A stretch of 64,000 nt of DNA. It comes from Streptomyces umbrinus (lineage in GTDB: Bacteria; Actinomycetota; Actinomycetes; Streptomycetales; Streptomycetaceae). Positions 1 to 64,000 of this stretch are shown here, in pieces. A program made the position numbers and the translations under genes. The notes below the pieces were generated by a model, which saw nothing but the letters and a program-made list of their open reading frames with translations, did not search any database and was not told the DNA's origin. The number at the start of each line of letters is the position of its first letter. The stretch's first letter is position 1. Where the stretch lies: contig NZ_JAUSZI010000002.1 of the NCBI RefSeq assembly GCF_030817415.1, positions 7,936,001 through 8,000,000 on the forward strand, in the 5' to 3' direction.

Positions 1-379
1 CACGCTCCGTGAGATACGTCCGCATGGCGTCCGGCTCGTCGTAGTCCTCGCGGCTGTTGTCGCCGGTGACCAGAACCACCTCCACGCGTCCGTCCCGGTA
101 CAGCTCGGCCGCCGCGTCCAGCCGGTGCGCGAGGTACGGCGACGGCTCGCCGCGCCACAGCCCCGCCCCGAAGACGACCGCCACCTCGGTGCGCGGCACG
201 TCGGCCGTGGTCCGCAGCCGGTCGCCCGTGACCACGTACATCCACGTCGAGGGAAGCAGCGCGAGGACGCACCCGGCCATCACGGCCTGTACGGCCCGGC
301 GCTGCCCCGTCCGGGTCCGCGGCAGGCGCGGTCTCGGCAGGCGTGGCCGCGGCAGCTTCGGCAGCTTCGGACGACGCAT
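1..379 (-). CDS. SanA/YdcF-like (DUF218) protein, N-terminal part, cut by window edge
   Basis: The minus-strand reading from an ATG at 379 is open to the window edge, so about 126 N-terminal residues are seen and the C-terminus is missing. A very basic N-terminus (many R/P/K) is followed by a single hydrophobic segment (residues about 33-48) and then the DUF218 signature: AVVFGAGLWRGEPSPYLAHR and, later, VVLVTGDNSRED. Family members are membrane-anchored proteins linked to envelope or vancomycin-sensitivity phenotypes (SanA/ElyC); the biochemical role is unknown. It diverges from the chelatase gene that starts at 590. The family call is good, the function is open. Confidence 0.8.
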   Translation of the reverse strand, partial: MRRPKLPKLPRPRLPRPRLPRTRTGQRRAVQAVMAGCVLALLPSTWMYVVTGDRLRTTADVPRTEVAVVFGAGLWRGEPSPYLAHRLDAAAELYRDGRVEVVLVTGDNSREDYDEPDAMRTYLTER

Positions 380-589
380 CGGACGGTCCCTCCCCAGGTG
401 GCCTCGACCCTGAGGACGCCCATTACGTTGATCCGGTTCGCCCGGCACACAGTGACCAGCTTCACCCGGGAAGCAGTAACCGCAGGTCACCGCGCCTCAC
501 AGACCCCGTACACCCCACCGTGAACCGTCGGAAAACACCCGTCATTCCGGCGCAACGGGGTGGCAACCTGCGACCCTCACCATCAGTGC

Positions 590-1489
590 ATGACGGCGTC
601 GAACACTTCGCGCGACGAGTCCAAGCCCCGCCCCGGCGGCCAGCCGCTGCGTGGCGCCCACCTCGACAGTACGGCGCAACTCATGAACCGGATCACCAGC
701 CAGCTCGGCAGCCAGCTCAGCCTCGTGTCCCTCGACGGCACCCGGCGTCCCGCCCCGCCCGCCCTCGTCCTCGTGGGCCACGGCAGCCGCGACCCGCGCG
801 CCCTGAGCACCGTCCGGACCCTCCTGGCCCGGATCCGCGACCTGCGCCCCGGTCTGCCCGTGCACCTGGGGCACATCGAGCTGAACGAGCCCCTGCTGCC
901 CGACACGCTCGCGGGCCTCGGCACCGGCGACGCCGTCCTCGTACCGCTGCTGCTCAGCCGCGGCTACCACGTCAAGCAGGACATCCCCGAGGCCGCGGCC
1001 GCCGCACGGGCCGACACCCGCGTCGCGGGGCCGCTCGGCCCGCACCCGCTCCTCGTGGAGACGCTGTACGAGCGCCTGACCGAGGCCGGCTGGCGGGCGC
1101 CCCGGGACGAGGCCGAGCGCAGGGCGAGCGGGGTCGTGCTCGCCGCCGCCGGATCGCGCGACCCCGACGCGGCCGTCGACACCCGCCGCACCGCGGGCCT
1201 CCTGGCCGAGCGGCTCGGCGTCCCCGTCGTTCCGGCGTACGCCTCCGCCGCCACGCCCACCGTGCCGACCGCGGTACTGGCCCTCGCCGCCCGAGGCCGC
1301 CATCGCGTCGCCGTCGCCTCCTACTTCACGGCCCCCGGCCGCTTCTCCACCGAGTGCGCGGCCGCCGCCCCCTGGATCGCCTCGGCCCCCCTGGGCGCCC
1401 ACCCGTCCATGGCCCGCCTGATCCTCCACCGCTACGACCAGGCGGTCGCGACCCCGATCACGGCGACACCCGCCCTGGCTTCGGCGTAG
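590..1489 (+). CDS. sirohydrochlorin chelatase (CbiX/SirB family)
   Basis: A 299-residue protein of the CbiX/SirB family, which inserts Co or Fe into sirohydrochlorin for B12 or siroheme. The conserved early block LVLVGHGSRDPRAL carries the histidine expected to bind metal, followed by HLGHIELNEPLLPD. The second half repeats the fold (VVLAAAGSRDPDA), as in two-domain actinobacterial forms, but that copy has lost the HGS histidine. I chose ATG 590; an in-frame GTG at 560 would add ten residues and neither has a strong ribosome site. The gene stands alone, followed by a palindromic repeat, so no pathway partner is visible here. Confidence 0.85.
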   Translation: MTASNTSRDESKPRPGGQPLRGAHLDSTAQLMNRITSQLGSQLSLVSLDGTRRPAPPALVLVGHGSRDPRALSTVRTLLARIRDLRPGLPVHLGHIELNEPLLPDTLAGLGTGDAVLVPLLLSRGYHVKQDIPEAAAAARADTRVAGPLGPHPLLVETLYERLTEAGWRAPRDEAERRASGVVLAAAGSRDPDAAVDTRRTAGLLAERLGVPVVPAYASAATPTVPTAVLALAARGRHRVAVASYFTAPGRFSTECAAAAPWIASAPLGAHPSMARLILHRYDQAVATPITATPALASA

Positions 1490-1538
1490 GCGCTCCGCTC
1501 GGCCCGGTGTGTCGGCTGCGGGTCCGTCGTGGCTGATC

Positions 1539-1606
1539 GCGCAGTTCCCCGCGCCCCTGAAAGCACCGACCCCGGCCGTGGCCCTCAGGGGTGCGGGGAA
1601 CTGCGC
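1539..1606. repeat. Streptomyces dispersed palindrome, copy 1
   Basis: Left arm GCGCAGTTCCCCGCGCCCCT (1539-1558) pairs with 1587-1606, with one G:T pair. The 28-nt loop contains GGCCGTGGCC. The same arm and the same 5' lead (GGCTGCGGGT) recur at 8216-8263 and 62875. It lies between the chelatase stop and dgt and could end transcription, but there is no T-tract. Confidence 0.8.
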
Positions 1607-1713
1607 GACCAGCCCAACTCAACCCGCACCCGCAAACGAACAGCCCCCGGCAGACGCGCAGGCGCACAACACCCCCGCCCCAATTGTCAGCCGCTCCGCT
1701 TACTGTTCAAGAC

Positions 1714-3036
1714 ATGGAAGGCACCAGCACCGACACCACCCAAAACCCGTACGAGCACCACATCGCACCCCCCGGCTACGACCCCACGTCAGTGGAGCGT
1801 TGGGCCACAGAACCGGACAAACGCCCCGGCCGCACCGCCTTCCAGCGCGACCGCGCCCGCGTCCTGCACTCCTCGGCCCTGCGTCGCCTCGCAGGCAAGA
1901 CCCAGGTCGTCACCCCCGGCACCAGGAGCCAGGTCTGGGACGCGAGCCCCCGCACCCGCCTGACCCACTCCCTGGAGTGCGCCCAGGTCGGCCGCGAGCT
2001 GGGCGCCGCCCTCGGCTGCGACCCCGACCTCGTCGAGGCGGCCTGTCTCTCCCACGACCTGGGCCACCCGCCCTTCGGGCACAACGGAGAGCAGGCACTG
2101 AACGAGTTCGCGGAGGACTGCGGCGGCTTCGAGGGCAACGCGCAGTCGCTCAGACTGCTCACCCGCATCGAACCCAAACGCTTCGTGAGAAGCGACGAGA
2201 GCGGCGACCTCGTCAGCGTCGGCCTCAACCTCACTCGCGCCGCCCTGGACGCGGCCACCAAGTACCCCTGGCCGCGCGGCGCCCACCCGACAGACCCGAA
2301 GTCCCCGAAGTTCGGGGTCTACGACGACGACCGCCCCGTCTTCGACTGGGTCCGCAAGGCCGCCCCCGGCACCCGCACCACCTTCGAGGCTCAGGTCATG
2401 GACTGGGCCGACGACGTGGCGTACTCCGTGCACGACGTCGAGGACGGCCTGCACGCGGGCCACATCGACCCCAACTGCCTGCACGCGGAGCCCGAGCGGC
2501 AGGAGATCTTCGCGGTCGCCGTCGGGAGGTACGTCCCGGTGGACACCGACCCCGCCGAGCTGGGCGAGGCCCTCGACCGCCTCCTGGACCAGGAGTGGTG
2601 GCCGCACGGCTACGACGGCTCCGCGGTCGCGCAGGCCCGGCTGAAGGACGCCACCAGCCAGCTCATCGGCCGGTTCTGCCTCGCCGCGGAGGGCGCGACG
2701 CGCGCGGCGTACGGGACGGGCAGGCTCACGCGGTACGCGGCCGAGCTGGTCGTCCCGCACGCGGCCCGCCTTGAGTGCGCGGTCCTCAAGGCCGTCGCCG
2801 ACCGGTACGTCATGCAGCGCGCCGAGCAGGAGCGGCTCCGCGCCGACCAGCGGATCGTCGTCGCCGAGCTCGCGGAGGCGCTCACCGCCCGCGCGCCGGA
2901 CGGCCTGGACCCGCAGTTTCGAGCCCTGTTCGACCAGGCGTCGGACGACCGTGCCCGCAAGCGGGTGATCGTCGACCAGATCGCGTCCCTGACGGACGCC
3001 TCCGCGCGATCACTGCATGCGAGGCTCACGGGGTAG
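1714..3036 (+). CDS. dgt: deoxyguanosinetriphosphate triphosphohydrolase-like protein
   Basis: A 440-residue HD-domain dNTP triphosphohydrolase that would hydrolyse dNTPs to nucleoside and tripolyphosphate. The first metal histidine is in [14 protein letters not shown]; the HD doublet is in [19 protein letters not shown], and a downstream [12 protein letters not shown] block supplies the last ligands. An N-terminal [20 protein letters not shown] segment is typical of type-2 Dgt. ATG 1714 is preferred because upstream codons run through the palindrome region. In streptomycetes dgt usually sits just before dnaG, as here. Confidence 0.93.
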
Positions 3037-3157
3037 CTGTGGCGTCCGGACGGGGAGGGCGTGACCCTGCGTGGCCTGATCGGGCCACTCCCTCTTCCCC
3101 CATCACGCTCCGTGCGGGACGCTCGCATGTGGCGACATCCTTACGAGGAGGCATCAA

Positions 3158-4423
3158 GTGGTCGACGCAGATCAGACATTCGTCATCGTCGGAGGCGGGC
3201 TGGCCGGCGCGAAGGCGGCCGAGACGCTCCGGGCGGAGGGCTTCACCGGCCGCGTGATACTGATCTGCGACGAGCGCGACCACCCGTACGAACGCCCGCC
3301 GCTGTCCAAGGGCTATCTGCTCGGCAAGGAGGAGCGCGACAGCGTCTTCGTGCACGAGCCCGCCTGGTACGCGCGCAACGACGTCGAGCTGCACCTCGGC
3401 CAGACCGTCGACGCCATCGACCGGACCGCGAAGACCGTCCGCTTCGGTGACGACGGCACGCTCGTCCACTACGACAAGCTGCTGCTCGTGACCGGCTCCG
3501 AACCGCGCCGCCTCGACATCCCGGGCACCGACCTCGCGGGCGTCCACCACCTGCGGCGCCTCGCCCACGCGGAGCGCCTCAAGCACGTACTGACCGCCCT
3601 CGGCCGGGACAACGGCCACCTCGTCATCGCGGGCGCGGGCTGGATCGGCCTGGAAGTCGCCGCGGCCGCCCGTGAGTACGGCGCCGAGGTCACCGTCGTC
3701 GAGCACGGGCCGACCCCGCTGCACTCGGTCCTCGGCCCCGAGCTCGGCCAGCTCTTCGCCGAACTGCACCGCGAGCACGGCGTCCGCTTCCACTTCGGCG
3801 CCCGGCTCACCGAGATCACCGGCCAGGACGGCATGGTCCTGGCGGCCCGCACGGACGACGGCGAGGAGCACCCCGCGCACGACGTCCTGGCCGCCATCGG
3901 CGCCGCCCCGCGCACCGGCCTCGCCGAGGCCGCGGGCCTCACGATGGTCGACCGCGCGCAGGGTGGCGGCATCGCGGTCGACGAGCAGCTGCGCACCTCC
4001 GACCCCGACATCTACGCGGCCGGTGACGTGGCCGCCTTCCACCACGCGCTGTTCGACACCCGCCTGCGCGTCGAGCACTGGGCGAACGCCCTGAACGGCG
4101 GCCCGGCGGCGGCCCGCGCGATGCTGGGCCGCGAGCTGACGTACGACAGGGTGCCCTATTTCTTCTCCGACCAGTACGACGTAGGGCTCGAGTACTCGGG
4201 CTGGGCGCCCCCGGGCACGTACGACCAAGTGGTGATCCGGGGAGACGCGGGCAAGCGCGAGTTCATCGCCTTCTGGGTGAAGGAAGGACGGGTGCTGGCC
4301 GGGATGAACGTGAATGTGTGGGACGTCACGGACCCGATCCAGCAACTGATCCGGAGCCGGACCCAGGTGGACTCCGAGGCACTCGCGGACCCGCACGTTC
4401 CGCTGGACAGTCTGGTCCCATGA
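3158..4423 (+). CDS. FAD-dependent NAD(P)H oxidoreductase, ferredoxin-reductase type
   Basis: A 421-residue pyridine-nucleotide disulfide-type reductase. An N-terminal FAD dinucleotide-binding loop (FVIVGGGLAGAKAAETLR), an NAD-binding loop in the middle (LVIAGAGWIGLEVAAAAREY) and the FAD-contacting YAAGDVAAF block near residue 288 are all present. There is no redox-active CxxC, so it resembles ferredoxin/rubredoxin reductases more than lipoamide dehydrogenases. GTG 3158 follows a clear GAGGAGG site. No ferredoxin or P450 lies beside it, so the partner is unknown. It lies between dgt and dnaG. Confidence 0.88.
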   Translation: MVDADQTFVIVGGGLAGAKAAETLRAEGFTGRVILICDERDHPYERPPLSKGYLLGKEERDSVFVHEPAWYARNDVELHLGQTVDAIDRTAKTVRFGDDGTLVHYDKLLLVTGSEPRRLDIPGTDLAGVHHLRRLAHAERLKHVLTALGRDNGHLVIAGAGWIGLEVAAAAREYGAEVTVVEHGPTPLHSVLGPELGQLFAELHREHGVRFHFGARLTEITGQDGMVLAARTDDGEEHPAHDVLAAIGAAPRTGLAEAAGLTMVDRAQGGGIAVDEQLRTSDPDIYAAGDVAAFHHALFDTRLRVEHWANALNGGPAAARAMLGRELTYDRVPYFFSDQYDVGLEYSGWAPPGTYDQVVIRGDAGKREFIAFWVKEGRVLAGMNVNVWDVTDPIQQLIRSRTQVDSEALADPHVPLDSLVP

Positions 4424-4469
4424 CCGACGGCGGCACTCGACTGTCACACCGTCCCCGTAGAATCCATGC

Positions 4470-6377
4470 GTGGCTGGAAGGATCAACGACGAGGACGTGA
4501 AGGCGGTTCGGGACGCGGTCCCGATCGACGCCGTGGTCTCGGAGTACCTCCAACTGCGCAACGCGGGCGGCGGGAACCTCAAGGGTCTCTGCCCCTTCCA
4601 CGACGAGAAGTCGCCCTCCTTCCAGGTCAGCCCGAGCAAGGGGCTCTTCCACTGCTTCGGCTGCCAGGAGGGCGGCGACACCATCACGTTCGTGATGAAG
4701 GTCGACCACCTCACCTTCTCGGAGTCGGTCGAGCGCCTCGCCGCCCAGGCCGGCATCACGCTGCGCTACGAGGAGGGCGGCTACAACCCCTCCCACCAGC
4801 GCGGCGAGCGCATCCGCCTGGTCGAGGCCCACAAGATCGCCGCCCAGTTCTACATCGAGCAGCTCGACACCAGCTCCGAGGCCGACACCGGCCGCAAGTT
4901 CCTCGCCGAGCGCGGTTTCGACCAGGCCGCGGCCACCCACTTCGGCGTCGGCTACAGCCCCCAGGGCTGGGACCACCTCACGCGCTACCTCCGTGGCAAG
5001 GGCTTCTCCGACAAGGAGATCCTTCTCTCCGGCCTCTCCCAGGAGGGCCGCCGCGGCCCCATCGACCGCTTCCGCGGCCGCCTCATGTGGCCGATCCGCG
5101 ACATCGGCGGCGAGGTCGTCGGCTTCGGCGCCCGAAAGCTGTACGAGTCGGACAACGGCCCGAAGTACTTGAACACACCCGACACGCCGATCTACCGCAA
5201 GTCCCAGGTCCTCTACGGCATCGACCTCGCCAAGAAGGACATCGCCAAGAGCAGCCGGGCCGTCGTGGTCGAGGGCTACACGGACGTGATGGCCTGCCAC
5301 CTCGCCGGCATCACCACCGCCATCGCGACCTGCGGCACGGCCTTCGGCGGCGACCACATCAAGATCCTCCGACGGCTCCTGATGGACAACGGCTCGGCAC
5401 GCGTGATCTTCACCTTCGACGGCGACTCGGCCGGCCAGAAGGCAGCCCTGCGCGCATTCGAGGACGACCAGAAGTTCGCCGCCGAGACGTACATCGCGAT
5501 CGCCCCGGACGGCATGGACCCCTGCGAGCTGCGTCTCGCGAAGGGCGACGCGGCGGTCGCCGACCTGGTCGAACCGCGCACCCCGCTCTTCGAGTTCGCC
5601 CTCCGCCAGATCATCCTGCGCTACGACCTGGAGACCCCCGCGGGCCGCGCCGCCGCGCTCGACGAGGCGGCCCCGATCGTGGCCCGCATCAAGAACAGCG
5701 GCGCCCAGCACGAGGTCGCCGTCCAGCTCGCCGGCATGCTCGGCATCCTCGACACGCAGTTCGTCGTCAAGCGCGTCGCCCAGCTGGCCCGCTGGGCCCG
5801 CGACCGCGGCGGCAAGGGCCCCGCGCCGACGAGCACCGGCCGCGCCCCGCAGCAGTTCGACGGCAGCGGCCCACGGCCCACCTCGGGGCCGGCCCTGACC
5901 CTCCGCAACCCCGTGTTCGCCACCGAGCGCGAGCTCCTCAAGCTCGCCCTCCAGCGCCCCGAACTGGTGTCCCCGGCCTTCGACGCGTACGGCGTGGACG
6001 AGTTCACCGCCCCGCCGTACGCGGCCGTCCGCGAGACGATCATCGAGGCGGGCGGCGCGGAGTACGGCGTCCAGGACCCGCAGGAGTACCTGGTCCGCGT
6101 CCGCGAGGCCGCCTCGGACGACGCGGTTCGCGCCATGGTCACCGAGCTGGCCGTCGAGGCCATCATGCGCAAGACCGTCGACGAGCACTACGCGGGCGAG
6201 CAGCTGGTCACCGTCCGCCGCCGTGCCGTGGAGCGCCGCGTCCGGGACGTCCAGGGCGCCCTCGCCCGCGCCACCGCCCAGGGCGACCCGGCCCAGCTGG
6301 CCGCCGTACAGAACGAGTTGTGGGTGCTCCAGCAGTACGACCAGGCGCTGCGCGAGAAGGGCGCGAGCGCGCTCTGA
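4470..6377 (+). CDS. dnaG: DNA primase
   Basis: A 635-residue DnaG that makes RNA primers at the replication fork. The CHC2 zinc finger is intact (CPFHDEKSPSF then FHCFGCQEGGD, residues about 38-65). The primase core has KLYESDNGPKYLN and the Toprim acidic centre VVVEGYTDVMA with FTFDGDSAGQKA. The C-terminal third is the helicase-interaction region. The start is GTG 4470. It is close behind the reductase gene (46 nt) and precedes the sigma factor gene, the primase-sigma linkage conserved in many bacteria. Confidence 0.97.
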   Translation: MAGRINDEDVKAVRDAVPIDAVVSEYLQLRNAGGGNLKGLCPFHDEKSPSFQVSPSKGLFHCFGCQEGGDTITFVMKVDHLTFSESVERLAAQAGITLRYEEGGYNPSHQRGERIRLVEAHKIAAQFYIEQLDTSSEADTGRKFLAERGFDQAAATHFGVGYSPQGWDHLTRYLRGKGFSDKEILLSGLSQEGRRGPIDRFRGRLMWPIRDIGGEVVGFGARKLYESDNGPKYLNTPDTPIYRKSQVLYGIDLAKKDIAKSSRAVVVEGYTDVMACHLAGITTAIATCGTAFGGDHIKILRRLLMDNGSARVIFTFDGDSAGQKAALRAFEDDQKFAAETYIAIAPDGMDPCELRLAKGDAAVADLVEPRTPLFEFALRQIILRYDLETPAGRAAALDEAAPIVARIKNSGAQHEVAVQLAGMLGILDTQFVVKRVAQLARWARDRGGKGPAPTSTGRAPQQFDGSGPRPTSGPALTLRNPVFATERELLKLALQRPELVSPAFDAYGVDEFTAPPYAAVRETIIEAGGAEYGVQDPQEYLVRVREAASDDAVRAMVTELAVEAIMRKTVDEHYAGEQLVTVRRRAVERRVRDVQGALARATAQGDPAQLAAVQNELWVLQQYDQALREKGASAL

Positions 6378-6897
6378 GGCGGGCGCACTTCTCGGGCCTT
6401 CTCGGGCCTTCTTGTGCACGGGCCGATTCGGCGGCGTGCGACGGGGAACCCGGCAACGTGACCATCGGCTGTGACGGCATCCGGCGCGAGCCGCGAGATG
6501 TACGTCAGCTCGAGACCGGCGCCGGCCGCCCAGTGGCGCAGCCGTTCAGACCGGCAGCACTGTCACGGCGGACCGTCGCGGGTGCCCCGTAATCGGAACC
6601 GGAGACTCGGGGATCGTGCCAGATCAGGGCACGCACGGGCACACGGGTTTTTCGCGAGGGTAACCACGCGGTCACGGACCGGACTCAAAAAGTCCCCGCA
6701 CGCCCCTCGTGGCGACGATGTGTCGTACTCCACACTGGGTTCCGGTGCCTGAGTCCTCGGAGCGCGGCCGACCCGAACGCGACGGGTCCAATGTCCCCGC
6801 GGTTCCGCTCAACGTGTTCGGGACGGACAGCGGCAAGGCCGTCGTCCCCGTCCCGCTGCCGCACGCCTCAGCAGCGACATTCCTGGAGGTCGCCCCC
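6378..6897. other. dnaG-sigma factor intergenic/leader region
   Basis: Just after dnaG there is a short direct repeat (CGGGCCTTCT, repeated between 6385 and 6415). From 6709 the sigma factor frame is already open with a GTG start, so 6709-6897 could be coding N-terminus or leader. I see no RNA gene here and no clear terminator. Confidence 0.4.
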
Positions 6898-8025
6898 GTG
6901 CAGACCCAGACCCTCACCCAGACCGACAACACCAGCGACACGGACGCGGATTCCGACGTCATCGGGGCCGTACCCGCGCAGAGCCGTGTCGCGCACCACC
7001 CCGAGACGGCGGCGGAGCCGGAGGGCTCGCCGGCCGAGCCCGAGGAGCCGCCCGTCACCCTCGTGGAGACCGAGGAGCCGGTGGAAGTGCCCCGCGGGCG
7101 TACGGACACCGGTGGGCCCTCGTCCGACCTGTTCCGCCAGTACCTGCGGGAGATCGGCCGGATCCCGCTGCTCACCGCGGCGGAGGAGGTGGAGCTGGCG
7201 CGCCGGGTCGAGGCCGGCCTCTTCGCGGAGGAGAGGCTGCGGCTGGCCTCCGACCTGGACAGTCAACTCGCCCTGGACCTCGACAAGTTGGTGGTCATGG
7301 GCCGGATGGCCAAGCGCCGGCTCATCGAGGCGAACCTCCGGCTGGTCGTCTCCGTCGCCAAGCGGTACGTGGGGCGCGGGCTGACCATGCTCGATCTGGT
7401 CCAGGAGGGAAACCTGGGGCTGATCAGGGCGGTCGAGAAGTTCGACTACGCCCGTGGGTACAAGTTCTCGACGTACGCGACCTGGTGGATCCGCCAGGCC
7501 ATGTCCCGGGCCCTCGCCGACCAGGCCCGGACGATCCGGGTGCCCGTCCACGTGGTCGAGTTGATCAACCGGGTGGTTCGGGTGCAGCGGCGGATGCTGC
7601 AGGAACGGGGGTACGAGCCGACGCCGGAGGAGGTCGCGGCGCACCTCGACCTCCCGAGTGAACGGGTCAGCGAGGTCCTGCGCCTGGCCCAGGAGCCGGT
7701 GTCCCTCCACGCTCCTGTGGGCGAGGAGGACGATGTGGCTCTCGGGGATCTGATCGAGGACGGGGATGCGACGAGTCCTGTGGAGTCGGCGGCGTTCCTC
7801 CTCCTCCGGGAGCACCTGGAGGCGGTCCTCTCCACTCTGGGCGAGCGCGAGCGGAAGGTGGTCCAACTCCGCTACGGCCTCGCCGACGGCCGCCCCCGCA
7901 CCCTGGAGGAGATAGGCCGCATCTTCGGCGTAACCCGCGAACGCATCCGCCAGATCGAATCCAAGACCCTGAACAAACTCCGAGACCACGCCTTCGCAGA
8001 CCAGCTGAGGGGCTACCTGGACTGA
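6898..8025 (+). CDS. hrdA: principal-like RNA polymerase sigma factor (group 1/2, HrdA type)
   Basis: A sigma-70 protein with region 1.2 ([20 protein letters not shown]), region 2 ([38 protein letters not shown], then the [13 protein letters not shown] promoter-melting helix), region 3 and region 4.2 ([20 protein letters not shown]). The short acidic N-terminus lacks a long region 1.1, as in HrdA/C/D rather than HrdB. I prefer GTG 6898 because it has CTGGAGG nine bases upstream, giving 375 aa; GTG 6709 would give 438 aa. The symbol is inferred from neighbours (dnaG before, two ABC exporters after), which match the S. coelicolor hrdA locus as I remember it. Confidence 0.85.
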
Positions 8026-8215
8026 CGACCCCTTTTCCTCGCCCCGCCGCCCCTACCCGTCCCATCCCTGGGGGCTGCGCCCCCAGACCCCCGCTAATCG
8101 GCCTGGCGGCCTCGTCCTCAAACGCCGGACGGGCTGAGGGGTGCCGGGGTGGGTGGGGAAAGTGCGGGTGGGCGGGATTGGGGCGTTATCGGCTGCGGGT
8201 TGGGTGTGGCTTGTC

Positions 8216-8263
8216 GCGCAGTTCCCCGCGCCCCTGAAAACCTAGGGGCGCGGGGAACTGCGC
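8216..8263. terminator. Perfect 20-bp palindrome, dispersed repeat copy 2, probable bidirectional terminator
   Basis: GCGCAGTTCCCCGCGCCCCT (8216-8235) and its exact complement (8244-8263) flank an 8-nt loop. It lies between the convergent sigma factor and ABC exporter genes, in a 329-nt space that otherwise shows no gene; a CTTTTGG stretch follows on the plus strand. The position fits transcription termination from both sides. Confidence 0.7.
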
Positions 8264-8354
8264 AGTCTTTTGGGGGTTCGGGGGCGGAGCCCCCGAGTAG
8301 TGACAGTGGGGGAGGGCAGGGGCGACGGGGGCGAAAGAAACCCGCCGAGCCCCC

Positions 8355-10283
8355 TCAGTCCACCTCCACCACGGCCTCCGCGAACTGGGCCTGGTACAGG
8401 CGCGCGTACGCGCCGTTCGACGCCAGCAGGTCCCCGTGCGCGCCCTGTTCCACGATCGAACCGTTCTCCATCACGAGGATGGTGTCGGCATCACGGATCG
8501 TCGACAGACGATGCGCGATGACGAACGACGTCCGACCGTGCGCGAGCTTCGCCATCGCCTTCTGGATCAACACCTCGGTACGGGTGTCAACCGAACTCGT
8601 GGCCTCGTCCAGCACCAGAATCACCGGATCGGACAGGAACGCCCGAGCGATCGTGATGAGCTGCTTCTCACCGGCACTCACCCCCGACCCCTCGTCGTCG
8701 ATGACGGTGTCGTACCCGTCGGGCAACGTCCGGACGAACCGGTCGGCATGGGCGGCCCGAGCCGCCTCCTCGATCTCCCCACGCGTGACCTCACGCGAGG
8801 CCCCGTACGCGATGTTCTCCGCGATCGTCCCGCCGAACAGCCAGGTGTCCTGCAGCACCATGCCGATCCCGGCCCGCAGTTCGTCCCGGGACATCTTCGC
8901 GATGTCGACCCCGTCGAGGGTGATCCGCCCGCCCGTGACCTCGTAGAAGCGCATCAGCAGGTTCACGAGTGTCGTCTTGCCGGCGCCCGTCGGGCCGACG
9001 ATCGCGACCGTGTGCCCGGGCTCCACCTTCAGCGACAGTTCCTCGATGAGCGGCTTCTCCGGGTCGTACCGGAAGGAGACCCCCTCCAGCGCCACCCGCC
9101 CCCGCAGTTCCTCAGGACGCGCCCCGGTCACCGGGTCCGCCTCCTGCTCCTCCGCGTCCAGCAGCTCGAAGATCCGCTCCGCCGAAGCGACGCCGGACTG
9201 CACGAGGTTCGCCATCGAGGCGACCTGGGTGAGCGGCATGGAGAACTGCCGGGAGTACTGGATGAAGGCCTGGACGTCACCGATCGAGAGGGCGCCCGAG
9301 GCGACGCGCAGACCGCCGACCACGGCCACCAGCACATAGTTCAGGTTCGACACGAACATCATCAGCGGCTGCATGACCCCGCTGTTGAACTGCGCCCGGA
9401 ACCCGGCCTCGTACAGCTTCTCGTTCTCCTCGGCGAACTGCGCCGCCGACTCGTCCTGCCGCCCGAAGACCTTGACGAGGTTGTGGCCGGTGTACATCTC
9501 CTCGATGTGCGCGTTGAGCTTGCCGGTGGTCCGCCACTGCTGCACGAAGTGCGGCTGCGACCGCTTGCCCACCCGGGTGGCGACGAAGAACGACAGCGGC
9601 ACGGTGACCAGCGCGACGAGCGCGAGCAGCCACGACACCCAGAACATCATCGCCAGCACACCGACGATCGTCAGCAGCGAGTTGACGAGCTGGCCCATCG
9701 ACTGCTGAAGGGTCTGCCCGATGTTGTCGATGTCGTTCGTGGCGCGGCTGAGCACCTCACCGCGCTGCCTCTTGTCGAAGTACGACAACGGCAGCCGCGA
9801 CAGCTTCGTCTGCACGTCCTCGCGCATGTTGTACATCGTCTTGTTGACGGCCCGGTTCACCAGCCGCGTCGCCACGGTCATCAGCAGACCGGCCACCAGG
9901 AACGCCACGAGCGCGAGCAGCAGCACCTCGCCGACCGCGCCGAAGTCGATGCCCTCGCCCGGGGTGAAGTCCGTCCCGGAGAGCATGTCGGCCATGCCGC
10001 CTTCGCCGCGCTCCCGCATCGCCGCGAGGGCCTCGGCCTTGGTCTGGCCCGCGGGCATCTCCCGCCCGACGACCCCGGCGAAGACGAGGTCGGTGGCCCG
10101 GCCCAGGATCTTCGGCCCGAGGACCGAGAGGCCGACGCTGAGCACCACGGCGACGAGCATCACGTACAGAGTGGTGCGTTCCGGCTTGAAATGCGCCAGC
10201 AGCCGCTTCCCGGACTTCTTGAAGTCCATCGAGTGATGGTCGGGGCCCGTCCCGGCCATCATCCGCCCCATGGGCCCGGCCAT
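8355..10283 (-). CDS. ABC exporter half-transporter, permease-ATPase fusion (second of pair)
   Basis: A 642-residue fused type-I ABC exporter. Six membrane segments occupy residues about 45-340. The nucleotide-binding domain has Walker A VGPTGAGKTTLVNLL, a Q-loop MVLQDTWLFGG, a divergent signature VSAGEKQLITIARAFL, Walker B VILVLDEATSSVD and an H-loop SFVIAHRLSTIRD. The ATG overlaps the stop of the upstream exporter gene (TGATG), so the two are translated together and probably form a heterodimer. The signature has A in place of the usual G (SAGEKQ), seen in one half of many asymmetric exporters. The substrate cannot be read from sequence. Confidence 0.93.
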   Translation of the reverse strand: MAGPMGRMMAGTGPDHHSMDFKKSGKRLLAHFKPERTTLYVMLVAVVLSVGLSVLGPKILGRATDLVFAGVVGREMPAGQTKAEALAAMRERGEGGMADMLSGTDFTPGEGIDFGAVGEVLLLALVAFLVAGLLMTVATRLVNRAVNKTMYNMREDVQTKLSRLPLSYFDKRQRGEVLSRATNDIDNIGQTLQQSMGQLVNSLLTIVGVLAMMFWVSWLLALVALVTVPLSFFVATRVGKRSQPHFVQQWRTTGKLNAHIEEMYTGHNLVKVFGRQDESAAQFAEENEKLYEAGFRAQFNSGVMQPLMMFVSNLNYVLVAVVGGLRVASGALSIGDVQAFIQYSRQFSMPLTQVASMANLVQSGVASAERIFELLDAEEQEADPVTGARPEELRGRVALEGVSFRYDPEKPLIEELSLKVEPGHTVAIVGPTGAGKTTLVNLLMRFYEVTGGRITLDGVDIAKMSRDELRAGIGMVLQDTWLFGGTIAENIAYGASREVTRGEIEEAARAAHADRFVRTLPDGYDTVIDDEGSGVSAGEKQLITIARAFLSDPVILVLDEATSSVDTRTEVLIQKAMAKLAHGRTSFVIAHRLSTIRDADTILVMENGSIVEQGAHGDLLASNGAYARLYQAQFAEAVVEVD

Positions 10284-12016
10284 CAGGCTGCCTCCGCTTC
10301 CGTCAGCTGGGAGAGCACGATCTCCCGGTATGTCTCGTTCTCCGCCATCAGCTCGTGGTGGCGGCCCGCCCCGACGACCCGGCCCTCGTCGAGGACCACG
10401 ATGCGGTCGGCGTCCCGGATGGTCGACACCCGCTGGGCGACGATCACGACCGTCGCCTCGGCGGTCTCCTGCGCGAGCGCCCTCCGCAACGCCGCGTCCG
10501 TCGCGTAGTCGAGCGCCGAGAAGGAGTCGTCGAAGAGGTAGATCTCGGGGCGCTGCACAAGGGTCCGGGCGATGGCGAGCCGCTGCCGCTGACCGCCCGA
10601 CACGTTCGTCCCGCCCTGCGCGATCGTCGCGTCGAGACCGTTCTCGAGCCCCTCCACGAAGCCCTTGGCCTGCGCCACCTCCAGCGCGTGCCACAGTTCC
10701 TCGTCGGTCGCGTCCGGATTCCCGTACCGGAGATTGGTGGCCACCGTGCCCGCGAAGAGGTACGGCTTCTGCGGTACGAGGCCCACGGTGCGCGCGAGCA
10801 GCCGCGGCTCGACCGTCCGTACGTCGACTCCGTCCACCAGCACCTGGCCGTCGGTGGCGTCGAACAGCCGGGGGACCAGGCCCAGCAGCGTGGACTTGCC
10901 GCTGCCCGTCGAGCCGATCACGGCGGTGGTCCGACCCGGCAGGGCCACCAGGTCGATGGTTCTCAGCACCGGCTCCTCGGCACCCGGGTAGCGGAACCCG
11001 GCACCCCGGATCTCCAGATGGCCGTGCCGCCGCAGCTCCAGGACCGGCGCCTTCGGCGGGACCACACTGCTGGAGGTGTCCAGGACCTCCTGGATGCGCT
11101 CGGCACACACCTCCGCGCGCGGCACCATCATGAACATGAAGGTGGCCATCATCACGGACATGACGATCTGCATCAGATAGGCGAGGAACGCGGTCAGCGC
11201 GCCGATCTGCATCCCGCCGCTGTCGATCCGGTGGGCGCCGAACCACACCACCGCGATCGACGACACGTTCACCACCGTCATGACGATCGGGAACATCAGC
11301 GCCAGCATGCGCCCGGTCCCGAGGGACACCTCGGTGAGGTCGGCGTTCGCCTTCCGGAAGCGCTCCTCCTCGTACCCGTCGCGCACGAAGGCACGGATGA
11401 CGCGGTTGCCGGTGATCTGCTCGCGCAGCACCCGGTTCACCGTGTCGAGCCGCACCTGCATCGTGCGGAACAGCGGCCGCAGCCGGCGCACGATCAGGCT
11501 CACCGAGATCCCGAGCACCGGCACGACGGCGAGCAGCACCCCGGACAGCGGTACGTCGAGACCGAGCGCGAGGACGATGCCGCCCACGCACATGATCGGC
11601 GCCGACACCAGCAGGGTGAACGTCATCAGCGTGAGCATCTGCACCTGCTGCACGTCGTTCGTCGTGCGGGTGATCAGCGACGGTGCCCCGAAGTGACCGA
11701 CCTCACGCGCGGAGAACGACTGCACCCGGTCGAAGATGCCGGCCCGGATGTCCCGTCCGACCGCGGAGGCCGTACGGGCGCCGTAGTAGACGGCCCCGAT
11801 GTTGCAGACGACCTGGGCCAGCGAGATGCCGATCATCAGGGCGCCGAAGGCCAGGATGTAGCCCGTGTCGCCCTCGACGACACCGTTGTCGATGATGTCC
11901 GCGTTGAGCGTGGGCAGGTAGAGCGTGGCGCAGGTCTGCAGGAACTGCAGCAGTACGAGCAGGGCGATGGGTTTCTTGTAGGGCGTGAGATAGGTACGCA
12001 GGAGTCGTATGAGCAC
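10283..12016 (-). CDS. ABC exporter half-transporter, permease-ATPase fusion (first of pair)
   Basis: A 577-residue fused exporter starting at GTG 12016. Membrane domain residues about 10-300; ATPase domain with Walker A IGSTGSGKSTLLGLVPRL, signature NVSGGQRQRLAIARTL and Walker B IYLFDDSFSALD. The Walker B glutamate is replaced by S (DDS instead of DEA), so this half probably has the degenerate ATP site while its partner has the catalytic one. That is the usual split in heterodimeric exporters. In S. coelicolor a like pair sits beside hrdA (SCO2463/2464, from memory). Confidence 0.93.
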   Translation of the reverse strand: MLIRLLRTYLTPYKKPIALLVLLQFLQTCATLYLPTLNADIIDNGVVEGDTGYILAFGALMIGISLAQVVCNIGAVYYGARTASAVGRDIRAGIFDRVQSFSAREVGHFGAPSLITRTTNDVQQVQMLTLMTFTLLVSAPIMCVGGIVLALGLDVPLSGVLLAVVPVLGISVSLIVRRLRPLFRTMQVRLDTVNRVLREQITGNRVIRAFVRDGYEEERFRKANADLTEVSLGTGRMLALMFPIVMTVVNVSSIAVVWFGAHRIDSGGMQIGALTAFLAYLMQIVMSVMMATFMFMMVPRAEVCAERIQEVLDTSSSVVPPKAPVLELRRHGHLEIRGAGFRYPGAEEPVLRTIDLVALPGRTTAVIGSTGSGKSTLLGLVPRLFDATDGQVLVDGVDVRTVEPRLLARTVGLVPQKPYLFAGTVATNLRYGNPDATDEELWHALEVAQAKGFVEGLENGLDATIAQGGTNVSGGQRQRLAIARTLVQRPEIYLFDDSFSALDYATDAALRRALAQETAEATVVIVAQRVSTIRDADRIVVLDEGRVVGAGRHHELMAENETYREIVLSQLTEAEAA

Positions 12017-12183
12017 GCTGGGTCTCTCGGGGTCGGCGGCGGGGCGGTTGGTTGCCCTTGGCCCCTATCGTCGAACACTCCACCCGTGTTACCTCAACTG
12101 ATTAAGCCAAGAGAGGTCCAAGAGCCGACCGGGCCTCGGTCCGAAGCCGTAGGCCGTTCGAGTCGCCCGGGCTCCGCGAGGCC

Positions 12184-13638
12184 TCAGGGCCGGAAGGCGC
12201 CCGGGTGCGTCTGGTTCCGCACCGACACGTACTGCTGCCGCACGGCCTGGCCCACCGCCAGCTCCTCGCCGGGCTCCAGGATCTGCGCGGCCGCGCCCTG
12301 CCAGACGGGCGGCAGCCCCGGCTGGATCGTGCCCTGCGAGGTACCGAGCGCCCAGGCCGCCTGCCGGGCCGCGCCGAGCGCCGCGTAGTCCGCGGGCTGC
12401 GGCACCACGATCTGCGTACCGAGCAGCGCGGGTGCGCAGGCCTGCACCGCGCTCAGCTCGGCGGCCTGGCCAAGCAGGAAGATCCGCCGTACCTCGACGC
12501 CCCGTTTGCGCAGCACGTCCAGCGCGTCCGCGAGCCCGCACAACATGCCCTCGAAGGCGGCCCGCGCCAGGTGCTCGGGCTTCATCGACTCCCGCCGCAG
12601 TCCGGCCAGCGTCCCCGCCGTGTGCGGCAGGTTGGGGGTCCGCTCACCCTCCAGATAGGGCAGCATCACCAGGCCGTGGGAGCCCGGGGTGGACTTCATC
12701 GCCAGGTCCGACAAGGCCTCCAGGTCCGGCACGCCGAGCAGTTCGGCGGCCCCGCGCAGGGCCCGTACGGCATTGAGCGTGGTGACGACCGGCAGGTGCA
12801 TCCCGGTCGCGTCGGCGAGGGAGGTGATCATTCCGGAGGAGTCGACGAGCGCCTCGTGGTGCACGGCCATCACGGAACCGGAGGCGCCGAGCGAGACCAC
12901 CGCGTCCCCGAGTCCGATGCCCAGACCGAACGCCGCGGCCATCGTCTCGCCCGTCCCCGCCGAGATCAGCAGCCCCTCGGGCGTCGTTCCCGCGGCCTCC
13001 CACGGCCCCAGCACATCGGGCAGCAGGGCCTGGTGCCCGAGCGCCAGCTCCACGAGATCGGGCCGGTACGCACCGGTCGCCGCCGACCAGTAGCCGGTCC
13101 CGGAGGCCCCGCCCCGGTCGGTGGTCCGGCGGGCCGGGCGGCCGAGCAGCTGCCACACCAGCCAGTCGTGCGCCTGGAGCAGCACGCTGGTGCGCAGCGC
13201 CGCCTCGGGTTCGTTCTTCGCGAGCCAGCGCAGCTTCGTCACCGGCTGAGCCGCCTGCGGTACGCAGCCCACGGCCTGCGCCCAGGCCTCGCGTCCGCCG
13301 AGGGCGTCGACCAGGTCGGCGGCCGCGACCTGCGCCCGCTTGTCACCGCCGACCATCGCCGGACGCACGGTGTTGCCCTGGGTGTCCACCGGCACGAGCC
13401 CGTTCTGCTGCGCGGACACGCCAATGGCCTGAACGCCTTCGAGGAGCCCGCCGCCCGCGGCCTCGCCCAGGGACAGCAGCCAGGCCTGCGGGTCGACGTC
13501 CGAGGGCCGGCCGCCCTCGGACATGCCGTCCATCGGATGCGGGGCATACCCCTGCCTGAGCACGGCTCCGCTGTCCGCGTCGCAGACAACGATGCGAGTG
13601 AAATCGGGCGAACTGTCCAACCCGGCGACTATCCCCAT
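12184..13638 (-). CDS. FGGY-family carbohydrate kinase, xylulokinase-like
   Basis: A 484-residue sugar kinase of the FGGY/actin-like fold. The N-terminal phosphate loop (IVAGLDSSPDFTRIVVCD) differs from standard XylB, which has DxGT. IGVSAQQNGLVPVD provides the substrate-side block; VSLGASGSVMAVH is the second phosphate loop. The C-terminal signature FLLGQAAELSAVQ replaces the usual GGGA..S. It probably phosphorylates a ketopentose or polyol, but no isomerase, regulator or transporter is adjacent, so the sugar is unknown. It starts at ATG 13638 and is transcribed towards the ABC genes. Confidence 0.8.
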   Translation of the reverse strand: MGIVAGLDSSPDFTRIVVCDADSGAVLRQGYAPHPMDGMSEGGRPSDVDPQAWLLSLGEAAGGGLLEGVQAIGVSAQQNGLVPVDTQGNTVRPAMVGGDKRAQVAAADLVDALGGREAWAQAVGCVPQAAQPVTKLRWLAKNEPEAALRTSVLLQAHDWLVWQLLGRPARRTTDRGGASGTGYWSAATGAYRPDLVELALGHQALLPDVLGPWEAAGTTPEGLLISAGTGETMAAAFGLGIGLGDAVVSLGASGSVMAVHHEALVDSSGMITSLADATGMHLPVVTTLNAVRALRGAAELLGVPDLEALSDLAMKSTPGSHGLVMLPYLEGERTPNLPHTAGTLAGLRRESMKPEHLARAAFEGMLCGLADALDVLRKRGVEVRRIFLLGQAAELSAVQACAPALLGTQIVVPQPADYAALGAARQAAWALGTSQGTIQPGLPPVWQGAAAQILEPGEELAVGQAVRQQYVSVRNQTHPGAFRP

Positions 13639-13701
13639 GGCGGAAATTCTGCCGTACGACCGGAGCTGGCCGTACCGGTCCGGCGGAGGCGGTCGTACCG
13701 G

Positions 13702-14010
13702 TTACGTGTTGCTGGTGCCCCAGTCGTCATCGGTACGCGTGCCGTTCGTGTTGCGCTCCCGCAGGTGGCGGACCCTCTCGGCCACCGAGTCGGGGACCCG
13801 GTCACCGACCTTCTCGCTCACCGCGTGGTACGCCTTGCCGGCGAACTCGCGCCCCTGCTGGGCCGCGGACTCGGCGGTGTTGCGCACCGCCGGGTTCTGA
13901 GCGACCTGCTGGGCGGTCTTCCTCAGCTGCTCGTAGCGCTCGCGCCCGGCACGCGTGCCCAGCACGTATCCCAGGGCCAGTCCGGCGACGAACGTGAGCC
14001 GGTAGCGCAT
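13702..14010 (-). CDS. small YtxH-like membrane-associated protein
   Basis: 102 residues beginning MRYRLTFVAGLALGYVLGTR, the glycine-rich membrane segment plus GTRAGRERYEQLR box of YtxH-like proteins, then an amphipathic alpha-helical tail rich in A, Q, E and R. ATG 14010 is chosen because the longer open frame would carry the start into the divergent tRNA promoter. Homologues are found in general-stress settings in Firmicutes; no enzymatic role is known. It diverges from the tRNA cluster. Confidence 0.75.
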   Translation of the reverse strand: MRYRLTFVAGLALGYVLGTRAGRERYEQLRKTAQQVAQNPAVRNTAESAAQQGREFAGKAYHAVSEKVGDRVPDSVAERVRHLRERNTNGTRTDDDWGTSNT

Positions 14011-14175
14011 GGCGGCCACCCTTCTCTTGTGAGTCGGTCCCTTGCGGCGGCGTCGGTCGCAGGCGGGGCTTACCGATTGGCGGAGCACCCCCCTGCTTGC
14101 GCTAATGTATGTGTCGCAGCGAGCGCACGCCCCCTGGCGAATACCCAGGGAGGTACGTTCGATGCAACGAGGCGA

Positions 14176-14248
14176 TCCCCTGTAGCTCAATTGGCAGAGC
14201 AGCCGGCTGTTAACCGGCAGGTTACTGGTTCGAGTCCAGTCGGGGGAG
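14176..14248 (+). tRNA. tRNA-Asn(GTT), copy 1
   Basis: A 73-nt cloverleaf: acceptor TCCCCTG pairs with CGGGGGA (14241-14247), anticodon loop CTGTTAA with GTT, T-arm ACTGG/TTCGAGT/CCAGT, discriminator G. CCA is not encoded. The second copy lies six nt downstream. Confidence 0.97.
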
Positions 14249-14254
14249 CTTCGG

Positions 14255-14327
14255 TCTTCCGTAGCTCAATTGGCAGAGCAGCCGGCTGTTAACCGGCAGG
14301 TTACTGGTTCGAGTCCAGTCGGGAGAG
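14255..14327 (+). tRNA. tRNA-Asn(GTT), copy 2
   Basis: The body from TAGCTCAATTGG through the T-arm is identical to copy 1. Only the acceptor differs: TCTTCCG with CGGGAGA (14320-14326), which still pairs, with one G:T. The acceptor changes are compensatory, so both copies look functional. The two are probably processed from one transcript ending at the terminator just downstream. Confidence 0.97.
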
Positions 14328-14337
14328 CAGGCGAACG

Positions 14338-14360
14338 AGGACCCCGTCGGGGTCCTTTTT
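14338..14360 (+). terminator. Rho-independent terminator of tRNA-Asn operon
   Basis: AGGACCCC (14338-14345), three-base loop, GGGGTCCT (14349-14356), then TTTT. This is a classic stem plus T-tract, eleven bases after the second tRNA. Confidence 0.92.
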
Positions 14361-14494
14361 CATGTCCTCGGGAACCGCTCCGCCCCAGGTGGGGTCCTTC
14401 AGGGCAGGCGAAGTCGACCATCCGAAGCAGGAGATCGTATGAGCGGCTATGCTGCGGCAGACGGCGCGCACAAATGTGCGCGACGCGCCGTAAT

Positions 14495-14568
14495 GGGGCG
14501 GTAGCTCAGCCGGTTAGAGCAGCGGACTCATAATCCGTCGGCCGTGGGTTCGAGTCCCACCCGCCCCA
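14495..14568 (+). tRNA. tRNA with CAT anticodon (elongator Met or lysidine-modified Ile2)
   Basis: A 74-nt cloverleaf: acceptor GGGGCGG pairs perfectly with CCGCCCC (14561-14567), D-arm GCTCAGCCGGTTAGAGC, anticodon CAT at 14529-14531, T-arm GTGGG/TTCGAGT/CCCAC. Sequence alone does not safely separate elongator Met from tRNA-Ile2. Its 3' half is duplicated at 17894, which marks it as an integration target. Confidence 0.92.
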
Positions 14569-14655
14569 CCCGCGCAGGCCTCTGACCTGCGGAAACGTTC
14601 ATTTTCGGGTGCCGGGTCGTCAACTTTGCCTGAACGGACTGAATCCGCTGCTCGT
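14527..14655. repeat. Left attachment-type repeat at tRNA 3' end
   Basis: From the anticodon loop to the tRNA end this segment matches 17894-17937 at 41 of 44 positions. Similarity then continues in patches (TGACCTGCG, AAACGTTC, CGTCAACT, CGGACTG) to about 14655. Treated as attL of a tRNA-targeted integration. Confidence 0.7.
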
Positions 14656-14879
14656 GAGTTCAACCTCCGGGCCAGGCTTGATAGTTCGAACAGCTCTGAC
14701 CTGCGTGGATGTGCGTGTCAGTGGGGGCGTTGGGTCGGCTGGACGAGGCCTTGTTACTGGTCGGGCGCTGCATTCGGGACGCTGGTAGGACGCAGGGAAA
14801 TGGAGGGGGCTGCTCCGCGGTCAGGTCGTCGGCGCCGTTCGGAGGTGGGTAGGGCCATGACGACCCGCAGACTGCGCCC

Positions 14880-15240
14880 GCGCGCTGCACTGTCGGCCGG
14901 GACGCCGCCCTGGTCACCTGTCTGGCCCGGATGCTCGACCGCGTCCTCCCGGCCAACCCGCACCACCGCCGGATTGGTGTCCACCCCGACCGTCTCCCGC
15001 CTGATCGACACCCTCGCCGGTGCCGGACCCCGGGCGCTCGCGGCGATCGGGCGCGTTGATCCACCATCGGATGGTCCTGGAAGAGAGCGTCTGGTTCGCG
15101 TGGCCGGCACCGCCCTGGACGTGGTGCCAGCGCGGGTAGAGGCGATGCGGTCGAAGGTGAAACGGCTGATGGTCCGCGGCTGGCTGATCGAGCGGCAGCC
15201 AGGCCGGTTCACGATCGCTGCGCGCATGTCCGGGTGCGGG
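14880..15240 (+). pseudogene. IS remnants, IS1380-like transposase shards
   Basis: The translation contains TPTVSRLIDTLAGAGPRAL, which resembles the region of IS1380 transposases that reads DPTVSRLIDTLA, then breaks. A second piece (SKVKRLMVRGWLIER, ending FTIAARM) resembles the C-terminus of short IS-associated helical proteins. No frame runs through both and no ends are visible. The identification is from remembered motifs and is weak. Confidence 0.35.
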
Positions 15241-15679
15241 GCATGAGCAGGGTCATCGACCAGTAGATCATCGCTCCGGCGCTGGTGGAGCGGCGCTCGT
15301 AGTCGCGTACCAGGCGGCGGGTACGCATCAGGTGGGCGAAGAATCGCTCGACGATTCACCGCTTGGGCAGCACCACGAAACCGCGCATATCGTCGCTGCG
15401 CTTGACGATCGCGAGGACCAGGGCGAGCGTGGCAAGGTAGGACTCGACGAGGGGGCCGACGAACACCAGCTGGTGACGGGCGCCGGCACCCGTGGCCCGC
15501 TTCCTGGCACCGCCCCGCGCAGCATGACGACGGCCCTCGAGATCGGCCTGCCACGGCAGCGCCAACTCCTCCACCAGGCACGCCAGATGGTGCTGCGAGA
15601 TCCCCGTGAACAGCCGATGCGCCAGCACCGCCCGATCGACCATGATCGCCACAGCCGGATCATGCCAACTACCTGCCAT
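15220..15679 (-). pseudogene. Chimeric IS5-family transposase remnant
   Basis: The minus frame starts like an IS5-group transposase (HRLFTGISQHHLACLVEELA, then EGRRHAARGGARKRATGAG) but then jumps to the C-terminal part of a different IS5 subgroup (LVLAIVKRSDDMRGFVVLPK, then IVERFFAHLMRTRRLVRDYE). The whole catalytic DDE centre is missing, and a TGA replaces the expected Trp codon after LPKR. It is a join of two IS pieces and cannot be active. It shows repeated IS insertion and deletion next to the tRNA. Confidence 0.7.
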
Positions 15680-15710
15680 GACGCCTCACCCGCTATCACG
15701 CACCAGCTAG

Positions 15711-16130
15711 TTAGGAGCGGTCGGTGCGGTCGGTGAGCGTGGTTTCGAAGCGGTTCAAGTCGACGATGGTGCGGCGGTGGCTGCCGCGGCACACGATGGC
15801 GGCTTCGTCGTGCGCGGTGACGTCGAAAAGCAGGCGTCGGCCCTTGACGGCGGTCAGCACGGCCTCGATCGTCACGGTGGACCCCGGTGGTGTGGGCGCT
15901 TCGTGGCTAAGGTCGACGTGCACTCCCAGGGTGCGCTGGCTTGTCGGCAGGTGAGGGGCGAGTGCCTGCATGCAGGTCCATTCGACGAGTCCGACGAGGT
16001 AGCCAGTGGCCAGTACAGACGGCATGACCGCAAACTCCTCCGATTCCGGCAGCAGGTGTGGCACGGTGCGGTATTCGGGGACCTGGTAGTTGAGGGTGGC
16101 ATTCAGGCCGGGCTTGAGGGACGGTTCCAT
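15711..16130 (-). CDS. FlK-like acyl-CoA thioesterase (second copy in window)
   Basis: A 139-residue hot-dog thioesterase closely related to fluoroacetyl-CoA thioesterase FlK. With the start at ATG 16130 (GGAGG seven bases upstream) its numbering matches FlK: Thr42 (VLATGYLVG), Glu50 (GLVEW), Gly69 and His76 (DLSHEAPTPPG) are all kept. Phe33 of the FlK lid is kept but Phe36 is Met. Known FlK uses T42-E50-H76 and the Phe lid for selectivity towards the fluorinated ester, so this copy may have changed selectivity. It follows the TetR gene by 11 nt in one operon and lies about 8 kb from flA. Confidence 0.8.
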   Translation of the reverse strand: MEPSLKPGLNATLNYQVPEYRTVPHLLPESEEFAVMPSVLATGYLVGLVEWTCMQALAPHLPTSQRTLGVHVDLSHEAPTPPGSTVTIEAVLTAVKGRRLLFDVTAHDEAAIVCRGSHRRTIVDLNRFETTLTDRTDRS

Positions 16131-16141
16131 CGAGTCCTCCA

Positions 16142-16759
16142 TCAGGAGTTCGGCGGGGCGGGCTCACCGCTGGGCTGAACTTCTGGACCGAGCACCCGGG
16201 CGCAGAAGACGAGGCGTGCGGCGGCACCGCGTGCGCGGCGGATCGCGGTGCGATCGTCGGCGACGACGACGCGGGCGTTGGCGCCGTCGATCAGCAGCAG
16301 TAGATCGGAGCCGAGCCCTTGCGGATCGGTAAGTCCCGCCTCGACGGCGAGATGGGTGAGCGTGTCACGTAGCCAGTTCTTGTAGTCGGAGATCACCACG
16401 CGGGCCGGGTGCTTGGGGTCGTGCAGTTCCACTGCGGCGTTGGTGAACGGGCAGCCACGAAATCCGGAACGGCCGTGCCCCTCGGCCAGCCAGTCGAACA
16501 CCGTCAGCAGCAGCTGTTCTCCTGTCTCGGCCGATTCGGCGAGAAAGCGGGTGAGTGCCTCCTGGCGGGTGCGGCTACGCCGGTCGAGTACTGCGGCGAC
16601 CAGCTGCTCCTTCGAACCGAATTGGGCGTAGAGCGTCGGTTTCGAAACCCCCGCCCGCTTCGCGATCGTATCGACGCCTGTGGCGCGGATACCTTCGGTG
16701 TAGAAGACCTCCGTTGCGACTTGGAGTAGTCGTTCACCGCCCGCGCTGAGCTCTGACAT
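16142..16759 (-). CDS. TetR/AcrR-family regulator
   Basis: 205 residues. N-terminal helix-turn-helix: ATEVFYTEGIRATGVDTIAK followed by AGVSKPTLYAQFGSKEQLVA (residues about 14-55). The ligand domain contains CPFTNAAVELHD, a Cys-Pro motif seen in one TetR subgroup. ATG 16759 was chosen because the longer open frame would reach into the divergent gene. It is first in an operon with the FlK-like thioesterase and divergent from the amidohydrolase gene; the 150-nt space probably holds its operator. The inferred ligand is an acyl-CoA or the amidohydrolase substrate. Confidence 0.88.
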   Translation of the reverse strand: MSELSAGGERLLQVATEVFYTEGIRATGVDTIAKRAGVSKPTLYAQFGSKEQLVAAVLDRRSRTRQEALTRFLAESAETGEQLLLTVFDWLAEGHGRSGFRGCPFTNAAVELHDPKHPARVVISDYKNWLRDTLTHLAVEAGLTDPQGLGSDLLLLIDGANARVVVADDRTAIRRARGAAARLVFCARVLGPEVQPSGEPAPPNS

Positions 16760-16912
16760 ACTCGCGATACTGACAGGTCTGTAAAGCGCAGGCAAGGCGC
16801 GACCGGGTCGCACAGTGATGCCGCTGCCGCCATGAGCATCCGGGCAGGGGCCGGGTGGGTGTGCGGCCGGCCGTCCCGGCCGCTCGTGTGGCCAACAACG
16901 GAGGAATTCACC

Positions 16913-17665
16913 GTGCCGGTTCGACGTCCCTTCTTCGACTCGCACTTCCACGTGATCGACAGTCGCTTCCCGCTGTTTGAAAACAACGGATTCCTGCCCG
17001 AGGAGTTCACCGTCGGCGACTACCAGGAGCGAACCGCGGCGCTGAGTGTCGTCGGTGGTGCGGTCGTGTCGGGATCATTCCAGCGGTTCGATCAGGGCTA
17101 TCTGCTCGACTCGCTCGCCCAACTCGGCCCGGGATTCGTCGGGGTCACGCAGATACCGCACGACCTGCCGGACGAGGAGATTGCGTACCTCGGCGAGCGG
17201 GGGGTGCGAGCGATCCGGTTCAACCTCCGCCGCGGCGGATCGGCGGCCCTGGAGTACCTCGACGTGCTGGCTCGCCGCGTGCACGACGTGGCCGGCATGC
17301 ACACCGAGCTGTACGTTGACGCTCGGGACCTACCCGAACTCGCCGACACTCTGGCTGCACTGCCCGCCGTGAGCATCGACCACCTGGGCCTGCACGCCGA
17401 CGGCCTGCCGCACCTGCTGGCACTGGTTGAGCAGGGCGTACGGGTGAAGGCCACCGGCTTCGGACGGGTCGACCTCGATGTCGCCGACACCATCCGAGCC
17501 GTCCTGAAGGTCGCCCCGACCGCGCTGATGGCGGGAACGGACCTCCCCTCCACCCGGGCGCGCCGCCCCTTCGCCGACACAGACCTCGACCTCCTAGCGG
17601 ACGCGGCCGGCGACTACTACGGCGCAGTCCTCCACGACAACGCCGCAGCCTTCTATCGTCTGTGA
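16913..17665 (+). CDS. metal-dependent amidohydrolase-2-type (TIM barrel) hydrolase
   Basis: 250 residues starting at GTG 16913 behind an ACGGAGGA site. FFDSHFHVIDSRFPL carries the HxH metal pair of amidohydrolase-2 proteins; SIDHLGLHADGLPHLL and LMAGTDLPSTRARRPF supply the later His and Asp. Family members hydrolyse lactones (such as dicarboxylate or sugar lactones) or decarboxylate aromatic acids. It is divergent from tetR-thioesterase and probably under the same regulator. A role with fluorinated intermediates is possible but rests only on location. Confidence 0.82.
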   Translation: MPVRRPFFDSHFHVIDSRFPLFENNGFLPEEFTVGDYQERTAALSVVGGAVVSGSFQRFDQGYLLDSLAQLGPGFVGVTQIPHDLPDEEIAYLGERGVRAIRFNLRRGGSAALEYLDVLARRVHDVAGMHTELYVDARDLPELADTLAALPAVSIDHLGLHADGLPHLLALVEQGVRVKATGFGRVDLDVADTIRAVLKVAPTALMAGTDLPSTRARRPFADTDLDLLADAAGDYYGAVLHDNAAAFYRL

Positions 17666-17893
17666 CACCGGAATCGGGGCGGGGCGCCGACGCTCGTCCA
17701 CGGCGCCCCGCTCCCGCGACTCCACTGACCGAAACGGTGCCATGGTGAGGCACCGTGCGGCTGGGGAACGGCTACTACACCCTGGGCATTGGCGGCGTCG
17801 CGATCAAAGTGGTGGCCGAACGCGCACGCTGTACTTCCAGTTCGGCTCCAAGGCCAATAACGCACAACAACTGCTGCCGCTGCGGTAGCCGTT
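17666..17893. other. Gene-free stretch with a possible TetR scrap
   Basis: No intact gene. Around 17830-17875 one plus frame gives LYFQFGSKANNAQQL, resembling the end of a TetR helix-turn-helix (LYFHFGSKEEL), but frames break on both sides. It ends at the tRNA 3'-end repeat. Confidence 0.3.
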
Positions 17894-18022
17894 CTCATAG
17901 TCCGTCGGCCGTGGGTTCGAGTCCCACCCACCTCACCTTAGACGTGATATGACCTGCGCAAACGTTCCTGGTGAGGTGTTGGAGCGTCAACTATGGCTCC
18001 ACGGACTGCATCCGGTGGCCGA
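17894..18022. repeat. tRNA 3'-end duplication, attR-type repeat
   Basis: 17894-17937 repeats the last 44 nt of the CAT tRNA (14527-14570) with three changes and no 5' tRNA half. Beyond it TGACCTGCGCAAACGTTC and later CGTCAACT and CGGACTGCATCCG again parallel 14583-14655. A partial tRNA with extended homology is the usual trace of integrase-mediated insertion. No integrase gene is left in the window. Confidence 0.75.
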
Positions 18023-18313
18023 TAGTTTGCGCTGACGTGGTCCACATCGATTGACATGAACCTGACCTGTATGAATGCGTCAAACCTGCGACTGTCGCGT
18101 ACTGCGGCAGACCGGCCGTACGGTGATGGGGTCGTAGCGTGGGGACACTGTGGGGACCTCGGTAATCGAAGGGGTTCGTGGTGGAGCTGTCTGCCAGCCT
18201 GGAGTACCCATGCATATGAGGCGTTAGAGGCGGACCACTTCTGGGGCTACGACTGCTAACGAGCTCGTGAGTGGCTGGCCGTGGCGCGTCGAGGGTTGCG
18301 GTGTTGGAGGTGT

Positions 18314-18960
18314 TCACACTCGTAGCCCGTGGGAGAGGGGGGCGGTCTGCTGGTGTGAGAGCAGTCCGGCAACGGCTTGGACGATGTCACTCATGTGCTC
18401 GCGACGGCCTAGGCGGCGGGCAAGGGCCCTCCAGTTCTTCAGGTGTGCGATGCCGTGCTCGACGGGGATGCGTCGTGACGAGTGTGCCTGGCGCTGCCGT
18501 TCGAGGCTCTCTTCGTACCGGGTGGGGGCCTTCCACTTGAACTTGTGATGGGTCGGTGTCGCCATCTGTCCGCCGGCTTGTGGGCCCATGCCCTGGTAGC
18601 CGGCGTCCGCGAGGATCTTCATGAACGGGCCGTCGGCCAGGAACTCGACCAGTCCGAGCTGTCGAGCCTGGGTGATGGCGGCGCAACTGCCCCGCTGGAC
18701 CGGGCTGCAGAACAGCACCCGTCCCGCGGCGTCCGTGAGGACCATGGACTTCACGGCGTTCCGCTTTGTCTTGCCGGAGACGAACCTGTCCCGGTCCTTG
18801 CGATGGGCGGCCGGGCGTCGTACGCGGATCTCCGTGCCGTCGACAACCCCGGTCTGAGCATCGGCGACCAGATGCGCGATGACTTGGGCGAGAGTGCAGG
18901 GTGGCCAGCAGCCGTTCGACGAAAACGACCCTGTGCTTCGCCCCTGCCCCTGCAGCCCGC
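18314..18960 (-). pseudogene. IS5-family transposase, N-terminally broken
   Basis: The C-terminal DDE_Tnp_4 part is readable: GVVDGTEIRVRRPAA (first Asp), KSMVLTDAAGRVLF, LADAGYQGMGP (second Asp) and RRIPVEHGIAHLKNWRAL (Glu). Upstream of about 18900 the frame dissolves and the N-terminal DNA-binding third is missing. The stop is at 18314. It occupies the side of casE where cas1 and cas2 are expected in a type I-E operon, so it may have replaced them. Confidence 0.75.
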
Positions 18961-19025
18961 TGCCGAGCCGTGAGTCGAGCCTGATGCTGCTCCTACCACA
19001 ACGGCCCGACCTTTTCGGATAGAGC

Positions 19026-19694
19026 TCACCGCTTCCGCGCGGGGGCGACGCTGAGGAGGCCGCAGCCGTAGGCCTTGCCGCGGCCGATGCCTTCGGTGAT
19101 CTTCTGGCGGAGGATGTCGGGGTCTGTGACGGTGGCGGAGCCGTCGAAGCGGGTGCGGGCGTGGCGGATGTGCTGGGGGGTGCCTGCTGCGGGGGTGCGG
19201 GTGGCATGGACGGTGTCGAGGGGGCGGGAGCGGAGGGTGAGGGGTTTGAGGCCGGCGGTGTCGGCCTGGCGGGTCCACCATTCGTCGGCGTGGGCGCCGG
19301 TGAGAGGGACGACAGGGGGGAGGTTGTAGAGGGCGCGGGTGGTGGCGCCGGGTTTACGGACGGGGCTTGCGGCGCAGCGGTAGTGGATAGTCAGGCCGGG
19401 TTTGAGGGCGTCGAGGAGGGTGTCGAGGGGTCGGCTTTGGGTGGTGCCGTAGTCGTCGGGGAGCCGGGTGAGGTCCGGTTGGTGGGTGCTTTGCAGGAGG
19501 ATGTGCGGTCCGATCGGGGTGTCGTCGATGCGGAACAGGACGCCGAATCGGGCGCGGGAGTGGGATCCGGCGTCTGCTGGATACAGGGACATCAGGCGGC
19601 GGTGTAGGTTCATTGCCACCTCGTGGCCGGCCATGTCGCGGCGGGCGTCCTGGGAGCGGGGGTTGGGGGTGATGTGGGTCAGCCAGACGCTCAA
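19026..19694 (-). CDS. casE: orphan type I-E CRISPR endoribonuclease Cas6e/CasE
   Basis: 222 residues starting at TTG 19694. N-terminus MSVWLTHITPNPRSQDARRD and then HEVAMNLHRRLMSLYP match CasE of actinobacteria, with the early conserved His; the C-terminal glycine-rich RNA-binding loop GRGKAYGCGLLSVAP is intact. CasE cuts pre-crRNA in type I-E systems. None of cas8e, cse2, cas7, cas5, cas1 or cas2 is in the window, only a decayed cas3 piece upstream. The reading frame is full length, so it may still process RNA, but the system as a whole cannot work from this locus. Confidence 0.8.
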   Translation of the reverse strand: MSVWLTHITPNPRSQDARRDMAGHEVAMNLHRRLMSLYPADAGSHSRARFGVLFRIDDTPIGPHILLQSTHQPDLTRLPDDYGTTQSRPLDTLLDALKPGLTIHYRCAASPVRKPGATTRALYNLPPVVPLTGAHADEWWTRQADTAGLKPLTLRSRPLDTVHATRTPAAGTPQHIRHARTRFDGSATVTDPDILRQKITEGIGRGKAYGCGLLSVAPARKR

Positions 19695-20119
19695 CGAAGG
19701 CTCCCTTCGAGCTGGTTGCGGTGGGTGTGTTGACCCTCAGTCCTACTTCGGAGATCCGGATCGTCTGGCCGCCAAAGCGGCAAGACCACCCCGGTGCGAC
19801 TTCGTCGCCAGCGTCGGTGAGGGGCTGCATTCGCAGCAGCACCAGGTCGCCCAGCACTGGATACCTGTCCCAGGCCGCCGGCGCCGGTCGCCCCGCAGTA
19901 CCACACAGCCAGCGGCCTGGACCGGTGCCACGTGTGCCAGAACCCGCGTTAGCGTGGCGTGAACCAGTTCGTGGTGGCAGCCGGGCAGGGGAAGCGTTCC
20001 CAATCTCGTGGAGGGCGAGGGTCGACTGCTCGTACTTGCACGGTGTCCGTCCGCTGTCGGCGCTCAGCCTGGGGGGCAGCAGGCACTCGGTGACTCTTGC
20101 TTCCCGGCGGCTGAACTCG
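19695..20119. other. Degenerate sequence between casE and the cas3 remnant
   Basis: One minus frame reads GDLVLLRMQPLTDAGDEVAP then GWSCRFGGQTIRISEVGLRV, which looks protein-like, but it changes frame relative to its neighbours and I do not recognise it. No intact gene. It occupies the place where the cascade genes would be. Confidence 0.35.
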
Positions 20120-20530
20120 TAAAGGGTCATCCGACTACTGCCCGGATACCCCACCTCATCGAGCAGGAGGGCCAGTGCCCAGAGCGGGGCCATCTCATGG
20201 GGAAACTGACGCTCCCGCTCCGCACCGAGCGCAAACATATGGGCCGGCTCGCTCCGCGCCGCCGCGAACGCTCGCGAAACCTGGGCTTGGAACGGAGGGG
20301 TGGTCTTCCTCAGGCCCTGAAGCCCTGCCCAAAACGCCAGGAGTTGCCGGGCCTCGCCTGCAGTCAGTCCCGGTGTCCGTGTGAGCCTCTCAAGCACCTG
20401 ACCACTCAGCAGCGCATCCCGTTTGGCGCGGAACCCCTCGACGCCCAACAGTTGGCAGATTGCCGGGTATGGATGTGGAAGTCCATGCTCCTGGCCCCAT
20501 AGCCGGACTTCGATCAGGGAAAGACCGGAC
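20120..20530 (-). pseudogene. decayed cas3 (type I-E) HD-domain fragment
   Basis: The minus frame carries LWGQEHGLPHPYPAICQLL, LTAGEARQLLAFWAGL, KTTPPFQAQVSRAF and WALALLLDEVGYPG, which follow the pattern of the N-terminal HD nuclease domain of actinobacterial Cas3 (LWGKxxGLPxPYP..CHLL, FWAGLHDLGK.TPPFQAQ). The metal-binding HD pair is lost (AGLQGLRK in place of AGLHDLGK) and the helicase part is missing. Family assignment is by remembered pattern, supported by the nearby casE. Confidence 0.55.
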
Positions 20531-20669
20531 GGGACAGGCTCACGCTTCCTCACGACGGCAACGGATCGCTGAACCCGCTGACACTGCACCCCCAGCTGCG
20601 CGAACATCAGATCGCACTCAGCACGAGCCCGTGAACTTCGCCCCGCGGAGACCCAGTTGATGCAGTAAC

Positions 20670-21055
20670 TCAACCATCGAGGGTGAGCAACGCTGCATTC
20701 CGTACGGTACTTGCAACGTCATTGAAGATCCCCAGGTCAGCGAGCGTCCTCTCGGTGTGAGTGGATGGCTCCCGGCTTTGCCGAAAGGCTTGTAACAGCG
20801 CCGATCGGCCGACAGCAGCAGTTCCTGGTTGTGCCGCCACACGCCGCGCACAGTGTCCAGACGGGCCGGCCCAGGCTTCGTACGTCTGGCCATCGAAGCC
20901 AGCTCCCGTAATTCCTTGACCTGCTGCATTGCCTCTATGGTGCTCAGCTCTGTTGAAGAGCTGTCGAGGCGAGTGACCGGCAGCCGCGGCGCGCACAGTA
21001 TATTCAACGACACCTCCGCGATCCCTACCCACTTCCAACGCCCCATCGGCTTCAT
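20670..21055 (-). pseudogene. unknown protein downstream of fthC, apparently frameshifted
   Basis: ATG 21055 follows TAGGGAG, the ribosome site overlapping the fthC stop, so it reads as the last gene of the flB-fthB-fthC strand. The first part (MKPMGRWKWVGIAEVSLNIL, later IEAMQQVKELRELASMARRT) is open to about 20800. From there the natural-looking continuation (LLQAFRQSREPSTHTERTLA, then DLGIFNDVASTVRNAALLTL) is in another frame, ending TGA at 20670. Unshifted, the first frame ends at 20618. I do not recognise the family. Confidence 0.45.
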
Positions 21056-21065
21056 GTAGAGCTCC

Positions 21066-22055
21066 CTAAGAGGTGTACCTGCCGCTCGTTGCCACCTCCG
21101 TCGACTGCTCCGCAGAAGCACCAGTGTCCTGCTCGACCGGTTCAGCCTTGTTACGTCCCTCGAAGTGCCTTCCGACGATCGCCGCGAGAACGATCAGCGC
21201 ACCACCGATGCCTTGAATGAGTCCGATGCCCTCTCCTGCCGCGAGAACAGCGAAAACCGCCGCGAATAGAGGCTCAGTTGCAAGGATCAATCCCACGCGT
21301 GTGGAGCTGGACAAGCGTGCTGCGCGCAGCTGAACGAAGAAGGCGTACGACGTGCCGAGTACGCCCAGGTAGGCGATGAGTAGCCAGTTCTGTCCACTGA
21401 CAGCACCCGAGGCTTCCCACACCGGTGTGGATGTGAAGGCAGAGGTGATGCTCGCGAGCAGGCACACGACAAGGAACTCGACGAGCGTCAGGTTGGAGAG
21501 CGACTGCTTGCCGGTCACGCCGCTTTGGCGTCCGAACAGAGTGATCTGGGTGGCTCGGACCAGGGCCGCGCCCAGAATGATCAAGTCGCCGGACTGCGGG
21601 TGGAGTCCTCCCTCCAGCACAAGTAGACCGCACCCGACGAGGGCGGTCACCGTGGCCGCGTACACCATGGCTGCCTGCCTGCGTCGGCTGATGACGCGTT
21701 CGAGTACCGGAATGAGGACTACGGAAACAGTGATTAGGAAGCCCGAGTTGGCGGCGGAGGTGTGCTTTACTCCGACCGTCTCCAGTATGAGGATGCCGTA
21801 CAGCAGGGAACCGAAGAACGCTCCCGACACCACCTCTGACCTGCTGATATGAGGAAGGGTGCGCGCTGCGATCAGCACAATGACTGGTAGCGCAGTCATG
21901 AAGCGCAGCGCGAGGAAGCTCGCGGCGGAGACGGACTCTCCCACGTCTTGCATGACGACGTAACTGGAACCCCAGATCACTGCCACGAGTAGTACGGACA
22001 GGTCCAGCGGCACCGTCGCGCGCCGGTCCTCACGGGGTGAATCAGGTAACGCCAT
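21066..22055 (-). CDS. fthC: EamA/DMT-family exporter, probable fluorothreonine exporter FthC
   Basis: 329 residues with ten predicted membrane segments in two EamA repeats (VAVIWGSSYVVMQDVGES at the start of the first; YLGVLGTSYAFFVQLRAARL in the second) and a hydrophilic 35-residue tail. DMT transporters export amino acids and metabolites. In S. cattleya an EamA protein called FthC is linked to fluorothreonine resistance and lies by the fluorothreonyl-tRNA deacylase FthB, as here. ATG 22055 has GGAGAGGG upstream. The gene follows fthB by 130 nt with a large inverted repeat in between, so it may be separately controlled. Confidence 0.82.
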   Translation of the reverse strand: MALPDSPREDRRATVPLDLSVLLVAVIWGSSYVVMQDVGESVSAASFLALRFMTALPVIVLIAARTLPHISRSEVVSGAFFGSLLYGILILETVGVKHTSAANSGFLITVSVVLIPVLERVISRRRQAAMVYAATVTALVGCGLLVLEGGLHPQSGDLIILGAALVRATQITLFGRQSGVTGKQSLSNLTLVEFLVVCLLASITSAFTSTPVWEASGAVSGQNWLLIAYLGVLGTSYAFFVQLRAARLSSSTRVGLILATEPLFAAVFAVLAAGEGIGLIQGIGGALIVLAAIVGRHFEGRNKAEPVEQDTGASAEQSTEVATSGRYTS

Positions 22056-22091
22056 GCGGGCCCTCTCCGGTGGCGGATAGGCGAGTTCACC

Positions 22092-22144
22092 CCCACATCA
22101 TTCAGCAAACCGACAGCGGTGTCGATTATACTGAACGATGTGGG
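22092..22144. promoter_or_regulatory. Nested inverted repeat between fthB and fthC
   Basis: CCCACATCATTCAG (22092-22105) and CTGAACGATGTGGG (22131-22144) are complementary at 13 of 14 positions. Inside is a second stem CGACA-GCGG-TGTCG (22111-22124). It lies 37 nt upstream of the fthC start and could be an operator pair or an mRNA attenuator. Confidence 0.6.
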
Positions 22145-22184
22145 CAGCGATGGCTCCTTTCGGAATCAGTCGTTCGTAGGGGTG

Positions 22185-22664
22185 CTAGCCGGCAGGCGCG
22201 ACGATCGACTCAAGCCGCGGCGACGTGATCGCCGCGTAGTCCTTGATCCTCAACGCCATCGAACGGTCGAGCCTCGCGGCATTGAAGAAGATCTCCTCCT
22301 TCTCCAGCAGCGCCGGATCGACGATGAGCTCCAGGTCGGGGTGGAAGGAGAACGGCAGGATGGTTCCCGCCACACTGCCCGCCAGGCGCTCCGCGGCCTC
22401 GGTGCTGGCGAACGATACATAAGTGCCGCCCAGCAGCTGCTTGATGCCGTTGAGGTTGACGCGTGCGTCACCAGGCACGACGGCCAAAATGTACTTGGTG
22501 ACCTTCTTGCCCAACTTGACCATGACCACGATGCATTTGGCGGCATCGGCCACATCGTTTCCCCGCATGGGACTGACGATCTCCGTCCGCCCCTCGGGTT
22601 CGTGGTCGATCAGCCGGTACTGGGCACCGTGCTGATCAAGTAGGTCGATCAACTTCTCGTACAT
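22185..22664 (-). CDS. fthB: fluorothreonyl-tRNA deacylase-type YbaK/ProX-family protein (FthB)
   Basis: 159 residues of the YbaK/EbsC editing family, which hydrolyses mischarged aminoacyl-tRNAs in trans. Family marks: the KCIVVMVKLGKKVTKYILAV strand pair with its catalytic lysine, the GDARVNLNGIKQLLGG block and the GTILPFSFHPDLELIVDPAL strand. In S. cattleya FthB clears fluorothreonyl-tRNA(Thr) and protects the producer's proteome. Placement between flB and the EamA exporter, beside the transaldolase that makes fluorothreonine, supports the same role. The start ATG 22664 has GGAGAA upstream. Confidence 0.85.
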   Translation of the reverse strand: MYEKLIDLLDQHGAQYRLIDHEPEGRTEIVSPMRGNDVADAAKCIVVMVKLGKKVTKYILAVVPGDARVNLNGIKQLLGGTYVSFASTEAAERLAGSVAGTILPFSFHPDLELIVDPALLEKEEIFFNAARLDRSMALRIKDYAAITSPRLESIVAPAG

Positions 22665-22820
22665 GTTCTCCGCGGTTTCCAATGAATACCTCTCAACCGC
22701 CCATGCGGTGCGGGGGATGCAGTGACGAAGGGCTCTGTGGTAAGTGCGCCCTGCCTGAGGTCTTACGCTGCAGGATCGCCGCGCCGGACCGCGCACCGAG
22801 CCGACAAGCCGCAGGCGCGC

Positions 22821-23717
22821 TTACAGTACCGGCGCAACGCGGTCACGCAACAGCGTCGGCACGTGGCCCAAAGACGCACCCTGCCATGCTTGACGGTCCG
22901 TCATGATGGCATTGTCCAAAGCGCGATGACAGTTGCACTGCGAGGGATGGGTCTCCTGGGTAAACCCCAAGAGCACTTTCTGAGCAGCGGAGATGTTGGC
23001 CGCCATCACCTCGGCGACGCTCTGCGCGTCCACGGAGTCATGCCGCGGATGCCAGCAGTCGTAGTCCGTGACCAAGGCGAGCCCGACGTAGCAGAGTTCA
23101 GCCTCACGGGCGAGCCTCGCCTCCGGGAGTGCGGTCATGCCGATGACGTCCATCCCCCACGAGCGGTACAACTCGGACTCGGCGCGGGTGGAGAACTGTG
23201 GGCCTTCGATGCAGCAGTACGTTCCCGCTTCGTGAACTGTCGGATGCACTGCGGCCGCGACTCGCTCCAGAACAGGCCGCAAACGGCCGCAGTAGGGGTC
23301 GGCTAGGGAGACATGCGCCACCATGCCGTCTCCGAAGAATGACGCCGGCCGCACACCCCTGGTGCGGTCGATCAACTGGTCGAGGATGACCATGTCCCCC
23401 GGCGTGAAGTCGCCGCGCAGGCTGCCCACCGCGCTGACACTGATCACTTCGCTGACACCCAGTGCCTTGAGGGCGTATATGTTGGCCCGCGCGGGAATTT
23501 TCGACGGCGAAATGACATGGCCCCGTCCGTGGCGCGGCACGAAGGCAATACGTCGGTCGCCGACAGTCCCCAATATGAGCGGCCCGCTCGGATCTCCGTA
23601 AGGTGTCTTTAGCTCGACTTCCGTGATGTCACTCAAACCCTCGAGCGAGTAGAGGCCACTGCCACCGATGATTCCGAGGTCGGCCGAATGAAAGGCCGCT
23701 CCTCCTGTGTCGCGCAT
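22821..23717 (-). CDS. flB: 5'-fluoro-5'-deoxyadenosine phosphorylase FlB
   Basis: 298 residues of the MTA phosphorylase/PNP family: phosphate-site GIIGGSGLYSLEGL, then VPRHGRGHVISPSKIPARAN, the base-site block CCIEGPQFSTRAESELYRSW and MDVIGMTALPEARLAREAEL, and the VTDYDCWH loop. In organofluorine producers FlB converts FDA plus phosphate to 5-fluoro-5-deoxy-D-ribose-1-phosphate and adenine. A roughly 35-residue tail after the core (from THPSQCNCHRA) exceeds MTAP length. It is divergent from flA with a 196-nt shared control region and heads a strand running into fthB and fthC. Start ATG 23717, ribosome site GGAGG. Confidence 0.94.
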   Translation of the reverse strand: MRDTGGAAFHSADLGIIGGSGLYSLEGLSDITEVELKTPYGDPSGPLILGTVGDRRIAFVPRHGRGHVISPSKIPARANIYALKALGVSEVISVSAVGSLRGDFTPGDMVILDQLIDRTRGVRPASFFGDGMVAHVSLADPYCGRLRPVLERVAAAVHPTVHEAGTYCCIEGPQFSTRAESELYRSWGMDVIGMTALPEARLAREAELCYVGLALVTDYDCWHPRHDSVDAQSVAEVMAANISAAQKVLLGFTQETHPSQCNCHRALDNAIMTDRQAWQGASLGHVPTLLRDRVAPVL

Positions 23718-24813
<1,096 letters not shown>

Positions 24814-24927
24814 CGCGCCGTCCCTCCGGGCCGACCGCCGTCAGCGCCCCGCTCGGTGGTCGGCCCGGAGGGACGTTCCGCACCCGCCAAGCAGCCCTCA
24901 CGTCCAGAGAGGAAGAGGGGGAAAGCC

Positions 24928-26814
24928 ATGGGATCCGATCCTGAAACCGGTGTGCTGTCCATGCGTGCCATCAGCGAGTTGGTAGCCGCCGAGGAGGAGG
25001 AGCAGTCTCAGGTCCTTCATCTGACCGCGAACGAAACAGTGCTGTCCCCGCTAGCCCAGAGCATCCTCTCCAGCCCACTCTCGGAGCGATACCTGCTGGA
25101 GCATCTGGACATGCGGGAGTCGTCGCCCGCGCGGCTGAACAACCTGCTGCTGCGAGGACTTGACCGCATCAGCCGCATCGAGGAGTCCGCCACCGAGGTC
25201 TGCCGCCAGCTCTTCGGCAGCGAATATGCCGAGTTCCGCTGCCTGTCCGGCCTGCACGCTATGCAGACGACATTCGCCGCGCTCTCGGACCCCGGTGACA
25301 CCGTGATGCGTGTGGCGACGAAAGACGGCGGGCACTTCCTCACGGAATTGATCTGTCGGTCCTTCGGGCGTCAAAGCTCCACATATGTATTCAAGGATGA
25401 CATGTCCTTGGACGTCGACCTGACACGGGAAGTCTTCAAGAACGAGAGCCCGTCCCTCCTGTACGTCGACGCAATGAACTACCTCTTTCCCTTCCCTCTG
25501 GCAGAGGTCAAGGAGATAGCGGGAGACGTACCACTCGTTTTCGATGCCTCCCACACTCTCGGGCTCATCGCTGGCGGCCAGTTCCAGGACCCCCTGAGCG
25601 AAGGCGCGGACATCCTCCAAGCCAACACCCACAAGACGCTGTTCGGACCGCAGAAGGGCATCATCCTCGGCACTGACCGGACTTTGATGGAGAACGTGGG
25701 CTACACTCTCTCCTCCGGAATGGTCAGCAGTCAGCACACCGCGCCGACCATCGCCCTTTTCGCCGCCCTGCACGAAATATGGTACGACGGGCGAGAATAC
25801 GCTGCCCGCGTCGTGGACAACGCCCGATTTCTCGCCGAACAACTTCACGCGCGCGGGGTTTCTGTCCTGGCTGAGAGCCGCGGATTCACCGCGAACCACA
25901 TGTTCTTCGTGGATACGCGCTCGGTGGGCACCGGCCCCATGGTGCTGGACCGGCTGATACGGGCGAACATCTCGGCCAATCGCGTCATCGCCTTCAACCG
26001 CAGCGACACCATACGGTTCGGGGTGCAGGAAGTAACCCGCAGGGGATTCAGGCACAACGAACTGACCACTGTCGCCGACCTCTTGGCATCGCTTATCCTC
26101 GGCAAGGAAGAGCCCGAACGCATCCGGCCCAGGGTCGCCGAATTGGTCGGACAACATCGCGAGATTCACTTCACCGGTGAGGACGCGACGCCGCGGGAGT
26201 CGATCATGCTGCAGGCACCTTCCGTTCAATCCTCGACTTCCACTCCTTCGTCTGTACCGAAACGTCCGCGCTGGATCGGAATCCGACTCTCAACAGCGAC
26301 TCACCGCGTTCCTCGACGCCTTTTCGAGCAGGCTCATGCATTGGGCGTCGTGGCAGGTGCCTTCCCTCACCAAATCGACTCCGCAGGCAACATCAGTTGC
26401 GTCGACGCGGACGGCCGGCAGTACGTGACCGGCAGTGGTGTGTACATCAAAGACCTTGGGACGGGAGACTTCGTCGAGATCAAGGGCCGCGACGGATGGA
26501 CGCTTGAGTGCGAGGGAGACGGCCCGCCGTCCGCCGAGGCGTATCTCCACCGCCTCCTCCGGGAAAGGGTTGGAGCCACCTACATCGTGCACAATCACTG
26601 CATCCTCGACCGGGACCTGGAGGAGGAGGGGAACGTGTTGGTCATCCCGCCCCAGGAGTATGGAAGCGTCGCGCTCGCTGAGGCAGTGGCGGACGCGGCC
26701 TCCCAGAACCAGGTGATGTACGTCCGCCGGCACGGACTTGTGTTCTGGGCGACGGCCTATGAGGAGTGTGCGGAGCTGGTGCACCAGCTGAGCCGACGAG
26801 CCGGGCGTCACTGA
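24928..26814 (+). CDS. 4-fluorothreonine transaldolase (PLP, SHMT-like plus aldolase-like domain)
   Basis: 628 residues, two domains. The N-terminal about 440 residues are a fold-type I PLP enzyme like serine hydroxymethyltransferase: HLTANETVLSPLAQSIL, the FDASHTLGLI Asp-His block, and the Schiff-base lysine Lys236 in QANTHKTLFGPQKG. After a Ser/Thr/Pro linker (about 441-455) comes a class-II aldolase/adducin-like domain with metal-type histidines (TYIVHNHCILDRDLEEEG, YVRRHGLVFWAT). Fluorothreonine transaldolases have this arrangement; they transfer the acetaldehyde part of L-threonine out and combine the glycine quinonoid with fluoroacetaldehyde. It follows flA by 114 nt on the same strand. 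Confidence 0.93.
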   Translation: MGSDPETGVLSMRAISELVAAEEEEQSQVLHLTANETVLSPLAQSILSSPLSERYLLEHLDMRESSPARLNNLLLRGLDRISRIEESATEVCRQLFGSEYAEFRCLSGLHAMQTTFAALSDPGDTVMRVATKDGGHFLTELICRSFGRQSSTYVFKDDMSLDVDLTREVFKNESPSLLYVDAMNYLFPFPLAEVKEIAGDVPLVFDASHTLGLIAGGQFQDPLSEGADILQANTHKTLFGPQKGIILGTDRTLMENVGYTLSSGMVSSQHTAPTIALFAALHEIWYDGREYAARVVDNARFLAEQLHARGVSVLAESRGFTANHMFFVDTRSVGTGPMVLDRLIRANISANRVIAFNRSDTIRFGVQEVTRRGFRHNELTTVADLLASLILGKEEPERIRPRVAELVGQHREIHFTGEDATPRESIMLQAPSVQSSTSTPSSVPKRPRWIGIRLSTATHRVPRRLFEQAHALGVVAGAFPHQIDSAGNISCVDADGRQYVTGSGVYIKDLGTGDFVEIKGRDGWTLECEGDGPPSAEAYLHRLLRERVGATYIVHNHCILDRDLEEEGNVLVIPPQEYGSVALAEAVADAASQNQVMYVRRHGLVFWATAYEECAELVHQLSRRAGRH

Positions 26815-26922
26815 CCTGAGCGAAGGCGGCCGTCCTCACCTGCTCTTGTGCTGACACCAACTCCACGTACGCTCTCCGCTACGGCACCGGCCCGACCGCG
26901 GATCACAGGAGTAGTCAACGGC

Positions 26923-27498
26923 ATGGACAGTGAGACACCGGCAGTGGACCCACCCAAGGGTGTAGGTGCGACGGTCGGCACGCAGGTGCGCCGCTTGCGT
27001 ACGTTCCGTGACCTGTCACTGACCGAGCTCTCCCGGCTGTCCGGCGTCAGTCGGGCGACCCTTTCCGGTATCGAGTCCGGACGGGGAAACCCGACCATCG
27101 AGACAATCTCGGCTATCGCCGTCGCGCTCCGTCTGCCCTTGGGTGACCTCCTGGTCGACCTGGCTCCGCAGAGGCCGGTGCTGCGTCGGGGCACTGCCTC
27201 GCCCGAGAAGAGCAAGCAGGAACTGCTGGAGCGGATCGGTGCCGGCGGACTCAGCGAGATCTGGCGTGTACGCGTCACCCAGGTCGGATGGCGCATCGAC
27301 AGTCCCGCCCACAGCAAGGGCACTATTGAGCGCATTACCGTGCTGCACGGCGTACTGCGCGTGGGCCCCGTCGACGCCCCGGTGGAACTCAGCCAGGGCG
27401 ATTTCGTCACGTTCTCGGCCGATGTCGATCACTTCTATGAAGCTGTGCAGCCCGACGTGGATGCAGTCCTCGTCATGACCTATCCGGCAGCCCCGTAG
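26923..27498 (+). CDS. XRE-family regulator with C-terminal cupin domain
   Basis: 191 residues. Helix-turn-helix of the XRE type at about 20-75 (VRRLRTFRDLSLTELSRLSG, VSRATLSGIESGRGNPTIET), then a cupin fold (RITVLHGVLRVGPVDAPVEL, LSQGDFVTFSADVDHFYEAV). Such proteins repress or activate on binding a small ligand in the cupin. ATG 26923 has AGGAG upstream. It is the third gene behind flA and the transaldolase, so it may sense a pathway intermediate; its 3' end overlaps the convergent LuxR gene by 19 nt. Confidence 0.88.
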   Translation: MDSETPAVDPPKGVGATVGTQVRRLRTFRDLSLTELSRLSGVSRATLSGIESGRGNPTIETISAIAVALRLPLGDLLVDLAPQRPVLRRGTASPEKSKQELLERIGAGGLSEIWRVRVTQVGWRIDSPAHSKGTIERITVLHGVLRVGPVDAPVELSQGDFVTFSADVDHFYEAVQPDVDAVLVMTYPAAP

Positions 27499-28205
27499 GC
27501 CGAGTTCGCTGTAGGGCCAATCATCGCAGCCACTGCCGGAATCAAGCCGAGCTCCCCTGCCTTGCGGACAGCGTCAGTACGGCACGATGCGTCCAACTTG
27601 GCGTAGACGTTGGACAGATGGCGTTTCACCGTACCTTCCGCAATCACGAGCAGATGAGCAATCTGCGAGTTGCGTAGTCCGCGAGCGACCAAGGCGACGA
27701 TCTCCTGTTCCCGCGCGGTGAGCGGCGAAGGCCCGTGCCCTTGCAAGCCGTCGAGTGTCCGCTGAGTCAGCGAGAGCACGATCCGATCGCTGTGCTGCAC
27801 GACGCCACGTACAGCCCCGGCCAACTCTTGGGGGGTGGTATGTCGGGGCAGAGCCGCTTGCACGCCGACCATCAGAACGCGTTTGACGGCGAACGGCTCC
27901 TCACGGGCCAGCATGACAACTATCCGTGCCCATGGAGCAGCTGCCCGCAGAGCTGACAAGTCCTCCAGGGCATCCGCCTCGACGACGTCCATGCCGACGA
28001 GTATGACCACGGGGCGCAGGGAACCGACCGCTGTTGTCATTTCCTTCAGCGTCGCCGCCTGGGCTATCACGGCGAAGGCGTCTTCGGCTGTGAGACAGTG
28101 CAACAGACCTGTTCGGAAGATGGGGTTCTCGTCGACAACGCCGATCGCGATGCGGGGAGAGCTGATCGGTTCCGACACCACCATCGGATCGCGAAGCACC
28201 GTCAC
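27480..28205 (-). CDS. LuxR/NarL-type regulator with degenerate receiver domain
   Basis: 241 residues: receiver-like domain (about 17-140) and LuxR helix-turn-helix (SPLTAREQEIVALVARGL, NSQIAHLLVIAEGTVKRHLS). The phosphoacceptor aspartate is missing: the normal VLMDxRMP position reads VVILVGMD, with Gly71 at the Asp site. The acidic pair (VVDENP) is kept; the conserved Lys block reads ALPRHTT. Phosphorylation-independent control is therefore likely. The start GTG overlaps the antiporter stop (GTGA), so the two are coupled. A LuxR-type gene beside the antiporter also occurs in the S. cattleya fl cluster (FlG/FlH, from memory). Confidence 0.87.
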   Translation of the reverse strand: MTVLRDPMVVSEPISSPRIAIGVVDENPIFRTGLLHCLTAEDAFAVIAQAATLKEMTTAVGSLRPVVILVGMDVVEADALEDLSALRAAAPWARIVVMLAREEPFAVKRVLMVGVQAALPRHTTPQELAGAVRGVVQHSDRIVLSLTQRTLDGLQGHGPSPLTAREQEIVALVARGLRNSQIAHLLVIAEGTVKRHLSNVYAKLDASCRTDAVRKAGELGLIPAVAAMIGPTANSAYGAAG

Positions 28206-29569
28206 TTCGTCGCCGCCTTCGGATTCTCGTCTTCGTGTGCCGCCCTCTGCCTTGGCCCGCTAGGCGACGCGTCGAAATCGGGGTCGTACGTAACGAGGGC
28301 TCCTCCACGGGAAACGACCCTCGCGAGCCAGATGCCCGCCATTTGCGAGGTCACGATCGACAGGACCACGAGCGCGGTAAAGAAACTCTCGCTGATGATG
28401 CCGGCGCCGAACGTGGTCGAGGCGAGTATGATTCCTGGACCGCCGCGGGCGTTCATAGCTGCCGCGATATTGGTTGCCGCAGAAGGGGACTGTCCAGCGA
28501 CCCGGGCGCCTACCCAGACACTTGCGAACTTGGCGAGGCAGGCAAGCCCCAGGAACCACAGGAAGAACACGACGTCGAAGTGACGTATCAGATCCAGCTT
28601 CAGTCCTACAACGGCAAAGTACACGGGGATGAAGAAGGCCAGGGAAATATTTCGTAGTGTTTCACGGGCCTGATCGGCTCCCGAGGAGCCTGCCTCGCAG
28701 ATCCCTGCAGTGAGCGCACCGAATATGGGGTCTATGCCGAGGCCAGCGCACATCAGACACAGCGAGAAAATGAAGATCATCAAGAAGGCGGTAGGACTGC
28801 GCTGTGCCAGCACATTCCACCGCATTCGGGCAAGCGTTGAGAAGATCCGTTGCCCGTATCGAATGTGAATGGCGAGGAACAGCATCGGTGCCACGGTGAA
28901 GTACAGAGCCCCCCACGCCAGCGGAACCTCTCCCATCAGGGTCCCAAGCCCGTATGTCTCCCCGGAACGCGCCCCGGCGACTCCCATCACGATCGCGAGG
29001 ACCACATAGAGCACCACGTCTTCAAGCACCGCGACCGTGAGCACTATGCGTGCGAAACTGGACCTCAGTATTCCGAGATCCAGCATGATTCGAGAGATCA
29101 CGGGGATGCTCGTCAGGGCGATGGCGAGGCCGAAGACCAAGGCCAGGGTGGTCTGTGAACCGTTCGCCCCTGACAGGTCCGCGAGCCCCAAGGAGTACGC
29201 CACCGCCAGCCCGGCGGCAAAGGGAACCACGAGGCCCGAGACGGAGACCGAGACGATCGTCCGCTTCTCCGCTTTGGTGGCGCGACCGTGAAGCTCTGTA
29301 CCGGTCAGATAGACCAAGAGCAGTAGGCCGAGCTGGTAGATGACACCGAGCGCCGAAGCCGCAGGCCCTTCTTCCGGCACGATCTCGTTCTGGAATTGTG
29401 GCCACACGGCGCCGAGGACCGTCGGCCCCAGCAGGAGCCCCCCGACGATCTCGCCGATGACCGGCGGCTGCTTGATCAGCTTGAAGACGTAGGCGGTGCT
29501 GTGTGCGACGATCACCAACAAGATCAGTGAAGTCAAGACTTGCGCAACTTCGCCAGCACTCAGTGACAT
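28202..29569 (-). CDS. flH: CPA2-type cation/proton antiporter (FlH-like)
   Basis: 455 residues, twelve or so membrane segments, Na+/H+ exchanger family (KefB/GerN type): FKLIKQPPVIGEIVGGLLLG near the N-terminus is the hallmark, with LGLLLLVYLTGTEL and NARGGPGIILASTTFGAGII later. ATG 29569 has GGAGG upstream. Known fl clusters carry an antiporter called FlH whose function is unproven. The family exchanges Na+ or K+ for H+; in a producer exposed to fluoride it might balance pH or ions. Divergent from flI, coupled to the LuxR gene. Confidence 0.85.
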   Translation of the reverse strand: MSLSAGEVAQVLTSLILLVIVAHSTAYVFKLIKQPPVIGEIVGGLLLGPTVLGAVWPQFQNEIVPEEGPAASALGVIYQLGLLLLVYLTGTELHGRATKAEKRTIVSVSVSGLVVPFAAGLAVAYSLGLADLSGANGSQTTLALVFGLAIALTSIPVISRIMLDLGILRSSFARIVLTVAVLEDVVLYVVLAIVMGVAGARSGETYGLGTLMGEVPLAWGALYFTVAPMLFLAIHIRYGQRIFSTLARMRWNVLAQRSPTAFLMIFIFSLCLMCAGLGIDPIFGALTAGICEAGSSGADQARETLRNISLAFFIPVYFAVVGLKLDLIRHFDVVFFLWFLGLACLAKFASVWVGARVAGQSPSAATNIAAAMNARGGPGIILASTTFGAGIISESFFTALVVLSIVTSQMAGIWLARVVSRGGALVTYDPDFDASPSGPRQRAAHEDENPKAATK

Positions 29570-29709
29570 TGCGTACCTCCGAGACGGCTGTCGACAACCC
29601 TTCGACTTGCTATCCGAGGTCAACCCGAACCGTCTACGAGATCTCAGGAATTCAATCTCCAAGACGCGTAAATGCGTCGGCTGGCTTCATCCGAACGATG
29701 GAGAAAATG

Positions 29710-29817
29710 CTCCGCTCACCATTTGAGCGGAGAAGGAGATTCAACAACCCGATGGATGCTGCTGACGCCTGGCGCGAGGCACACTGAGCAGAAATTCCAC
29801 TGCCCCAGATGGGGAGA
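29710..29817 (+). promoter_or_regulatory. Hairpin-rich leader upstream of flI
   Basis: Three stems precede flI: a perfect 9-bp inverted repeat CTCCGCTCA/TGAGCGGAG (29710-29718, 29724-29732); CTGCT...AGCAG (29759-29791) enclosing GCCT/AGGC; and CCCC-AGAT-GGGG (29803-29814), whose right arm is part of the flI ribosome site. This could control translation. It does not match the SAH riboswitch consensus as I remember it. Confidence 0.5.
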
Positions 29818-29822
29818 GTACC

Positions 29823-31286
29823 GTGGCGACTGTTCCCCGGAACGCCCCGCTCAGTGCAGACGACTTCAAGGTGGCGGACCTCTCGCTTGCGGATTTCGGG
29901 CGCCGGGAGATCCAGATGGCGCAGCACGAGATGCCCGGCCTGATGGCGCTGCGAGATGAATACGCAGGCTCTGCGCCACTGCGCGGGGCGCGGATCACCG
30001 GGTCGCTGCACATGACGGTGCAGACCGCAGTGCTGATCGAGACGCTGGTCTCACTGGGAGCGGACGTCCGTTGGGCCAGCTGCAATATCTTCTCTACACA
30101 GGACCACGCAGCCGCGGCGATCGTAGTGGGCCCTCGGGGCACGCCTCAGCAGCCGTGCGGAATACCGGTGTTCGCCTGGAAGGGCGAGACGCTTGAGGAC
30201 TACTGGTGGTGCACAGAGCGGGCTCTGGCATGGCCCGATGGAGGCCCGGACCTGATCGTGGACGATGGTGGCGATGCAACGCTCCTGGTCCACCGGGGCG
30301 TTGAGTACGAGAAGGCAGGTCAAGTCCCTCCCTCGTCGTCTGCCACATCCAAGGACGAGGAGGTCGTCCTCAACCTCCTGCGCCGCAGTCTGGCTGAAGA
30401 CCCCAACCGGTGGAACACCGTGGTCCACGGAATCCGAGGGGTGTCTGAAGAGACGACCACCGGTGTGCTCCGCCTGTACGAGATGCACCGCACCGGCCAA
30501 CTACTCTTCCCCGCGATCAATGTCAACGACTCCGTGACCAAGTCGAAATTCGACAACCGGTACGGCTGCAGGCATTCGCTCATCGACGGCATCAAGCGCG
30601 GCACGGACGTCCTCATCGGCGGCAAGACAGTCGTTGTGTGCGGCTACGGCGACGTAGGCAAAGGCTGCGCGGAGTCGCTCCGCGGCCAAGGTGCGAAGGT
30701 GACCGTGACCGAAGCCGACCCCATCTGTGCGCTGCAGGCAGCCATGGACGGCTATTCGGTCGCGCCCCTTGAGGACATGCTGCCGACGGCTGACATCGTC
30801 GTGACCGCCACCGGGAACAAGCACGTCGTGCACGCCGAGCACATGGCACGCATGAAGCACCAAGCGATCGTTGGTAATATCGGGCATTTCGACAACGAAA
30901 TCGACATGGCCGGCCTGGAGGCATACCCCGGCATCGAGCGCGTTCCCGTCAAACCTCAGGTGGACCTGTGGCAGTTTCCCGACGGGCACGCGGTTGTGGT
31001 GCTGAGCGAGGGACGGCTGCTCAACCTCGGCAATGCAACTGGTCACCCCAGCTTCGTGATGTCAACCAGCTTCGCGAATCAGGTCATTGCACAGATCGAA
31101 CTGTTCACGCGGGGACACGAGTACGCGATCGGAGTACACCGGCTCGCCAAGCAGTTGGACGAGAAGGTCGCACGGCTTCACCTGGAGGCGTTGGGTGTCC
31201 GGCTGACACGCCTGACTCCTGAGCAGGCCGCCTACATCGGCGTTTCCGTCAACGGACCATACAAACCGGACCACTACCGCTACTGA
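29823..31286 (+). CDS. flI: S-adenosylhomocysteine hydrolase FlI
   Basis: 487 residues, full length. It splits SAH to adenosine and homocysteine using bound NAD. Marks: [20 protein letters not shown], the [13 protein letters not shown] loop, [19 protein letters not shown] and the NAD loop [20 protein letters not shown], ending in the C-terminal KPDHYRY that contacts the neighbour subunit. The start GTG 29823 lies behind GGGAGAG. The fl cluster of S. cattleya contains a SAHH named FlI; SAH inhibits fluorinase, so local removal is a reasonable role. It heads a plus-strand run of apt, DUF190, metK and mtnA. Confidence 0.93.
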
Positions 31287-31329
31287 CCCCTCCTGCTCAC
31301 CTCACCGAGGACAAGGAAGGCAACACGTC

Positions 31330-31872
31330 ATGGATCAAGCCGCCGTCGACGCCGCCATACTCCTGCACACCATCATCGACGTCCCGGGATACCCGCGTCC
31401 CGGCATCGTGTTCAAGGACATCACGCCCCTGCTTGCGGACCCGATCGCCCTCGCCAAGGTCGTACAGGCCATGGCGGATCCGTTCAAGGGAAGGATCGAC
31501 AAGGTGGCCGGCATTGAGGCGCGGGGATTCATTCTTGCCCCGCTCCTTGCCGCACGACTCGGCACGGGCTTCGTGCCCCTGCGTAAGGCTGGCAAACTCC
31601 CCCGGGCCACATGGTCGGAAAACTACGAACTGGAATACGGACAGGCGACGCTCGAGGTGCATCGTGACGCCTTCGCGCCCGAGGAGAACGTCCTGATCGT
31701 CGACGACGTCCTGGCCACCGGTGGCACGGCTGCAGCGGCCCTGCGGCTGGTGGAACGAGCCGGGGCTGTCCCCAGCGGATTCACGGCTCTCCTCGACCTG
31801 GGGCTGCTGCCGGGGCGCGGCGTGCTGACGGGGATACACGCCCACATCCTGCATACCCTGGCCGTTGCCTGA
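31330..31872 (+). CDS. apt: adenine phosphoribosyltransferase
   Basis: 180 residues: IIDVPGYPRPGIVFKDITPL typical N-terminus, GIEARGFILAPLLAARLG base-site block and PRPP loop VLIVDDVLATGGTAAAALRL. It converts adenine and PRPP to AMP. FlB releases one adenine per fluorinated molecule, so a cluster-borne APRT would salvage it; this is inference from context. The stop overlaps the TTG start of the DUF190 gene by 8 nt. A housekeeping apt normally exists elsewhere (with relA/secDF), so this is probably an extra copy. Confidence 0.93.
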   Translation: MDQAAVDAAILLHTIIDVPGYPRPGIVFKDITPLLADPIALAKVVQAMADPFKGRIDKVAGIEARGFILAPLLAARLGTGFVPLRKAGKLPRATWSENYELEYGQATLEVHRDAFAPEENVLIVDDVLATGGTAAAALRLVERAGAVPSGFTALLDLGLLPGRGVLTGIHAHILHTLAVA

Positions 31873-32224
31873 GTCCGTGAACGTTCCCGCCGAGACGCCT
31901 CCTGTCGGCGCAGGGGCCCCCACGCTGCAACGGCTCACCGTATTCATCCGAAGCACGGACTCGGCACGAGGCACCCCGCTGTACGTCGAGATCGTCCGGC
32001 GTGCTCATCGGGACGGACTGCGCGGCGCGACGGTGATTTCCTGCATAGCAGGCTTCGGCAGGGCCCGGACGCTGCGCCGACCCAGGTTCTTCCGGATCGT
32101 TCAGGACTGCCCACTGATGGTTGTCATCGTCGACTCCGTCGACCGCGTCGAACTGTTCCGCATGTCCCTCCAGGAACTCGCCCCGGATGCCCTCATCGTC
32201 GAGGACACGGTGACGAGCGCCTGA
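31865..32224 (+). CDS. DUF190 (PII-like) protein, copy 1
   Basis: 119 residues; core [40 protein letters not shown] and [21 protein letters not shown]190 proteins share the PII-like fold and are often encoded beside crcB fluoride channels, hinting at a ligand-sensing role; function is not proven. TTG 31865 gives coupling with apt; GTG 31877 is an alternative. Two more DUF190 genes occur in this locus (39108 and 40639). Confidence 0.8.
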
Positions 32225-32255
32225 CAGGCCCTCCCAGCACAGGAGAACAAAACTG

Positions 32256-33449
32256 ATGTCACGTACTCAGCTGTACACGTCGGAATCCGTGACCGAGGGA
32301 CACCCGGACAAGGTGGCCGACCAGATCTCCGACGCCCTGCTCGATGAGATACTGCGCAGCGACCCTTCTGCCCACTGCGCCATTGAGACACTGATCACTA
32401 CCGGTCTGGTGGTAGTGGCTGGGGAGCTCTCCACCAGCGCGCGTGTCGACGTTCCCGAAGTCGTGAGGGGCGTTCTGCGCGACATCGGCTATGACCATGT
32501 GGATCAGGGATACGACGGAAACAACTGCGGGATTGCCGTCACCCTGGACCAGCAGTCGCCGGACATCGCCCAAGGACTCACTGAGTCATGGGAAAGCCGG
32601 TCCACAGGCGGCGATGTCGCTCTGCTTGACCGCCAAGGAGCCGGTGATCAAGGCATGATGATCGGCTACGCATGTGACGAGACTCCGGAACTCATGCCTC
32701 TCCCCATCGCGCTGGCCCACCGTCTGTCGCGACGCCTGAGCGAGGTGCGAAAGACGGGGTTAGTGCCGTACCTCCGACCGGACGGCAAGACTCAAGTGAC
32801 GGTCGAGTACGAGAACGGTCGGCCTTCCCGTGTCGCCACGGTCGTGGTTTCCGCCCAGCACAGCTCTGAGGCTGATCTGGATGACGTGCTCGTTCCGGAG
32901 ATCCAGCGACACGTCATCTCCCCTTGTCTGTCAGGCGAGTTGAGTGAGCATGCCCCTACGGTCCTCGTGAATCCGACAGGCCGCTTCGAAATCGGCGGGC
33001 CGGTGGCCGACGTCGGGCTTACTGGCCGCAAGATTATCGTGGATACCTACGGCGGCCTGGCCCGCCACGGCGGTGGTGCCTTCAGCGGCAAGGACCCCTC
33101 CAAGGTGGACCGGTCCGCCGCTTACGCCGCTCGCTGGGTCGCCAAAAACGTCGTGGCAGCCGGGCTGGCCACCCACTGCGAAGTCCACCTGAGCTATGCG
33201 ATAGGCGTCGCTCGGCCCGTAGGCATACACGTCGAGACCTTCGGCACCGAGCGCGTGGACCCGACACGGCTCAGCAAGGTCGTTCCTGACTTCTTCGACC
33301 TGCGCCCCGCGGCCATCATCCGAGACCTCGAACTCACCCGCCCCATCTATCGTCCGACCGCCGCGTACGGTCACTTCGGAAGGGAAGAGCCAGGCTTCAC
33401 CTGGGAACTCAGGTCCAGGGTCGCGGATCTCGCGGCAGCTCTGGCATGA
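32256..33449 (+). CDS. metK: S-adenosylmethionine synthetase (cluster copy)
   Basis: 397 residues, complete: [20 protein letters not shown] at the N-terminus, [16 protein letters not shown] with the catalytic loop, and [20 protein letters not shown] with phosphate contacts. It makes SAM from methionine and ATP. SAM is the fluorinase substrate and methionine its by-product, so this gene closes a local cycle with FlA. A TTA leucine codon is present (32760-32762, codon 169), so translation should need the bldA tRNA. It overlaps mtnA by 4 nt (ATGA). Actinobacteria have a housekeeping metK elsewhere; this is probably a paralogue. Confidence 0.95.
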
Positions 33450-34510
33450 CCTCCGCGGAATCCGGCCGCGCACTCAGCGCCGGTATCGGCCCCGTGATCG
33501 GGTGGAGCGGGGATGTGATCGTGGCTCTCGACCAGACCGCCCTGCCGCGTCAGACGAACCTTGTACGACTGACAACAGTCGATCAGCTCGTCGAAGCGAT
33601 CCGCAGACTCGTCGTGAGAGGTGCCCCGGTACTCGGAGCAGCAGGAGCACTGGGGGTGGCGCTGGCGGTGCGTGAGGCAGACCGATCCAGCTGGACACCC
33701 TCTGAACTCACCTACCAAGTCGACAGGATCCGCGATGCTCGCCCTACTGCAGCAGACTTGGCGGTGGGGGTCTCCGTCGTGCGGCCCTTGATACCGCAGG
33801 GGGCCAAGGTAGTGGAAGCCGCGGCCCGCTCCTATGTGGACCGGATCGTAGGGTCTAACCGTCGCCTTGCGACACGCGGAGCCGACTACCTGGCCGATCT
33901 GTTTCCTGGCAAGGTGCTCCGTCTGCACACGCACTGCAATACGGGCGCTCTGGCAGGCGTGGAGTGGGGCACGGCCTTGGGCGTGGTCCAGGCATTGCAT
34001 GCGCGAAAGCTCGTCAGTCAGGTGATCGTCGACGAGACCCGCCCACTGCTCCAGGGGGCTCGACTTACTTGCTGGGAACTGGAACGACTGGGCATCGATC
34101 ATCGTCTTATCTGCGATGGTGCCGGTCCATACGTACTGGCGCGCGGTGATGTGGATGCTGTTGTTGTTGGGGCCGATCGCATTGCGGCCAACGGGGACGT
34201 CGCGAACAAGATAGGCACCTACGCCCTCGCTCTCGGAGCTCGTCATGCTGGTGTGCCGTTCGTCGTTGCAGCACCTGAGTCAACGCTCGATGTGACGATC
34301 CCAGACGGTTCGGCTATCGCCGTTGAGCAGCGTGCAGAGGCCGAGGTCACCCAGGTGCAAGGAATCCTCCTGGCACCTGAGAGTACCCGTGCCCTCAACT
34401 ACGCCTTTGACATCACTCCCGCCGAGTTCGTCAGCGCGGTGGTCACGGACCGTCGGCTGATCGTTGTTCCGTCCGGTCCTGGCGCGATCGCAAAGCAACG
34501 GACTGCCTGA
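33446..34510 (+). CDS. mtnA: methylthioribose-1-phosphate isomerase family; probable 5-fluoro-5-deoxyribose-1-phosphate isomerase
   Basis: 354 residues of the MtnA/eIF2B-like family: [19 protein letters not shown], catalytic Cys164 in [16 protein letters not shown], catalytic Asp244 in [19 protein letters not shown]. MtnA isomerises methylthioribose-1-phosphate to the ribulose form. In fluorometabolism the same reaction on 5-fluoro-5-deoxyribose-1-phosphate, the FlB product, is needed next, so here that substrate is likely. Last gene of the flI-apt-DUF190-metK-mtnA run, ending at a shared terminator. Confidence 0.92.
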
Positions 34511-34520
34511 TCGAGTCGCT

Positions 34521-34544
34521 CAGTAGCCGGCCATACGGCTACTG
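34521..34544. terminator. Bidirectional terminator between mtnA and luxR
   Basis: CAGTAGCC (34521-34528) and GGCTACTG (34537-34544) form a perfect 8-bp stem with an 8-nt loop between converging genes. The right arm includes the stop codon of the minus-strand regulator. No long T-tract. Confidence 0.65.
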
Positions 34545-35210
34545 GGCGACTTGCGCGGGCACGCTGATCAGCCCTGTCCCGTAGGCCCGGGCCACCGCTT
34601 GAGAGCGATTGCGCAGCCCCAGCTTGGACAGCAGCCTCGACACGTGTGACTTGACCGTGGCTTCCCCGACTGAGAGGCACGCGGCGATCTCGCTATTGGA
34701 CATGCCGGTTGCCATCAATCGCAGTACCTCGATTTCCCGTGCGGTCAGAACGCCGTACACATCAGCCTGGGCCGACGCGGTGGCGGTTGACAGCATGGCC
34801 AGTGGTTCGAGTGCAGCAACAAGTCCGGGCGGCAGCACTGCGTAGCCGGCGGCGACAGCGTGAACCGCGGCGACCATCTGATGAGGTGGGTCGCTCTTGG
34901 CAAGGAAGGCCCGAGCACCCGACAGAAGCCCGCGCAGGGCGCTCGCTGAGTCAATGGACTGAGCGATGAAGACGACGCCGACGGAATCAGTGTCCGCTCC
35001 GGCCAGCATGCGGCCAAGCCTGAGTCCGGCGCCGTAGGGCATGTCGAGTTCGACGAAGACAACGTCCGGGATACAGACTCGGGCCATTGCCACTGCCTCT
35101 TCTGGAGCGCTTGCTTCCGCCACAACCTGGATGCGTTCGTCGTCTTCAAGGATCTTTCGCAGTCCTTTGCGGATCAGGAGGTTGTGCACGCATAACAGAA
35201 CCGTGATCAA
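34539..35210 (-). CDS. LuxR/NarL-type response regulator with Glu at the phospho-site; TTA-containing
   Basis: 223 residues: receiver domain (1-125) and LuxR helix-turn-helix (GVLTAREIEVLRLMATGM, NSEIAACLSVGEATVKSHVS). At the phosphoacceptor site the sequence is DVVFVELDMP, that is Glu54 in place of Asp; Lys (ARAFLAKSD) is kept but the N-terminal acidic pair is replaced by CVHN. A Glu can mimic phospho-Asp, so the protein may be constitutively active. TTG 35210 has AGGAG upstream, and codon 6 is TTA (35193-35195), pointing to bldA control. No sensor kinase is adjacent. Regulators of this kind occur in other fl clusters (FlJ/FlL group, from memory). Confidence 0.88.
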   Translation of the reverse strand: MITVLLCVHNLLIRKGLRKILEDDERIQVVAEASAPEEAVAMARVCIPDVVFVELDMPYGAGLRLGRMLAGADTDSVGVVFIAQSIDSASALRGLLSGARAFLAKSDPPHQMVAAVHAVAAGYAVLPPGLVAALEPLAMLSTATASAQADVYGVLTAREIEVLRLMATGMSNSEIAACLSVGEATVKSHVSRLLSKLGLRNRSQAVARAYGTGLISVPAQVAQ

Positions 35211-35836
35211 GGTGTCTCCTGCTCATTCAGGTTCGCGCTGCTGGTACTTGATGGAGTGGCACGACCAGACGTGACGGGTCGGCGCGCGTAGACGCCGTGG
35301 CGATACTGAGTCACTGAGGACTGGGAAGTCATGAGCGATCGTCGTATTCAGTCGCCGCGGACAGGCGCCGGGGCTGGCTGAATAGGAGTCGCGTCGCTGC
35401 CGGCGGCGCCGGGCAGGGATGAGGGCTTTTGCGGCACGATCAATCATCGTCATCCTGGCTGTCCCATATCCATGGAAAAATCACCAGGGACCGTCAGCGG
35501 CATGTGCCGCGGTTTCGGTGAGCCCCATCACCGGCTTGCCGTTCAACCAGTGTGAACGTGTCGGGATGTGAGTGAAACAGGGACTTCGGCCGTCACTTAA
35601 CGCCACAATCGTTCAACTTGGCGTCAGTGGTCTGTCTTCGTGCAGCAACACTCAACGGGCATCTGCGCCTAACGCCACGGGCGCACCGTGGCAAACGTGC
35701 AGCCCGACAGTTGCGGCAGTAACGGGTGTGAGCCTTGTTGCGTGCGACGTCAGTCACAGCAGGAGCTCTATGCCATGAGCGCGACCTGCACGCAGAGCCG
35801 AATTTGCCACACAAATAGTCACCTGCTGTTCGCGCG
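35211..35836. other. Gene-poor stretch between luxR and ISAs1
   Basis: 626 nt with only short inconsistent frames. The proximal part probably holds the promoter of the luxR gene. I recognise nothing further; the repeated TAACGCCAC near 35597 and 35670 is short. Confidence 0.4.
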
Positions 35837-37150
35837 CAGGGCTTGATCAAGTTCCGTAGGTGTCCGGATCGTTGGTGATGCCCAGGATGGGGAGTGCTCG
35901 TTGGGGTTCGTCGCGGATCGCCCGGGTGGTCTTGGCGATGTTGTCGGCTCCGAGGGTTTTCAGCACGCCGATGGCGAGGTTGCGGAGGGTCGCCATGGCC
36001 CGTGGTGCGGTTCCGGCGTGGACGGTGGAGGCGTCCTCGGCGAAGGTGACATCCCTGATGTGGTGCGAGGAGTTCTCCACTCCCCAGTGCCCGCGAATCG
36101 CGGTGGCCAGTTCGGAGGGGCGGGCTTGGTGGGCGTCGAGGCTTGTGACGGCGTAGACACTCTCACGGGTCTCGCGCTTGCCGGTCTGCTTGCGGCGGCG
36201 GTGGACGCGGATGGCCAGGCGGGCGTGGGGAAAGGCGATCCCGCCGAGTTCGTCCGCGACGGCGCAGGTCTTGATCGAGCGGGACTCGCGCCTGCCGTGC
36301 CCGGAGGCGGAGGCGGTGTGCTGGACGGCGATGTCCCGCCACGGCAGGGCCGCGAGCTGGCTGTGGGCGGTCGGCTGGTTGGTCTTGATCACGGCGATGT
36401 AGTGGGCCTTCTTGGCCTCGACCAGCCAGGAGATGTTCGTCTTGACCGAGTGCAGGGCGTCGAAGGTGACGACGGTGCCGGCCAGGTCCAGCGGTGCCAG
36501 GAGCGGTTGGAAGTGTGTGGTTTCGTTCGTCTTCGCGCCGACCTCCACCTGGGCGAGGGTCACGACGGTGCCGTGAGTGACCGCGGAGAGCAGATGCCGG
36601 CGCGTCGCGGTGAGACGGGCTGATCCCTTGAGTGCTTTGCCGTCGACAGCGATCACGCGCGGCCGCCCGGACGCGGACGGCGACGGCGCCTGGTCGGGCT
36701 CGGTGGCAGCGCGATGCCGGTCGGCCAGGTAGGCGCCCACCGCCCGGTCCAGGGCGTCACCGTCAACAGCCCCCAGCACACGGCCGATCGTGGCCGGCGA
36801 CGGAGTGCGCCGCCATCTGAGCAGGTGGCGCCGGATCCCGATGACTGTCAGCAGTGCGTTCGAAGCACGCTGGCCCCACTCGGCGAGTTCGTCGATGCTC
36901 CTCGCTCCCGAGACGACCGCGCAGGCACACACCAGCAGGATCGATGTCAGCGAGTACCACCGGCCCCGCCGGGAGCGCGGGTCGGGCACCGAGTCGAAGT
37001 AGAGGCGCAGGTCAGCGACCCGACCGGCATCCAACGGACCCAGCTTCACCAACACGGCGGGAATGGGAGAAGATACAGCGGCAGGCACGGGCCACCTCAT
37101 GATCATCGGGCTTAGACACCACAATGATCACGAAGCCCGTGCCTGCCCTG
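35837..37150 (-). mobile_element. ISAs1-family insertion sequence
   Basis: About 1.3 kb. The outer ends share CAGGGC (35837 on the plus strand; complement GCCCTG ending 37150). Imperfect inner parts (GATCAAG and GATCAT) follow. No convincing target duplication was found. It separates flA-luxR from flK-crcB. Confidence 0.7.
35847..37106 (-). CDS. ISAs1-family transposase
   Basis: About 419 residues. N-terminal DDE_Tnp_1-associated region: FDSVPDPRSRRGRWYSLTSI, then ARSIDELAEWGQRASNALL. Catalytic domain: VIAVDGKALKGSARLT (Asp), TFDALHSVKTNISWLVEAKK (Asp), HWGVENSSHHIRDVTFAED (Glu). All look intact, so the element may be active. The start is uncertain (ATG 37106 or 37100; no good ribosome site). 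Confidence 0.9.
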   Translation of the reverse strand: MIMRWPVPAAVSSPIPAVLVKLGPLDAGRVADLRLYFDSVPDPRSRRGRWYSLTSILLVCACAVVSGARSIDELAEWGQRASNALLTVIGIRRHLLRWRRTPSPATIGRVLGAVDGDALDRAVGAYLADRHRAATEPDQAPSPSASGRPRVIAVDGKALKGSARLTATRRHLLSAVTHGTVVTLAQVEVGAKTNETTHFQPLLAPLDLAGTVVTFDALHSVKTNISWLVEAKKAHYIAVIKTNQPTAHSQLAALPWRDIAVQHTASASGHGRRESRSIKTCAVADELGGIAFPHARLAIRVHRRRKQTGKRETRESVYAVTSLDAHQARPSELATAIRGHWGVENSSHHIRDVTFAEDASTVHAGTAPRAMATLRNLAIGVLKTLGADNIAKTTRAIRDEPQRALPILGITNDPDTYGT

Positions 37151-37366
37151 TTATGCACCCCAACCGGTCACAGCCCGACCAGCCGCACGCCCCCGGAACT
37201 TGCAACCGCCCTGGTTCGCGCGCCCTGGCTCAAATCCACGGAGGAGCATCCCGGTCTTCCCGCTGAGATCCACGCATGCTGCGCCAGTCCACGGCACTGA
37301 GGTTCCCCCGGGATGCGGAGGAAGTTGACAGCAGGTCAGATGGGACTCATGAGAGGACCTGTGACC

Positions 37367-37675
37367 ATGGCTGCACCCCGGAAATACTCGCTCGAGTTGC
37401 GTGAGCGTGCGGTACGTATGTATCGCACCGCTGAGCCGAAGCCCCAGATCAAGAAGCTGGCCGTCGACCTCGGCGTGCACCCGGAGGCCCTGCGTGGCTG
37501 GATCCGCCAGGCCGAGGCGGACGCCGGCGAGCGCGACGACCGTCTCACCACCGACGAACGCGCCGAACTCACGGCCCTGCGCAAGGAGAACACCCAGCTC
37601 AAGCGAGCCAACGACGTCCTGCGGACGGCCTCGGCGTTTTTCGCGGCGCAACTCGACCCGACCCGGCCCAGGTGA
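37367..37675 (+). CDS. IS3 transposase OrfA
   Basis: 102 residues: helix-turn-helix (KYSLELRERAVRMYRTAEPK, LGVHPEALRGWIRQAEADAG) followed by a leucine-zipper-like stretch (LTALRKENTQLKRANDVLR). The stop overlaps the OrfB start (GTGA); IS3 elements usually make an OrfAB fusion by -1 frameshifting near this point. Confidence 0.93.
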   Translation: MAAPRKYSLELRERAVRMYRTAEPKPQIKKLAVDLGVHPEALRGWIRQAEADAGERDDRLTTDERAELTALRKENTQLKRANDVLRTASAFFAAQLDPTRPR

Positions 37676-38589
37676 CGGCGCTCGTCGACGAGCATCCCCG
37701 CCTGGGAGTCGAGTGCGTACTTCGGGAACTCCACATCCCCTCCTCCACCTACTACCGCTGGCGCCGCGCAGAGAAGGAGCCCTGCGAACGGCGGCGTCGC
37801 GACGTCGAGCTGACCGAGCGGATCAAGGAGATCCACGCCGACTCCACCGGCGTCTACGGCTCTCCGCGCGTGCACGCCGTGCTGAAACGCGAGGGCACCC
37901 CGGTGGGCCGCAAACGGGTCGAGCGCCTGATGCGTGAGACCGACCTCGCGGGTGTGAGCCCGCGACGGAAGGGCTTCACGCGCCGGGACCCGAAGGCCAC
38001 CCTGGCCCCGGACCTGGTCAACAGAGACTTCACCGCACCGGCGCCGAACCGGTTGTGGGTCACCGACCTCACGATGATCTCCACCGGCGAGGGGCCGTTG
38101 TGGCTGTCCGCGATCCGCGACGCGTTCTCCCGCCGGGTCGTCGCCTGGGAGACCTCCGCCCGCGCGGACGCCGACCTGGTCCTGACCACGCTGGAGTACG
38201 CGCTCGCGTCCCGCGAGGTCGAGCCGGGCAAGCTCATTCACCACGCCGACCACGGCTGTCAATATACGTCCATCAAGCTCACAACTCGGCTCATGCGGGC
38301 GGGAGTTGAGGCGTCCATGGGTTCGGTCGGGGACTCGTACGACAACGCGCTCGCGGAGAACCTCTGGATGCTCATCAAAACCGAGGGCCTCCGCGGCCGC
38401 ACCTTCACCACGAGGGCCGAGGTGAATCTCGCGCTCTTCGAGTACGTCGACGGCTTCTATAACTCCCGCCGCATCCAGGAACGGCTCGGCTTCCTCAGCC
38501 CGATCGAGTTCGAGGAGAAGTACTACGCCGAGCAGGCGACGGCCGAACCAACGAATCTGAACACCCGTCACCCCCTGCTGACGAGCTGA
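37672..38589 (+). CDS. IS3 transposase OrfB (DDE integrase)
   Basis: 305 residues: HTH_21-type STGVYGSPRVHAVLKREG, then the DDE core with RLWVTDLTMISTGEGPLWL (Asp), HHADHGCQYTS (Asp) and SVGDSYDNALAENLWMLIKT (Glu), and the IS3 C-terminal FYNSRRIQERLGFLSPIEFE. All three catalytic residues are present. Confidence 0.94.
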   Translation: MTALVDEHPRLGVECVLRELHIPSSTYYRWRRAEKEPCERRRRDVELTERIKEIHADSTGVYGSPRVHAVLKREGTPVGRKRVERLMRETDLAGVSPRRKGFTRRDPKATLAPDLVNRDFTAPAPNRLWVTDLTMISTGEGPLWLSAIRDAFSRRVVAWETSARADADLVLTTLEYALASREVEPGKLIHHADHGCQYTSIKLTTRLMRAGVEASMGSVGDSYDNALAENLWMLIKTEGLRGRTFTTRAEVNLALFEYVDGFYNSRRIQERLGFLSPIEFEEKYYAEQATAEPTNLNTRHPLLTS

Positions 38590-38620
38590 TCAGCGGCTCC
38601 CGCATGACGGGGGAACCTCA

Positions 38621-39107
38621 CACAGTCAACCGCTCCAGCACCGGGTGCACCACTGCTTCGCCGTCTGGGCCGAAGGCGTCCGACTGTCTGCTCGGGAACG
38701 CCACCTACGCACAGGCGTGTTCACGGCAATGAAGCGCGGGCTTGTAACTTGATCGTCAAGTGAGCCTGCTGGATCGCGAAGCCGGCAAGCCGACGAAGGT
38801 GTCGGCTGTGCACACTGGCAGTCCATTCCCCAGGACCGACGCTCCTGATCACTGTGCCTTGGGCCGGGTGGAACCACAGGCCTGGAGGAGTGCATCGCCA
38901 CGGTCGTTCATGATCGCAACTTGGCCTGCCGTATCGCGGCGGGCTACCTCCTCTTGCGCGGAGAGGACCCCTGCCTCGCCGGGAAATAGACACCCCAGGC
39001 GGTGCACCTCCGCTCACGCGGAGAGCATTCCAACAGCCCTCTGGACTATGAATAGCGCCATGCTGCTGGTGGGGGATCTGTGAGACTGCTGTGCGCTCCT
39101 GGTCGGG
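38621..39107. other. Degenerate stretch between IS3 and DUF190, with CRISPR-like pair
   Basis: No convincing gene. A piece near 38640-38740 translates to AVWAEGVRLSARERHLRTGV, which looks protein-like but is short and cut by the IS. Two CRISPR-repeat-like palindromic units are at 38941 and 39001. Confidence 0.4.
38941..39028. CRISPR. Possible relic of a type I-E CRISPR array (two repeats, one spacer)
   Basis: 38941-38968 and 39001-39028 match at about 20 of 28 positions, spaced 60 nt apart with a 32-nt spacer. Both centre on ACCTCC...CGCGGAGAG; the second has a perfect 6-bp stem (CTCCGC/GCGGAG). Size, spacing and composition fit actinobacterial I-E repeats in reverse. No third unit is found, so this is only a candidate. 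Confidence 0.35.
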
Positions 39108-39437
39108 CTATTCGCAGGAACGGAAGACCTCGACGTCATCGAGGACGACTACGCATTGAGCGATGAGAGCCTCTTCCCTCGACAGGAAATCGTGGATGCG
39201 GTCGGATGCGTCAATGACGGTGATCATGATCGGCAGGCCGTCGGCGAAAGACTCCAGGCGGTCGGTGTGCAAGGTCGAGCCTCTACCGAACCCTTCGGTG
39301 CCGCGCGATGCGGTGGCGCCAGCCAACCCAAGTGCCAGAGCGCGCTCAAGTATCTCTCGGTGCAGCAGCCGTCCGTTCCAGACGCTGCCCTCGGAGAGGA
39401 ACACGGTGGCCCGGACCGCATGGCCGCTCAGCGTCAT
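39108..39437 (-). CDS. DUF190 (PII-like) protein, copy 2
   Basis: 109 residues; ATVFLSEGSVWNGRLLHREI, GLAGATASRGTEGFGRGSTL and LPIMITVIDASDRIHDFL are the DUF190 marks. It follows flK on the same strand by 26 nt, so both are probably cotranscribed. Function of the family is unproven; the link to fluoride comes from its frequent neighbourhood with crcB. The RGTEGFGRG loop is the best preserved of the three copies. Confidence 0.85.
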   Translation of the reverse strand: MTLSGHAVRATVFLSEGSVWNGRLLHREILERALALGLAGATASRGTEGFGRGSTLHTDRLESFADGLPIMITVIDASDRIHDFLSREEALIAQCVVVLDDVEVFRSCE

Positions 39438-39463
39438 CTGATGCTCCAGGGGTGAGCAGTGGT

Positions 39464-39913
39464 TCAGTTGACCGGATCGGTGCTGGCTTCGGCAAACGAC
39501 TGCCGCAGCTTCTTCTCAACGCCTGCGTTGAACCGCTGGAGATCGATCAATGAACGCTCGTGCGTCCCGGCGCCGATCTCGTGAACGCCGTCGTGAGCTG
39601 TCACTTGCCACTTGGTCCGACGGCCCTCCGACGCCAGGAGCTCGACAGCCACCGACACGGTGAGGCCGGGTGGGGTCGCGGCTGAATGTGTCACACAGAT
39701 CGAGGTTCCGACGCTGCCCTCGCCTTCGCCCAGGTATGGCTGCATGGCGCGGACGCACGCCCACTCCATCAAGCCCACCATGAAGCCCGTCGCAAAGACC
39801 TCGGGAAAGGTGGAGAACTCCGGCGACTCCTGATAGATGTGGCGAACAGTCTTGTCCGGTGGCACCTGGTAGTGATGAGTGAACGTGTCGCCGATCAGCA
39901 GACCGTCCTTCAT
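39464..39913 (-). CDS. flK: fluoroacetyl-CoA thioesterase FlK
   Basis: 149 residues of the hot-dog fold. Numbering coincides with S. cattleya FlK: Phe33 and Phe36 of the hydrophobic lid (SPEFSTFPEVF), Thr42 (ATGFMVG), Glu50 (GLMEWACVRA), Gly69 and His76 (CVTHSAATPPG). FlK hydrolyses fluoroacetyl-CoA and spares acetyl-CoA, preventing lethal entry of fluoroacetate into the TCA cycle; this is the self-resistance gene. ATG 39913 has GGGAGGGAAG upstream. Separated from the core fl genes by two IS elements but clearly part of the locus. Confidence 0.96.
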   Translation of the reverse strand: MKDGLLIGDTFTHHYQVPPDKTVRHIYQESPEFSTFPEVFATGFMVGLMEWACVRAMQPYLGEGEGSVGTSICVTHSAATPPGLTVSVAVELLASEGRRTKWQVTAHDGVHEIGAGTHERSLIDLQRFNAGVEKKLRQSFAEASTDPVN

Positions 39914-40267
39914 TGCTTCCCTCCCTGGGAGCTAGGTTCTTAGTCGAGTCCTAGGGAATCGCAGAGCACGAAGCATGTCGACCGTGACAAGCCGGGCAGG
40001 CGTACTTTTCACCGACACATCCGGACAACGTTCGTTCACCCCGACGACGCAACGTGCGAGTGAGGGCCCCTATTTACGCCCGCCCAAGTGTTAGGTCCGG
40101 CGTGAGTCAGGGCTGCAACGATCACCAGTGAGAGTGAAACGCGGTTCATGCCGACGGGCAATGGGCTTCGTCCTCGTTGTCGTACAACTCTCAGGGATCC
40201 CTGTTCGCCGGCACCGGGAAGCCCGTGGAGCTGGAGTTTCAATGGGTCAGACAATGCGTTGATCAAC
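39914..40267. other. Non-coding stretch between flK and crcB
   Basis: 354 nt with no frame I would call. It must hold the flK promoter at its left end. No fluoride-riboswitch consensus was recognised. Confidence 0.4.
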
Positions 40268-40642
40268 TCAGGACCAGAGTGCTTCAGCCAACGCGCTCCC
40301 GATGAATACCGCGCCTAGACCAGCGACCAGGGTGACGGCGATGTTGGCGGTGGCGAAAAACTTGGCACCGGTTTCGGCCAGTCGCAGGGTTTCGTAGGAG
40401 AAGGTTGAGTAAGTAGTCAGTGCTCCGCAGAGACCGGTACCGATCAGTAACTGCACCGATTGAGATGCGGCACCGTAGGTGACCGCGCCCGTGAGCGTTC
40501 CGAGGATGAAGCAGCCGACGATGTTGACGGTGAAGGTGCCCCAGGGGAAGACGATGTCGTGCCGGGCCTGGATGGCCCGGTCGGTCAGGTAGCGCAAAGG
40601 CGCTCCGACCGCGGCGCCCACGATGACGAGCAGCCAGTTCAC
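40268..40642 (-). CDS. crcB: fluoride channel subunit CrcB/Fluc, copy 2
   Basis: 124 residues, four membrane segments. VGAAVGAPLRYLTDRAIQAR, then FPWGTFTVNIVGCFILGTLT and IGTGLCGALTTYSTFSYETL are the Fluc marks, including the Asn of the pore and the STFSYE phenylalanine/threonine track. CrcB exports fluoride passively as a dual-topology dimer. GTG 40642 overlaps the DUF190 stop (GTGA). Last gene of crcB-DUF190-crcB. Confidence 0.94.
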   Translation of the reverse strand: MNWLLVIVGAAVGAPLRYLTDRAIQARHDIVFPWGTFTVNIVGCFILGTLTGAVTYGAASQSVQLLIGTGLCGALTTYSTFSYETLRLAETGAKFFATANIAVTLVAGLGAVFIGSALAEALWS

Positions 40643-40953
40643 CGATTGTCCTTTGCGTCGCAACCAACGTAGCGGATCACTTCGCAGTCATCGAGGGCGG
40701 CGGCCTCCTTGACGCTGTAGCGACCTCGGCCGTCGCTGACGACGATGGCAACCGGCAGCCCCTCGCTCAGCGGCAGCGGGCATACGGTGCGGACGTGTGA
40801 GGGGGATCCGAAGCCTGTGACGCAGGGAAAGGGATTGGCATCGGCCAGACCCGCCTCATACGTGCTGGTCACGATCTCGATGTGAAGGAGCCGGTGGCGG
40901 AACGCGTCAAGCTCCCCGACGAAGATTGCTACCTGCAAAGCGTTGTCGTGCAT
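40639..40953 (-). CDS. DUF190 (PII-like) protein, copy 3
   Basis: 104 residues. VAIFVGELDAFRHRLLHIEI, GLADANPFPCVTGFGSPSHV and LPVAIVVSDGRGRYSVKE follow the DUF190 pattern but with a changed loop (TGFGSPSHV where others read GFGRG). It lies between two crcB genes, 5 nt after the first and overlapping the second, so all three are coupled. A PII-like sensor between two channel subunits suggests control of fluoride efflux; this is inference. Confidence 0.83.
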   Translation of the reverse strand: MHDNALQVAIFVGELDAFRHRLLHIEIVTSTYEAGLADANPFPCVTGFGSPSHVRTVCPLPLSEGLPVAIVVSDGRGRYSVKEAAALDDCEVIRYVGCDAKDNR

Positions 40954-40958
40954 CCGTG

Positions 40959-41441
40959 TCACCTCTGCCTCCAGGAGACCAGTCGGCGCGTGGCGGCGGC
41001 CGCGCACCAGACCGCGACAAAGGCCGCCAGAACCGTGGCCGCGAGGTAGGCCAGCCCAATGGGGGACTGGCCGTCCTGGACGAGACGCTGAATGTCCACG
41101 GCGTAGGTGGAAAAGGTCGTGAAGCCGCCAAGCACGCCAGTGCCGAAAAAGGGTCTCACTAGCCAGTGGGGGCTCCACGCGTCGTTGATGATCACCAAGA
41201 AGGCGCCGATGACAGCGCAACCGGTCGCGTTCACTGCGAAAGTCGTCCAGGGAAATGTGTCCTGTGCGGTGGGCCAGGCGAGCGAGGCCCCGTAGCGGGC
41301 AGCTGAACCCAAGGCGCCGCCGACGGCGACCGCTGTAGTCACGGCGATCCGTCTGCGGGCCCGTTCGCGCCGTTGGGAAGTCACCGACAGGAAAAAGCCG
41401 GAATCGGTGGGCGCGGTCATCTGATCACGAGAACTGGTCAT
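40959..41441 (-). CDS. crcB: fluoride channel subunit CrcB/Fluc, copy 1
   Basis: 160 residues with an N-terminal extension of about 30 and four membrane segments. [40 protein letters not shown] and [20 protein letters not shown] contain the conserved Asn and the FTTFSTY pore motif. The two crcB proteins differ strongly, which fits a heterodimeric Fluc pair. The start is ATG 41441 (AGGAAG upstream); ATG 41420 is possible. First gene of the operon. Confidence 0.94.
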
Positions 41442-41941
41442 CGACGTGGGCTTCCTACTCGTGCAGCGCCCAGGCATGCGGGCACGTCTTCATCACAAGT
41501 AGGGACCGTTGGTGGCGCCAGTGCCGCGGTTCGGGTGCGGCGAGCCCCACCGCCGCGCGACCGCCCAAAGGAGAGAGCAGTTGCTAAGGCCAGCTTAGCG
41601 GAGAACCAGGCTGGTACCTGAAGGGGGAGTCCTCATCCGGAGCTGGGCCTCCTCGGGCAGGGTATCGGAGTGGAGAGTCAGCGGGATCAGGAATGGGGCT
41701 CGTGTGTTGGACGGGAATTCGCCGCTGGCGGGTCGCGTCCCTTTGGTGAGCTGGAGCGACGATCAGGTGGTGGCTGCCGGCACGCTGCAAGCTCCGCCCG
41801 TTTCAGCGCGCGATGGTGGGCACTGGTGCACGTGCGCGAACACACGATGCTGGCGAAGATTGTTGCCGGGTTCCGGTCAGCGAGTCCACGCCCATGCCTA
41901 CACCAGTGCGGTCATCCACCTGCTCCCACCAAAACCGCGGG
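41442..41941. other. crcB upstream region and gene-free sequence
   Basis: 500 nt. An exact inverted repeat GCTAAG/CTTAGC (41583-41599, five-base loop) stands 142 nt before crcB and may be an operator. Beyond 41700 an open plus frame starts MLDGNSPLAGRVPL but matches nothing I know. Confidence 0.4.
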
Positions 41942-42060
41942 TTGAGGTTCCCCCGGCGTGCGGGAGGTGTTGATCGGCTGGTCAGGGCGGGTTGACGGGG
42001 TTTCAGGTTCGTTCGTTCGGCCGTTGCCAGGTCGGCGTAGTGCTTCTCCTCGAACTCGAT
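41942..42060 (-). pseudogene. 3' remnant of a second IS3-type element
   Basis: TGAGGTTCCCCCG reappears at 41944 and, read on the minus strand, is preceded by the end of an OrfB (PIEFEEKHYADLATAE) nearly identical to the C-terminus of the intact IS3 copy at 37298. Everything upstream of that is deleted. Homologous recombination with the intact copy could excise or invert 38.6-42 kb. Confidence 0.8.
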
Positions 42061-42986
42061 CGGTGTGGGTGTGGCCGAGGACCGAGAGCTTGCAGGGGCA
42101 GGGGCGGGCTCTCCGTCGACATTGCTCCTGACGGTGCGTCCGGCTCTCGGCAGGGCGCGGGCCTGTGCCACGACCTTCCGGTCCCGGATCTTGCTGCCCG
42201 GGGTGCCGTAGTACGCGAGTACGCGCTGCCGTCGAAGAGACGGCTCAGGGCGCGGCCGGGGAGGTCGGCGGGCCGTCGACGACCTGCGTCACGGCGGCGG
42301 GCCACGGCGGCCGCTCTGCCCCGCACGGCTTCGGCAGGGGCGGCCGGTCAGGTGGGGCAGGTCTCTCGGCCCTACGCGCTGGACCTTCCGGCTTCGCCGA
42401 CGACGGTGAGGCCAGCCTGGCTGTCTGTTCAGCACCACGCGCAAGCGCCGACGACGGTGTGGTCCGCCCGGCTTTCCACCACCATGAGCAGGTGCCGATG
42501 GCGGTGTGGTCCGCCCGGCCGTCCACCACCATGCGCAGGCGCCGCCCCGCTTCAACTGTTGGCCGCCGACTTCCGTCGAACGGCTCGGTCCGTTGCTCGC
42601 GAGCTGCGTGCGGGCCGGTGCGGTGCGGCCGGGGCGATCCGCCGACGGCGGGCCTTTGCGCGGGTCCCCACCCGGTGGGTCCGGAGCTGACGGCTCACGT
42701 CCGCCGGGCCGTGCAGTCCGCGGCGTGCTGTCGCTGGGATCGTCGCGGCGAGCGGGGATCGGTTGAGCGCCTTCGCGGGGGCGTCCGCGGCGACTCGGCC
42801 TGCATCGCTGTCGGTATGCCGTACGCCGCATGCCGGCCCAGAGGGTCGGCGTGGGCCTGGTCATCGGGATGTGGTCGGAGCGTTCAGGGGTGGGCCTTTT
42901 CGAAAAGGCTGGTTCATTACATCCCGAGTGGCTCAAGGATTGGGTCGGATTCGCTCAGGAGCTCAGGAGCTCAGGAGCTCAGCAGC
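42061..42986. other. Gene-free GC-rich stretch with tandem repeats
   Basis: About 0.9 kb. Long overlapping frames exist on both strands but none has family marks. It contains the approximate tandem repeat at 42396-42543. Confidence 0.5.
42396..42543. repeat. Three approximate tandem repeats of about 50 bp
   Basis: Units begin GCCGACGACGGTG at 42396 and 42447 and GCCGATGGCGGTG at 42494; units two and three share GTGTGGTCCGCCCGG and TCCACCACCATG. Unit lengths are 51 and 47. No function assigned. Confidence 0.65.
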
Positions 42987-43001
42987 TCAGCAGCTCAGGA
43001 T
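42956..43001. repeat. Octamer tandem repeat across the SHOCT gene stop
   Basis: CAGGAGCT x3 then CAGCAGCT x2 and a partial unit. The stop codon of the minus-strand SHOCT gene (42987-42989) lies inside the array. Confidence 0.85.
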
Positions 43002-43271
43002 CCTGCTCTTCTGGTCCTCGAATTCGGTTTCGGTGAGGACGTCCTGGTCCTTGAGTTCTCCGAGCTGTTTCAGCTGGTCGGTTCTGCCGGTCATGTCGAC
43101 GTGCGGCTGGGCGGGCGGGGGTGCGGAGGGTTCCGCGGGCTGTCGCGGGGCCTCCGGCGATCCCTGCTCGGACCATCTCCCCTGCTGGCAGCGGGACACG
43201 CGGTTCGACACGGCGGTCGCCGTACCGGCCATCACGGCTGTGCGGGCGACCCCGCGGAGGAGACCTGGCAC
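42987..43271 (-). CDS. small SHOCT-domain protein
   Basis: 94 residues from GTG 43271 (GAAAGGA upstream). A short hydrophobic N-terminus (VPGLLRGVARTAVMAGTATA), a Pro/Gln-rich middle and a C-terminal SHOCT motif (LKQLGELKDQDVLTETEFED). SHOCT is a short helical oligomerisation-type domain usually found at protein ends; the role of such proteins is unclear. The last residues and the stop are encoded in an 8-bp tandem repeat, so slippage would change the C-terminus. Confidence 0.8.
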   Translation of the reverse strand: MPGLLRGVARTAVMAGTATAVSNRVSRCQQGRWSEQGSPEAPRQPAEPSAPPPAQPHVDMTGRTDQLKQLGELKDQDVLTETEFEDQKSRILSC

Positions 43272-43512
43272 GGCGGTTTCCTTTCTCGCGGAAGACGTGC
43301 GTGAAAAACGCCTCTCAGGCCGGCACGCACATATCGGCGCACAGCGCATCCTTCCATTGGATCACTGTTTGAATTGCCTCGCATCCCGGCCTCGACGCCG
43401 CCTTGCGTATATATCTGCGTTGTGCCGTCCTGTGCTGCACGTGTCAAACTGATATGTGCGTCACGGCCCCGGCCGCACCACAGTGGCGAGGCCCATGTGG
43501 GAGGAGCTCGAT

Positions 43513-43947
43513 ATGACCACAACCGGAATGCACCACGGGCACGGAACCAGAAGCGGCAGCGAAGGGGCGTGGGTGACGGGCTGGACCGGATTCGCCGGCG
43601 TCATGATGATCTTCGGCGGAGTGATGGCGATATTCCAGGGAATTGCCGCTATCGCCAAGGACGATGTCTTCGTGGTCACCAGCGACTACGCGTACAACTT
43701 CAACCTGACGAGTTGGGGCTGGATCCACCTCGCACTCGGCGTTCTCGTGGTCCTCGCGGGCGCCGCTCTGTTCCGCGGTGCAATGTGGGCACGAGTCACG
43801 GGTATCGCCCTCGCCGGCCTGTCGATGATCGCCAACTTCATGTGGCTGCCGTACCAGCCCGTCTGGGCCGTCGTCCTGATCGCCGTCGACGCCTTCGTCA
43901 TCTGGGCGCTGTGTGTCGGAAGGGGCCGGGAGGCTCGCACCGAATAG
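43513..43947 (+). CDS. DUF7144-type four-helix membrane protein
   Basis: 144 residues. After a hydrophilic His-rich start (MTTTGMHHGHGTRSG) come four membrane helices: GWTGFAGVMMIFGGVMAIFQ, WGWIHLALGVLVVLAGAALF, ARVTGIALAGLSMIANFMWL and VVLIAVDAFVIWALCV. The pattern matches the actinobacterial DUF7144 family, function unknown. ATG 43513 follows GGGAGGAG. Confidence 0.85.
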   Translation: MTTTGMHHGHGTRSGSEGAWVTGWTGFAGVMMIFGGVMAIFQGIAAIAKDDVFVVTSDYAYNFNLTSWGWIHLALGVLVVLAGAALFRGAMWARVTGIALAGLSMIANFMWLPYQPVWAVVLIAVDAFVIWALCVGRGREARTE

Positions 43948-44119
43948 CGACCGAGTCGTTCCGAGTGGCCCGGCGGTCGCGTACTGCGCCGTTCGGCGCG
44001 GGACAGCCCCCCGAGTGGCTGACGCGGGACGTGCCGCCGGGCCGTACAGGTTCCCCCTTGTGTTTCGTGTTGTCGGCGGATTCCTCGATGTCCGCTTCGG
44101 CACTCACAGGGAGACACGA

Positions 44120-44959
44120 GTGGAAACCAGCGGCAGTGACGGTCGCCAGCCCCTTGCCCACCCGCTCCTCAAAGGCCAGAAGGCACTGGTGACGGGCGCG
44201 AATTCCGGCATCGGCAAAGCCACGGCGATCGGCCTGGGGCGAGCGGGTGCCGATGTGGTGGTGAACTACGTGGCCGGGCGGGACGCCGCCGAGGACGTGG
44301 TGCGCGAGATCGAGAGTTTCGGCGTCCGCGCCTACGCGCATGAGGCGGACGTGTCGCAGGAGAAACAGGTAAGCGACATGGTGGACCGCATGGTCCAGAA
44401 ATTCGGGACCATCGACGTCATGGTGGCGAATGCGGGACTCCAACGTGATGCCCCCCTCACCGATATGACCATGGCCCAGTGGCAAAAGGTGCTGGACGTC
44501 AATCTGACCGGACAGTTCCTGTGCGCCCGTGAGGCGGCCAAGGAATTCATGCGCCGGGGCGTCGTCCCGGAGGTCTCACGCTCCGTCGGGAAAATCATCT
44601 GCATGAGTTCGGTCCACCAGATCATTCCCTGGGCCGGGCACGTGAACTACGCGTCGTCCAAGGGCGGCGTACAGATGCTGATGGCGACCCTCGCGCAGGA
44701 GCTCGCGCCGCACAGGATCCGGGTGAACGCGGTCGCCCCGGGGGCGATCCGCACGCCCATCAACCGCAGTGCCTGGGACACCCCCGAGGCCGAGGCCGAT
44801 CTTCTCCGGCTCGTGCCCTACGACCGCGTCGGCGACCCGGACGACATCGCGAACGTGGTGGCCGCTCTGGCCTCCGACCTCTTCGACTACGTGGTGGGGA
44901 CCACGCTCTACGTCGACGGCGGCATGACGCTGTTCCCCGGGTTCGCCACGGGCGGCTGA
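44120..44959 (+). CDS. SDR-family oxidoreductase, glucose-1-dehydrogenase-like
   Basis: 279 residues of the classical SDR fold. NAD(P) loop ALVTGANSGIGKATAIGLG, NAG motif VMVANAGLQRD, catalytic Ser-Tyr-Lys (CMSSVHQIIPW, HVNYASSKGGVQML) and VNAVAPGAIRTPINR. The N-terminal extension GDGRQPLAHPLLKGQKAL-like region and ending resemble glucose-1-dehydrogenases, but SDR substrates cannot be read from sequence. The start GTG 44120 has AGGGAG nearby. It stands 45 nt before cydA. Confidence 0.85.
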   Translation: METSGSDGRQPLAHPLLKGQKALVTGANSGIGKATAIGLGRAGADVVVNYVAGRDAAEDVVREIESFGVRAYAHEADVSQEKQVSDMVDRMVQKFGTIDVMVANAGLQRDAPLTDMTMAQWQKVLDVNLTGQFLCAREAAKEFMRRGVVPEVSRSVGKIICMSSVHQIIPWAGHVNYASSKGGVQMLMATLAQELAPHRIRVNAVAPGAIRTPINRSAWDTPEAEADLLRLVPYDRVGDPDDIANVVAALASDLFDYVVGTTLYVDGGMTLFPGFATGG

Positions 44960-45004
44960 GACGTACTGCCCGCCAGCCAGCCGGTACGAGCCACCGAGGA
45001 CCAT

Positions 45005-46459
45005 GTGAACAGCGCGATCGACCACTTTCTGGCGGACGGCCCTGCACAGCTTCTGCCGGCCCGGGAGCTGATGGCCTTCACCCTGGGCTCCCACATCCTG
45101 CTCGTGCCCTTCGGCGTGGCCCTCCCCGCCATCACCCTCCTGATGCACTACCGCGGACTGCGCAAGGGCGACGCCGTGGCCCTGCTGCTCGCGCGGCGCT
45201 GGTCGGCGGTCATGGCCGTCCAGTTCGCCATCGGCATCGTGACCGGCACGGTGCTCTCCTTCGAACTCGGCCTGCTGTGGCCCGGGATGATGGGCCGGTG
45301 GGGCGATGTCTTCGGCCTCGGCTTCGGGGTCGAGGCCTGGGCGTTCTTCCTCGAGGCGATCCTCATCGCCATCTACCTGTACGGCTGGCGCCGGCTCAAG
45401 CCGTGGACCCACTTCTGGCTCGGCCTCCCCCTGCCTCTGGCCGCCCTGATGGGCGCGTTCGGCATCGTGGCCGCGAACGCCTGGATGAACACCCCGCGCG
45501 GCTTCGACCTCGACGCGTCCGGCAACCCCGTGGACGTGGACGTACGTAAGGCGATCTTCACGCCGATGCTCGGCCCGGAGTACTGGCACTTCGTGGTCGG
45601 CGTGGTCCTGACCGCCGGCTATGTCGTCGCCGGGGTGTACGCGGTCGGCTGGCTGCGGGGCCGCCGGGACCGCTATCACCGGCTCGGCTTCACCGTGCCG
45701 TTCTCCGTCGCCGCGATTCTGACACCCGTACAGTTCGTGCTGGGGGACTCGATCGCCCGCTCCGTCTTCCACGAGCAGCCGGTGAAGTTCGCGGCGACCG
45801 AGCTCGTCTGGAAGACCGACACACACGTGCCGGAGTACATGTTCGGGCGTCTGCATCCCGACGGGACGATCTCCGGCGGGATCAAGATCCCCCAACTGGA
45901 CTCGATCCTCGCCGGTTTCAGCCCGGACACCGAGGTGACGGGCCTGACCTCGGTCCCCGCGAGCGACCGCCCGACGGCGACTCAGGCCACGATCGCCCAC
46001 TGGGCGTTCGACATCATGGTGACCATCGGCAGCCTGCTCATGCTGCTCGCGCTCTGGTACGGCTGGTGCTGGCTCCGCCGCCGTGATCTGCCCAGGTCAC
46101 GGTGGTTCTTCCGGTGCGCGGCTCTCGCCGGCGGAGCCTGCCTGCTGACCGTGGAGTGCGGCTGGATCACGACCGAGGTGGGCCGGCAGCCCTGGATCGT
46201 CTACGAGAACATGCGGGTCTCGGAGGCGGTGACTGACACCCCCGCCTCGTCCCTGTGGGTGATGCTCGGCATCGTCGTGGTGGTCTACGTACTCGTCCTC
46301 GGTGCCTTCCTGGCCGTCCTCCTGAAGATGAGCCGAGGGTGGAGGCTGGCCGACGAGGGCGCTCTCTCGGGAGCCACCGCCGGGGACGTGGAGGGCGACA
46401 CTCCCTACGGGCCCCGGCCGTTGTCCACGACCGCGGGCGTGGACGGTGGCCGCGAATGA
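45005..46459 (+). CDS. cydA: cytochrome bd oxidase subunit I
   Basis: 484 residues, nine membrane helices. Haem ligands fit: ELMAFTLGSHILLVPFGVAL (His for b595), and later WHFVVGVVLTAGYVVAGVYA. The short Q-loop after about residue 250 places it in the cyanide-insensitive-type (CIO) group. It reduces O2 with quinol without pumping protons. GTG 45005 start; the stop overlaps cydB (ATGA). Confidence 0.92.
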   Translation: MNSAIDHFLADGPAQLLPARELMAFTLGSHILLVPFGVALPAITLLMHYRGLRKGDAVALLLARRWSAVMAVQFAIGIVTGTVLSFELGLLWPGMMGRWGDVFGLGFGVEAWAFFLEAILIAIYLYGWRRLKPWTHFWLGLPLPLAALMGAFGIVAANAWMNTPRGFDLDASGNPVDVDVRKAIFTPMLGPEYWHFVVGVVLTAGYVVAGVYAVGWLRGRRDRYHRLGFTVPFSVAAILTPVQFVLGDSIARSVFHEQPVKFAATELVWKTDTHVPEYMFGRLHPDGTISGGIKIPQLDSILAGFSPDTEVTGLTSVPASDRPTATQATIAHWAFDIMVTIGSLLMLLALWYGWCWLRRRDLPRSRWFFRCAALAGGACLLTVECGWITTEVGRQPWIVYENMRVSEAVTDTPASSLWVMLGIVVVVYVLVLGAFLAVLLKMSRGWRLADEGALSGATAGDVEGDTPYGPRPLSTTAGVDGGRE

Positions 46460-47505
46460 TCGAGGACGCCGTCGCCTGGGTGCTGCTGGCCGCGGTGGCC
46501 GCCTACGCGTGTGCCGGCGGCACGGACTACGGCGCCGGGTTCTGGGACCTTCTCGCGGGCGGCGCCGAACGAGGCAGGCGCCCGAGGTGGCTCATCGACC
46601 ACGCCATGGCACCGGTGTGGGAGACCAACAACGTCTGGCTCATCTTCGTCCTGGTCGTCATGTGGACCGGCTTCCCGGTCCTCTTCCAGACGGTCTTCAC
46701 GGCGATGTGGCTCCCGCTGGCACTGGCGGCCGTGGGGCTTGTCCTGCGCGGCGCCGGTTTCGCCCTGCGCAAGCCCACGCGGCGCCTCGCCCGGCGCAGG
46801 GTCTACGGCGTCGTCTTCGCCGTCTCCTCGGTGGTGACGCCCTTCTTCCTCGGAGCGGTGGTCGGCGGGCTGGCCACGGGCCGGGTGGCCCCCGGGACGA
46901 AGGCCTCCGCCGACGTGTGGTCCAACGGGACGTCCGTGATCGCCGGCCTGCTGACCGTCGCCGCGACCGCCTTCCTCGGGGCCGTGTTCCTGACCGCCGA
47001 CGCCCGCCGCTTCGACGCCGTCGACCTGGTCGGGTACTTCCGGCTGCGGGCCTGGGCCAGCCTCGGCGTCATCGCCGTACTGGCGGTGGTCGGCCTCGTC
47101 GTGACCGACGACGACGCCCGCTACGTCCACGACGGACTGACCAGCGGAATCGGTCTCGCTCTCGTTCTGGTCGCCGCCGTCGGCGCGTTGGCCACCGCCG
47201 CACTGCTGTACCGCACCGCCACGGGCTGGGCGAGGGTCACCGCGGTCGGCAGCGTGGCCCTCGTCGTCGTGGCGTGGGGGCTGGCCCAGCGGCCCTACCT
47301 CATCCCCACCTCGCTGACCGTGTCCCAGGCGGCCGGCGCGTCGACGACGCTGCGCTGGCTGATGCTGGTCACGGTCATCGCCGTGGTGCTCGTCGGACCA
47401 CCCCTCGTCCTGCTCTACCGGCTGGACACCGCCGGAGCGCTCCAGCCACTCACCGAGGCGGACCTCCGGCGGACGGCGGCCGGGCGGGAGCCCGAGAGCC
47501 CGTGA
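46456..47505 (+). CDS. cydB: cytochrome bd oxidase subunit II
   Basis: 349 residues, eight helices. AVAAYACAGGTDYGAGFWDL and APVWETNNVWLIFVLVVMWT are typical CydB blocks, followed by GFPVLFQTVFTAMWLPLALA and ALRKPTRRLARRRVYGVVFA. Together with CydA it forms the oxidase. No cydDC assembly ABC genes are next to it; instead a gluconokinase stub begins at the stop with a 4-nt overlap. Confidence 0.93.
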   Translation: MIEDAVAWVLLAAVAAYACAGGTDYGAGFWDLLAGGAERGRRPRWLIDHAMAPVWETNNVWLIFVLVVMWTGFPVLFQTVFTAMWLPLALAAVGLVLRGAGFALRKPTRRLARRRVYGVVFAVSSVVTPFFLGAVVGGLATGRVAPGTKASADVWSNGTSVIAGLLTVAATAFLGAVFLTADARRFDAVDLVGYFRLRAWASLGVIAVLAVVGLVVTDDDARYVHDGLTSGIGLALVLVAAVGALATAALLYRTATGWARVTAVGSVALVVVAWGLAQRPYLIPTSLTVSQAAGASTTLRWLMLVTVIAVVLVGPPLVLLYRLDTAGALQPLTEADLRRTAAGREPESP

Positions 47506-47600
47506 ACGGGGCTGCGAAAGGACCGCCGCCGATCGTGCTGGTCGTGGGCGTGTCGGGTTCCGGGAAGCCCACCGTCGGCACGGCGGTCGCCGAGGGCGGT
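47502..47600 (+). pseudogene. gluconokinase (gntK) 5' stub
   Basis: Starting GTG 47502 the translation reads PIVLVVGVSGSGKPTVG, the gluconate kinase P-loop with Pro in place of the essential Thr/Ser. After about 33 residues homology stops and the frame enters sequence antisense to the neighbouring DUF6325 gene. The rest of gntK is deleted. Confidence 0.7.
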
Positions 47601-47876
47601 GCCTGCCTCGTCGATGTCGTCCTGGCCCAGCAGGCCGGAGGACGCGCCCTCGAAGGCGGCCAGGTCCAGAGTGCCGTCGCCGGTGAGGTCGGCGGTTTCC
47701 AGGCCGACCACGGATCCGTCCTCTTCCTTTCTGACGAACATCAGGTCGAGGATCCGAATGAGGCCGCGGTCCACCAGATCGACCAGTAGGGGAAAGCCCT
47801 CGCCGGTCATTCGGTTGCCGGGAAACTCGACGACCAGATATTCGATCGGTCCCGTCTCGACGAAGTCATCGCTCAC
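47573..47876 (-). pseudogene. DUF6325-type protein, C-terminally truncated
   Basis: From ATG 47876: DFVETGPIEYLVVEFPGNRM, RILDLMFVRKEEDGSV and LAAFEGASSGLLGQDDIDEA match the N-terminal part of small actinobacterial DUF6325 proteins. After LLGQDDIDEAGTAL the frame runs into the antisense of gntK and ends at 47415, so the last third is replaced. The neighbouring gntK is cut at the same point, so one deletion joined both. Confidence 0.7.
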
Positions 47877-48029
47877 GACTTCATCCCTGGGTGGTCTTGG
47901 AATTCGAAATCCCCCTGTCTTCGAAATTTCATTGCAATACCGGACGGTGGCCGTCGCACCCCCGTGCGGTACTCACCCGCCGGGCCCATCCAGGTCGCCG
48001 GATCAGGTCCGTACGGATCTTCTTGGACC

Positions 48030-49436
48030 ATGACCAGCGGCGCGCCACCACCAGACCCGGACGAGAACTCCGCTCGCCCGTCCGGGGACTCCGCCGGCCC
48101 GTCCGGCGACAAGGAGCTCTCGGCGCGCGAGCGCCACGAGTTGGACGAGCTGCGGCATCGCGTGAGCGCGCTGGAGAGCGGTGGGCCCCGGGCGGCCGCG
48201 CGGCACCACTGGCTCCGGTCCACCGGATCGGTCCTCCTGATCCTTCTCGCCTCGCTGCTGTCCCTGCTCGCCGTCGTCTCGGTCTGGGCCAACAGCATCG
48301 TGCGGGACACCGACCGCTACGTCGCCACCGTGGGGCCGCTGGCGAGCAATCCGGACGTGCAGAAGGCGATCACCAACCGCGTGACCACCGCCGTCCTGGC
48401 CCAGGTCGACGTGGAGGCGCTGGTCAAGGAGCTGCAGCAGGCCGCGGACCAGAAGGGTGTCCCGCCGAAGGCGGCCCAGCTGATCGACAACCTGGACGGT
48501 CCGATCGAGAGCGGACTGAAGAGCCTGGTCAGCGCGACGGTGGAGCGAGTGGTCTCCAGTGATGCCTTCGACAGGGTCTGGGTGAACGCGAACCGTTCGG
48601 CGCACAGCGCCCTGGACAAGGCCCTCACGGGCGAGGCGGACGGCGCGGTGTCCGTCAAGGACGGTCAGGTCGCCATCGACGTGGGACCGATCGTGGCCCA
48701 GGTCAAGGACCGACTGGTCAGCGCGGGCTTCCAGCCGGCCGCCCTGATCCCGGCCGTTCACACGGAGTTCGTGGTCTTCGCGTCCAAGGACGTCGGCAAG
48801 ATCAAGTGGTACATGAGGGTGCTGGAGATCATCGGCAGCTGGCTCCCCATCATCGCCGTACTGATCGCCGCCGCGGGTGTCTACCTGGCCGTCCACCGTC
48901 GCCGGGCCCTGATCTGGGCCGCGCTGGGGGTGTTCGCCGCCATGCTGCTGCTCGGCATCACGCTCAGCCTCCTGCGGACGGTCTATCTCGACCATCTGCC
49001 TGCCGGGACGTCCGAGGCCGCTGCCGGCGCGGTGTACGACTCGCTGGTCAAGTTCCTGCGGGCCGGTGTGCGGGCGGTCGGTGCGCTCGCCCTCGTCACC
49101 GCCATCGGCGCCTTCCTCACCGGTCCGTCCCACGTCGCCGTCCTCGTCCGTACGGGCTGTGGCAAGGGCATCGGAGCTCTGCGTGGCGTCTCCGTGTCGG
49201 CGGGGCTCCGGCTGGGCGCGGTGGGCCGGTTCGTGCACCGCTACAAGCGGTGGATCGGCTGGGCGATCCTCGCGGTCGCCGCGATCGTGCTGTTCACCTG
49301 GAACTACCCGACCACGGCGGTCGTGCTGTGGACGGTGGTGATCGTGCTGGCCGCCTTCGCGATCCGAGAGTTCCTGGACACCGGCGACGACACCGGCGAC
49401 GACGACGGCGGCGCCGCACCCATGCCGTCCGCCTGA
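48030..49436 (+). CDS. large membrane protein of unknown function
   Basis: 468 residues. Acidic Pro/Ser-rich N-terminus with a short helical stretch (SARERHELDELRHRVSALES), one membrane helix (SVLLILLASLLSLLAVVSVW), an extracytoplasmic domain of about 190 residues (PDVQKAITNRVTTAVLAQVD, VSATVERVVSSDAFDRVWVN), then four further helices (first: SWLPIIAVLIAAAGVYLAVH) and an Asp-rich tail. Such proteins are common in Streptomyces and have no known function. ATG 48030 was chosen; upstream codons are out of pattern. Confidence 0.8.
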   Translation: MTSGAPPPDPDENSARPSGDSAGPSGDKELSARERHELDELRHRVSALESGGPRAAARHHWLRSTGSVLLILLASLLSLLAVVSVWANSIVRDTDRYVATVGPLASNPDVQKAITNRVTTAVLAQVDVEALVKELQQAADQKGVPPKAAQLIDNLDGPIESGLKSLVSATVERVVSSDAFDRVWVNANRSAHSALDKALTGEADGAVSVKDGQVAIDVGPIVAQVKDRLVSAGFQPAALIPAVHTEFVVFASKDVGKIKWYMRVLEIIGSWLPIIAVLIAAAGVYLAVHRRRALIWAALGVFAAMLLLGITLSLLRTVYLDHLPAGTSEAAAGAVYDSLVKFLRAGVRAVGALALVTAIGAFLTGPSHVAVLVRTGCGKGIGALRGVSVSAGLRLGAVGRFVHRYKRWIGWAILAVAAIVLFTWNYPTTAVVLWTVVIVLAAFAIREFLDTGDDTGDDDGGAAPMPSA

Positions 49437-49454
49437 CCGCCCGCTCGCGCCGAC

Positions 49455-49720
49455 GGGCGCTCACCCGGTGCCGGATGGCCCGCCGGCACTTGAGCGTGCC
49501 GGTCCCGACCACGATCAGTACGGCGATGTCGAGCAGCAGTTGCAGCAGGGAGCCCCAGGCCTCGTCCCGGCTGTCGAACGCCGACGGGACGCCGATGTCC
49601 GCCGCCGCCGGAATCATGGTCACCGAGATGAGGACGCCGAGCAACGCGCTCGTCCGGGCCTCGGCCGGCGACACGGGATCCGGCGGACACACCGCTCGGA
49701 CATGGATCATGCCCATCCGG
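49455..49720 (-). pseudogene. DUF389 membrane protein, C-terminal remnant
   Basis: Minus frame SALLGVLISVTMIPAAADIG followed by WGSLLQLLLDIAVLIVVGTG resembles the last two helices of DUF389 proteins (GALVGVLISVTT.PAAADIG). The larger N-terminal part is absent. It fills the space between two plus-strand genes. Confidence 0.6.
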
Positions 49721-49851
49721 ACCTCCGCGGACCGGCTCCCGTGCGGCGGCTCACGTCCCCGGCCGGCCGGGGCGCCCATCCGTCGACGCGGCGGTCCCAG
49801 GGCCCGGCAGCTCGGTGTGCCGGAAGCCGGCGCCTGTCGGAGGGTGGGGAC

Positions 49852-50784
49852 ATGGGAACGCCCGACGAGCTGAGCGAGGCCGATTTCCGGTCGCTCCACC
49901 GTCACCTGAGCGGCAGGGCGCCCGGCGGCGCCACTCGCCGGGGTGCCCTGGACACGATCACCGCGGAGCAGGTGCTGGCGGCCGTCCGCGAGGTGCGTTC
50001 GGGACGTACGGTGTCGCTCGCGGCCCCGGTGAACACCCGTCCCGGACCTGACGACGCCGATCCGGCCGAGCACCGGCTCATTGCTCCGCCCGACGCCCGG
50101 CCGACGGCGGAGGGCCTGGAATTCGCCCGGGACCGATTCGCCATGAACGTCCACGGTGACGTGGACAGCCACCTCGACGCGCTGTGCCATGTCATCTACG
50201 ACGGCACCCTGCACGGCGGGGTACCGGCGGCGGGCGCCCTGTCGCCGGACGGAGCGAGCGAGCTCTCCGTCGAACTGGCCCGCGACGGCATCGTCGGACG
50301 CGGGGTCCTCCTGGACGTTCCCCGGCTGCACGGCGTCCCCTGGCTCGAGCCCGGAACGAACGTGAGCGGCGAGGACCTCGCTGCGGCCGAGGCGCGGCAG
50401 GGGATCCGGGTCGGCCGGGGCGACATTCTCCTCGTACGGGTCGGACACCGCCGGCGCCGTGAGGAGCTAGGCCCCTGGGACGTGGCCGACGCCCGTGCCG
50501 GGCTCCATCCGACGGCCATGGACTTCCTGGCCGAGCGCGAAGTGGCCGTACTCGGCGGAGACGGCAACAACGACACGGCCCCCAGCGCGGTGGAGGGGGT
50601 CGCGTTCCCGGTGCATGTGCTCGCCGTCCACGCGATGGGACTGCATCTGCTCGACTATCTGCGGTTCGAGGACCTCGCGGAGATCTGCGAGAGGGAGGCC
50701 CGTTGGTCGTTCCTCTGCGTGATCGCCCCCCTCCGGCTGCCCGCGGCCACCGGCTCGCCGGTCAATCCCCTCGCGATCCTGTGA
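49852..50784 (+). CDS. cyclase-family metal-dependent hydrolase (kynurenine formamidase-like)
   Basis: 310 residues of the cyclase/KynB family. The metal site is in HGDVDSHLDALCHVIYDG (family pattern HxGTHxDxPxH, here DSHLDALCH), with GVLLDVPRLHG as the second block and a late PVHVLAVHAMGLHLLDYL segment. Members hydrolyse N-formylkynurenine, cyclic imides or isatin. ATG 49852 has AGGGTGGGG upstream. No kynurenine genes nearby, so the substrate is unknown. Confidence 0.82.
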   Translation: MGTPDELSEADFRSLHRHLSGRAPGGATRRGALDTITAEQVLAAVREVRSGRTVSLAAPVNTRPGPDDADPAEHRLIAPPDARPTAEGLEFARDRFAMNVHGDVDSHLDALCHVIYDGTLHGGVPAAGALSPDGASELSVELARDGIVGRGVLLDVPRLHGVPWLEPGTNVSGEDLAAAEARQGIRVGRGDILLVRVGHRRRREELGPWDVADARAGLHPTAMDFLAEREVAVLGGDGNNDTAPSAVEGVAFPVHVLAVHAMGLHLLDYLRFEDLAEICEREARWSFLCVIAPLRLPAATGSPVNPLAIL

Positions 50785-50957
50785 CGGTCGCCGCCGGGTG
50801 ATCGTCCGGCGCCCCACCGGTCAGGTGGCCCGGCGGCCTCCTCACCCGTACGGCACAACGGTGCTCGCGCCCCCGGTCCGGTCGGCCGCCGTGGGCGGCA
50901 CTCTGGTGAGGCGGTCACGCTTCTGGGCGTGGCGCCCGGACCCGCCCTGGGGGCAGC

Positions 50958-51872
50958 ATGCGCGCGAGCAGAGAACCCGGCCCGCCCACGGACGGCGTGC
51001 GGAGCCGCTGGCGCCGGCGCGTCGCCGGTCTGCGGGCAGGACTGCTGCGGCTGCGCGGTACCGCCGAGGAGCGGTTCCCGGTGATCACCCGGCTCACCTC
51101 CCACCTGATCGCGGTGAACCTGCTGGACTCCGCGACACGGCTGGCGGCCCAGGCGTTCCTGACGGCCGTACCGCTGCTCTTCCTGGTCGCTGCCTTCGCC
51201 CCGCAAGGGGTGCGCAACCAGATCGTCACGTCGGTGCACGACGTGCTCGGCATCAGCGGCGCCGCCGATCAGCAGCTGAAGCAGGTCTACCAGGCCGATC
51301 CCGCCACTCTGCAGCAGAGCACCGGGGTGGTGAGCGCGCTGATGGTGCTGCTCTCCGCCACCGCCTGCAGCCGCGCGATGCAGCGCCTGTGCCAACGCGC
51401 CTGGCTGATGCCGAGCGCGGGCGCCCGGGTCGCCGCCTGGAGATGGCCCGTGTGGATCGCCGTCTGGATGGCCGTGATCGCCCTGCAGGGTCCGCTGCGG
51501 GACGGATTCGGCGTGGGGACGTGGCTGGGACTGCCGCTGCTGCTGGCGGTCGAGGTGGGCGTGTGGTGGTGGACCCAGCACCTGCTGCTGGCCGCGCGAG
51601 TCCCCTGGCTGCCCCTGCTGCCCGGGGCGGTCCTCACCGCGGTGGCGCTGACCGCACTGACGGTGATCGCGAAGCTGTACGTGCCCACCGCGCTCAACCG
51701 CAGCCTGGACCGGTACGGGTCGCTGGGTGCGGTCTTCACCGTGCTGTCCTGGCTGATCGCGCTCTGCGTGGTGGTGGCCCTCTGCATCACCGCAGGCGCG
51801 GTCATCGCCAGGGAACCCGCCGTGTCCCGACGTCTCGGATCACCCGATCAGCCCAACTCGCTGGAAACGTAG
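50958..51872 (+). CDS. YihY/BrkB-family inner-membrane protein
   Basis: 304 residues, six membrane helices, with RLAAQAFLTAVPLLFLVAAF, VVSALMVLLSATACSRAMQR and GSLGAVFTVLSWLIALCVVV as family marks. Despite the historical name (ribonuclease BN) this family is not a nuclease; function is uncertain. Monocistronic, followed at 80 nt by the GMC oxidoreductase gene. Confidence 0.85.
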   Translation: MRASREPGPPTDGVRSRWRRRVAGLRAGLLRLRGTAEERFPVITRLTSHLIAVNLLDSATRLAAQAFLTAVPLLFLVAAFAPQGVRNQIVTSVHDVLGISGAADQQLKQVYQADPATLQQSTGVVSALMVLLSATACSRAMQRLCQRAWLMPSAGARVAAWRWPVWIAVWMAVIALQGPLRDGFGVGTWLGLPLLLAVEVGVWWWTQHLLLAARVPWLPLLPGAVLTAVALTALTVIAKLYVPTALNRSLDRYGSLGAVFTVLSWLIALCVVVALCITAGAVIAREPAVSRRLGSPDQPNSLET

Positions 51873-51951
51873 CCCGGCGATACGTTGGTAGTCGGATCTG
51901 GAGTTCCCCACACCCGGCGGATCGGAGCATGCTCCGAGGACGGTGGCCGGT

Positions 51952-53538
51952 ATGACGGACGAACGGCACTACGACGTCATCATCATCGGCACCGGTGCGG
52001 GCGGCGGCACCCTCGCCCACCGGCTGGCCCCCACCGGAAAACGGATCCTTCTTCTCGAACGCGGCGACTATCTGCCCCGCGAACGCGACAACTGGGAATC
52101 CTCCGCGGTCTTCGTCAAAGGGAAGTACCGCGCTCCGGAGTTCTGGTACGACAAACACGGAAACCAGTTCCCGCCCGAGGTCAACTACTACGTGGGCGGT
52201 AACACCAAGTTCTACGGCGCCGCACTCTTCCGTATGCGCCCGGAGGACTTCGGCGAACTCCGGCACCACGACGGCATCTCACCGGCCTGGCCACTGGCCT
52301 ACGAGGAACTCGAGCCGTACTACACGCGGGCCGAACACCTCTACCTCGTCCACGGGCGGCACGGCGAGGACCCGACCGAGGGCCCCACCAGCGCCCAGTA
52401 CGCCCACCCGCCGGTCCAGCACGAGCCGCGCATCCAGCAGCTCAGCCAGGATCTGGAGAAACAGGGGCTGCACCCCTTCCACCTCCCGATCGGGGTGAAC
52501 CTCACCCAGGACGACCGGGGCCGGGCCACCCGCACCAGCGCCTGCATCCGCTGCGACCGCGTCGACGGCTTCCCGTGTCTGCTCGGCGCCAAGTCCGACG
52601 CGCAGGTCATCTGCGTCGACCCCGCTCTCGAACACGCCAACGTCGAGATGGTCACGCATGCGGACGTACGGCGCCTCGGCACGGACGCGACCGGCCGCAC
52701 CGTCACCTCGGTCGTCGCGACGGTGGGGGACGGGGACGCCGTCACCGTGAAGTTCGGCGCCGACATCGTGGTCGTCGCCTGCGGTGCCGTCAACTCGGCC
52801 GTCCTGCTGCTGCGTTCGGCCGACGACCGGCATCCGCAGGGCCTGGCCAACAGCTCGGACGTGGTGGGCCGGCACTACATGCGCCACAACAACCTGGCCC
52901 TGATGGCCGTGTCCCTGGAACCCAACGACACCAGGTTCCAGAAGACCCTGGCACTGCACGACTGGTATCTGGGATCCGACGACTGGGACCACCCCCTCGG
53001 CGGCATCCAGATGCTGGGCAAGTCCGACTCCGAGCAGATCCACGGCGAAGCGCCCCGCTGGGCCGGGGCCGTCGCCCCCGACATGCCCTTCGAGGTGCTC
53101 GCCCATCACGCGGTCGACTTCTGGCTGTGCGGAGAGGATCTGCCCGCGGCCGGGAACCGCGTCACCCTGGACCGGGACGGCGGCATCCACCTGGCCCTCG
53201 ACGAGACGAACAACATCGCCGGGCTGAAGCGCCTGCGGCACAAACTGCACAGCATGCTCGGCCACTTGGGCATGCACGAACATCATCTGCTGCCGCACAG
53301 CATCTACCTGCACAAGGGCATGCCCATCGGCGCCACCGCGCACCAGGCGGGCACGGTCCGCTTCGGCCACGACCCCGAGAGCTCCGCGCTCGACGTCAAC
53401 TGCAAGGCCCACGACCTCGACAACCTCTACGTCGTCGACACGAGCTTCTTCCCGAGCATCGGGGCGGTCAACCCCTCGTTGACCGCCATAGCCAACGCAC
53501 TGCGCGTCGGCGACCACATCGCGGAGCGACTGCAATGA
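51952..53538 (+). CDS. GMC-family FAD oxidoreductase
   Basis: About 528 residues. FAD loop DVIIIGTGAGGGTLAHRLAP, GMC_oxred_N block (FYGAALFRMRPEDFGELRHH), and the C-terminal catalytic His in HQAGTVRFGHDPESSALDVN, followed by LYVVDTSFFPSIGAVNPSLT. It oxidises an alcohol or sugar; family members include choline, cholesterol and pyranose oxidases. It begins at ATG 51952 (GTG 51943 is an alternative). The stop overlaps the DUF2252 gene (ATGA), so the two are translated together. Confidence 0.88.
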   Translation: MTDERHYDVIIIGTGAGGGTLAHRLAPTGKRILLLERGDYLPRERDNWESSAVFVKGKYRAPEFWYDKHGNQFPPEVNYYVGGNTKFYGAALFRMRPEDFGELRHHDGISPAWPLAYEELEPYYTRAEHLYLVHGRHGEDPTEGPTSAQYAHPPVQHEPRIQQLSQDLEKQGLHPFHLPIGVNLTQDDRGRATRTSACIRCDRVDGFPCLLGAKSDAQVICVDPALEHANVEMVTHADVRRLGTDATGRTVTSVVATVGDGDAVTVKFGADIVVVACGAVNSAVLLLRSADDRHPQGLANSSDVVGRHYMRHNNLALMAVSLEPNDTRFQKTLALHDWYLGSDDWDHPLGGIQMLGKSDSEQIHGEAPRWAGAVAPDMPFEVLAHHAVDFWLCGEDLPAAGNRVTLDRDGGIHLALDETNNIAGLKRLRHKLHSMLGHLGMHEHHLLPHSIYLHKGMPIGATAHQAGTVRFGHDPESSALDVNCKAHDLDNLYVVDTSFFPSIGAVNPSLTAIANALRVGDHIAERLQ

Positions 53539-54953
53539 ACTCCAACCACCCGGACGAGAGTGACATCCGCCACCGCACACCCCAGGAGCGGGCCGAACAC
53601 GGCAAGGCCGCCCGGACGACCGCGCCCCGCTCCAGCCACGCCGAGTTCGCCCCCACGCCCAAACGGCCCGACCCGGTGGACATCATCGAGGCGCAGTCGG
53701 CGACGAGGGTTCCCGAGCTGGTCCCCATCCGCTACGGCCGGATGACCGAGTCGCCGTTCCGCTTCTACCGGGGCGCCGCCGCCATCATGGCCGGAGACCT
53801 CGACGACACCCCCCGGTCCGGGATCAGGGCGCAGCTGTGCGGGGACGCGCACCTGCTCAACTTCCGGCTCCTTGCCTCGCCCGAGCGCCGCATGATGTTC
53901 GACATCAACGACTTCGACGAGACGCTGCCCGGCCCCTGGGAGTGGGACGTCAAGCGCCTGACCGCGAGTTTCGTCATCGCGGGCCGGGCCAACGACTTCA
54001 GCGACAAGGAGCGGGCCCGCATCGTGCGGGCGACCGTGCGGTCCTACCGCGAGTGGATGCGGCGCTTCGCCAGGATGGGCAACCTCGACGTGTGGTACGC
54101 CCAGTTCGACGAGGCGTGGGTGCGCCAGCAGTTCGGCCCGGCACTGAGCGCACGGGCCCGCGACCGCTGGTCGCAGGCCGTGACCAAGGCACGCAGCAAG
54201 GACAGCCTCCAGGCCTTCGGCAAGCTCACCCACATCGTCGACGGGCAGACCCGTATCGCCGCCGTTCCACCGCTGATCACGCCGCTCCAGGACCTGCTGC
54301 AGGGCGTCGAACGCGATGCGCTGGAGAAGGAGGTCCACCGGCTGATCGAACGGTACGGCCACACACTGCAGTCGGACCGGCGGGCCCTGCTGCAGCAGTA
54401 CCGGGTCACCGACATGGCCCGCAAGGTCGTCGGGGTCGGCAGCGTGGGCACCCGCTGCTGGATCGTGCTCCTGCTCGGCCGGAACGACAAGGATCCGCTG
54501 CTCCTGCAGGCCAAGGAGGCCGACCAGTCGGTGCTGGCGCCCTTCGCCGGCCCCAGCGCCCACGCGACGCAGGGCGAGCGGGTGGTCTCCGGCCAGCGGC
54601 TCATGCAGGCCACCAGCGACATCTTCCTCGGCTGGGAACGGGTCGACGGGATCGACGGCCGCCGACGTGACTTCTACGTACGGCAGTTGCGGGACTGGAA
54701 GGGCATCGCCCAGCCCGAGCTGATGGTGCCCGCCGGCATGCGGACCTTCGGTGAGCTGTGCGGCGCCACCCTGGCCCGGGCGCACGCGCGGTCGGGCGAC
54801 CGGATCGCCATCGCCGCCTATCTGGGCGGGGGCGACTCCTTCGACCGTGCGCTGGCGACCTTCGCCGAGAGCTACGCCGACCAGAACGAGAAGGACCACC
54901 AGGCACTCGTCGACGCCGTCCGCTCGGGGCGGGTCACGGCCGAAGCGGCCTGA
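53535..54953 (+). CDS. DUF2252 protein
   Basis: 472 residues with the DUF2252 signature: MTESPFRFYRGAAAIMAGDL, LCGDAHLLNFRLLASPERRM, MFDINDFDETLPGPWEWDVK and a late ATLARAHARSGD block. The fold resembles aminoglycoside-phosphotransferase-like kinases (GDAHLLNF and DINDFDE matching the catalytic loop), though no activity is established. Coupled to the GMC oxidoreductase upstream; the GH15 gene follows at 54 nt. Confidence 0.87.
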   Translation: MNSNHPDESDIRHRTPQERAEHGKAARTTAPRSSHAEFAPTPKRPDPVDIIEAQSATRVPELVPIRYGRMTESPFRFYRGAAAIMAGDLDDTPRSGIRAQLCGDAHLLNFRLLASPERRMMFDINDFDETLPGPWEWDVKRLTASFVIAGRANDFSDKERARIVRATVRSYREWMRRFARMGNLDVWYAQFDEAWVRQQFGPALSARARDRWSQAVTKARSKDSLQAFGKLTHIVDGQTRIAAVPPLITPLQDLLQGVERDALEKEVHRLIERYGHTLQSDRRALLQQYRVTDMARKVVGVGSVGTRCWIVLLLGRNDKDPLLLQAKEADQSVLAPFAGPSAHATQGERVVSGQRLMQATSDIFLGWERVDGIDGRRRDFYVRQLRDWKGIAQPELMVPAGMRTFGELCGATLARAHARSGDRIAIAAYLGGGDSFDRALATFAESYADQNEKDHQALVDAVRSGRVTAEAA

Positions 54954-55007
54954 CCGAGGGACCGACCGACCAGGGGGCCGGCAAGGGGGACCAGCAAGGA
55001 GACCCTC

Positions 55008-56824
55008 ATGGATCGCTACCCGCCCATCGCCGACCACGGGCTCGTCGGGGATCTGCAGACCGCGGCCCTGGTGTCGTCCAAGGGTGTGATCGACTGGTTC
55101 GCGGCACCGCGTTTCGACTCGCCCAGCGTCTTCGCCGCCCTGCTCGACCACGACGGCGGCGGCCACTTCCTCCTCGCGCCCGAGCATCCCGAGGGCACCT
55201 GGAAGCAGCTCTACTACCCGGACACGGCCGTCGTGGTGACCCGCTTCATGTCACCCGACGGAGTCGGCGAGATCCTCGATCACATGCCGGTGCTGACGGG
55301 CCCGACGGCGAGCGACCGGCACCAACTGGTGCGCGTCGTACGCGCGGTGCGCGGCACCGTGCGCTTCGGCCTCGAATGCCGGCCGCGTTTCGACTACGGG
55401 CGGGCCACCCACGAACTCGATCTGACGGACGGCACGGCGACCTTCCGGGCCCCGGGCACGACCGCCTACCTCCAGGGCGGCATCCCGCTCGAACGGGACG
55501 GGCAGGACGTCCGGGGCAGCATCACCCTCCACAACGGCGACGCGGCAGCCGTGGTGTTCACGGTGTGCGCGCAGGGCGGGGAGGCGCCGCCGCCGCCCAC
55601 CACCGAACGGATCACCGACGAGCTCTGGAGCAACATCGACTTCTGGCACGGGTGGGTACGCACCTCGAACTACCACGGCCGCTGGACGGAGATGGTGCAC
55701 CGCTCGGCGATCACCCTCAAGCTCCTCACGTACGCGCCCACGGGTGCGCCGGTCGCCGCCGCCACGATGGGACTGCCCGAGCAGGTCGGCGGCGAGCGCA
55801 ACTGGGACTACCGGTACACGTGGGTGCGTGACAGCTCCCTCTCCGTACGGGCGCTGCTCGACCTCGGCTTCGTGGAGGAGGCGACCCGCTTCACCCACTG
55901 GCTCGGCGACCGCCTGGGCGCCCGGGAAGGCCCGGACGACGAACCCCTCCAGATCATGTACCGGGTCGACGGCGACCCGCATCTGACCGAGGAGATCCTG
56001 GACCACTTCGAGGGCTACCGCGGCTCCTACCCGGTCCGGGCGGGCAACGCCGCCTCCGGCCAGCTTCAGCTCGACATCTACGGCGAGGCCCTCTACGCCC
56101 TGGCCGAGGGCCGCGAGATCGGCGAACAGGCGGGCTACCACGGGTGGAAGAGCCTGACCCGCACCCTGGACTGGCTCGCCGACTCCTGGGACCGGCCCGA
56201 CGAGGGCATCTGGGAGACCCGCGGCGGACGCAAGGACTTCACCTACAGCCGGGTGATGTGCTGGGCCGCCTTCGACCGCGGTCTGAAGCTGGCGGCCGAG
56301 TTCAGCAGGCCCGCCGACACCGCGCTCTGGACACGGGCCCGCGACGAGATCCTCGAACAGGTCATGGAACGCGGCTGGGACGAGAAGGAGCAGGCCCTGG
56401 TCCAGCACTACGGCGGCGCCGTCCTGGACGCCTCCCTGCTGCTGGCCCCCGGGTGGGTTTCGTGTCACCCCGCAGCCCCGGCTGGCTCAACACGCTCGAC
56501 GCCATGGAGCGCGTCCTCGTCTCCGACAGCCTCGTCTACCGCTACGACCCCGAGGCCTCGCCCGACGGACTGCGCGGCTCCGAGGGGACGTTCAGCCTGT
56601 GCACGTTCCTGTACGTCGACGCCCTCGCCCGCGCGGACCGGCTCCCGCAGGCCCGCTACACCTTCGAGAAGATGCAGACGTACGCGAACCATGTCGGCCT
56701 GTTCGCCGAGGAGATCGGTCCGAGCGGCGAGCAACTCGGCAACTTCCCGCAGGCCTTCACCCATCTCTCCCTCATCATGGCGGCTACGACCCTGGACGGG
56801 GCGCTCGACCGGGTCGCGCACTGA
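55008..56824 (+). pseudogene. GH15 glucoamylase/trehalase-like enzyme, single-base frameshift
   Basis: From ATG 55008 the frame gives a GH15 protein: [40 protein letters not shown] and the acid glutamate region [16 protein letters not shown]. At about 56451-56456 (CCCGGGTGGG) one G appears missing: continuation is in another frame ([40 protein letters not shown], the second catalytic Glu) and ends at 56824. As written the product loses the catalytic base. The family cleaves alpha-glucosides, often trehalose in actinobacteria. Real mutation and sequencing error cannot be told apart here. Confidence 0.85.
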
Positions 56825-58247
56825 ACGGCGGGATCCCCGGCCCCTGCGGCAGCAGCTCCGTGGTCACGAACGCCACGACAGCGGCGATCACGATCACCGG
56901 GACGGTCTCGGAGTTGCCCACCATGAGCACGACCAGCACCACGCAGCTGACGGGCAGCCGAAGCGCGGCGGCGGACGCGGCCGCCATGCCCGCCGCCATG
57001 CCCGGAACGACGCCGAGCCCCGGCAGCGGTGACAGGAGCACACCCATCGCACCGCCCAGGAACAGCGAGGGAAAGACCGGACCACCGCGCAGGCTTCCCA
57101 GACACAGGGAGTAGGCGATGCCCTTGAACACCAGGACCGCCACCAGACTGCCGACCGACCACGCGTGCGGGTGGGCGGCGAGATCGGTCAGGGTCGCCTG
57201 GCCGGACAGGGCGACCTCGGCCGGCGAGCGGCCGGTGACGACCGCGTAGAGCGTCGCGCAGCCGCCCGCGGCGAGCGCGCAGAGCATCGTGTTCCGTACG
57301 ACATGCCCGGAGACGAAGCGCGCCGCCACCCGGCCGCCCATGATGATCCAGTGGACGGCCGCCCCGAGGACGACGGCCATCAGCGTGGACCACACCACGT
57401 CGCCGAGGTCGAGGGTGGGCGGAGCGGGCAGCCCGATGCTGAGGCTCTCGGCGTCAAGCCCGGTCCAGTGGCCGAAGCCGGTGAAGACGATGGCGCCGAC
57501 TCCGCCGGCGAGCAGCGCGGGGAGCATCACCACGAACAGCTGCGGGCCGCCCACTCCGGCCACTTCCATCAGCAGCACGGCCGCCACCAGCGGATTGCCG
57601 AAGATCGTGGAAATGGCCGCCGCGGCGCCGGCCGCACCGAGCAGCGCCGTGCTCGACTCGGTCGCGGGAGCGCGTACGAGATCACGGAAGACCAGCGCCA
57701 GACCACCGCCGAGCGCGATCAGCGGTGCCTCCGGTCCGAGCACGGCACCCAGCGGCAGACTGGCCAGCGCGGCGAGGGCCACCCCGGGAACGGCCGCTTT
57801 CGACGCGCCTCCCGCATGCAGGCCCCCCGCCGGGATGTGCCCGCCCCTGCCGGGAAAACGCAGGACGACCAGGGCGACGACCGCCCCCGACACCAGAGCC
57901 AGGGGGAGCGGCCACCACCACGGCGGAGTCGTCCACCCGAGATCGTGCGGCCAGTCCACCCAGATCAGGCTCTCCATCTCATGGAGCAGCACGAGGAACC
58001 AGAACGCGGCGAACGACACCAGGATCCCGATCACGGCGCAGAACACCAGCGCCCGCAGATACTCGGGCCGACGCAGAATGTCCCTCAACTGGTCGGCTTC
58101 CTGCGGCTGGTTCCCCGGAGCGGCCTCGGCGGCCTCTCCTCGCTTCTGCTCGGCGATGACGCTTCTCCTGAGTCCGCTGGGAGACCATTCGGCCAATGGC
58201 AGCGCGAGATTACCCACCGGACCACGCCATACGGCCCTGATCTCCAT
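56784..58247 (-). CDS. ClC-family chloride channel/antiporter
   Basis: 487 residues, ClC fold with many helices. Selectivity segments: [10 protein letters not shown] (in place of GSGIP), [17 protein letters not shown] (in place of GREGP, gating Glu kept) and [20 protein letters not shown] (GxFxP). It probably transports chloride; the first motif is altered. Fluoride-selective ClC-F antiporters have other signatures and I do not see them clearly. ATG 58247 is preferred. The 3' end overlaps the GH15 end by 41 nt. Confidence 0.85.
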
Positions 58248-58415
58248 GTAAACGTCCCAAACCACTCCGGATGGACGCGGGGCGCAGGAGAGGACGGTGC
58301 CGAGACGTACGAGCGCGCCCGGGGGCCGGTGAGGAGCGCCGCGCCGCAGGACGAGGCTCCGCCACCCGGTGACGGGTGGCGGAGCCTGGGTGTTGTGGGT
58401 GGGGTGAGGGCCGGA

Positions 58416-59504
58416 CTACGGCTGAACGGGCTTGCCGCGGCCCCAGGACCAGGCGAGGCGGTCGGCGCCGGACTGGTTGGTGGTGGTCAGCCAGGGGCGG
58501 GCCGGGTTGCCGGTCAGGGTCTGCAGGGAGTAGGTGTCGTCCGTGCGCAGGCCGGGCCAGTACACGGAGCCCATCTTGAGCTCGCGGAACGTGTCGGTGA
58601 CGGCCTGCAGGTAGTTGATGAAGTTGTTGTCCGGGGTCGGCTTGTTGTAGTCGAATCCGGTGGTCATCGGGGAGCCGAACTCGTCCGCGACGGTCCGGTT
58701 CGCGCAGTCACCGATGCGGACCTTGAGGTCGGCCACCCACTGGTCGTAGGTGGCGTAGTCCTTCCAGAACCCGTAGTGGTGCAGCGACAGATACGTGCCC
58801 TTCAGGCGCGGGTCGGCGCAGACGGTCGTGACGTGGTCGTTGTAGCCCGCGCCACTGACGAAGACCCGGTTGCGCGGGACCTGACGGTACGTGTCCAGCC
58901 ACTTCGCGGCTATGTCCGCCCACTCCGTGTCGGTGTAGCCGTGCGGCTCGTTCATCGGCTCGAAGTAGACCCGCTTGTCGCTCTTGTAGGCCTTGACCAC
59001 GGTGTTCCACATGGGCCAGTACGTGGCCGTGTCGTCGATGAAGCCGTCCTTGCGCGGGCCCGTTCCCTCCCAGTACGAGAGGATCACCTTGAAGCCCTTG
59101 TCCGAGGCCGCGTCGATGACTCCGCGATAGGACTTCCAGTAGCGGCCGTTGACCGTGTACGGGTTGATGGGCAGCCGGACCGTGTTGGCACCGAGGTTCG
59201 CGCGGAAGGCCGAGATCACCCGGCTGGCCTTGGTGTACGTCTGGGCGTAGGTGTCGGACGTCGACAGGCCCGACAGCACGACCGGGTCGTCGGCGAAGTT
59301 GTCGCGCGGATCGGCCCAGTTCACGCCCTTGAACTGGGTCGTGTCCTTGCTGAGCCCGCTCGTGTGTCCGCCCGTGTGACCACTCGACGTGGCGCCGGCC
59401 GGGCTGGCGGCGACGGTGGTGCCGCTGGTCCCGGCGATCAGGAGCGCCACGAAGGCGGCCCGCAGCCGGGGGGTGAAGCGGGTGCCGGCGGAGGTTCTGC
59501 GCAT
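58416..59504 (-). CDS. secreted GH5-family glycoside hydrolase
   Basis: 362 residues. N-terminal signal peptide (RRTSAGTRFTPRLRAAFVAL, then AGTSGTTVAASPAGA with an ASPAGA-type cleavage site), then a GH5 TIM barrel: GVNWADPRDN, ANLGANTVRLPINPYTV, acid/base Glu in YFEPMNEPHGYTDTEW and nucleophile Glu in TVADEFGSPMTTG. Related enzymes are endoglucanases and mannanases; the polysaccharide is not clear. The start ATG 59504 has GAAAGGGC upstream. Two palindromic operators lie 95 and 160 nt upstream. Confidence 0.9.
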   Translation of the reverse strand: MRRTSAGTRFTPRLRAAFVALLIAGTSGTTVAASPAGATSSGHTGGHTSGLSKDTTQFKGVNWADPRDNFADDPVVLSGLSTSDTYAQTYTKASRVISAFRANLGANTVRLPINPYTVNGRYWKSYRGVIDAASDKGFKVILSYWEGTGPRKDGFIDDTATYWPMWNTVVKAYKSDKRVYFEPMNEPHGYTDTEWADIAAKWLDTYRQVPRNRVFVSGAGYNDHVTTVCADPRLKGTYLSLHHYGFWKDYATYDQWVADLKVRIGDCANRTVADEFGSPMTTGFDYNKPTPDNNFINYLQAVTDTFRELKMGSVYWPGLRTDDTYSLQTLTGNPARPWLTTTNQSGADRLAWSWGRGKPVQP

Positions 59505-59596
59505 CAGCTTGCCCTTTCGGAGGATGGCGGCTCGGCGCATGGCCGGAGCCTGCGCGTGACTGAGCGGCCGTCGGAGGTATGCCGGGTCGGACGGAT

Positions 59597-59681
59597 GGTG
59601 TTTACGTAAACATCGGAACGAAGCGTTGAGTCGGACCTCGCGGCCCGAGGCTCGACTTGGGGTGATGTTTACGCAAACATC
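59597..59681. promoter_or_regulatory. Two LacI-type palindromic operators upstream of GH5 gene
   Basis: GGTGTTTACGTAAACATC (59597-59614) and GATGTTTACGCAAACATC (59664-59681) share the core TGTTTACGYAAACA, 67 bp apart. Spacing and symmetry suit a LacI/GalR-family repressor. The GTTTACAT half-site also overlaps the ClC start (58246-58253). Confidence 0.75.
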
Positions 59682-59765
59682 GCGGCGCCGGAATCGTGGC
59701 ACCCGGCGCAGCGATCGTCAAGGTTTCCTACGCGTAACAGCTGTTGGGTCGTGGGGTGAGGGTGA

Positions 59766-61283
59766 TCACGGATGTGTTCGCAGGGGGGACTGCCATGTCA
59801 CCGTCGTCCCGGCTCCGGGTCCGTCCTCCCTGCCCGCCTCCCCCTCCCCGTCGTCGAACACCGTCAGCCGTACGCCGGGGCGGCCGTCCGGGAGTGTCGT
59901 CGTCGCGTCGACCGAGACGGTGACGCGGGTGGTGCCGGTGCGGTGGGACGCGGCCGCCAGGGCGGCGCGGAGGGCGGTGAGGAGGCGGGTGGCCACCGGC
60001 GCCGGGAGCCGGGCGTCGACCGGTCCCGTGAACTGCACGGAAGGCTGGAAGCCGAGGGCCGCCGCGGCGCCTGCCGTCTCGCGGAGGACCTTGCCCCGGA
60101 ACGTGGTGGGGGCGTCGGCGGGCGGCTGTTGCAGCGCGAAGATCGCCGTACGGACCTCCTGGACGGTCGACCGGAGTTCCTCGACGGCCCGGCCCAGCAT
60201 CGCGTGGACCTCGGCGTCCTGCTCCTCGTCGGCGGTGCGGCGCTGGGTGGACTCCAGCATCATGCCGGTCGCGAAGAGCCGCTGTACGACCAGATCGTGC
60301 AGGTCACGCGCGATCCGGTCACGGTCCTCGAAGACCGCGAGCCGCTCCCGCCGCTGCTGGGCGTCCGCGAGGACGAGCGCGAGGGCGGCCTGCGAGGCGA
60401 ACTGCGTGGCCAGCAACTGCTCCACGGACGTGTACGGACGGCCGCCGCGCCGACGCGGGAGGGCGAGGGTGCCGATGAGCCGGCCGCCGGCCTGGAGCGG
60501 CAGCAGCATGCTCGGCCCGAACCGGTGCCGTACCTGTGTGGTCATACGCGGGTCGGTCGCCGAGTCGTCCACGAACACCGGCTCCCCGCCCAGGAGTTGC
60601 TCGAGGACCGCGCTGCCCGCCTCGATGGTCGTACCGACGAGACCGCCCGGGTCGTCGAGCGTCGACGCCGTCACGATCTCCATGCCGCCCTCGTCGGTGG
60701 GCTGGAGGATCACCCCGGCCGAGGCGTCGGCGAGCATCCGGGCCCGCTCGGCGACCGTCATCAGCGCGTCGGCCGCCGTCTCGCCGGTGAGCAGCGCCGT
60801 GGTCACGGCCGCCGCGCCCTCGATCCAGCGCTCCCGCTGACGGGCCGTCTCGTACAGGCGGGCGTTGCCGATCGCGATGCCCGCCTGGGTGGCCAGCACC
60901 CGCACCAGCTGCTCGTCCTCGCCCGTGAAGTCGCCGCCGTCGCGCTTCCCGGTGAGACGGAGGCTTCCGTACGCGTCGTCGCGTACGCGCACCGGCACGT
61001 CGAGGCGGCTGTGGGCGGCCTGCCCGGCCGCAGGTGGTTCGGGCGCGCGGAACTCCGTCGGGCCGTCGCCGGCGGTGCCGTGTACGGGGTCGGTGGCCTC
61101 CAGTGCCGCGTGCTGGGCGTCGGTCAGCTCGGCCGCGGTGTCCACGATGTGCTGGAGCGTGGCACGCAGCTCCGGGTCGACGCCGACGCCCAGGACGGCT
61201 TCGAGCACGCGGGGGAGCGGGCCACGGGGAGCGGACGGCTCGGTGGGTTCGACAGGCTCGGGGGGTTCGGAGGCTTCGCTCAT
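59766..61283 (-). CDS. GAF-domain sensor histidine kinase (DevS/NarX-like)
   Basis: 505 residues. Two GAF domains (about 30-165, ending QAGIAIGNARLYETARQRER; and about 180-330, ending FASQAALALVLADAQQRRER), then HisKA_3 with the phospho-His in DRIARDLHDLVVQRLFATGM. The ATPase domain is weak: the usual N-box (E.L.N..KHA) reads RAALAAASHRTGTTR without Asn, and the G-box is VFDDGEGEAGRED. ATP binding may be impaired. No response regulator is adjacent. A Pro/Glu-rich start precedes the GAF domains. Confidence 0.85.
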   Translation of the reverse strand: MSEASEPPEPVEPTEPSAPRGPLPRVLEAVLGVGVDPELRATLQHIVDTAAELTDAQHAALEATDPVHGTAGDGPTEFRAPEPPAAGQAAHSRLDVPVRVRDDAYGSLRLTGKRDGGDFTGEDEQLVRVLATQAGIAIGNARLYETARQRERWIEGAAAVTTALLTGETAADALMTVAERARMLADASAGVILQPTDEGGMEIVTASTLDDPGGLVGTTIEAGSAVLEQLLGGEPVFVDDSATDPRMTTQVRHRFGPSMLLPLQAGGRLIGTLALPRRRGGRPYTSVEQLLATQFASQAALALVLADAQQRRERLAVFEDRDRIARDLHDLVVQRLFATGMMLESTQRRTADEEQDAEVHAMLGRAVEELRSTVQEVRTAIFALQQPPADAPTTFRGKVLRETAGAAAALGFQPSVQFTGPVDARLPAPVATRLLTALRAALAAASHRTGTTRVTVSVDATTTLPDGRPGVRLTVFDDGEGEAGREDGPGAGTTVTWQSPLRTHP

Positions 61284-61360
61284 GCGGGCGGCGGAGGGTC
61301 CGGCTCTCTGCGTACAAGCTGCGTATGGGTCTGTGTACGGTCCGCGTTCGGGGCGGCCGC

Positions 61361-62398
61361 TCAGGTGGCCAGCGGGTCTAGGGCCAGGGGCTCGATCCGG
61401 CCCTCCAGCATCGCGCCCAGGCCGAGGACCGCGCACACGTCGGGGCGTTCGGCGATGTGCACCGGCATGCCCGTCGCGTGCCGCAGCATCTGGTCGAGGC
61501 CCGGCAGCAGGGCGCTGCCGCCGACCATCATGATCCCGCGGTCGGCGAGGTCGGCCACCAGGTCGGGCGGGCAGACGCGCAGCACCTTGCCGATGCCGTC
61601 GAGCACGGCGGTCAGCGGGGTCTGGATCGCGTCGCGCACGGCGGCCGTGTCGACCTGCACGGAACGGGCGAGGCCGGTGGCCACGTCCCTGCCGTGGATC
61701 TCGGTGGAGGCGGGGCCGTGCGGGGTGAGCCCGTTCCCGGAGAGGGCGAGCTGCAGCGGTCGTACGGACTGCGACGGGAGCATCAGCTCGTGCTGGTGGC
61801 GCAGGTGCTGGACGATCGCGTGGTCGATGGCCTCGCCGCCGACGGGGATGCGCGCGGCGGTCACGATCGAGCCGAGGGACAGCACCGCGACCTGGGTGGC
61901 GGCGGCCCCGCACACCATGATCATGGTGGCCTCGGGCCGCTCCACGGGCAGTCCGCAGCCGACGCCGGCGGCGATGAGCGTGTCGACGAGTTCGACGCGC
62001 CGCGCACCGAGCCCGACGAGCGTCTCGACGGCGGCGCGCTCCGCGAGCGGGTCGGCGTCGTGCGGGGTGCAGATGGCGGCCCGCAGCCGGGGCTTGCGGC
62101 GCAGGGCGCGGCGGACCTTGTCGCCGAGCAGCTGGCGGAGCATGCGCTGGGCCATCTCGATGTCGACGACCGTGCCGCCGGAGACGGGCCGTACGACACG
62201 GATGTAGTCGGGCGTGCGGCCCGTCATCTTCTCCGCGAACTCGCCGACGGCGATCAGGGCGCCGGTCTTCGTGTTCACGGCGGCGACGCTCGGCTGGTCC
62301 ACGACGAGCCCGGCGCCCTTCACGAAGACACGTGTCCTCGCCGCCCCCATGTCGACGGCGAAATGGCAGCGGCGCAACTGCTCCAGGCTGGCGGTCAT
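61361..62398 (-). CDS. mbl: MreB/Mbl-like actin-family cytoskeletal protein
   Basis: 345 residues of the MreB fold. Phosphate loops CHFAVDMGAARTRVFVKGAG and MIMVCGAAATQVAVLSLG, interdomain PVSGGTVVDIEMAQRMLRQL, connect/adenosine block ADRGIMMVGGSALLPGLDQM. It is shorter and more divergent than MreB and lacks parts of the usual motifs, as in the Streptomyces Mbl (SCO2451 from memory), which supports spore-wall integrity. Start ATG 62398. Confidence 0.82.
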   Translation of the reverse strand: MTASLEQLRRCHFAVDMGAARTRVFVKGAGLVVDQPSVAAVNTKTGALIAVGEFAEKMTGRTPDYIRVVRPVSGGTVVDIEMAQRMLRQLLGDKVRRALRRKPRLRAAICTPHDADPLAERAAVETLVGLGARRVELVDTLIAAGVGCGLPVERPEATMIMVCGAAATQVAVLSLGSIVTAARIPVGGEAIDHAIVQHLRHQHELMLPSQSVRPLQLALSGNGLTPHGPASTEIHGRDVATGLARSVQVDTAAVRDAIQTPLTAVLDGIGKVLRVCPPDLVADLADRGIMMVGGSALLPGLDQMLRHATGMPVHIAERPDVCAVLGLGAMLEGRIEPLALDPLAT

Positions 62399-62695
62399 GG
62401 CGGGTCCTCCCGAGAGCACGGACGGTGGGACTCGGCCGGGCGGCGGTCCTCCTTCGCATCGTGGGGGACCTGACGGGGTGTCGCCTCTTGTGGTGGGCCG
62501 GGTGGGGTGCCGCTGGACGGGTGGTCTTGGACGCCGGCCGGGCTCCGACGGGGACTCCGACGGGGACGCCGGTGGCGGACGGAGAGGCTCGGGCGGTCGG
62601 CGGGGGCTCAGGTGTTGGGGAGTGCCTGGATCAGGGGCGCCCATGAGGCCGTGGTCAGCTCGCAGCCCGCGCGGAGCAGGCGCTGCTTGTGCGGC

Positions 62696-63568
62696 TCAGA
62701 GCGGGTGTAGCCGAGGAAGCGGAAGGCCGATGGCGTTCGCGGCGGTCAGCTCGGCGACCGACGGCGACGCGCCGAGCTGGTCCAGGGCCCGCAGGAGGCA
62801 GTCGGGGTTCGGCATCAGCCGGGAGGGGCGGGCGGTTCGGTTGTGTGTCTGCTGCGGGTGCGTGGGGGCTGGGCGCGCAGTTCCCCGCGCCCCTGAAGGG
62901 GCGCCATCCCTTTCCGCTGCCTCCACCAGGCGGCGCAGGCGTTCCTTCTGGGGCTGGTCGTAGTCCGGGGTGGGGATCAGGTCGCCGAGGCGGGGCCAGT
63001 AGCGGGCCATGATCTGGGTGGGGAGCATGCGGCCGTTGCGGATCTCGGGGCTGCGGGCGGCGGCGGAGACCATGCCCACGACGCGGCCGGTCTCCGCGAG
63101 GGTCACCGCGGCGCCGCTGAAGCCGGGGGCCAGCGGCTGGCCGTGCGCGGCCCAAGCCTCCAGCTGGACCCACTCGCCGGCGATCAACTGGTCGGCGGTG
63201 GCCCGGTATTCGGCGAGCGTGCCCTCGTCGTACCGCTTCGGGAAGCCGTACGCGAGAAGCCTGCGCGGGGGATCCCCGTACGCGTCGGACGGTGTCGCGA
63301 ACTCCGCCGGCTTCAACGAGACCGGGCGGTCCAGTTCGAGTACGGCCAGGTCGCCCGGGTCGGTGTCTCGCCCGTCCCAGCCGCCGTGCGCGATCACCCG
63401 GGCGGGCACCTCTCCCTCGCCGCCGTGCGCGAAGGGCACGACGACCGGGGCCGCGTCGCTGTGCGCGACGACGTGGGCGCAGGTCAGGACGTGCTGCTCG
63501 GTGACGAGGAAGCCGGCACCGGTGTCGCGTCCGCAGTTGATTCTCGCGTGCCAGGAAGCGCTGCTCAT
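62696..63568 (-). CDS. trypsin-like serine protease with effector-associated C-terminus (frameshifted end)
   Basis: 290 residues as written. The catalytic triad is present: His in VLTCAHVVAHSD, Asp in DPGDLAVLELDRPV, Ser in APGFSGAAVTLAE. After residue about 230 the reading frame crosses a copy of the dispersed palindrome (62875 on), then a helical segment (LLRALDQLGASPSVAELTAA) follows. An extra base near 62727 appears to move the natural end (FRFLGYTRSEPHKQRLLR, then LIQALPNT) out of frame; in frame it would stop at 62608. ATG overlaps the trypco1 gene stop. Likely cytoplasmic, part of a conflict-type protease module. Confidence 0.8.
   Translation of the reverse strand: MSSASWHARINCGRDTGAGFLVTEQHVLTCAHVVAHSDAAPVVVPFAHGGEGEVPARVIAHGGWDGRDTDPGDLAVLELDRPVSLKPAEFATPSDAYGDPPRRLLAYGFPKRYDEGTLAEYRATADQLIAGEWVQLEAWAAHGQPLAPGFSGAAVTLAETGRVVGMVSAAARSPEIRNGRMLPTQIMARYWPRLGDLIPTPDYDQPQKERLRRLVEAAERDGAPSGARGTARPAPTHPQQTHNRTARPSRLMPNPDCLLRALDQLGASPSVAELTAANAIGLPLPRLHPL
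62875..62904. repeat. Dispersed palindrome, copy 3, inside protease gene
   Basis: GCGCAGTTCCCCGCGCCCCT (62875-62894) with the same lead (GCTGCGGGTGCG) as the other two copies, but only a short right arm (GGGGCGC, to 62904). It lies in the linker-coding part of the protease gene, in frame. Confidence 0.8.
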
Positions 63569-63956
63569 GAGACCGGGGTGGCCTCCGGGGAGCCCGGGGC
63601 GGGCCCGGGTGAACCGTCTGACCCACCGGAGCCACCGGAGGACCCATCGGGTGACCAGGAGAGCTTGACGACGAGATGGCCCTCGACCGCGCTCTTGGCG
63701 ATCAACGCGCCCGCCTCCGCGGTCAGTTTGACCCCGAACTCGATCTCCACGGTGTCGGGCTTCAGCGAGCCGTCCCGGAGACGCGGAGTGCCGACTCGGC
63801 GGCCGCCCGCACCCCTTCGAGGGAGCTCTCGAACGTACGGGCCGCCTGGACCGTGCCGTCCGCGCGCGCGACCAGCCGGGAGCCGGACTCGTCCTCGGCG
63901 CCTTCGACGACGATCACGGCACCGTCGTCGGTCTTGAACTCCACTAAACCGTCCAT
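63565..63956 (-). pseudogene. trypco1 (CU044_2847-type) protein, single-base frameshift
   Basis: ATG 63956: MDGLVEFKTDDGAVIVVEGA, then SLEGVRAAAESALRV, after which the frame stops. In the next frame the family continues (EIEFGVKLTAEAGALIAKSA, VEGHLVVKLSWSPDG) to 63565. One T seems missing at about 63775-63782. The family is a partner of trypsin-like proteases and its stop overlaps the protease start (ATGA), which fits. Either a real frameshift or a sequencing error. Confidence 0.8.
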
Positions 63957-64000
63957 GGTGTGGCAGAACCCCCGTTGTCCGTGACTGCTGACCTACCCAT

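What the first reader, a model, noticed from the sequence alone, without database searches (positions are those of the whole stretch)
20670..41441. A nearly complete organofluorine biosynthesis and self-resistance locus
flA, flB, fluorothreonine transaldolase, mtnA-type isomerase, flI, flH, flK, fthB, fthC, two crcB and three regulators lie within 21 kb. FlA and FlK keep all known active-site residues at the same numbers as the S. cattleya proteins. Enzymatic C-F bond formation is very rare, so the strain should be a fluoroacetate and 4-fluorothreonine producer.
Basis: partly seen in the sequence, partly recalled or inferred. Interest (0 to 1): 0.97.

Follow-up and report, generated by a model that had tools for sequence, protein, structure and literature searches.

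The report
Fluoride-sensing switch in organofluorine gene cluster
A Streptomyces chromosome carries a gene cluster that likely makes the rare fluorine-containing compounds fluoroacetate and 4-fluorothreonine, and inside it lie two sequences that resemble the fluoride-sensing riboswitch, through which fluoride itself is predicted to switch on a cluster regulator and a fluoride exporter.

Summary
The window (Streptomyces, 12.4 Mb genome) holds a fluorinase (85% identical to S. cattleya FlA, catalytic residues kept), FlB, a two-domain fluorothreonine transaldolase, MtnA-type isomerase, FlI, FlH, FlK, FthB, FthC, two crcB and three regulators. No aldolase (outside the transaldolase) or aldehyde dehydrogenase was found in the window, and nothing was measured, so production stays a prediction.

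The new part is regulatory. A fluoride-riboswitch-type aptamer (Rfam 33.1 bits, 0.9 under the cut-off) lies upstream of an atypical LuxR-type regulator; Streptomyces iconiensis has it at the same place, 45/50 identical while the rest of the leader is not conserved. A variant aptamer, which Rfam scores as noise, lies just upstream of crcB2-DUF190-crcB1; related leaders precede crcB in other genomes, with a long-range A-U pair replaced by G-C. Genome-wide only these two score strongly with a model built partly from them. How the first would control the regulator is unresolved; 3 of 5 Streptomyces clusters with this regulator lack it.

The parts
15711..16130 (-). second FlK-family thioesterase (FlK2)
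   Evidence: PF22636 102 bits; with flK the only two FlK-family matches in the genome at E<=0.001; 51% identical relative in the Streptosporangiales fluorinase contig
16142..16759 (-). TetR-type regulator
   Evidence: PF00440
16913..17665 (+). amidohydrolase (PF04909), fth-group neighbour
   Evidence: 61-63% identical gene beside fthC in SAJ15, G058 and S. cattleya pSCAT
21066..22055 (-). fthC, EamA-type exporter; TTA at codon 3
   Evidence: PF00892; 73% to S. cattleya; TTA
22185..22664 (-). fthB, fluorothreonyl-tRNA deacylase type
   Evidence: PF04073; 83% to S. cattleya
22821..23780 (-). flB, 5'-FDA phosphorylase type
   Evidence: PF01048; 71-78% in the Streptomyces clusters
23914..24813 (+). 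flA, fluorinase
   Evidence: 255/299 identical to 1rqp
24928..26814 (+). fluorothreonine transaldolase, SHMT + class II aldolase domains (possible starts 24856, 24928, 24952)
   Evidence: PF00464 + PF00596; 70% to S. cattleya FTase
26923..27498 (+). flF-type HTH regulator with a weak cupin match
   Evidence: PF01381
27480..28205 (-). LuxR1, NarL-type regulator with Gly at the phospho-acceptor position
28202..29662 (-). flH, Na+/H+ antiporter type (an ATG near 29569 is a likely start)
   Evidence: PF00999
29823..31286 (+). flI, S-adenosylhomocysteine hydrolase
   Evidence: PF05221
31330..31872 (+). adenine phosphoribosyltransferase type
   Evidence: PF00156; relatives in 11 of 13 fluorinase loci
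31865..32224 (+). DUF190 protein a
   Evidence: PF02641
32256..33449 (+). second SAM synthetase (MetK); TTA at codon 169
   Evidence: 65% to the other genome copy; MetK near fl genes in 6 of 13 loci
33446..34510 (+). MtnA-type sugar-phosphate isomerase (5-FDRP isomerase candidate)
   Evidence: PF01008
34539..35210 (-). LuxR2 regulator, Glu in place of phospho-acceptor Asp; TTA at codon 6
35478..35541 (-). fluoride-riboswitch-type aptamer about 268 nt upstream of LuxR2
   Evidence: RF01734 33.1 bits; counterpart in S. iconiensis
35847..37049 (-). insertion sequence transposase (DDE_Tnp_1)
37313..38589 (+). IS3-type insertion sequence
39108..39437 (-). flJ-type DUF190 protein b
   Evidence: next to flK also in S. 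iconiensis
39464..39913 (-). flK, fluoroacetyl-CoA thioesterase
40268..40642 (-). crcB1 fluoride channel type; TTA at codon 65
40639..40953 (-). DUF190 protein c
40959..41477 (-). crcB2 fluoride channel type (alternative start 41441)
41493..41563 (-). variant fluoride aptamer (G-C for the long-range A-U) upstream of crcB2
   Evidence: Rfam only 15.9 bits; custom model and untrained crcB leaders

Best explanation
This stretch is an organofluorine cluster that encodes a fluorinase, a fluorothreonine transaldolase and self-protection genes, likely makes fluoroacetate and 4-fluorothreonine, and carries two fluoride-aptamer-like sequences through which fluoride is predicted to switch on the LuxR2 regulator and the crcB export operon. 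Inferred enzymology (from characterised homologues): MetK makes SAM; FlA joins fluoride to SAM; FlB releases adenine, which APRT salvages; the MtnA-type isomerase makes the ribulose phosphate; an aldolase encoded elsewhere gives fluoroacetaldehyde, which a dehydrogenase encoded elsewhere oxidises or the transaldolase converts to 4-fluorothreonine. FlI removes SAH, FthB clears mischarged tRNA, FthC exports the amino acid, FlK hydrolyses fluoroacetyl-CoA. Inferred regulation: LuxR2 lacks the phospho-acceptor Asp, so its level rather than phosphorylation would carry the signal; fluoride binding to its leader would raise that level, and the crcB2 leader would free its putative ribosome-binding site when the pseudoknot forms.
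For: Cluster. LuxR2 aptamer: Rfam 33.1 bits, E 1.1e-6 for the whole genome; S. iconiensis has one at 33.7 bits on the same strand about 250 nt upstream of its LuxR2; the aptamer core is 45/50 identical with all five changes inside the P3 loop, while the rest of the leader aligns at 145/228, within the shuffled range (mean 0.62, max 0.69). Rare: 16 of 384 genus genomes have any Rfam match at E<=0.001 (G-C variants would escape this count). The same aptamer subtype precedes inorganic pyrophosphatase (PF00719) in L062, L063, L067, L068, L069, and in L066 by tblastn at 91%. crcB2 aptamer: model R1 (trained on 5 sequences including it) finds untrained leaders at 46-61 bits directly upstream of crcB2 homologues (58-62% identical) in L059, L064, L067, L071. 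Covariation on 34 rows: 48 two-sided cells against 13.9 shuffled, 0/500; long-range pair A-U 22, G-C 9, A-C 2, C-C 1. In the whole genome R1 gives both copies 69.4 bits and the next match 25.0 (both copies are training rows). LuxR2 has Glu at the phospho-acceptor position in 5 of 5 orthologues aligned.
Against: No aldolase (apart from the FTase domain) or aldehyde dehydrogenase found in the window; no product measured. The LuxR2 aptamer is absent in 3 of 5 Streptomyces clusters that have LuxR2, two of which are close relatives. Its score is under Rfam's cut-off. LuxR2's start is about 268 nt downstream, no terminator with a U-run was seen after the aptamer, the frame and hairpin after it are not shared in full with S. 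iconiensis, and folding energies are not unusual. Rfam alone gives the crcB2 copy 15.9 bits, E 0.45, a level at which 13 of 14 control genomes also ring. Two of the five covariation measures do not stand out: pairs with a two-sided change 7 against 5.9 (124/500) and further pair types 20 against 18.3 (114/500); P3 forms in only 78.7% of cells. LuxR2's targets are unknown.
Confidence: 0.72

Rival explanations
1. A latent or decaying organofluorine cluster: genes intact but not expressed, or the strain lacks the missing enzymes, so no fluorometabolite is made.
For: Insertion sequences lie inside the right part and a cas6e gene and transposase piece lie inside the left part; aldolase and dehydrogenase not found in the window; N. 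brasiliensis has such a cluster and no product was seen (PMC3999930).
Against: All 22 locus genes checked are open with catalytic residues kept in FlA, FlK and FTase; flK, reported absent in N. brasiliensis, is present; four class II aldolase-family genes lie elsewhere in the genome.
Confidence: 0.2
2. The LuxR2 aptamer is a relic of a pyrophosphatase (ppa) leader, left when a fluoride-resistance gene was lost, and does not control LuxR2.
For: The nearest aptamers by sequence precede ppa in six other Streptomyces loci: L062, L063, L067, L068, L069 (Pfam) and L066 (tblastn); no obvious expression platform for LuxR2; absent in 3 of 5 clusters.
Against: In two diverged species the aptamer sits at the same place with changes confined to the P3 loop while the surrounding leader shows no similarity beyond chance, which a relic would not be expected to show.
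Confidence: 0.2
3. The crcB2 leader element is an unrelated RNA or a chance match, not a fluoride aptamer.
For: Rfam score 15.9 bits, E 0.45; it departs at a conserved long-range pair and its P3 has a mismatch.
Against: Position directly before crcB, pseudoknot and linchpin pairs kept, same element in untrained crcB leaders, two-sided A-U to G-C change, and in 5 of 5 Streptomyces crcB2 leaders folded the aptamer's 3' end pairs with a putative ribosome-binding site.
Confidence: 0.08

Closest known systems
fl cluster of Streptomyces (Streptantibioticus) cattleya, with the fth genes on its megaplasmid pSCAT
   Same: FTase, FthB, FthC and the amidohydrolase compared directly; FlA and FlK compared through solved structures; flB, flH, flI, flG, flF known from papers
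   Different: here both halves lie together with crcB2-DUF190-crcB1, MetK and APRT. The S. cattleya chromosome was not found in the samples searched, so its leaders could not be compared
nob cluster of Nocardia brasiliensis (PMC3999930) and the Streptomyces sp. MA37 cluster (PMC7162832)
   Same: FTase near the fluorinase (both), isomerase and APRT in the cluster (nob)
   Different: nob lacks FlK; no MetK or crcB match in L007 (10 kb each side), and its best R1 match is weak, 17.6 bits inside the FTase gene
Streptomyces iconiensis fluorinase locus (L003, L023, L095)
   Same: gene order from fthC to LuxR2, and the aptamer upstream of LuxR2
   Different: no MetK or crcB match in the stretch held; flK-flJ run the other way
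fluoride riboswitch (RF01734, crcB RNA motif)
   Same: P2, P3, H-type pseudoknot, linchpin A-U; class found upstream of crcB and ppa
   Different: one copy precedes a pathway regulator; [quoted passage not shown] both score under Rfam's cut-off

Membership tests
fluorinase (5'-FDA synthase, FlA) | gapless match to S. cattleya FlA including the loop that sets fluorinases apart from the chlorinase (loop recalled) | tested here: met
fluorinase (5'-FDA synthase, FlA) | Asp16, Thr80, Ser158 (named in PMC7541441) kept | tested here: met
fluorinase (5'-FDA synthase, FlA) | makes 5'-FDA from SAM and fluoride | not testable with these tools
   needs an enzyme assay
fluorothreonine transaldolase | SHMT plus class II aldolase domains with the K, N, H, H, E, H residues of FTaseMA | tested here: met
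   residues from PMC7162832
FlK fluoroacetyl-CoA thioesterase | T42, E50, H76, G69 (recalled) in a gapless alignment | tested here: met
organofluorine (fl-type) cluster | flA with flB, flI, flH and regulators | tested here: met
organofluorine (fl-type) cluster, not a defining feature | aldolase and fluoroacetaldehyde dehydrogenase encoded in the cluster (remote or unknown in S. cattleya and N. brasiliensis, PMC3999930) | tested here: not met
   55 window ORFs scanned; class II aldolase-family genes elsewhere in the genome, assignment open
fluoride riboswitch, LuxR2 copy | Rfam gathering score 34 | tested here: not met
   33.1 bits
fluoride riboswitch, LuxR2 copy | P2, P3, pseudoknot, reversed Watson-Crick A-U and linchpin A-U | tested here: met
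   long-range pairs as described in PMC10687018 (passages)
fluoride riboswitch, crcB2 copy | Rfam gathering score 34 | tested here: not met
   15.9 bits
[quoted passage not shown]
   G-C instead, a two-sided change shared by 9 of 34 rows
fluoride riboswitch, both copies | binds fluoride and changes expression | not testable with these tools
   needs in-line probing and reporters

The most novel reading that the evidence does not exclude
Fluoride itself gates organofluorine biosynthesis through RNA: an aptamer borrowed from the fluoride-stress (pyrophosphatase) leader class sits on the mRNA of a phosphorylation-blind regulator, and a G-C variant aptamer that current Rfam models miss controls the exporter operon in the same cluster. 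Substrate supply, pathway activation and fluoride export would be wired to one ion sensor.
Probability: 0.5. Interest if true: 0.82.

Novelty: new variant of a known kind. Interest (0 to 1): 0.63.

Why it matters
Biological C-F bond formation is very rare, and how producers sense fluoride, a toxic substrate that the fluorinase needs at millimolar level (Km about 2 mM, PMC11139923 passage), is to my knowledge not settled. A fluoride aptamer on a pathway regulator gives a directly testable answer. The G-C variant would widen the known fluoride riboswitch class and reveal crcB leaders that the current Rfam model overlooks. The MetK-APRT-FlB-FlI set, seen near fluorinase genes in several actinobacterial genera, points to dedicated SAM and adenine recycling.

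Tried and rejected
Rfam at the gathering threshold found no riboswitch in the window; the E-value mode showed it. R1 found no convincing aptamer near LuxR2 in the SAJ15, G058 and S. morookaense clusters, nor in L004-L011 within the stretches held: the best match there is 17.6 bits, inside the FTase gene of L007. I looked for a terminator or a conserved leader ORF between the LuxR2 aptamer and LuxR2: no U-run was seen, and the 77-79-codon frame of the window has stops in S. iconiensis, so no expression platform is claimed. A single origin for cluster-linked MetK was not supported: the window's copy is a long branch of its own, while those of L004, L005, L011 group with second copies of G782 and G784. 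Aldolase candidates elsewhere could not be ranked without a reference. S. cattleya's chromosome was not met in the genus, family or phylum samples, and no FlA match exists in the plasmid collection. Papers: Walker 2012 and Baker 2012 are not held. [quoted passage not shown] cattleya', citing Walker 2012, so riboswitches in that producer may already be in print; the arrangement here was not seen in the listings of searches or in the passages read of PMC11139923, PMC7541441 and PMC10687018.

Pfam was run on 55 window ORFs (one ORF, 40639 (-), twice at different lengths); short ORFs of the outer window were not scanned. In one search the fold of the L025 leader was cut at a wrong place and was not counted. 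In one search the automatic frame choice for L066 and for the crcB2 leader of L067 took a later or wrong frame; both were settled by tblastn.
Full report
Setting. The window is G000:C2:7936001-8000000 of a 12.4 Mb, three-contig genome. The genus is taken as Streptomyces: one same-genus genome, G218, has flA on a contig of 165328 bases, the length of the S. morookaense contig of L002. In 2-kb steps G+C is 66-74% in the outer window, 61-69% between 15 and 42 kb and mostly 62-65% from 20 to 36 kb, beside three tRNA genes at 14.2-14.6 kb. This fits an acquired island, although no ends were mapped.

Gene content. FlA matches S. cattleya FlA (1rqp) without gaps, 255/299 identical, with all 19 active-site positions checked identical and the fluorinase loop present. 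FlK matches S. cattleya FlK without gaps over 135 residues. The transaldolase has the SHMT and class II aldolase domains and the residues discussed for FTaseMA. On S. cattleya pSCAT the FTase, fthB, fthC and amidohydrolase genes lie together (70, 83, 73 and 63% identical to the window's); in the window the amidohydrolase is parted from fthC by a transposase piece and a cas6e gene.

(i) SAM synthetase 32256-33449, one of two in the genome, 65% identical to the other, and APRT 31330-31872. I compared 13 fluorinase loci: L001-L011, G058 and the window, with about 10 kb each side of flA where the contig allowed (L009 and L010 are cut short) and longer stretches for L002-L006, L008 and G058. Counts by tblastn at E<=1e-6 (1e-8 for the extensions): MetK near fl genes on the flA contig in 6 (window, L004, L005, L011, and about 23 kb away in L006 and L008), APRT in 11 (not L002 or L010), FTase in 7, fthC in 8, crcB in the window alone. 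MetK, APRT, FlB and FlI together would return the adenine and clear the SAH; this is inference. APRT and SAH hydrolase were already named as SAM recycling in the nob cluster (PMC3999930). (ii) A second FlK-family gene at 15711-16130; it and flK are the only two matches in the genome. (iii) Three DUF190 genes. (iv) TTA codons in fthC, MetK, LuxR2 and crcB1, which suggests bldA dependence (recalled).

Aptamer 1. Rfam in E-value mode places a fluoride aptamer at 35541..35478(-), 33.1 bits against a cut-off of 34. Searched over the whole genome it has E 1.1e-6; the best match of S. iconiensis, 33.7 bits, lies about 250 nt upstream of its own LuxR2 on the same strand. The two aptamer cores agree in 45 of 50 positions, all differences inside the P3 loop, while the rest of the leader shows no similarity beyond shuffled sequence. 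Only 16 of 384 genus genomes have an Rfam match at E<=0.001, and 4 of 14 control genomes. At E<=1, 13 of 14 control genomes ring, so weak Rfam matches carry no weight by themselves.

Aptamer 2. At 41563..41493(-), just before crcB2, Rfam gives 15.9 bits. Five aptamers (both window copies, S. iconiensis LuxR2, and the crcB leaders of Actinopolyspora mzabensis and the Streptosporangiales genome) were aligned and made into model R1. R1 then scored 46-61 bits on untrained leaders of crcB2 homologues in L059, L064, L067 and L071 and 47 bits on two crcB1-like leaders in L063 and L064; of these, the three in L063 and L064 were missed by Rfam at E<=0.01. On the 34-row alignment the structure with pseudoknot and long-range pairs forms in 92.9% of cells against 84.8% shuffled and at most 50.6% when slid, with 48 two-sided cells against 13.9; two other measures (pairs with a two-sided change, further pair types) do not exceed the shuffles (124/500 and 114/500), and P3 forms in 78.7% of cells. 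The alignment was fitted to P2 and P3 and includes the five training rows, but the pseudoknot and the long-range pairs were not in the model. The reversed Watson-Crick pair known to form on fluoride binding (PMC10687018, passages) is A-U in 22 rows, G-C in 9, A-C in 2 and C-C in 1; without the training rows 20, 6, 2 and 1. Rows share descent, so these are not independent events.

Expression platforms. In 5 of 5 Streptomyces crcB2 leaders folded, window included, the aptamer's 3' end pairs with the AGUAGG of a putative ribosome-binding site; in 5 of 5 ppa leaders folded it pairs with CCAGG, which overlaps AGGAGG or a near form. This predicts a translational ON switch. For LuxR2 no such platform was found: a hairpin that would compete with the pseudoknot follows the aptamer in the window, but the start codon is about 268 nt away and S. 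iconiensis keeps at most a short version. Output at LuxR2 is therefore the weakest step.

Why LuxR2. Its receiver domain has Glu at the phospho-acceptor position in 5 of 5 orthologues and LuxR1 has Gly there in 5 of 5, so neither should answer to a kinase in the usual way; control of amount by fluoride would supply the missing input. This is inference; its binding sites were not sought. LuxR2 orthologues at 64% identity or more are in 5 of the 13 loci, and 2 of these 5 have the aptamer.

What is known. Fluorinase clusters of this kind are established (PMC3999930, section 6 part 1 and passages; PMC7162832 and PMC9234330, passages; PMC5947533, first third; PMC7408626, passages). A review states that S. 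cattleya uses extensive riboswitch regulation, citing a paper not held here. Searches for fluoride riboswitch with fluorinase, Streptomyces or fluorothreonine (listings) did not show an aptamer on a cluster regulator, but absence from an open-licence library is weak evidence.

Verdict. A real, apparently intact organofluorine cluster, new member of a known kind; its two fluoride-aptamer-like leaders, one on a regulator and one a G-C variant on crcB, are the new variant. Production and switching remain to be shown.

Noticed in passing
L062-L064, L066 (non-fluorinase Streptomyces genomes): Fluoride islands with up to about six fluoride aptamers within 10 kb, before inorganic pyrophosphatase, crcB, NUDIX, histidine-phosphatase and ABC-F-type genes, often in opposite directions.
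   Followed up: partly
L059:1501, L062:11328, L064:10530, L067:9985, L070:9886, L071:9999: A recurring protein of about 160-190 aa follows a fluoride aptamer; it is a diverged member of the inorganic pyrophosphatase family (PF00719, 29-44 bits in the 4 of 6 scanned), distinct from the ppa nearby.
   Followed up: partly
window 19026-19694 and 19354-20673: Cas6e-type gene (CRISPR_assoc, 153.7 bits) and a weak, sub-cut-off Cas3_HD match inside the island.
   Followed up: no
window 38938-38965 and 38998-39025: Two 28-nt repeats 60 nt apart, 79% alike, which look like remains of a CRISPR array next to flJ.
   Followed up: no
window 56784-58046: A CLC-type channel gene (PF00654) 15 kb from the crcB operon; whether it is of the fluoride-exporting kind was not tested.
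   Followed up: no
L098:2879-3280: The Streptosporangiales fluorinase contig has an FlK-family gene 51% identical to the window's second FlK, beside APRT and MetK.
   Followed up: no
window 14176-14571: Two tRNA-Asn and one tRNA-Met gene at the left edge of the low-G+C region, a possible island insertion point.
   Followed up: no
G782 (Actinoallomurus) and G784 (Streptosporangiales) fluorinase contigs: Second SAM synthetases with flB, flI and APRT lie about 23 kb from flA; neither FTase nor fthB/fthC was found in the stretches held, so the products may differ.
   Followed up: partly
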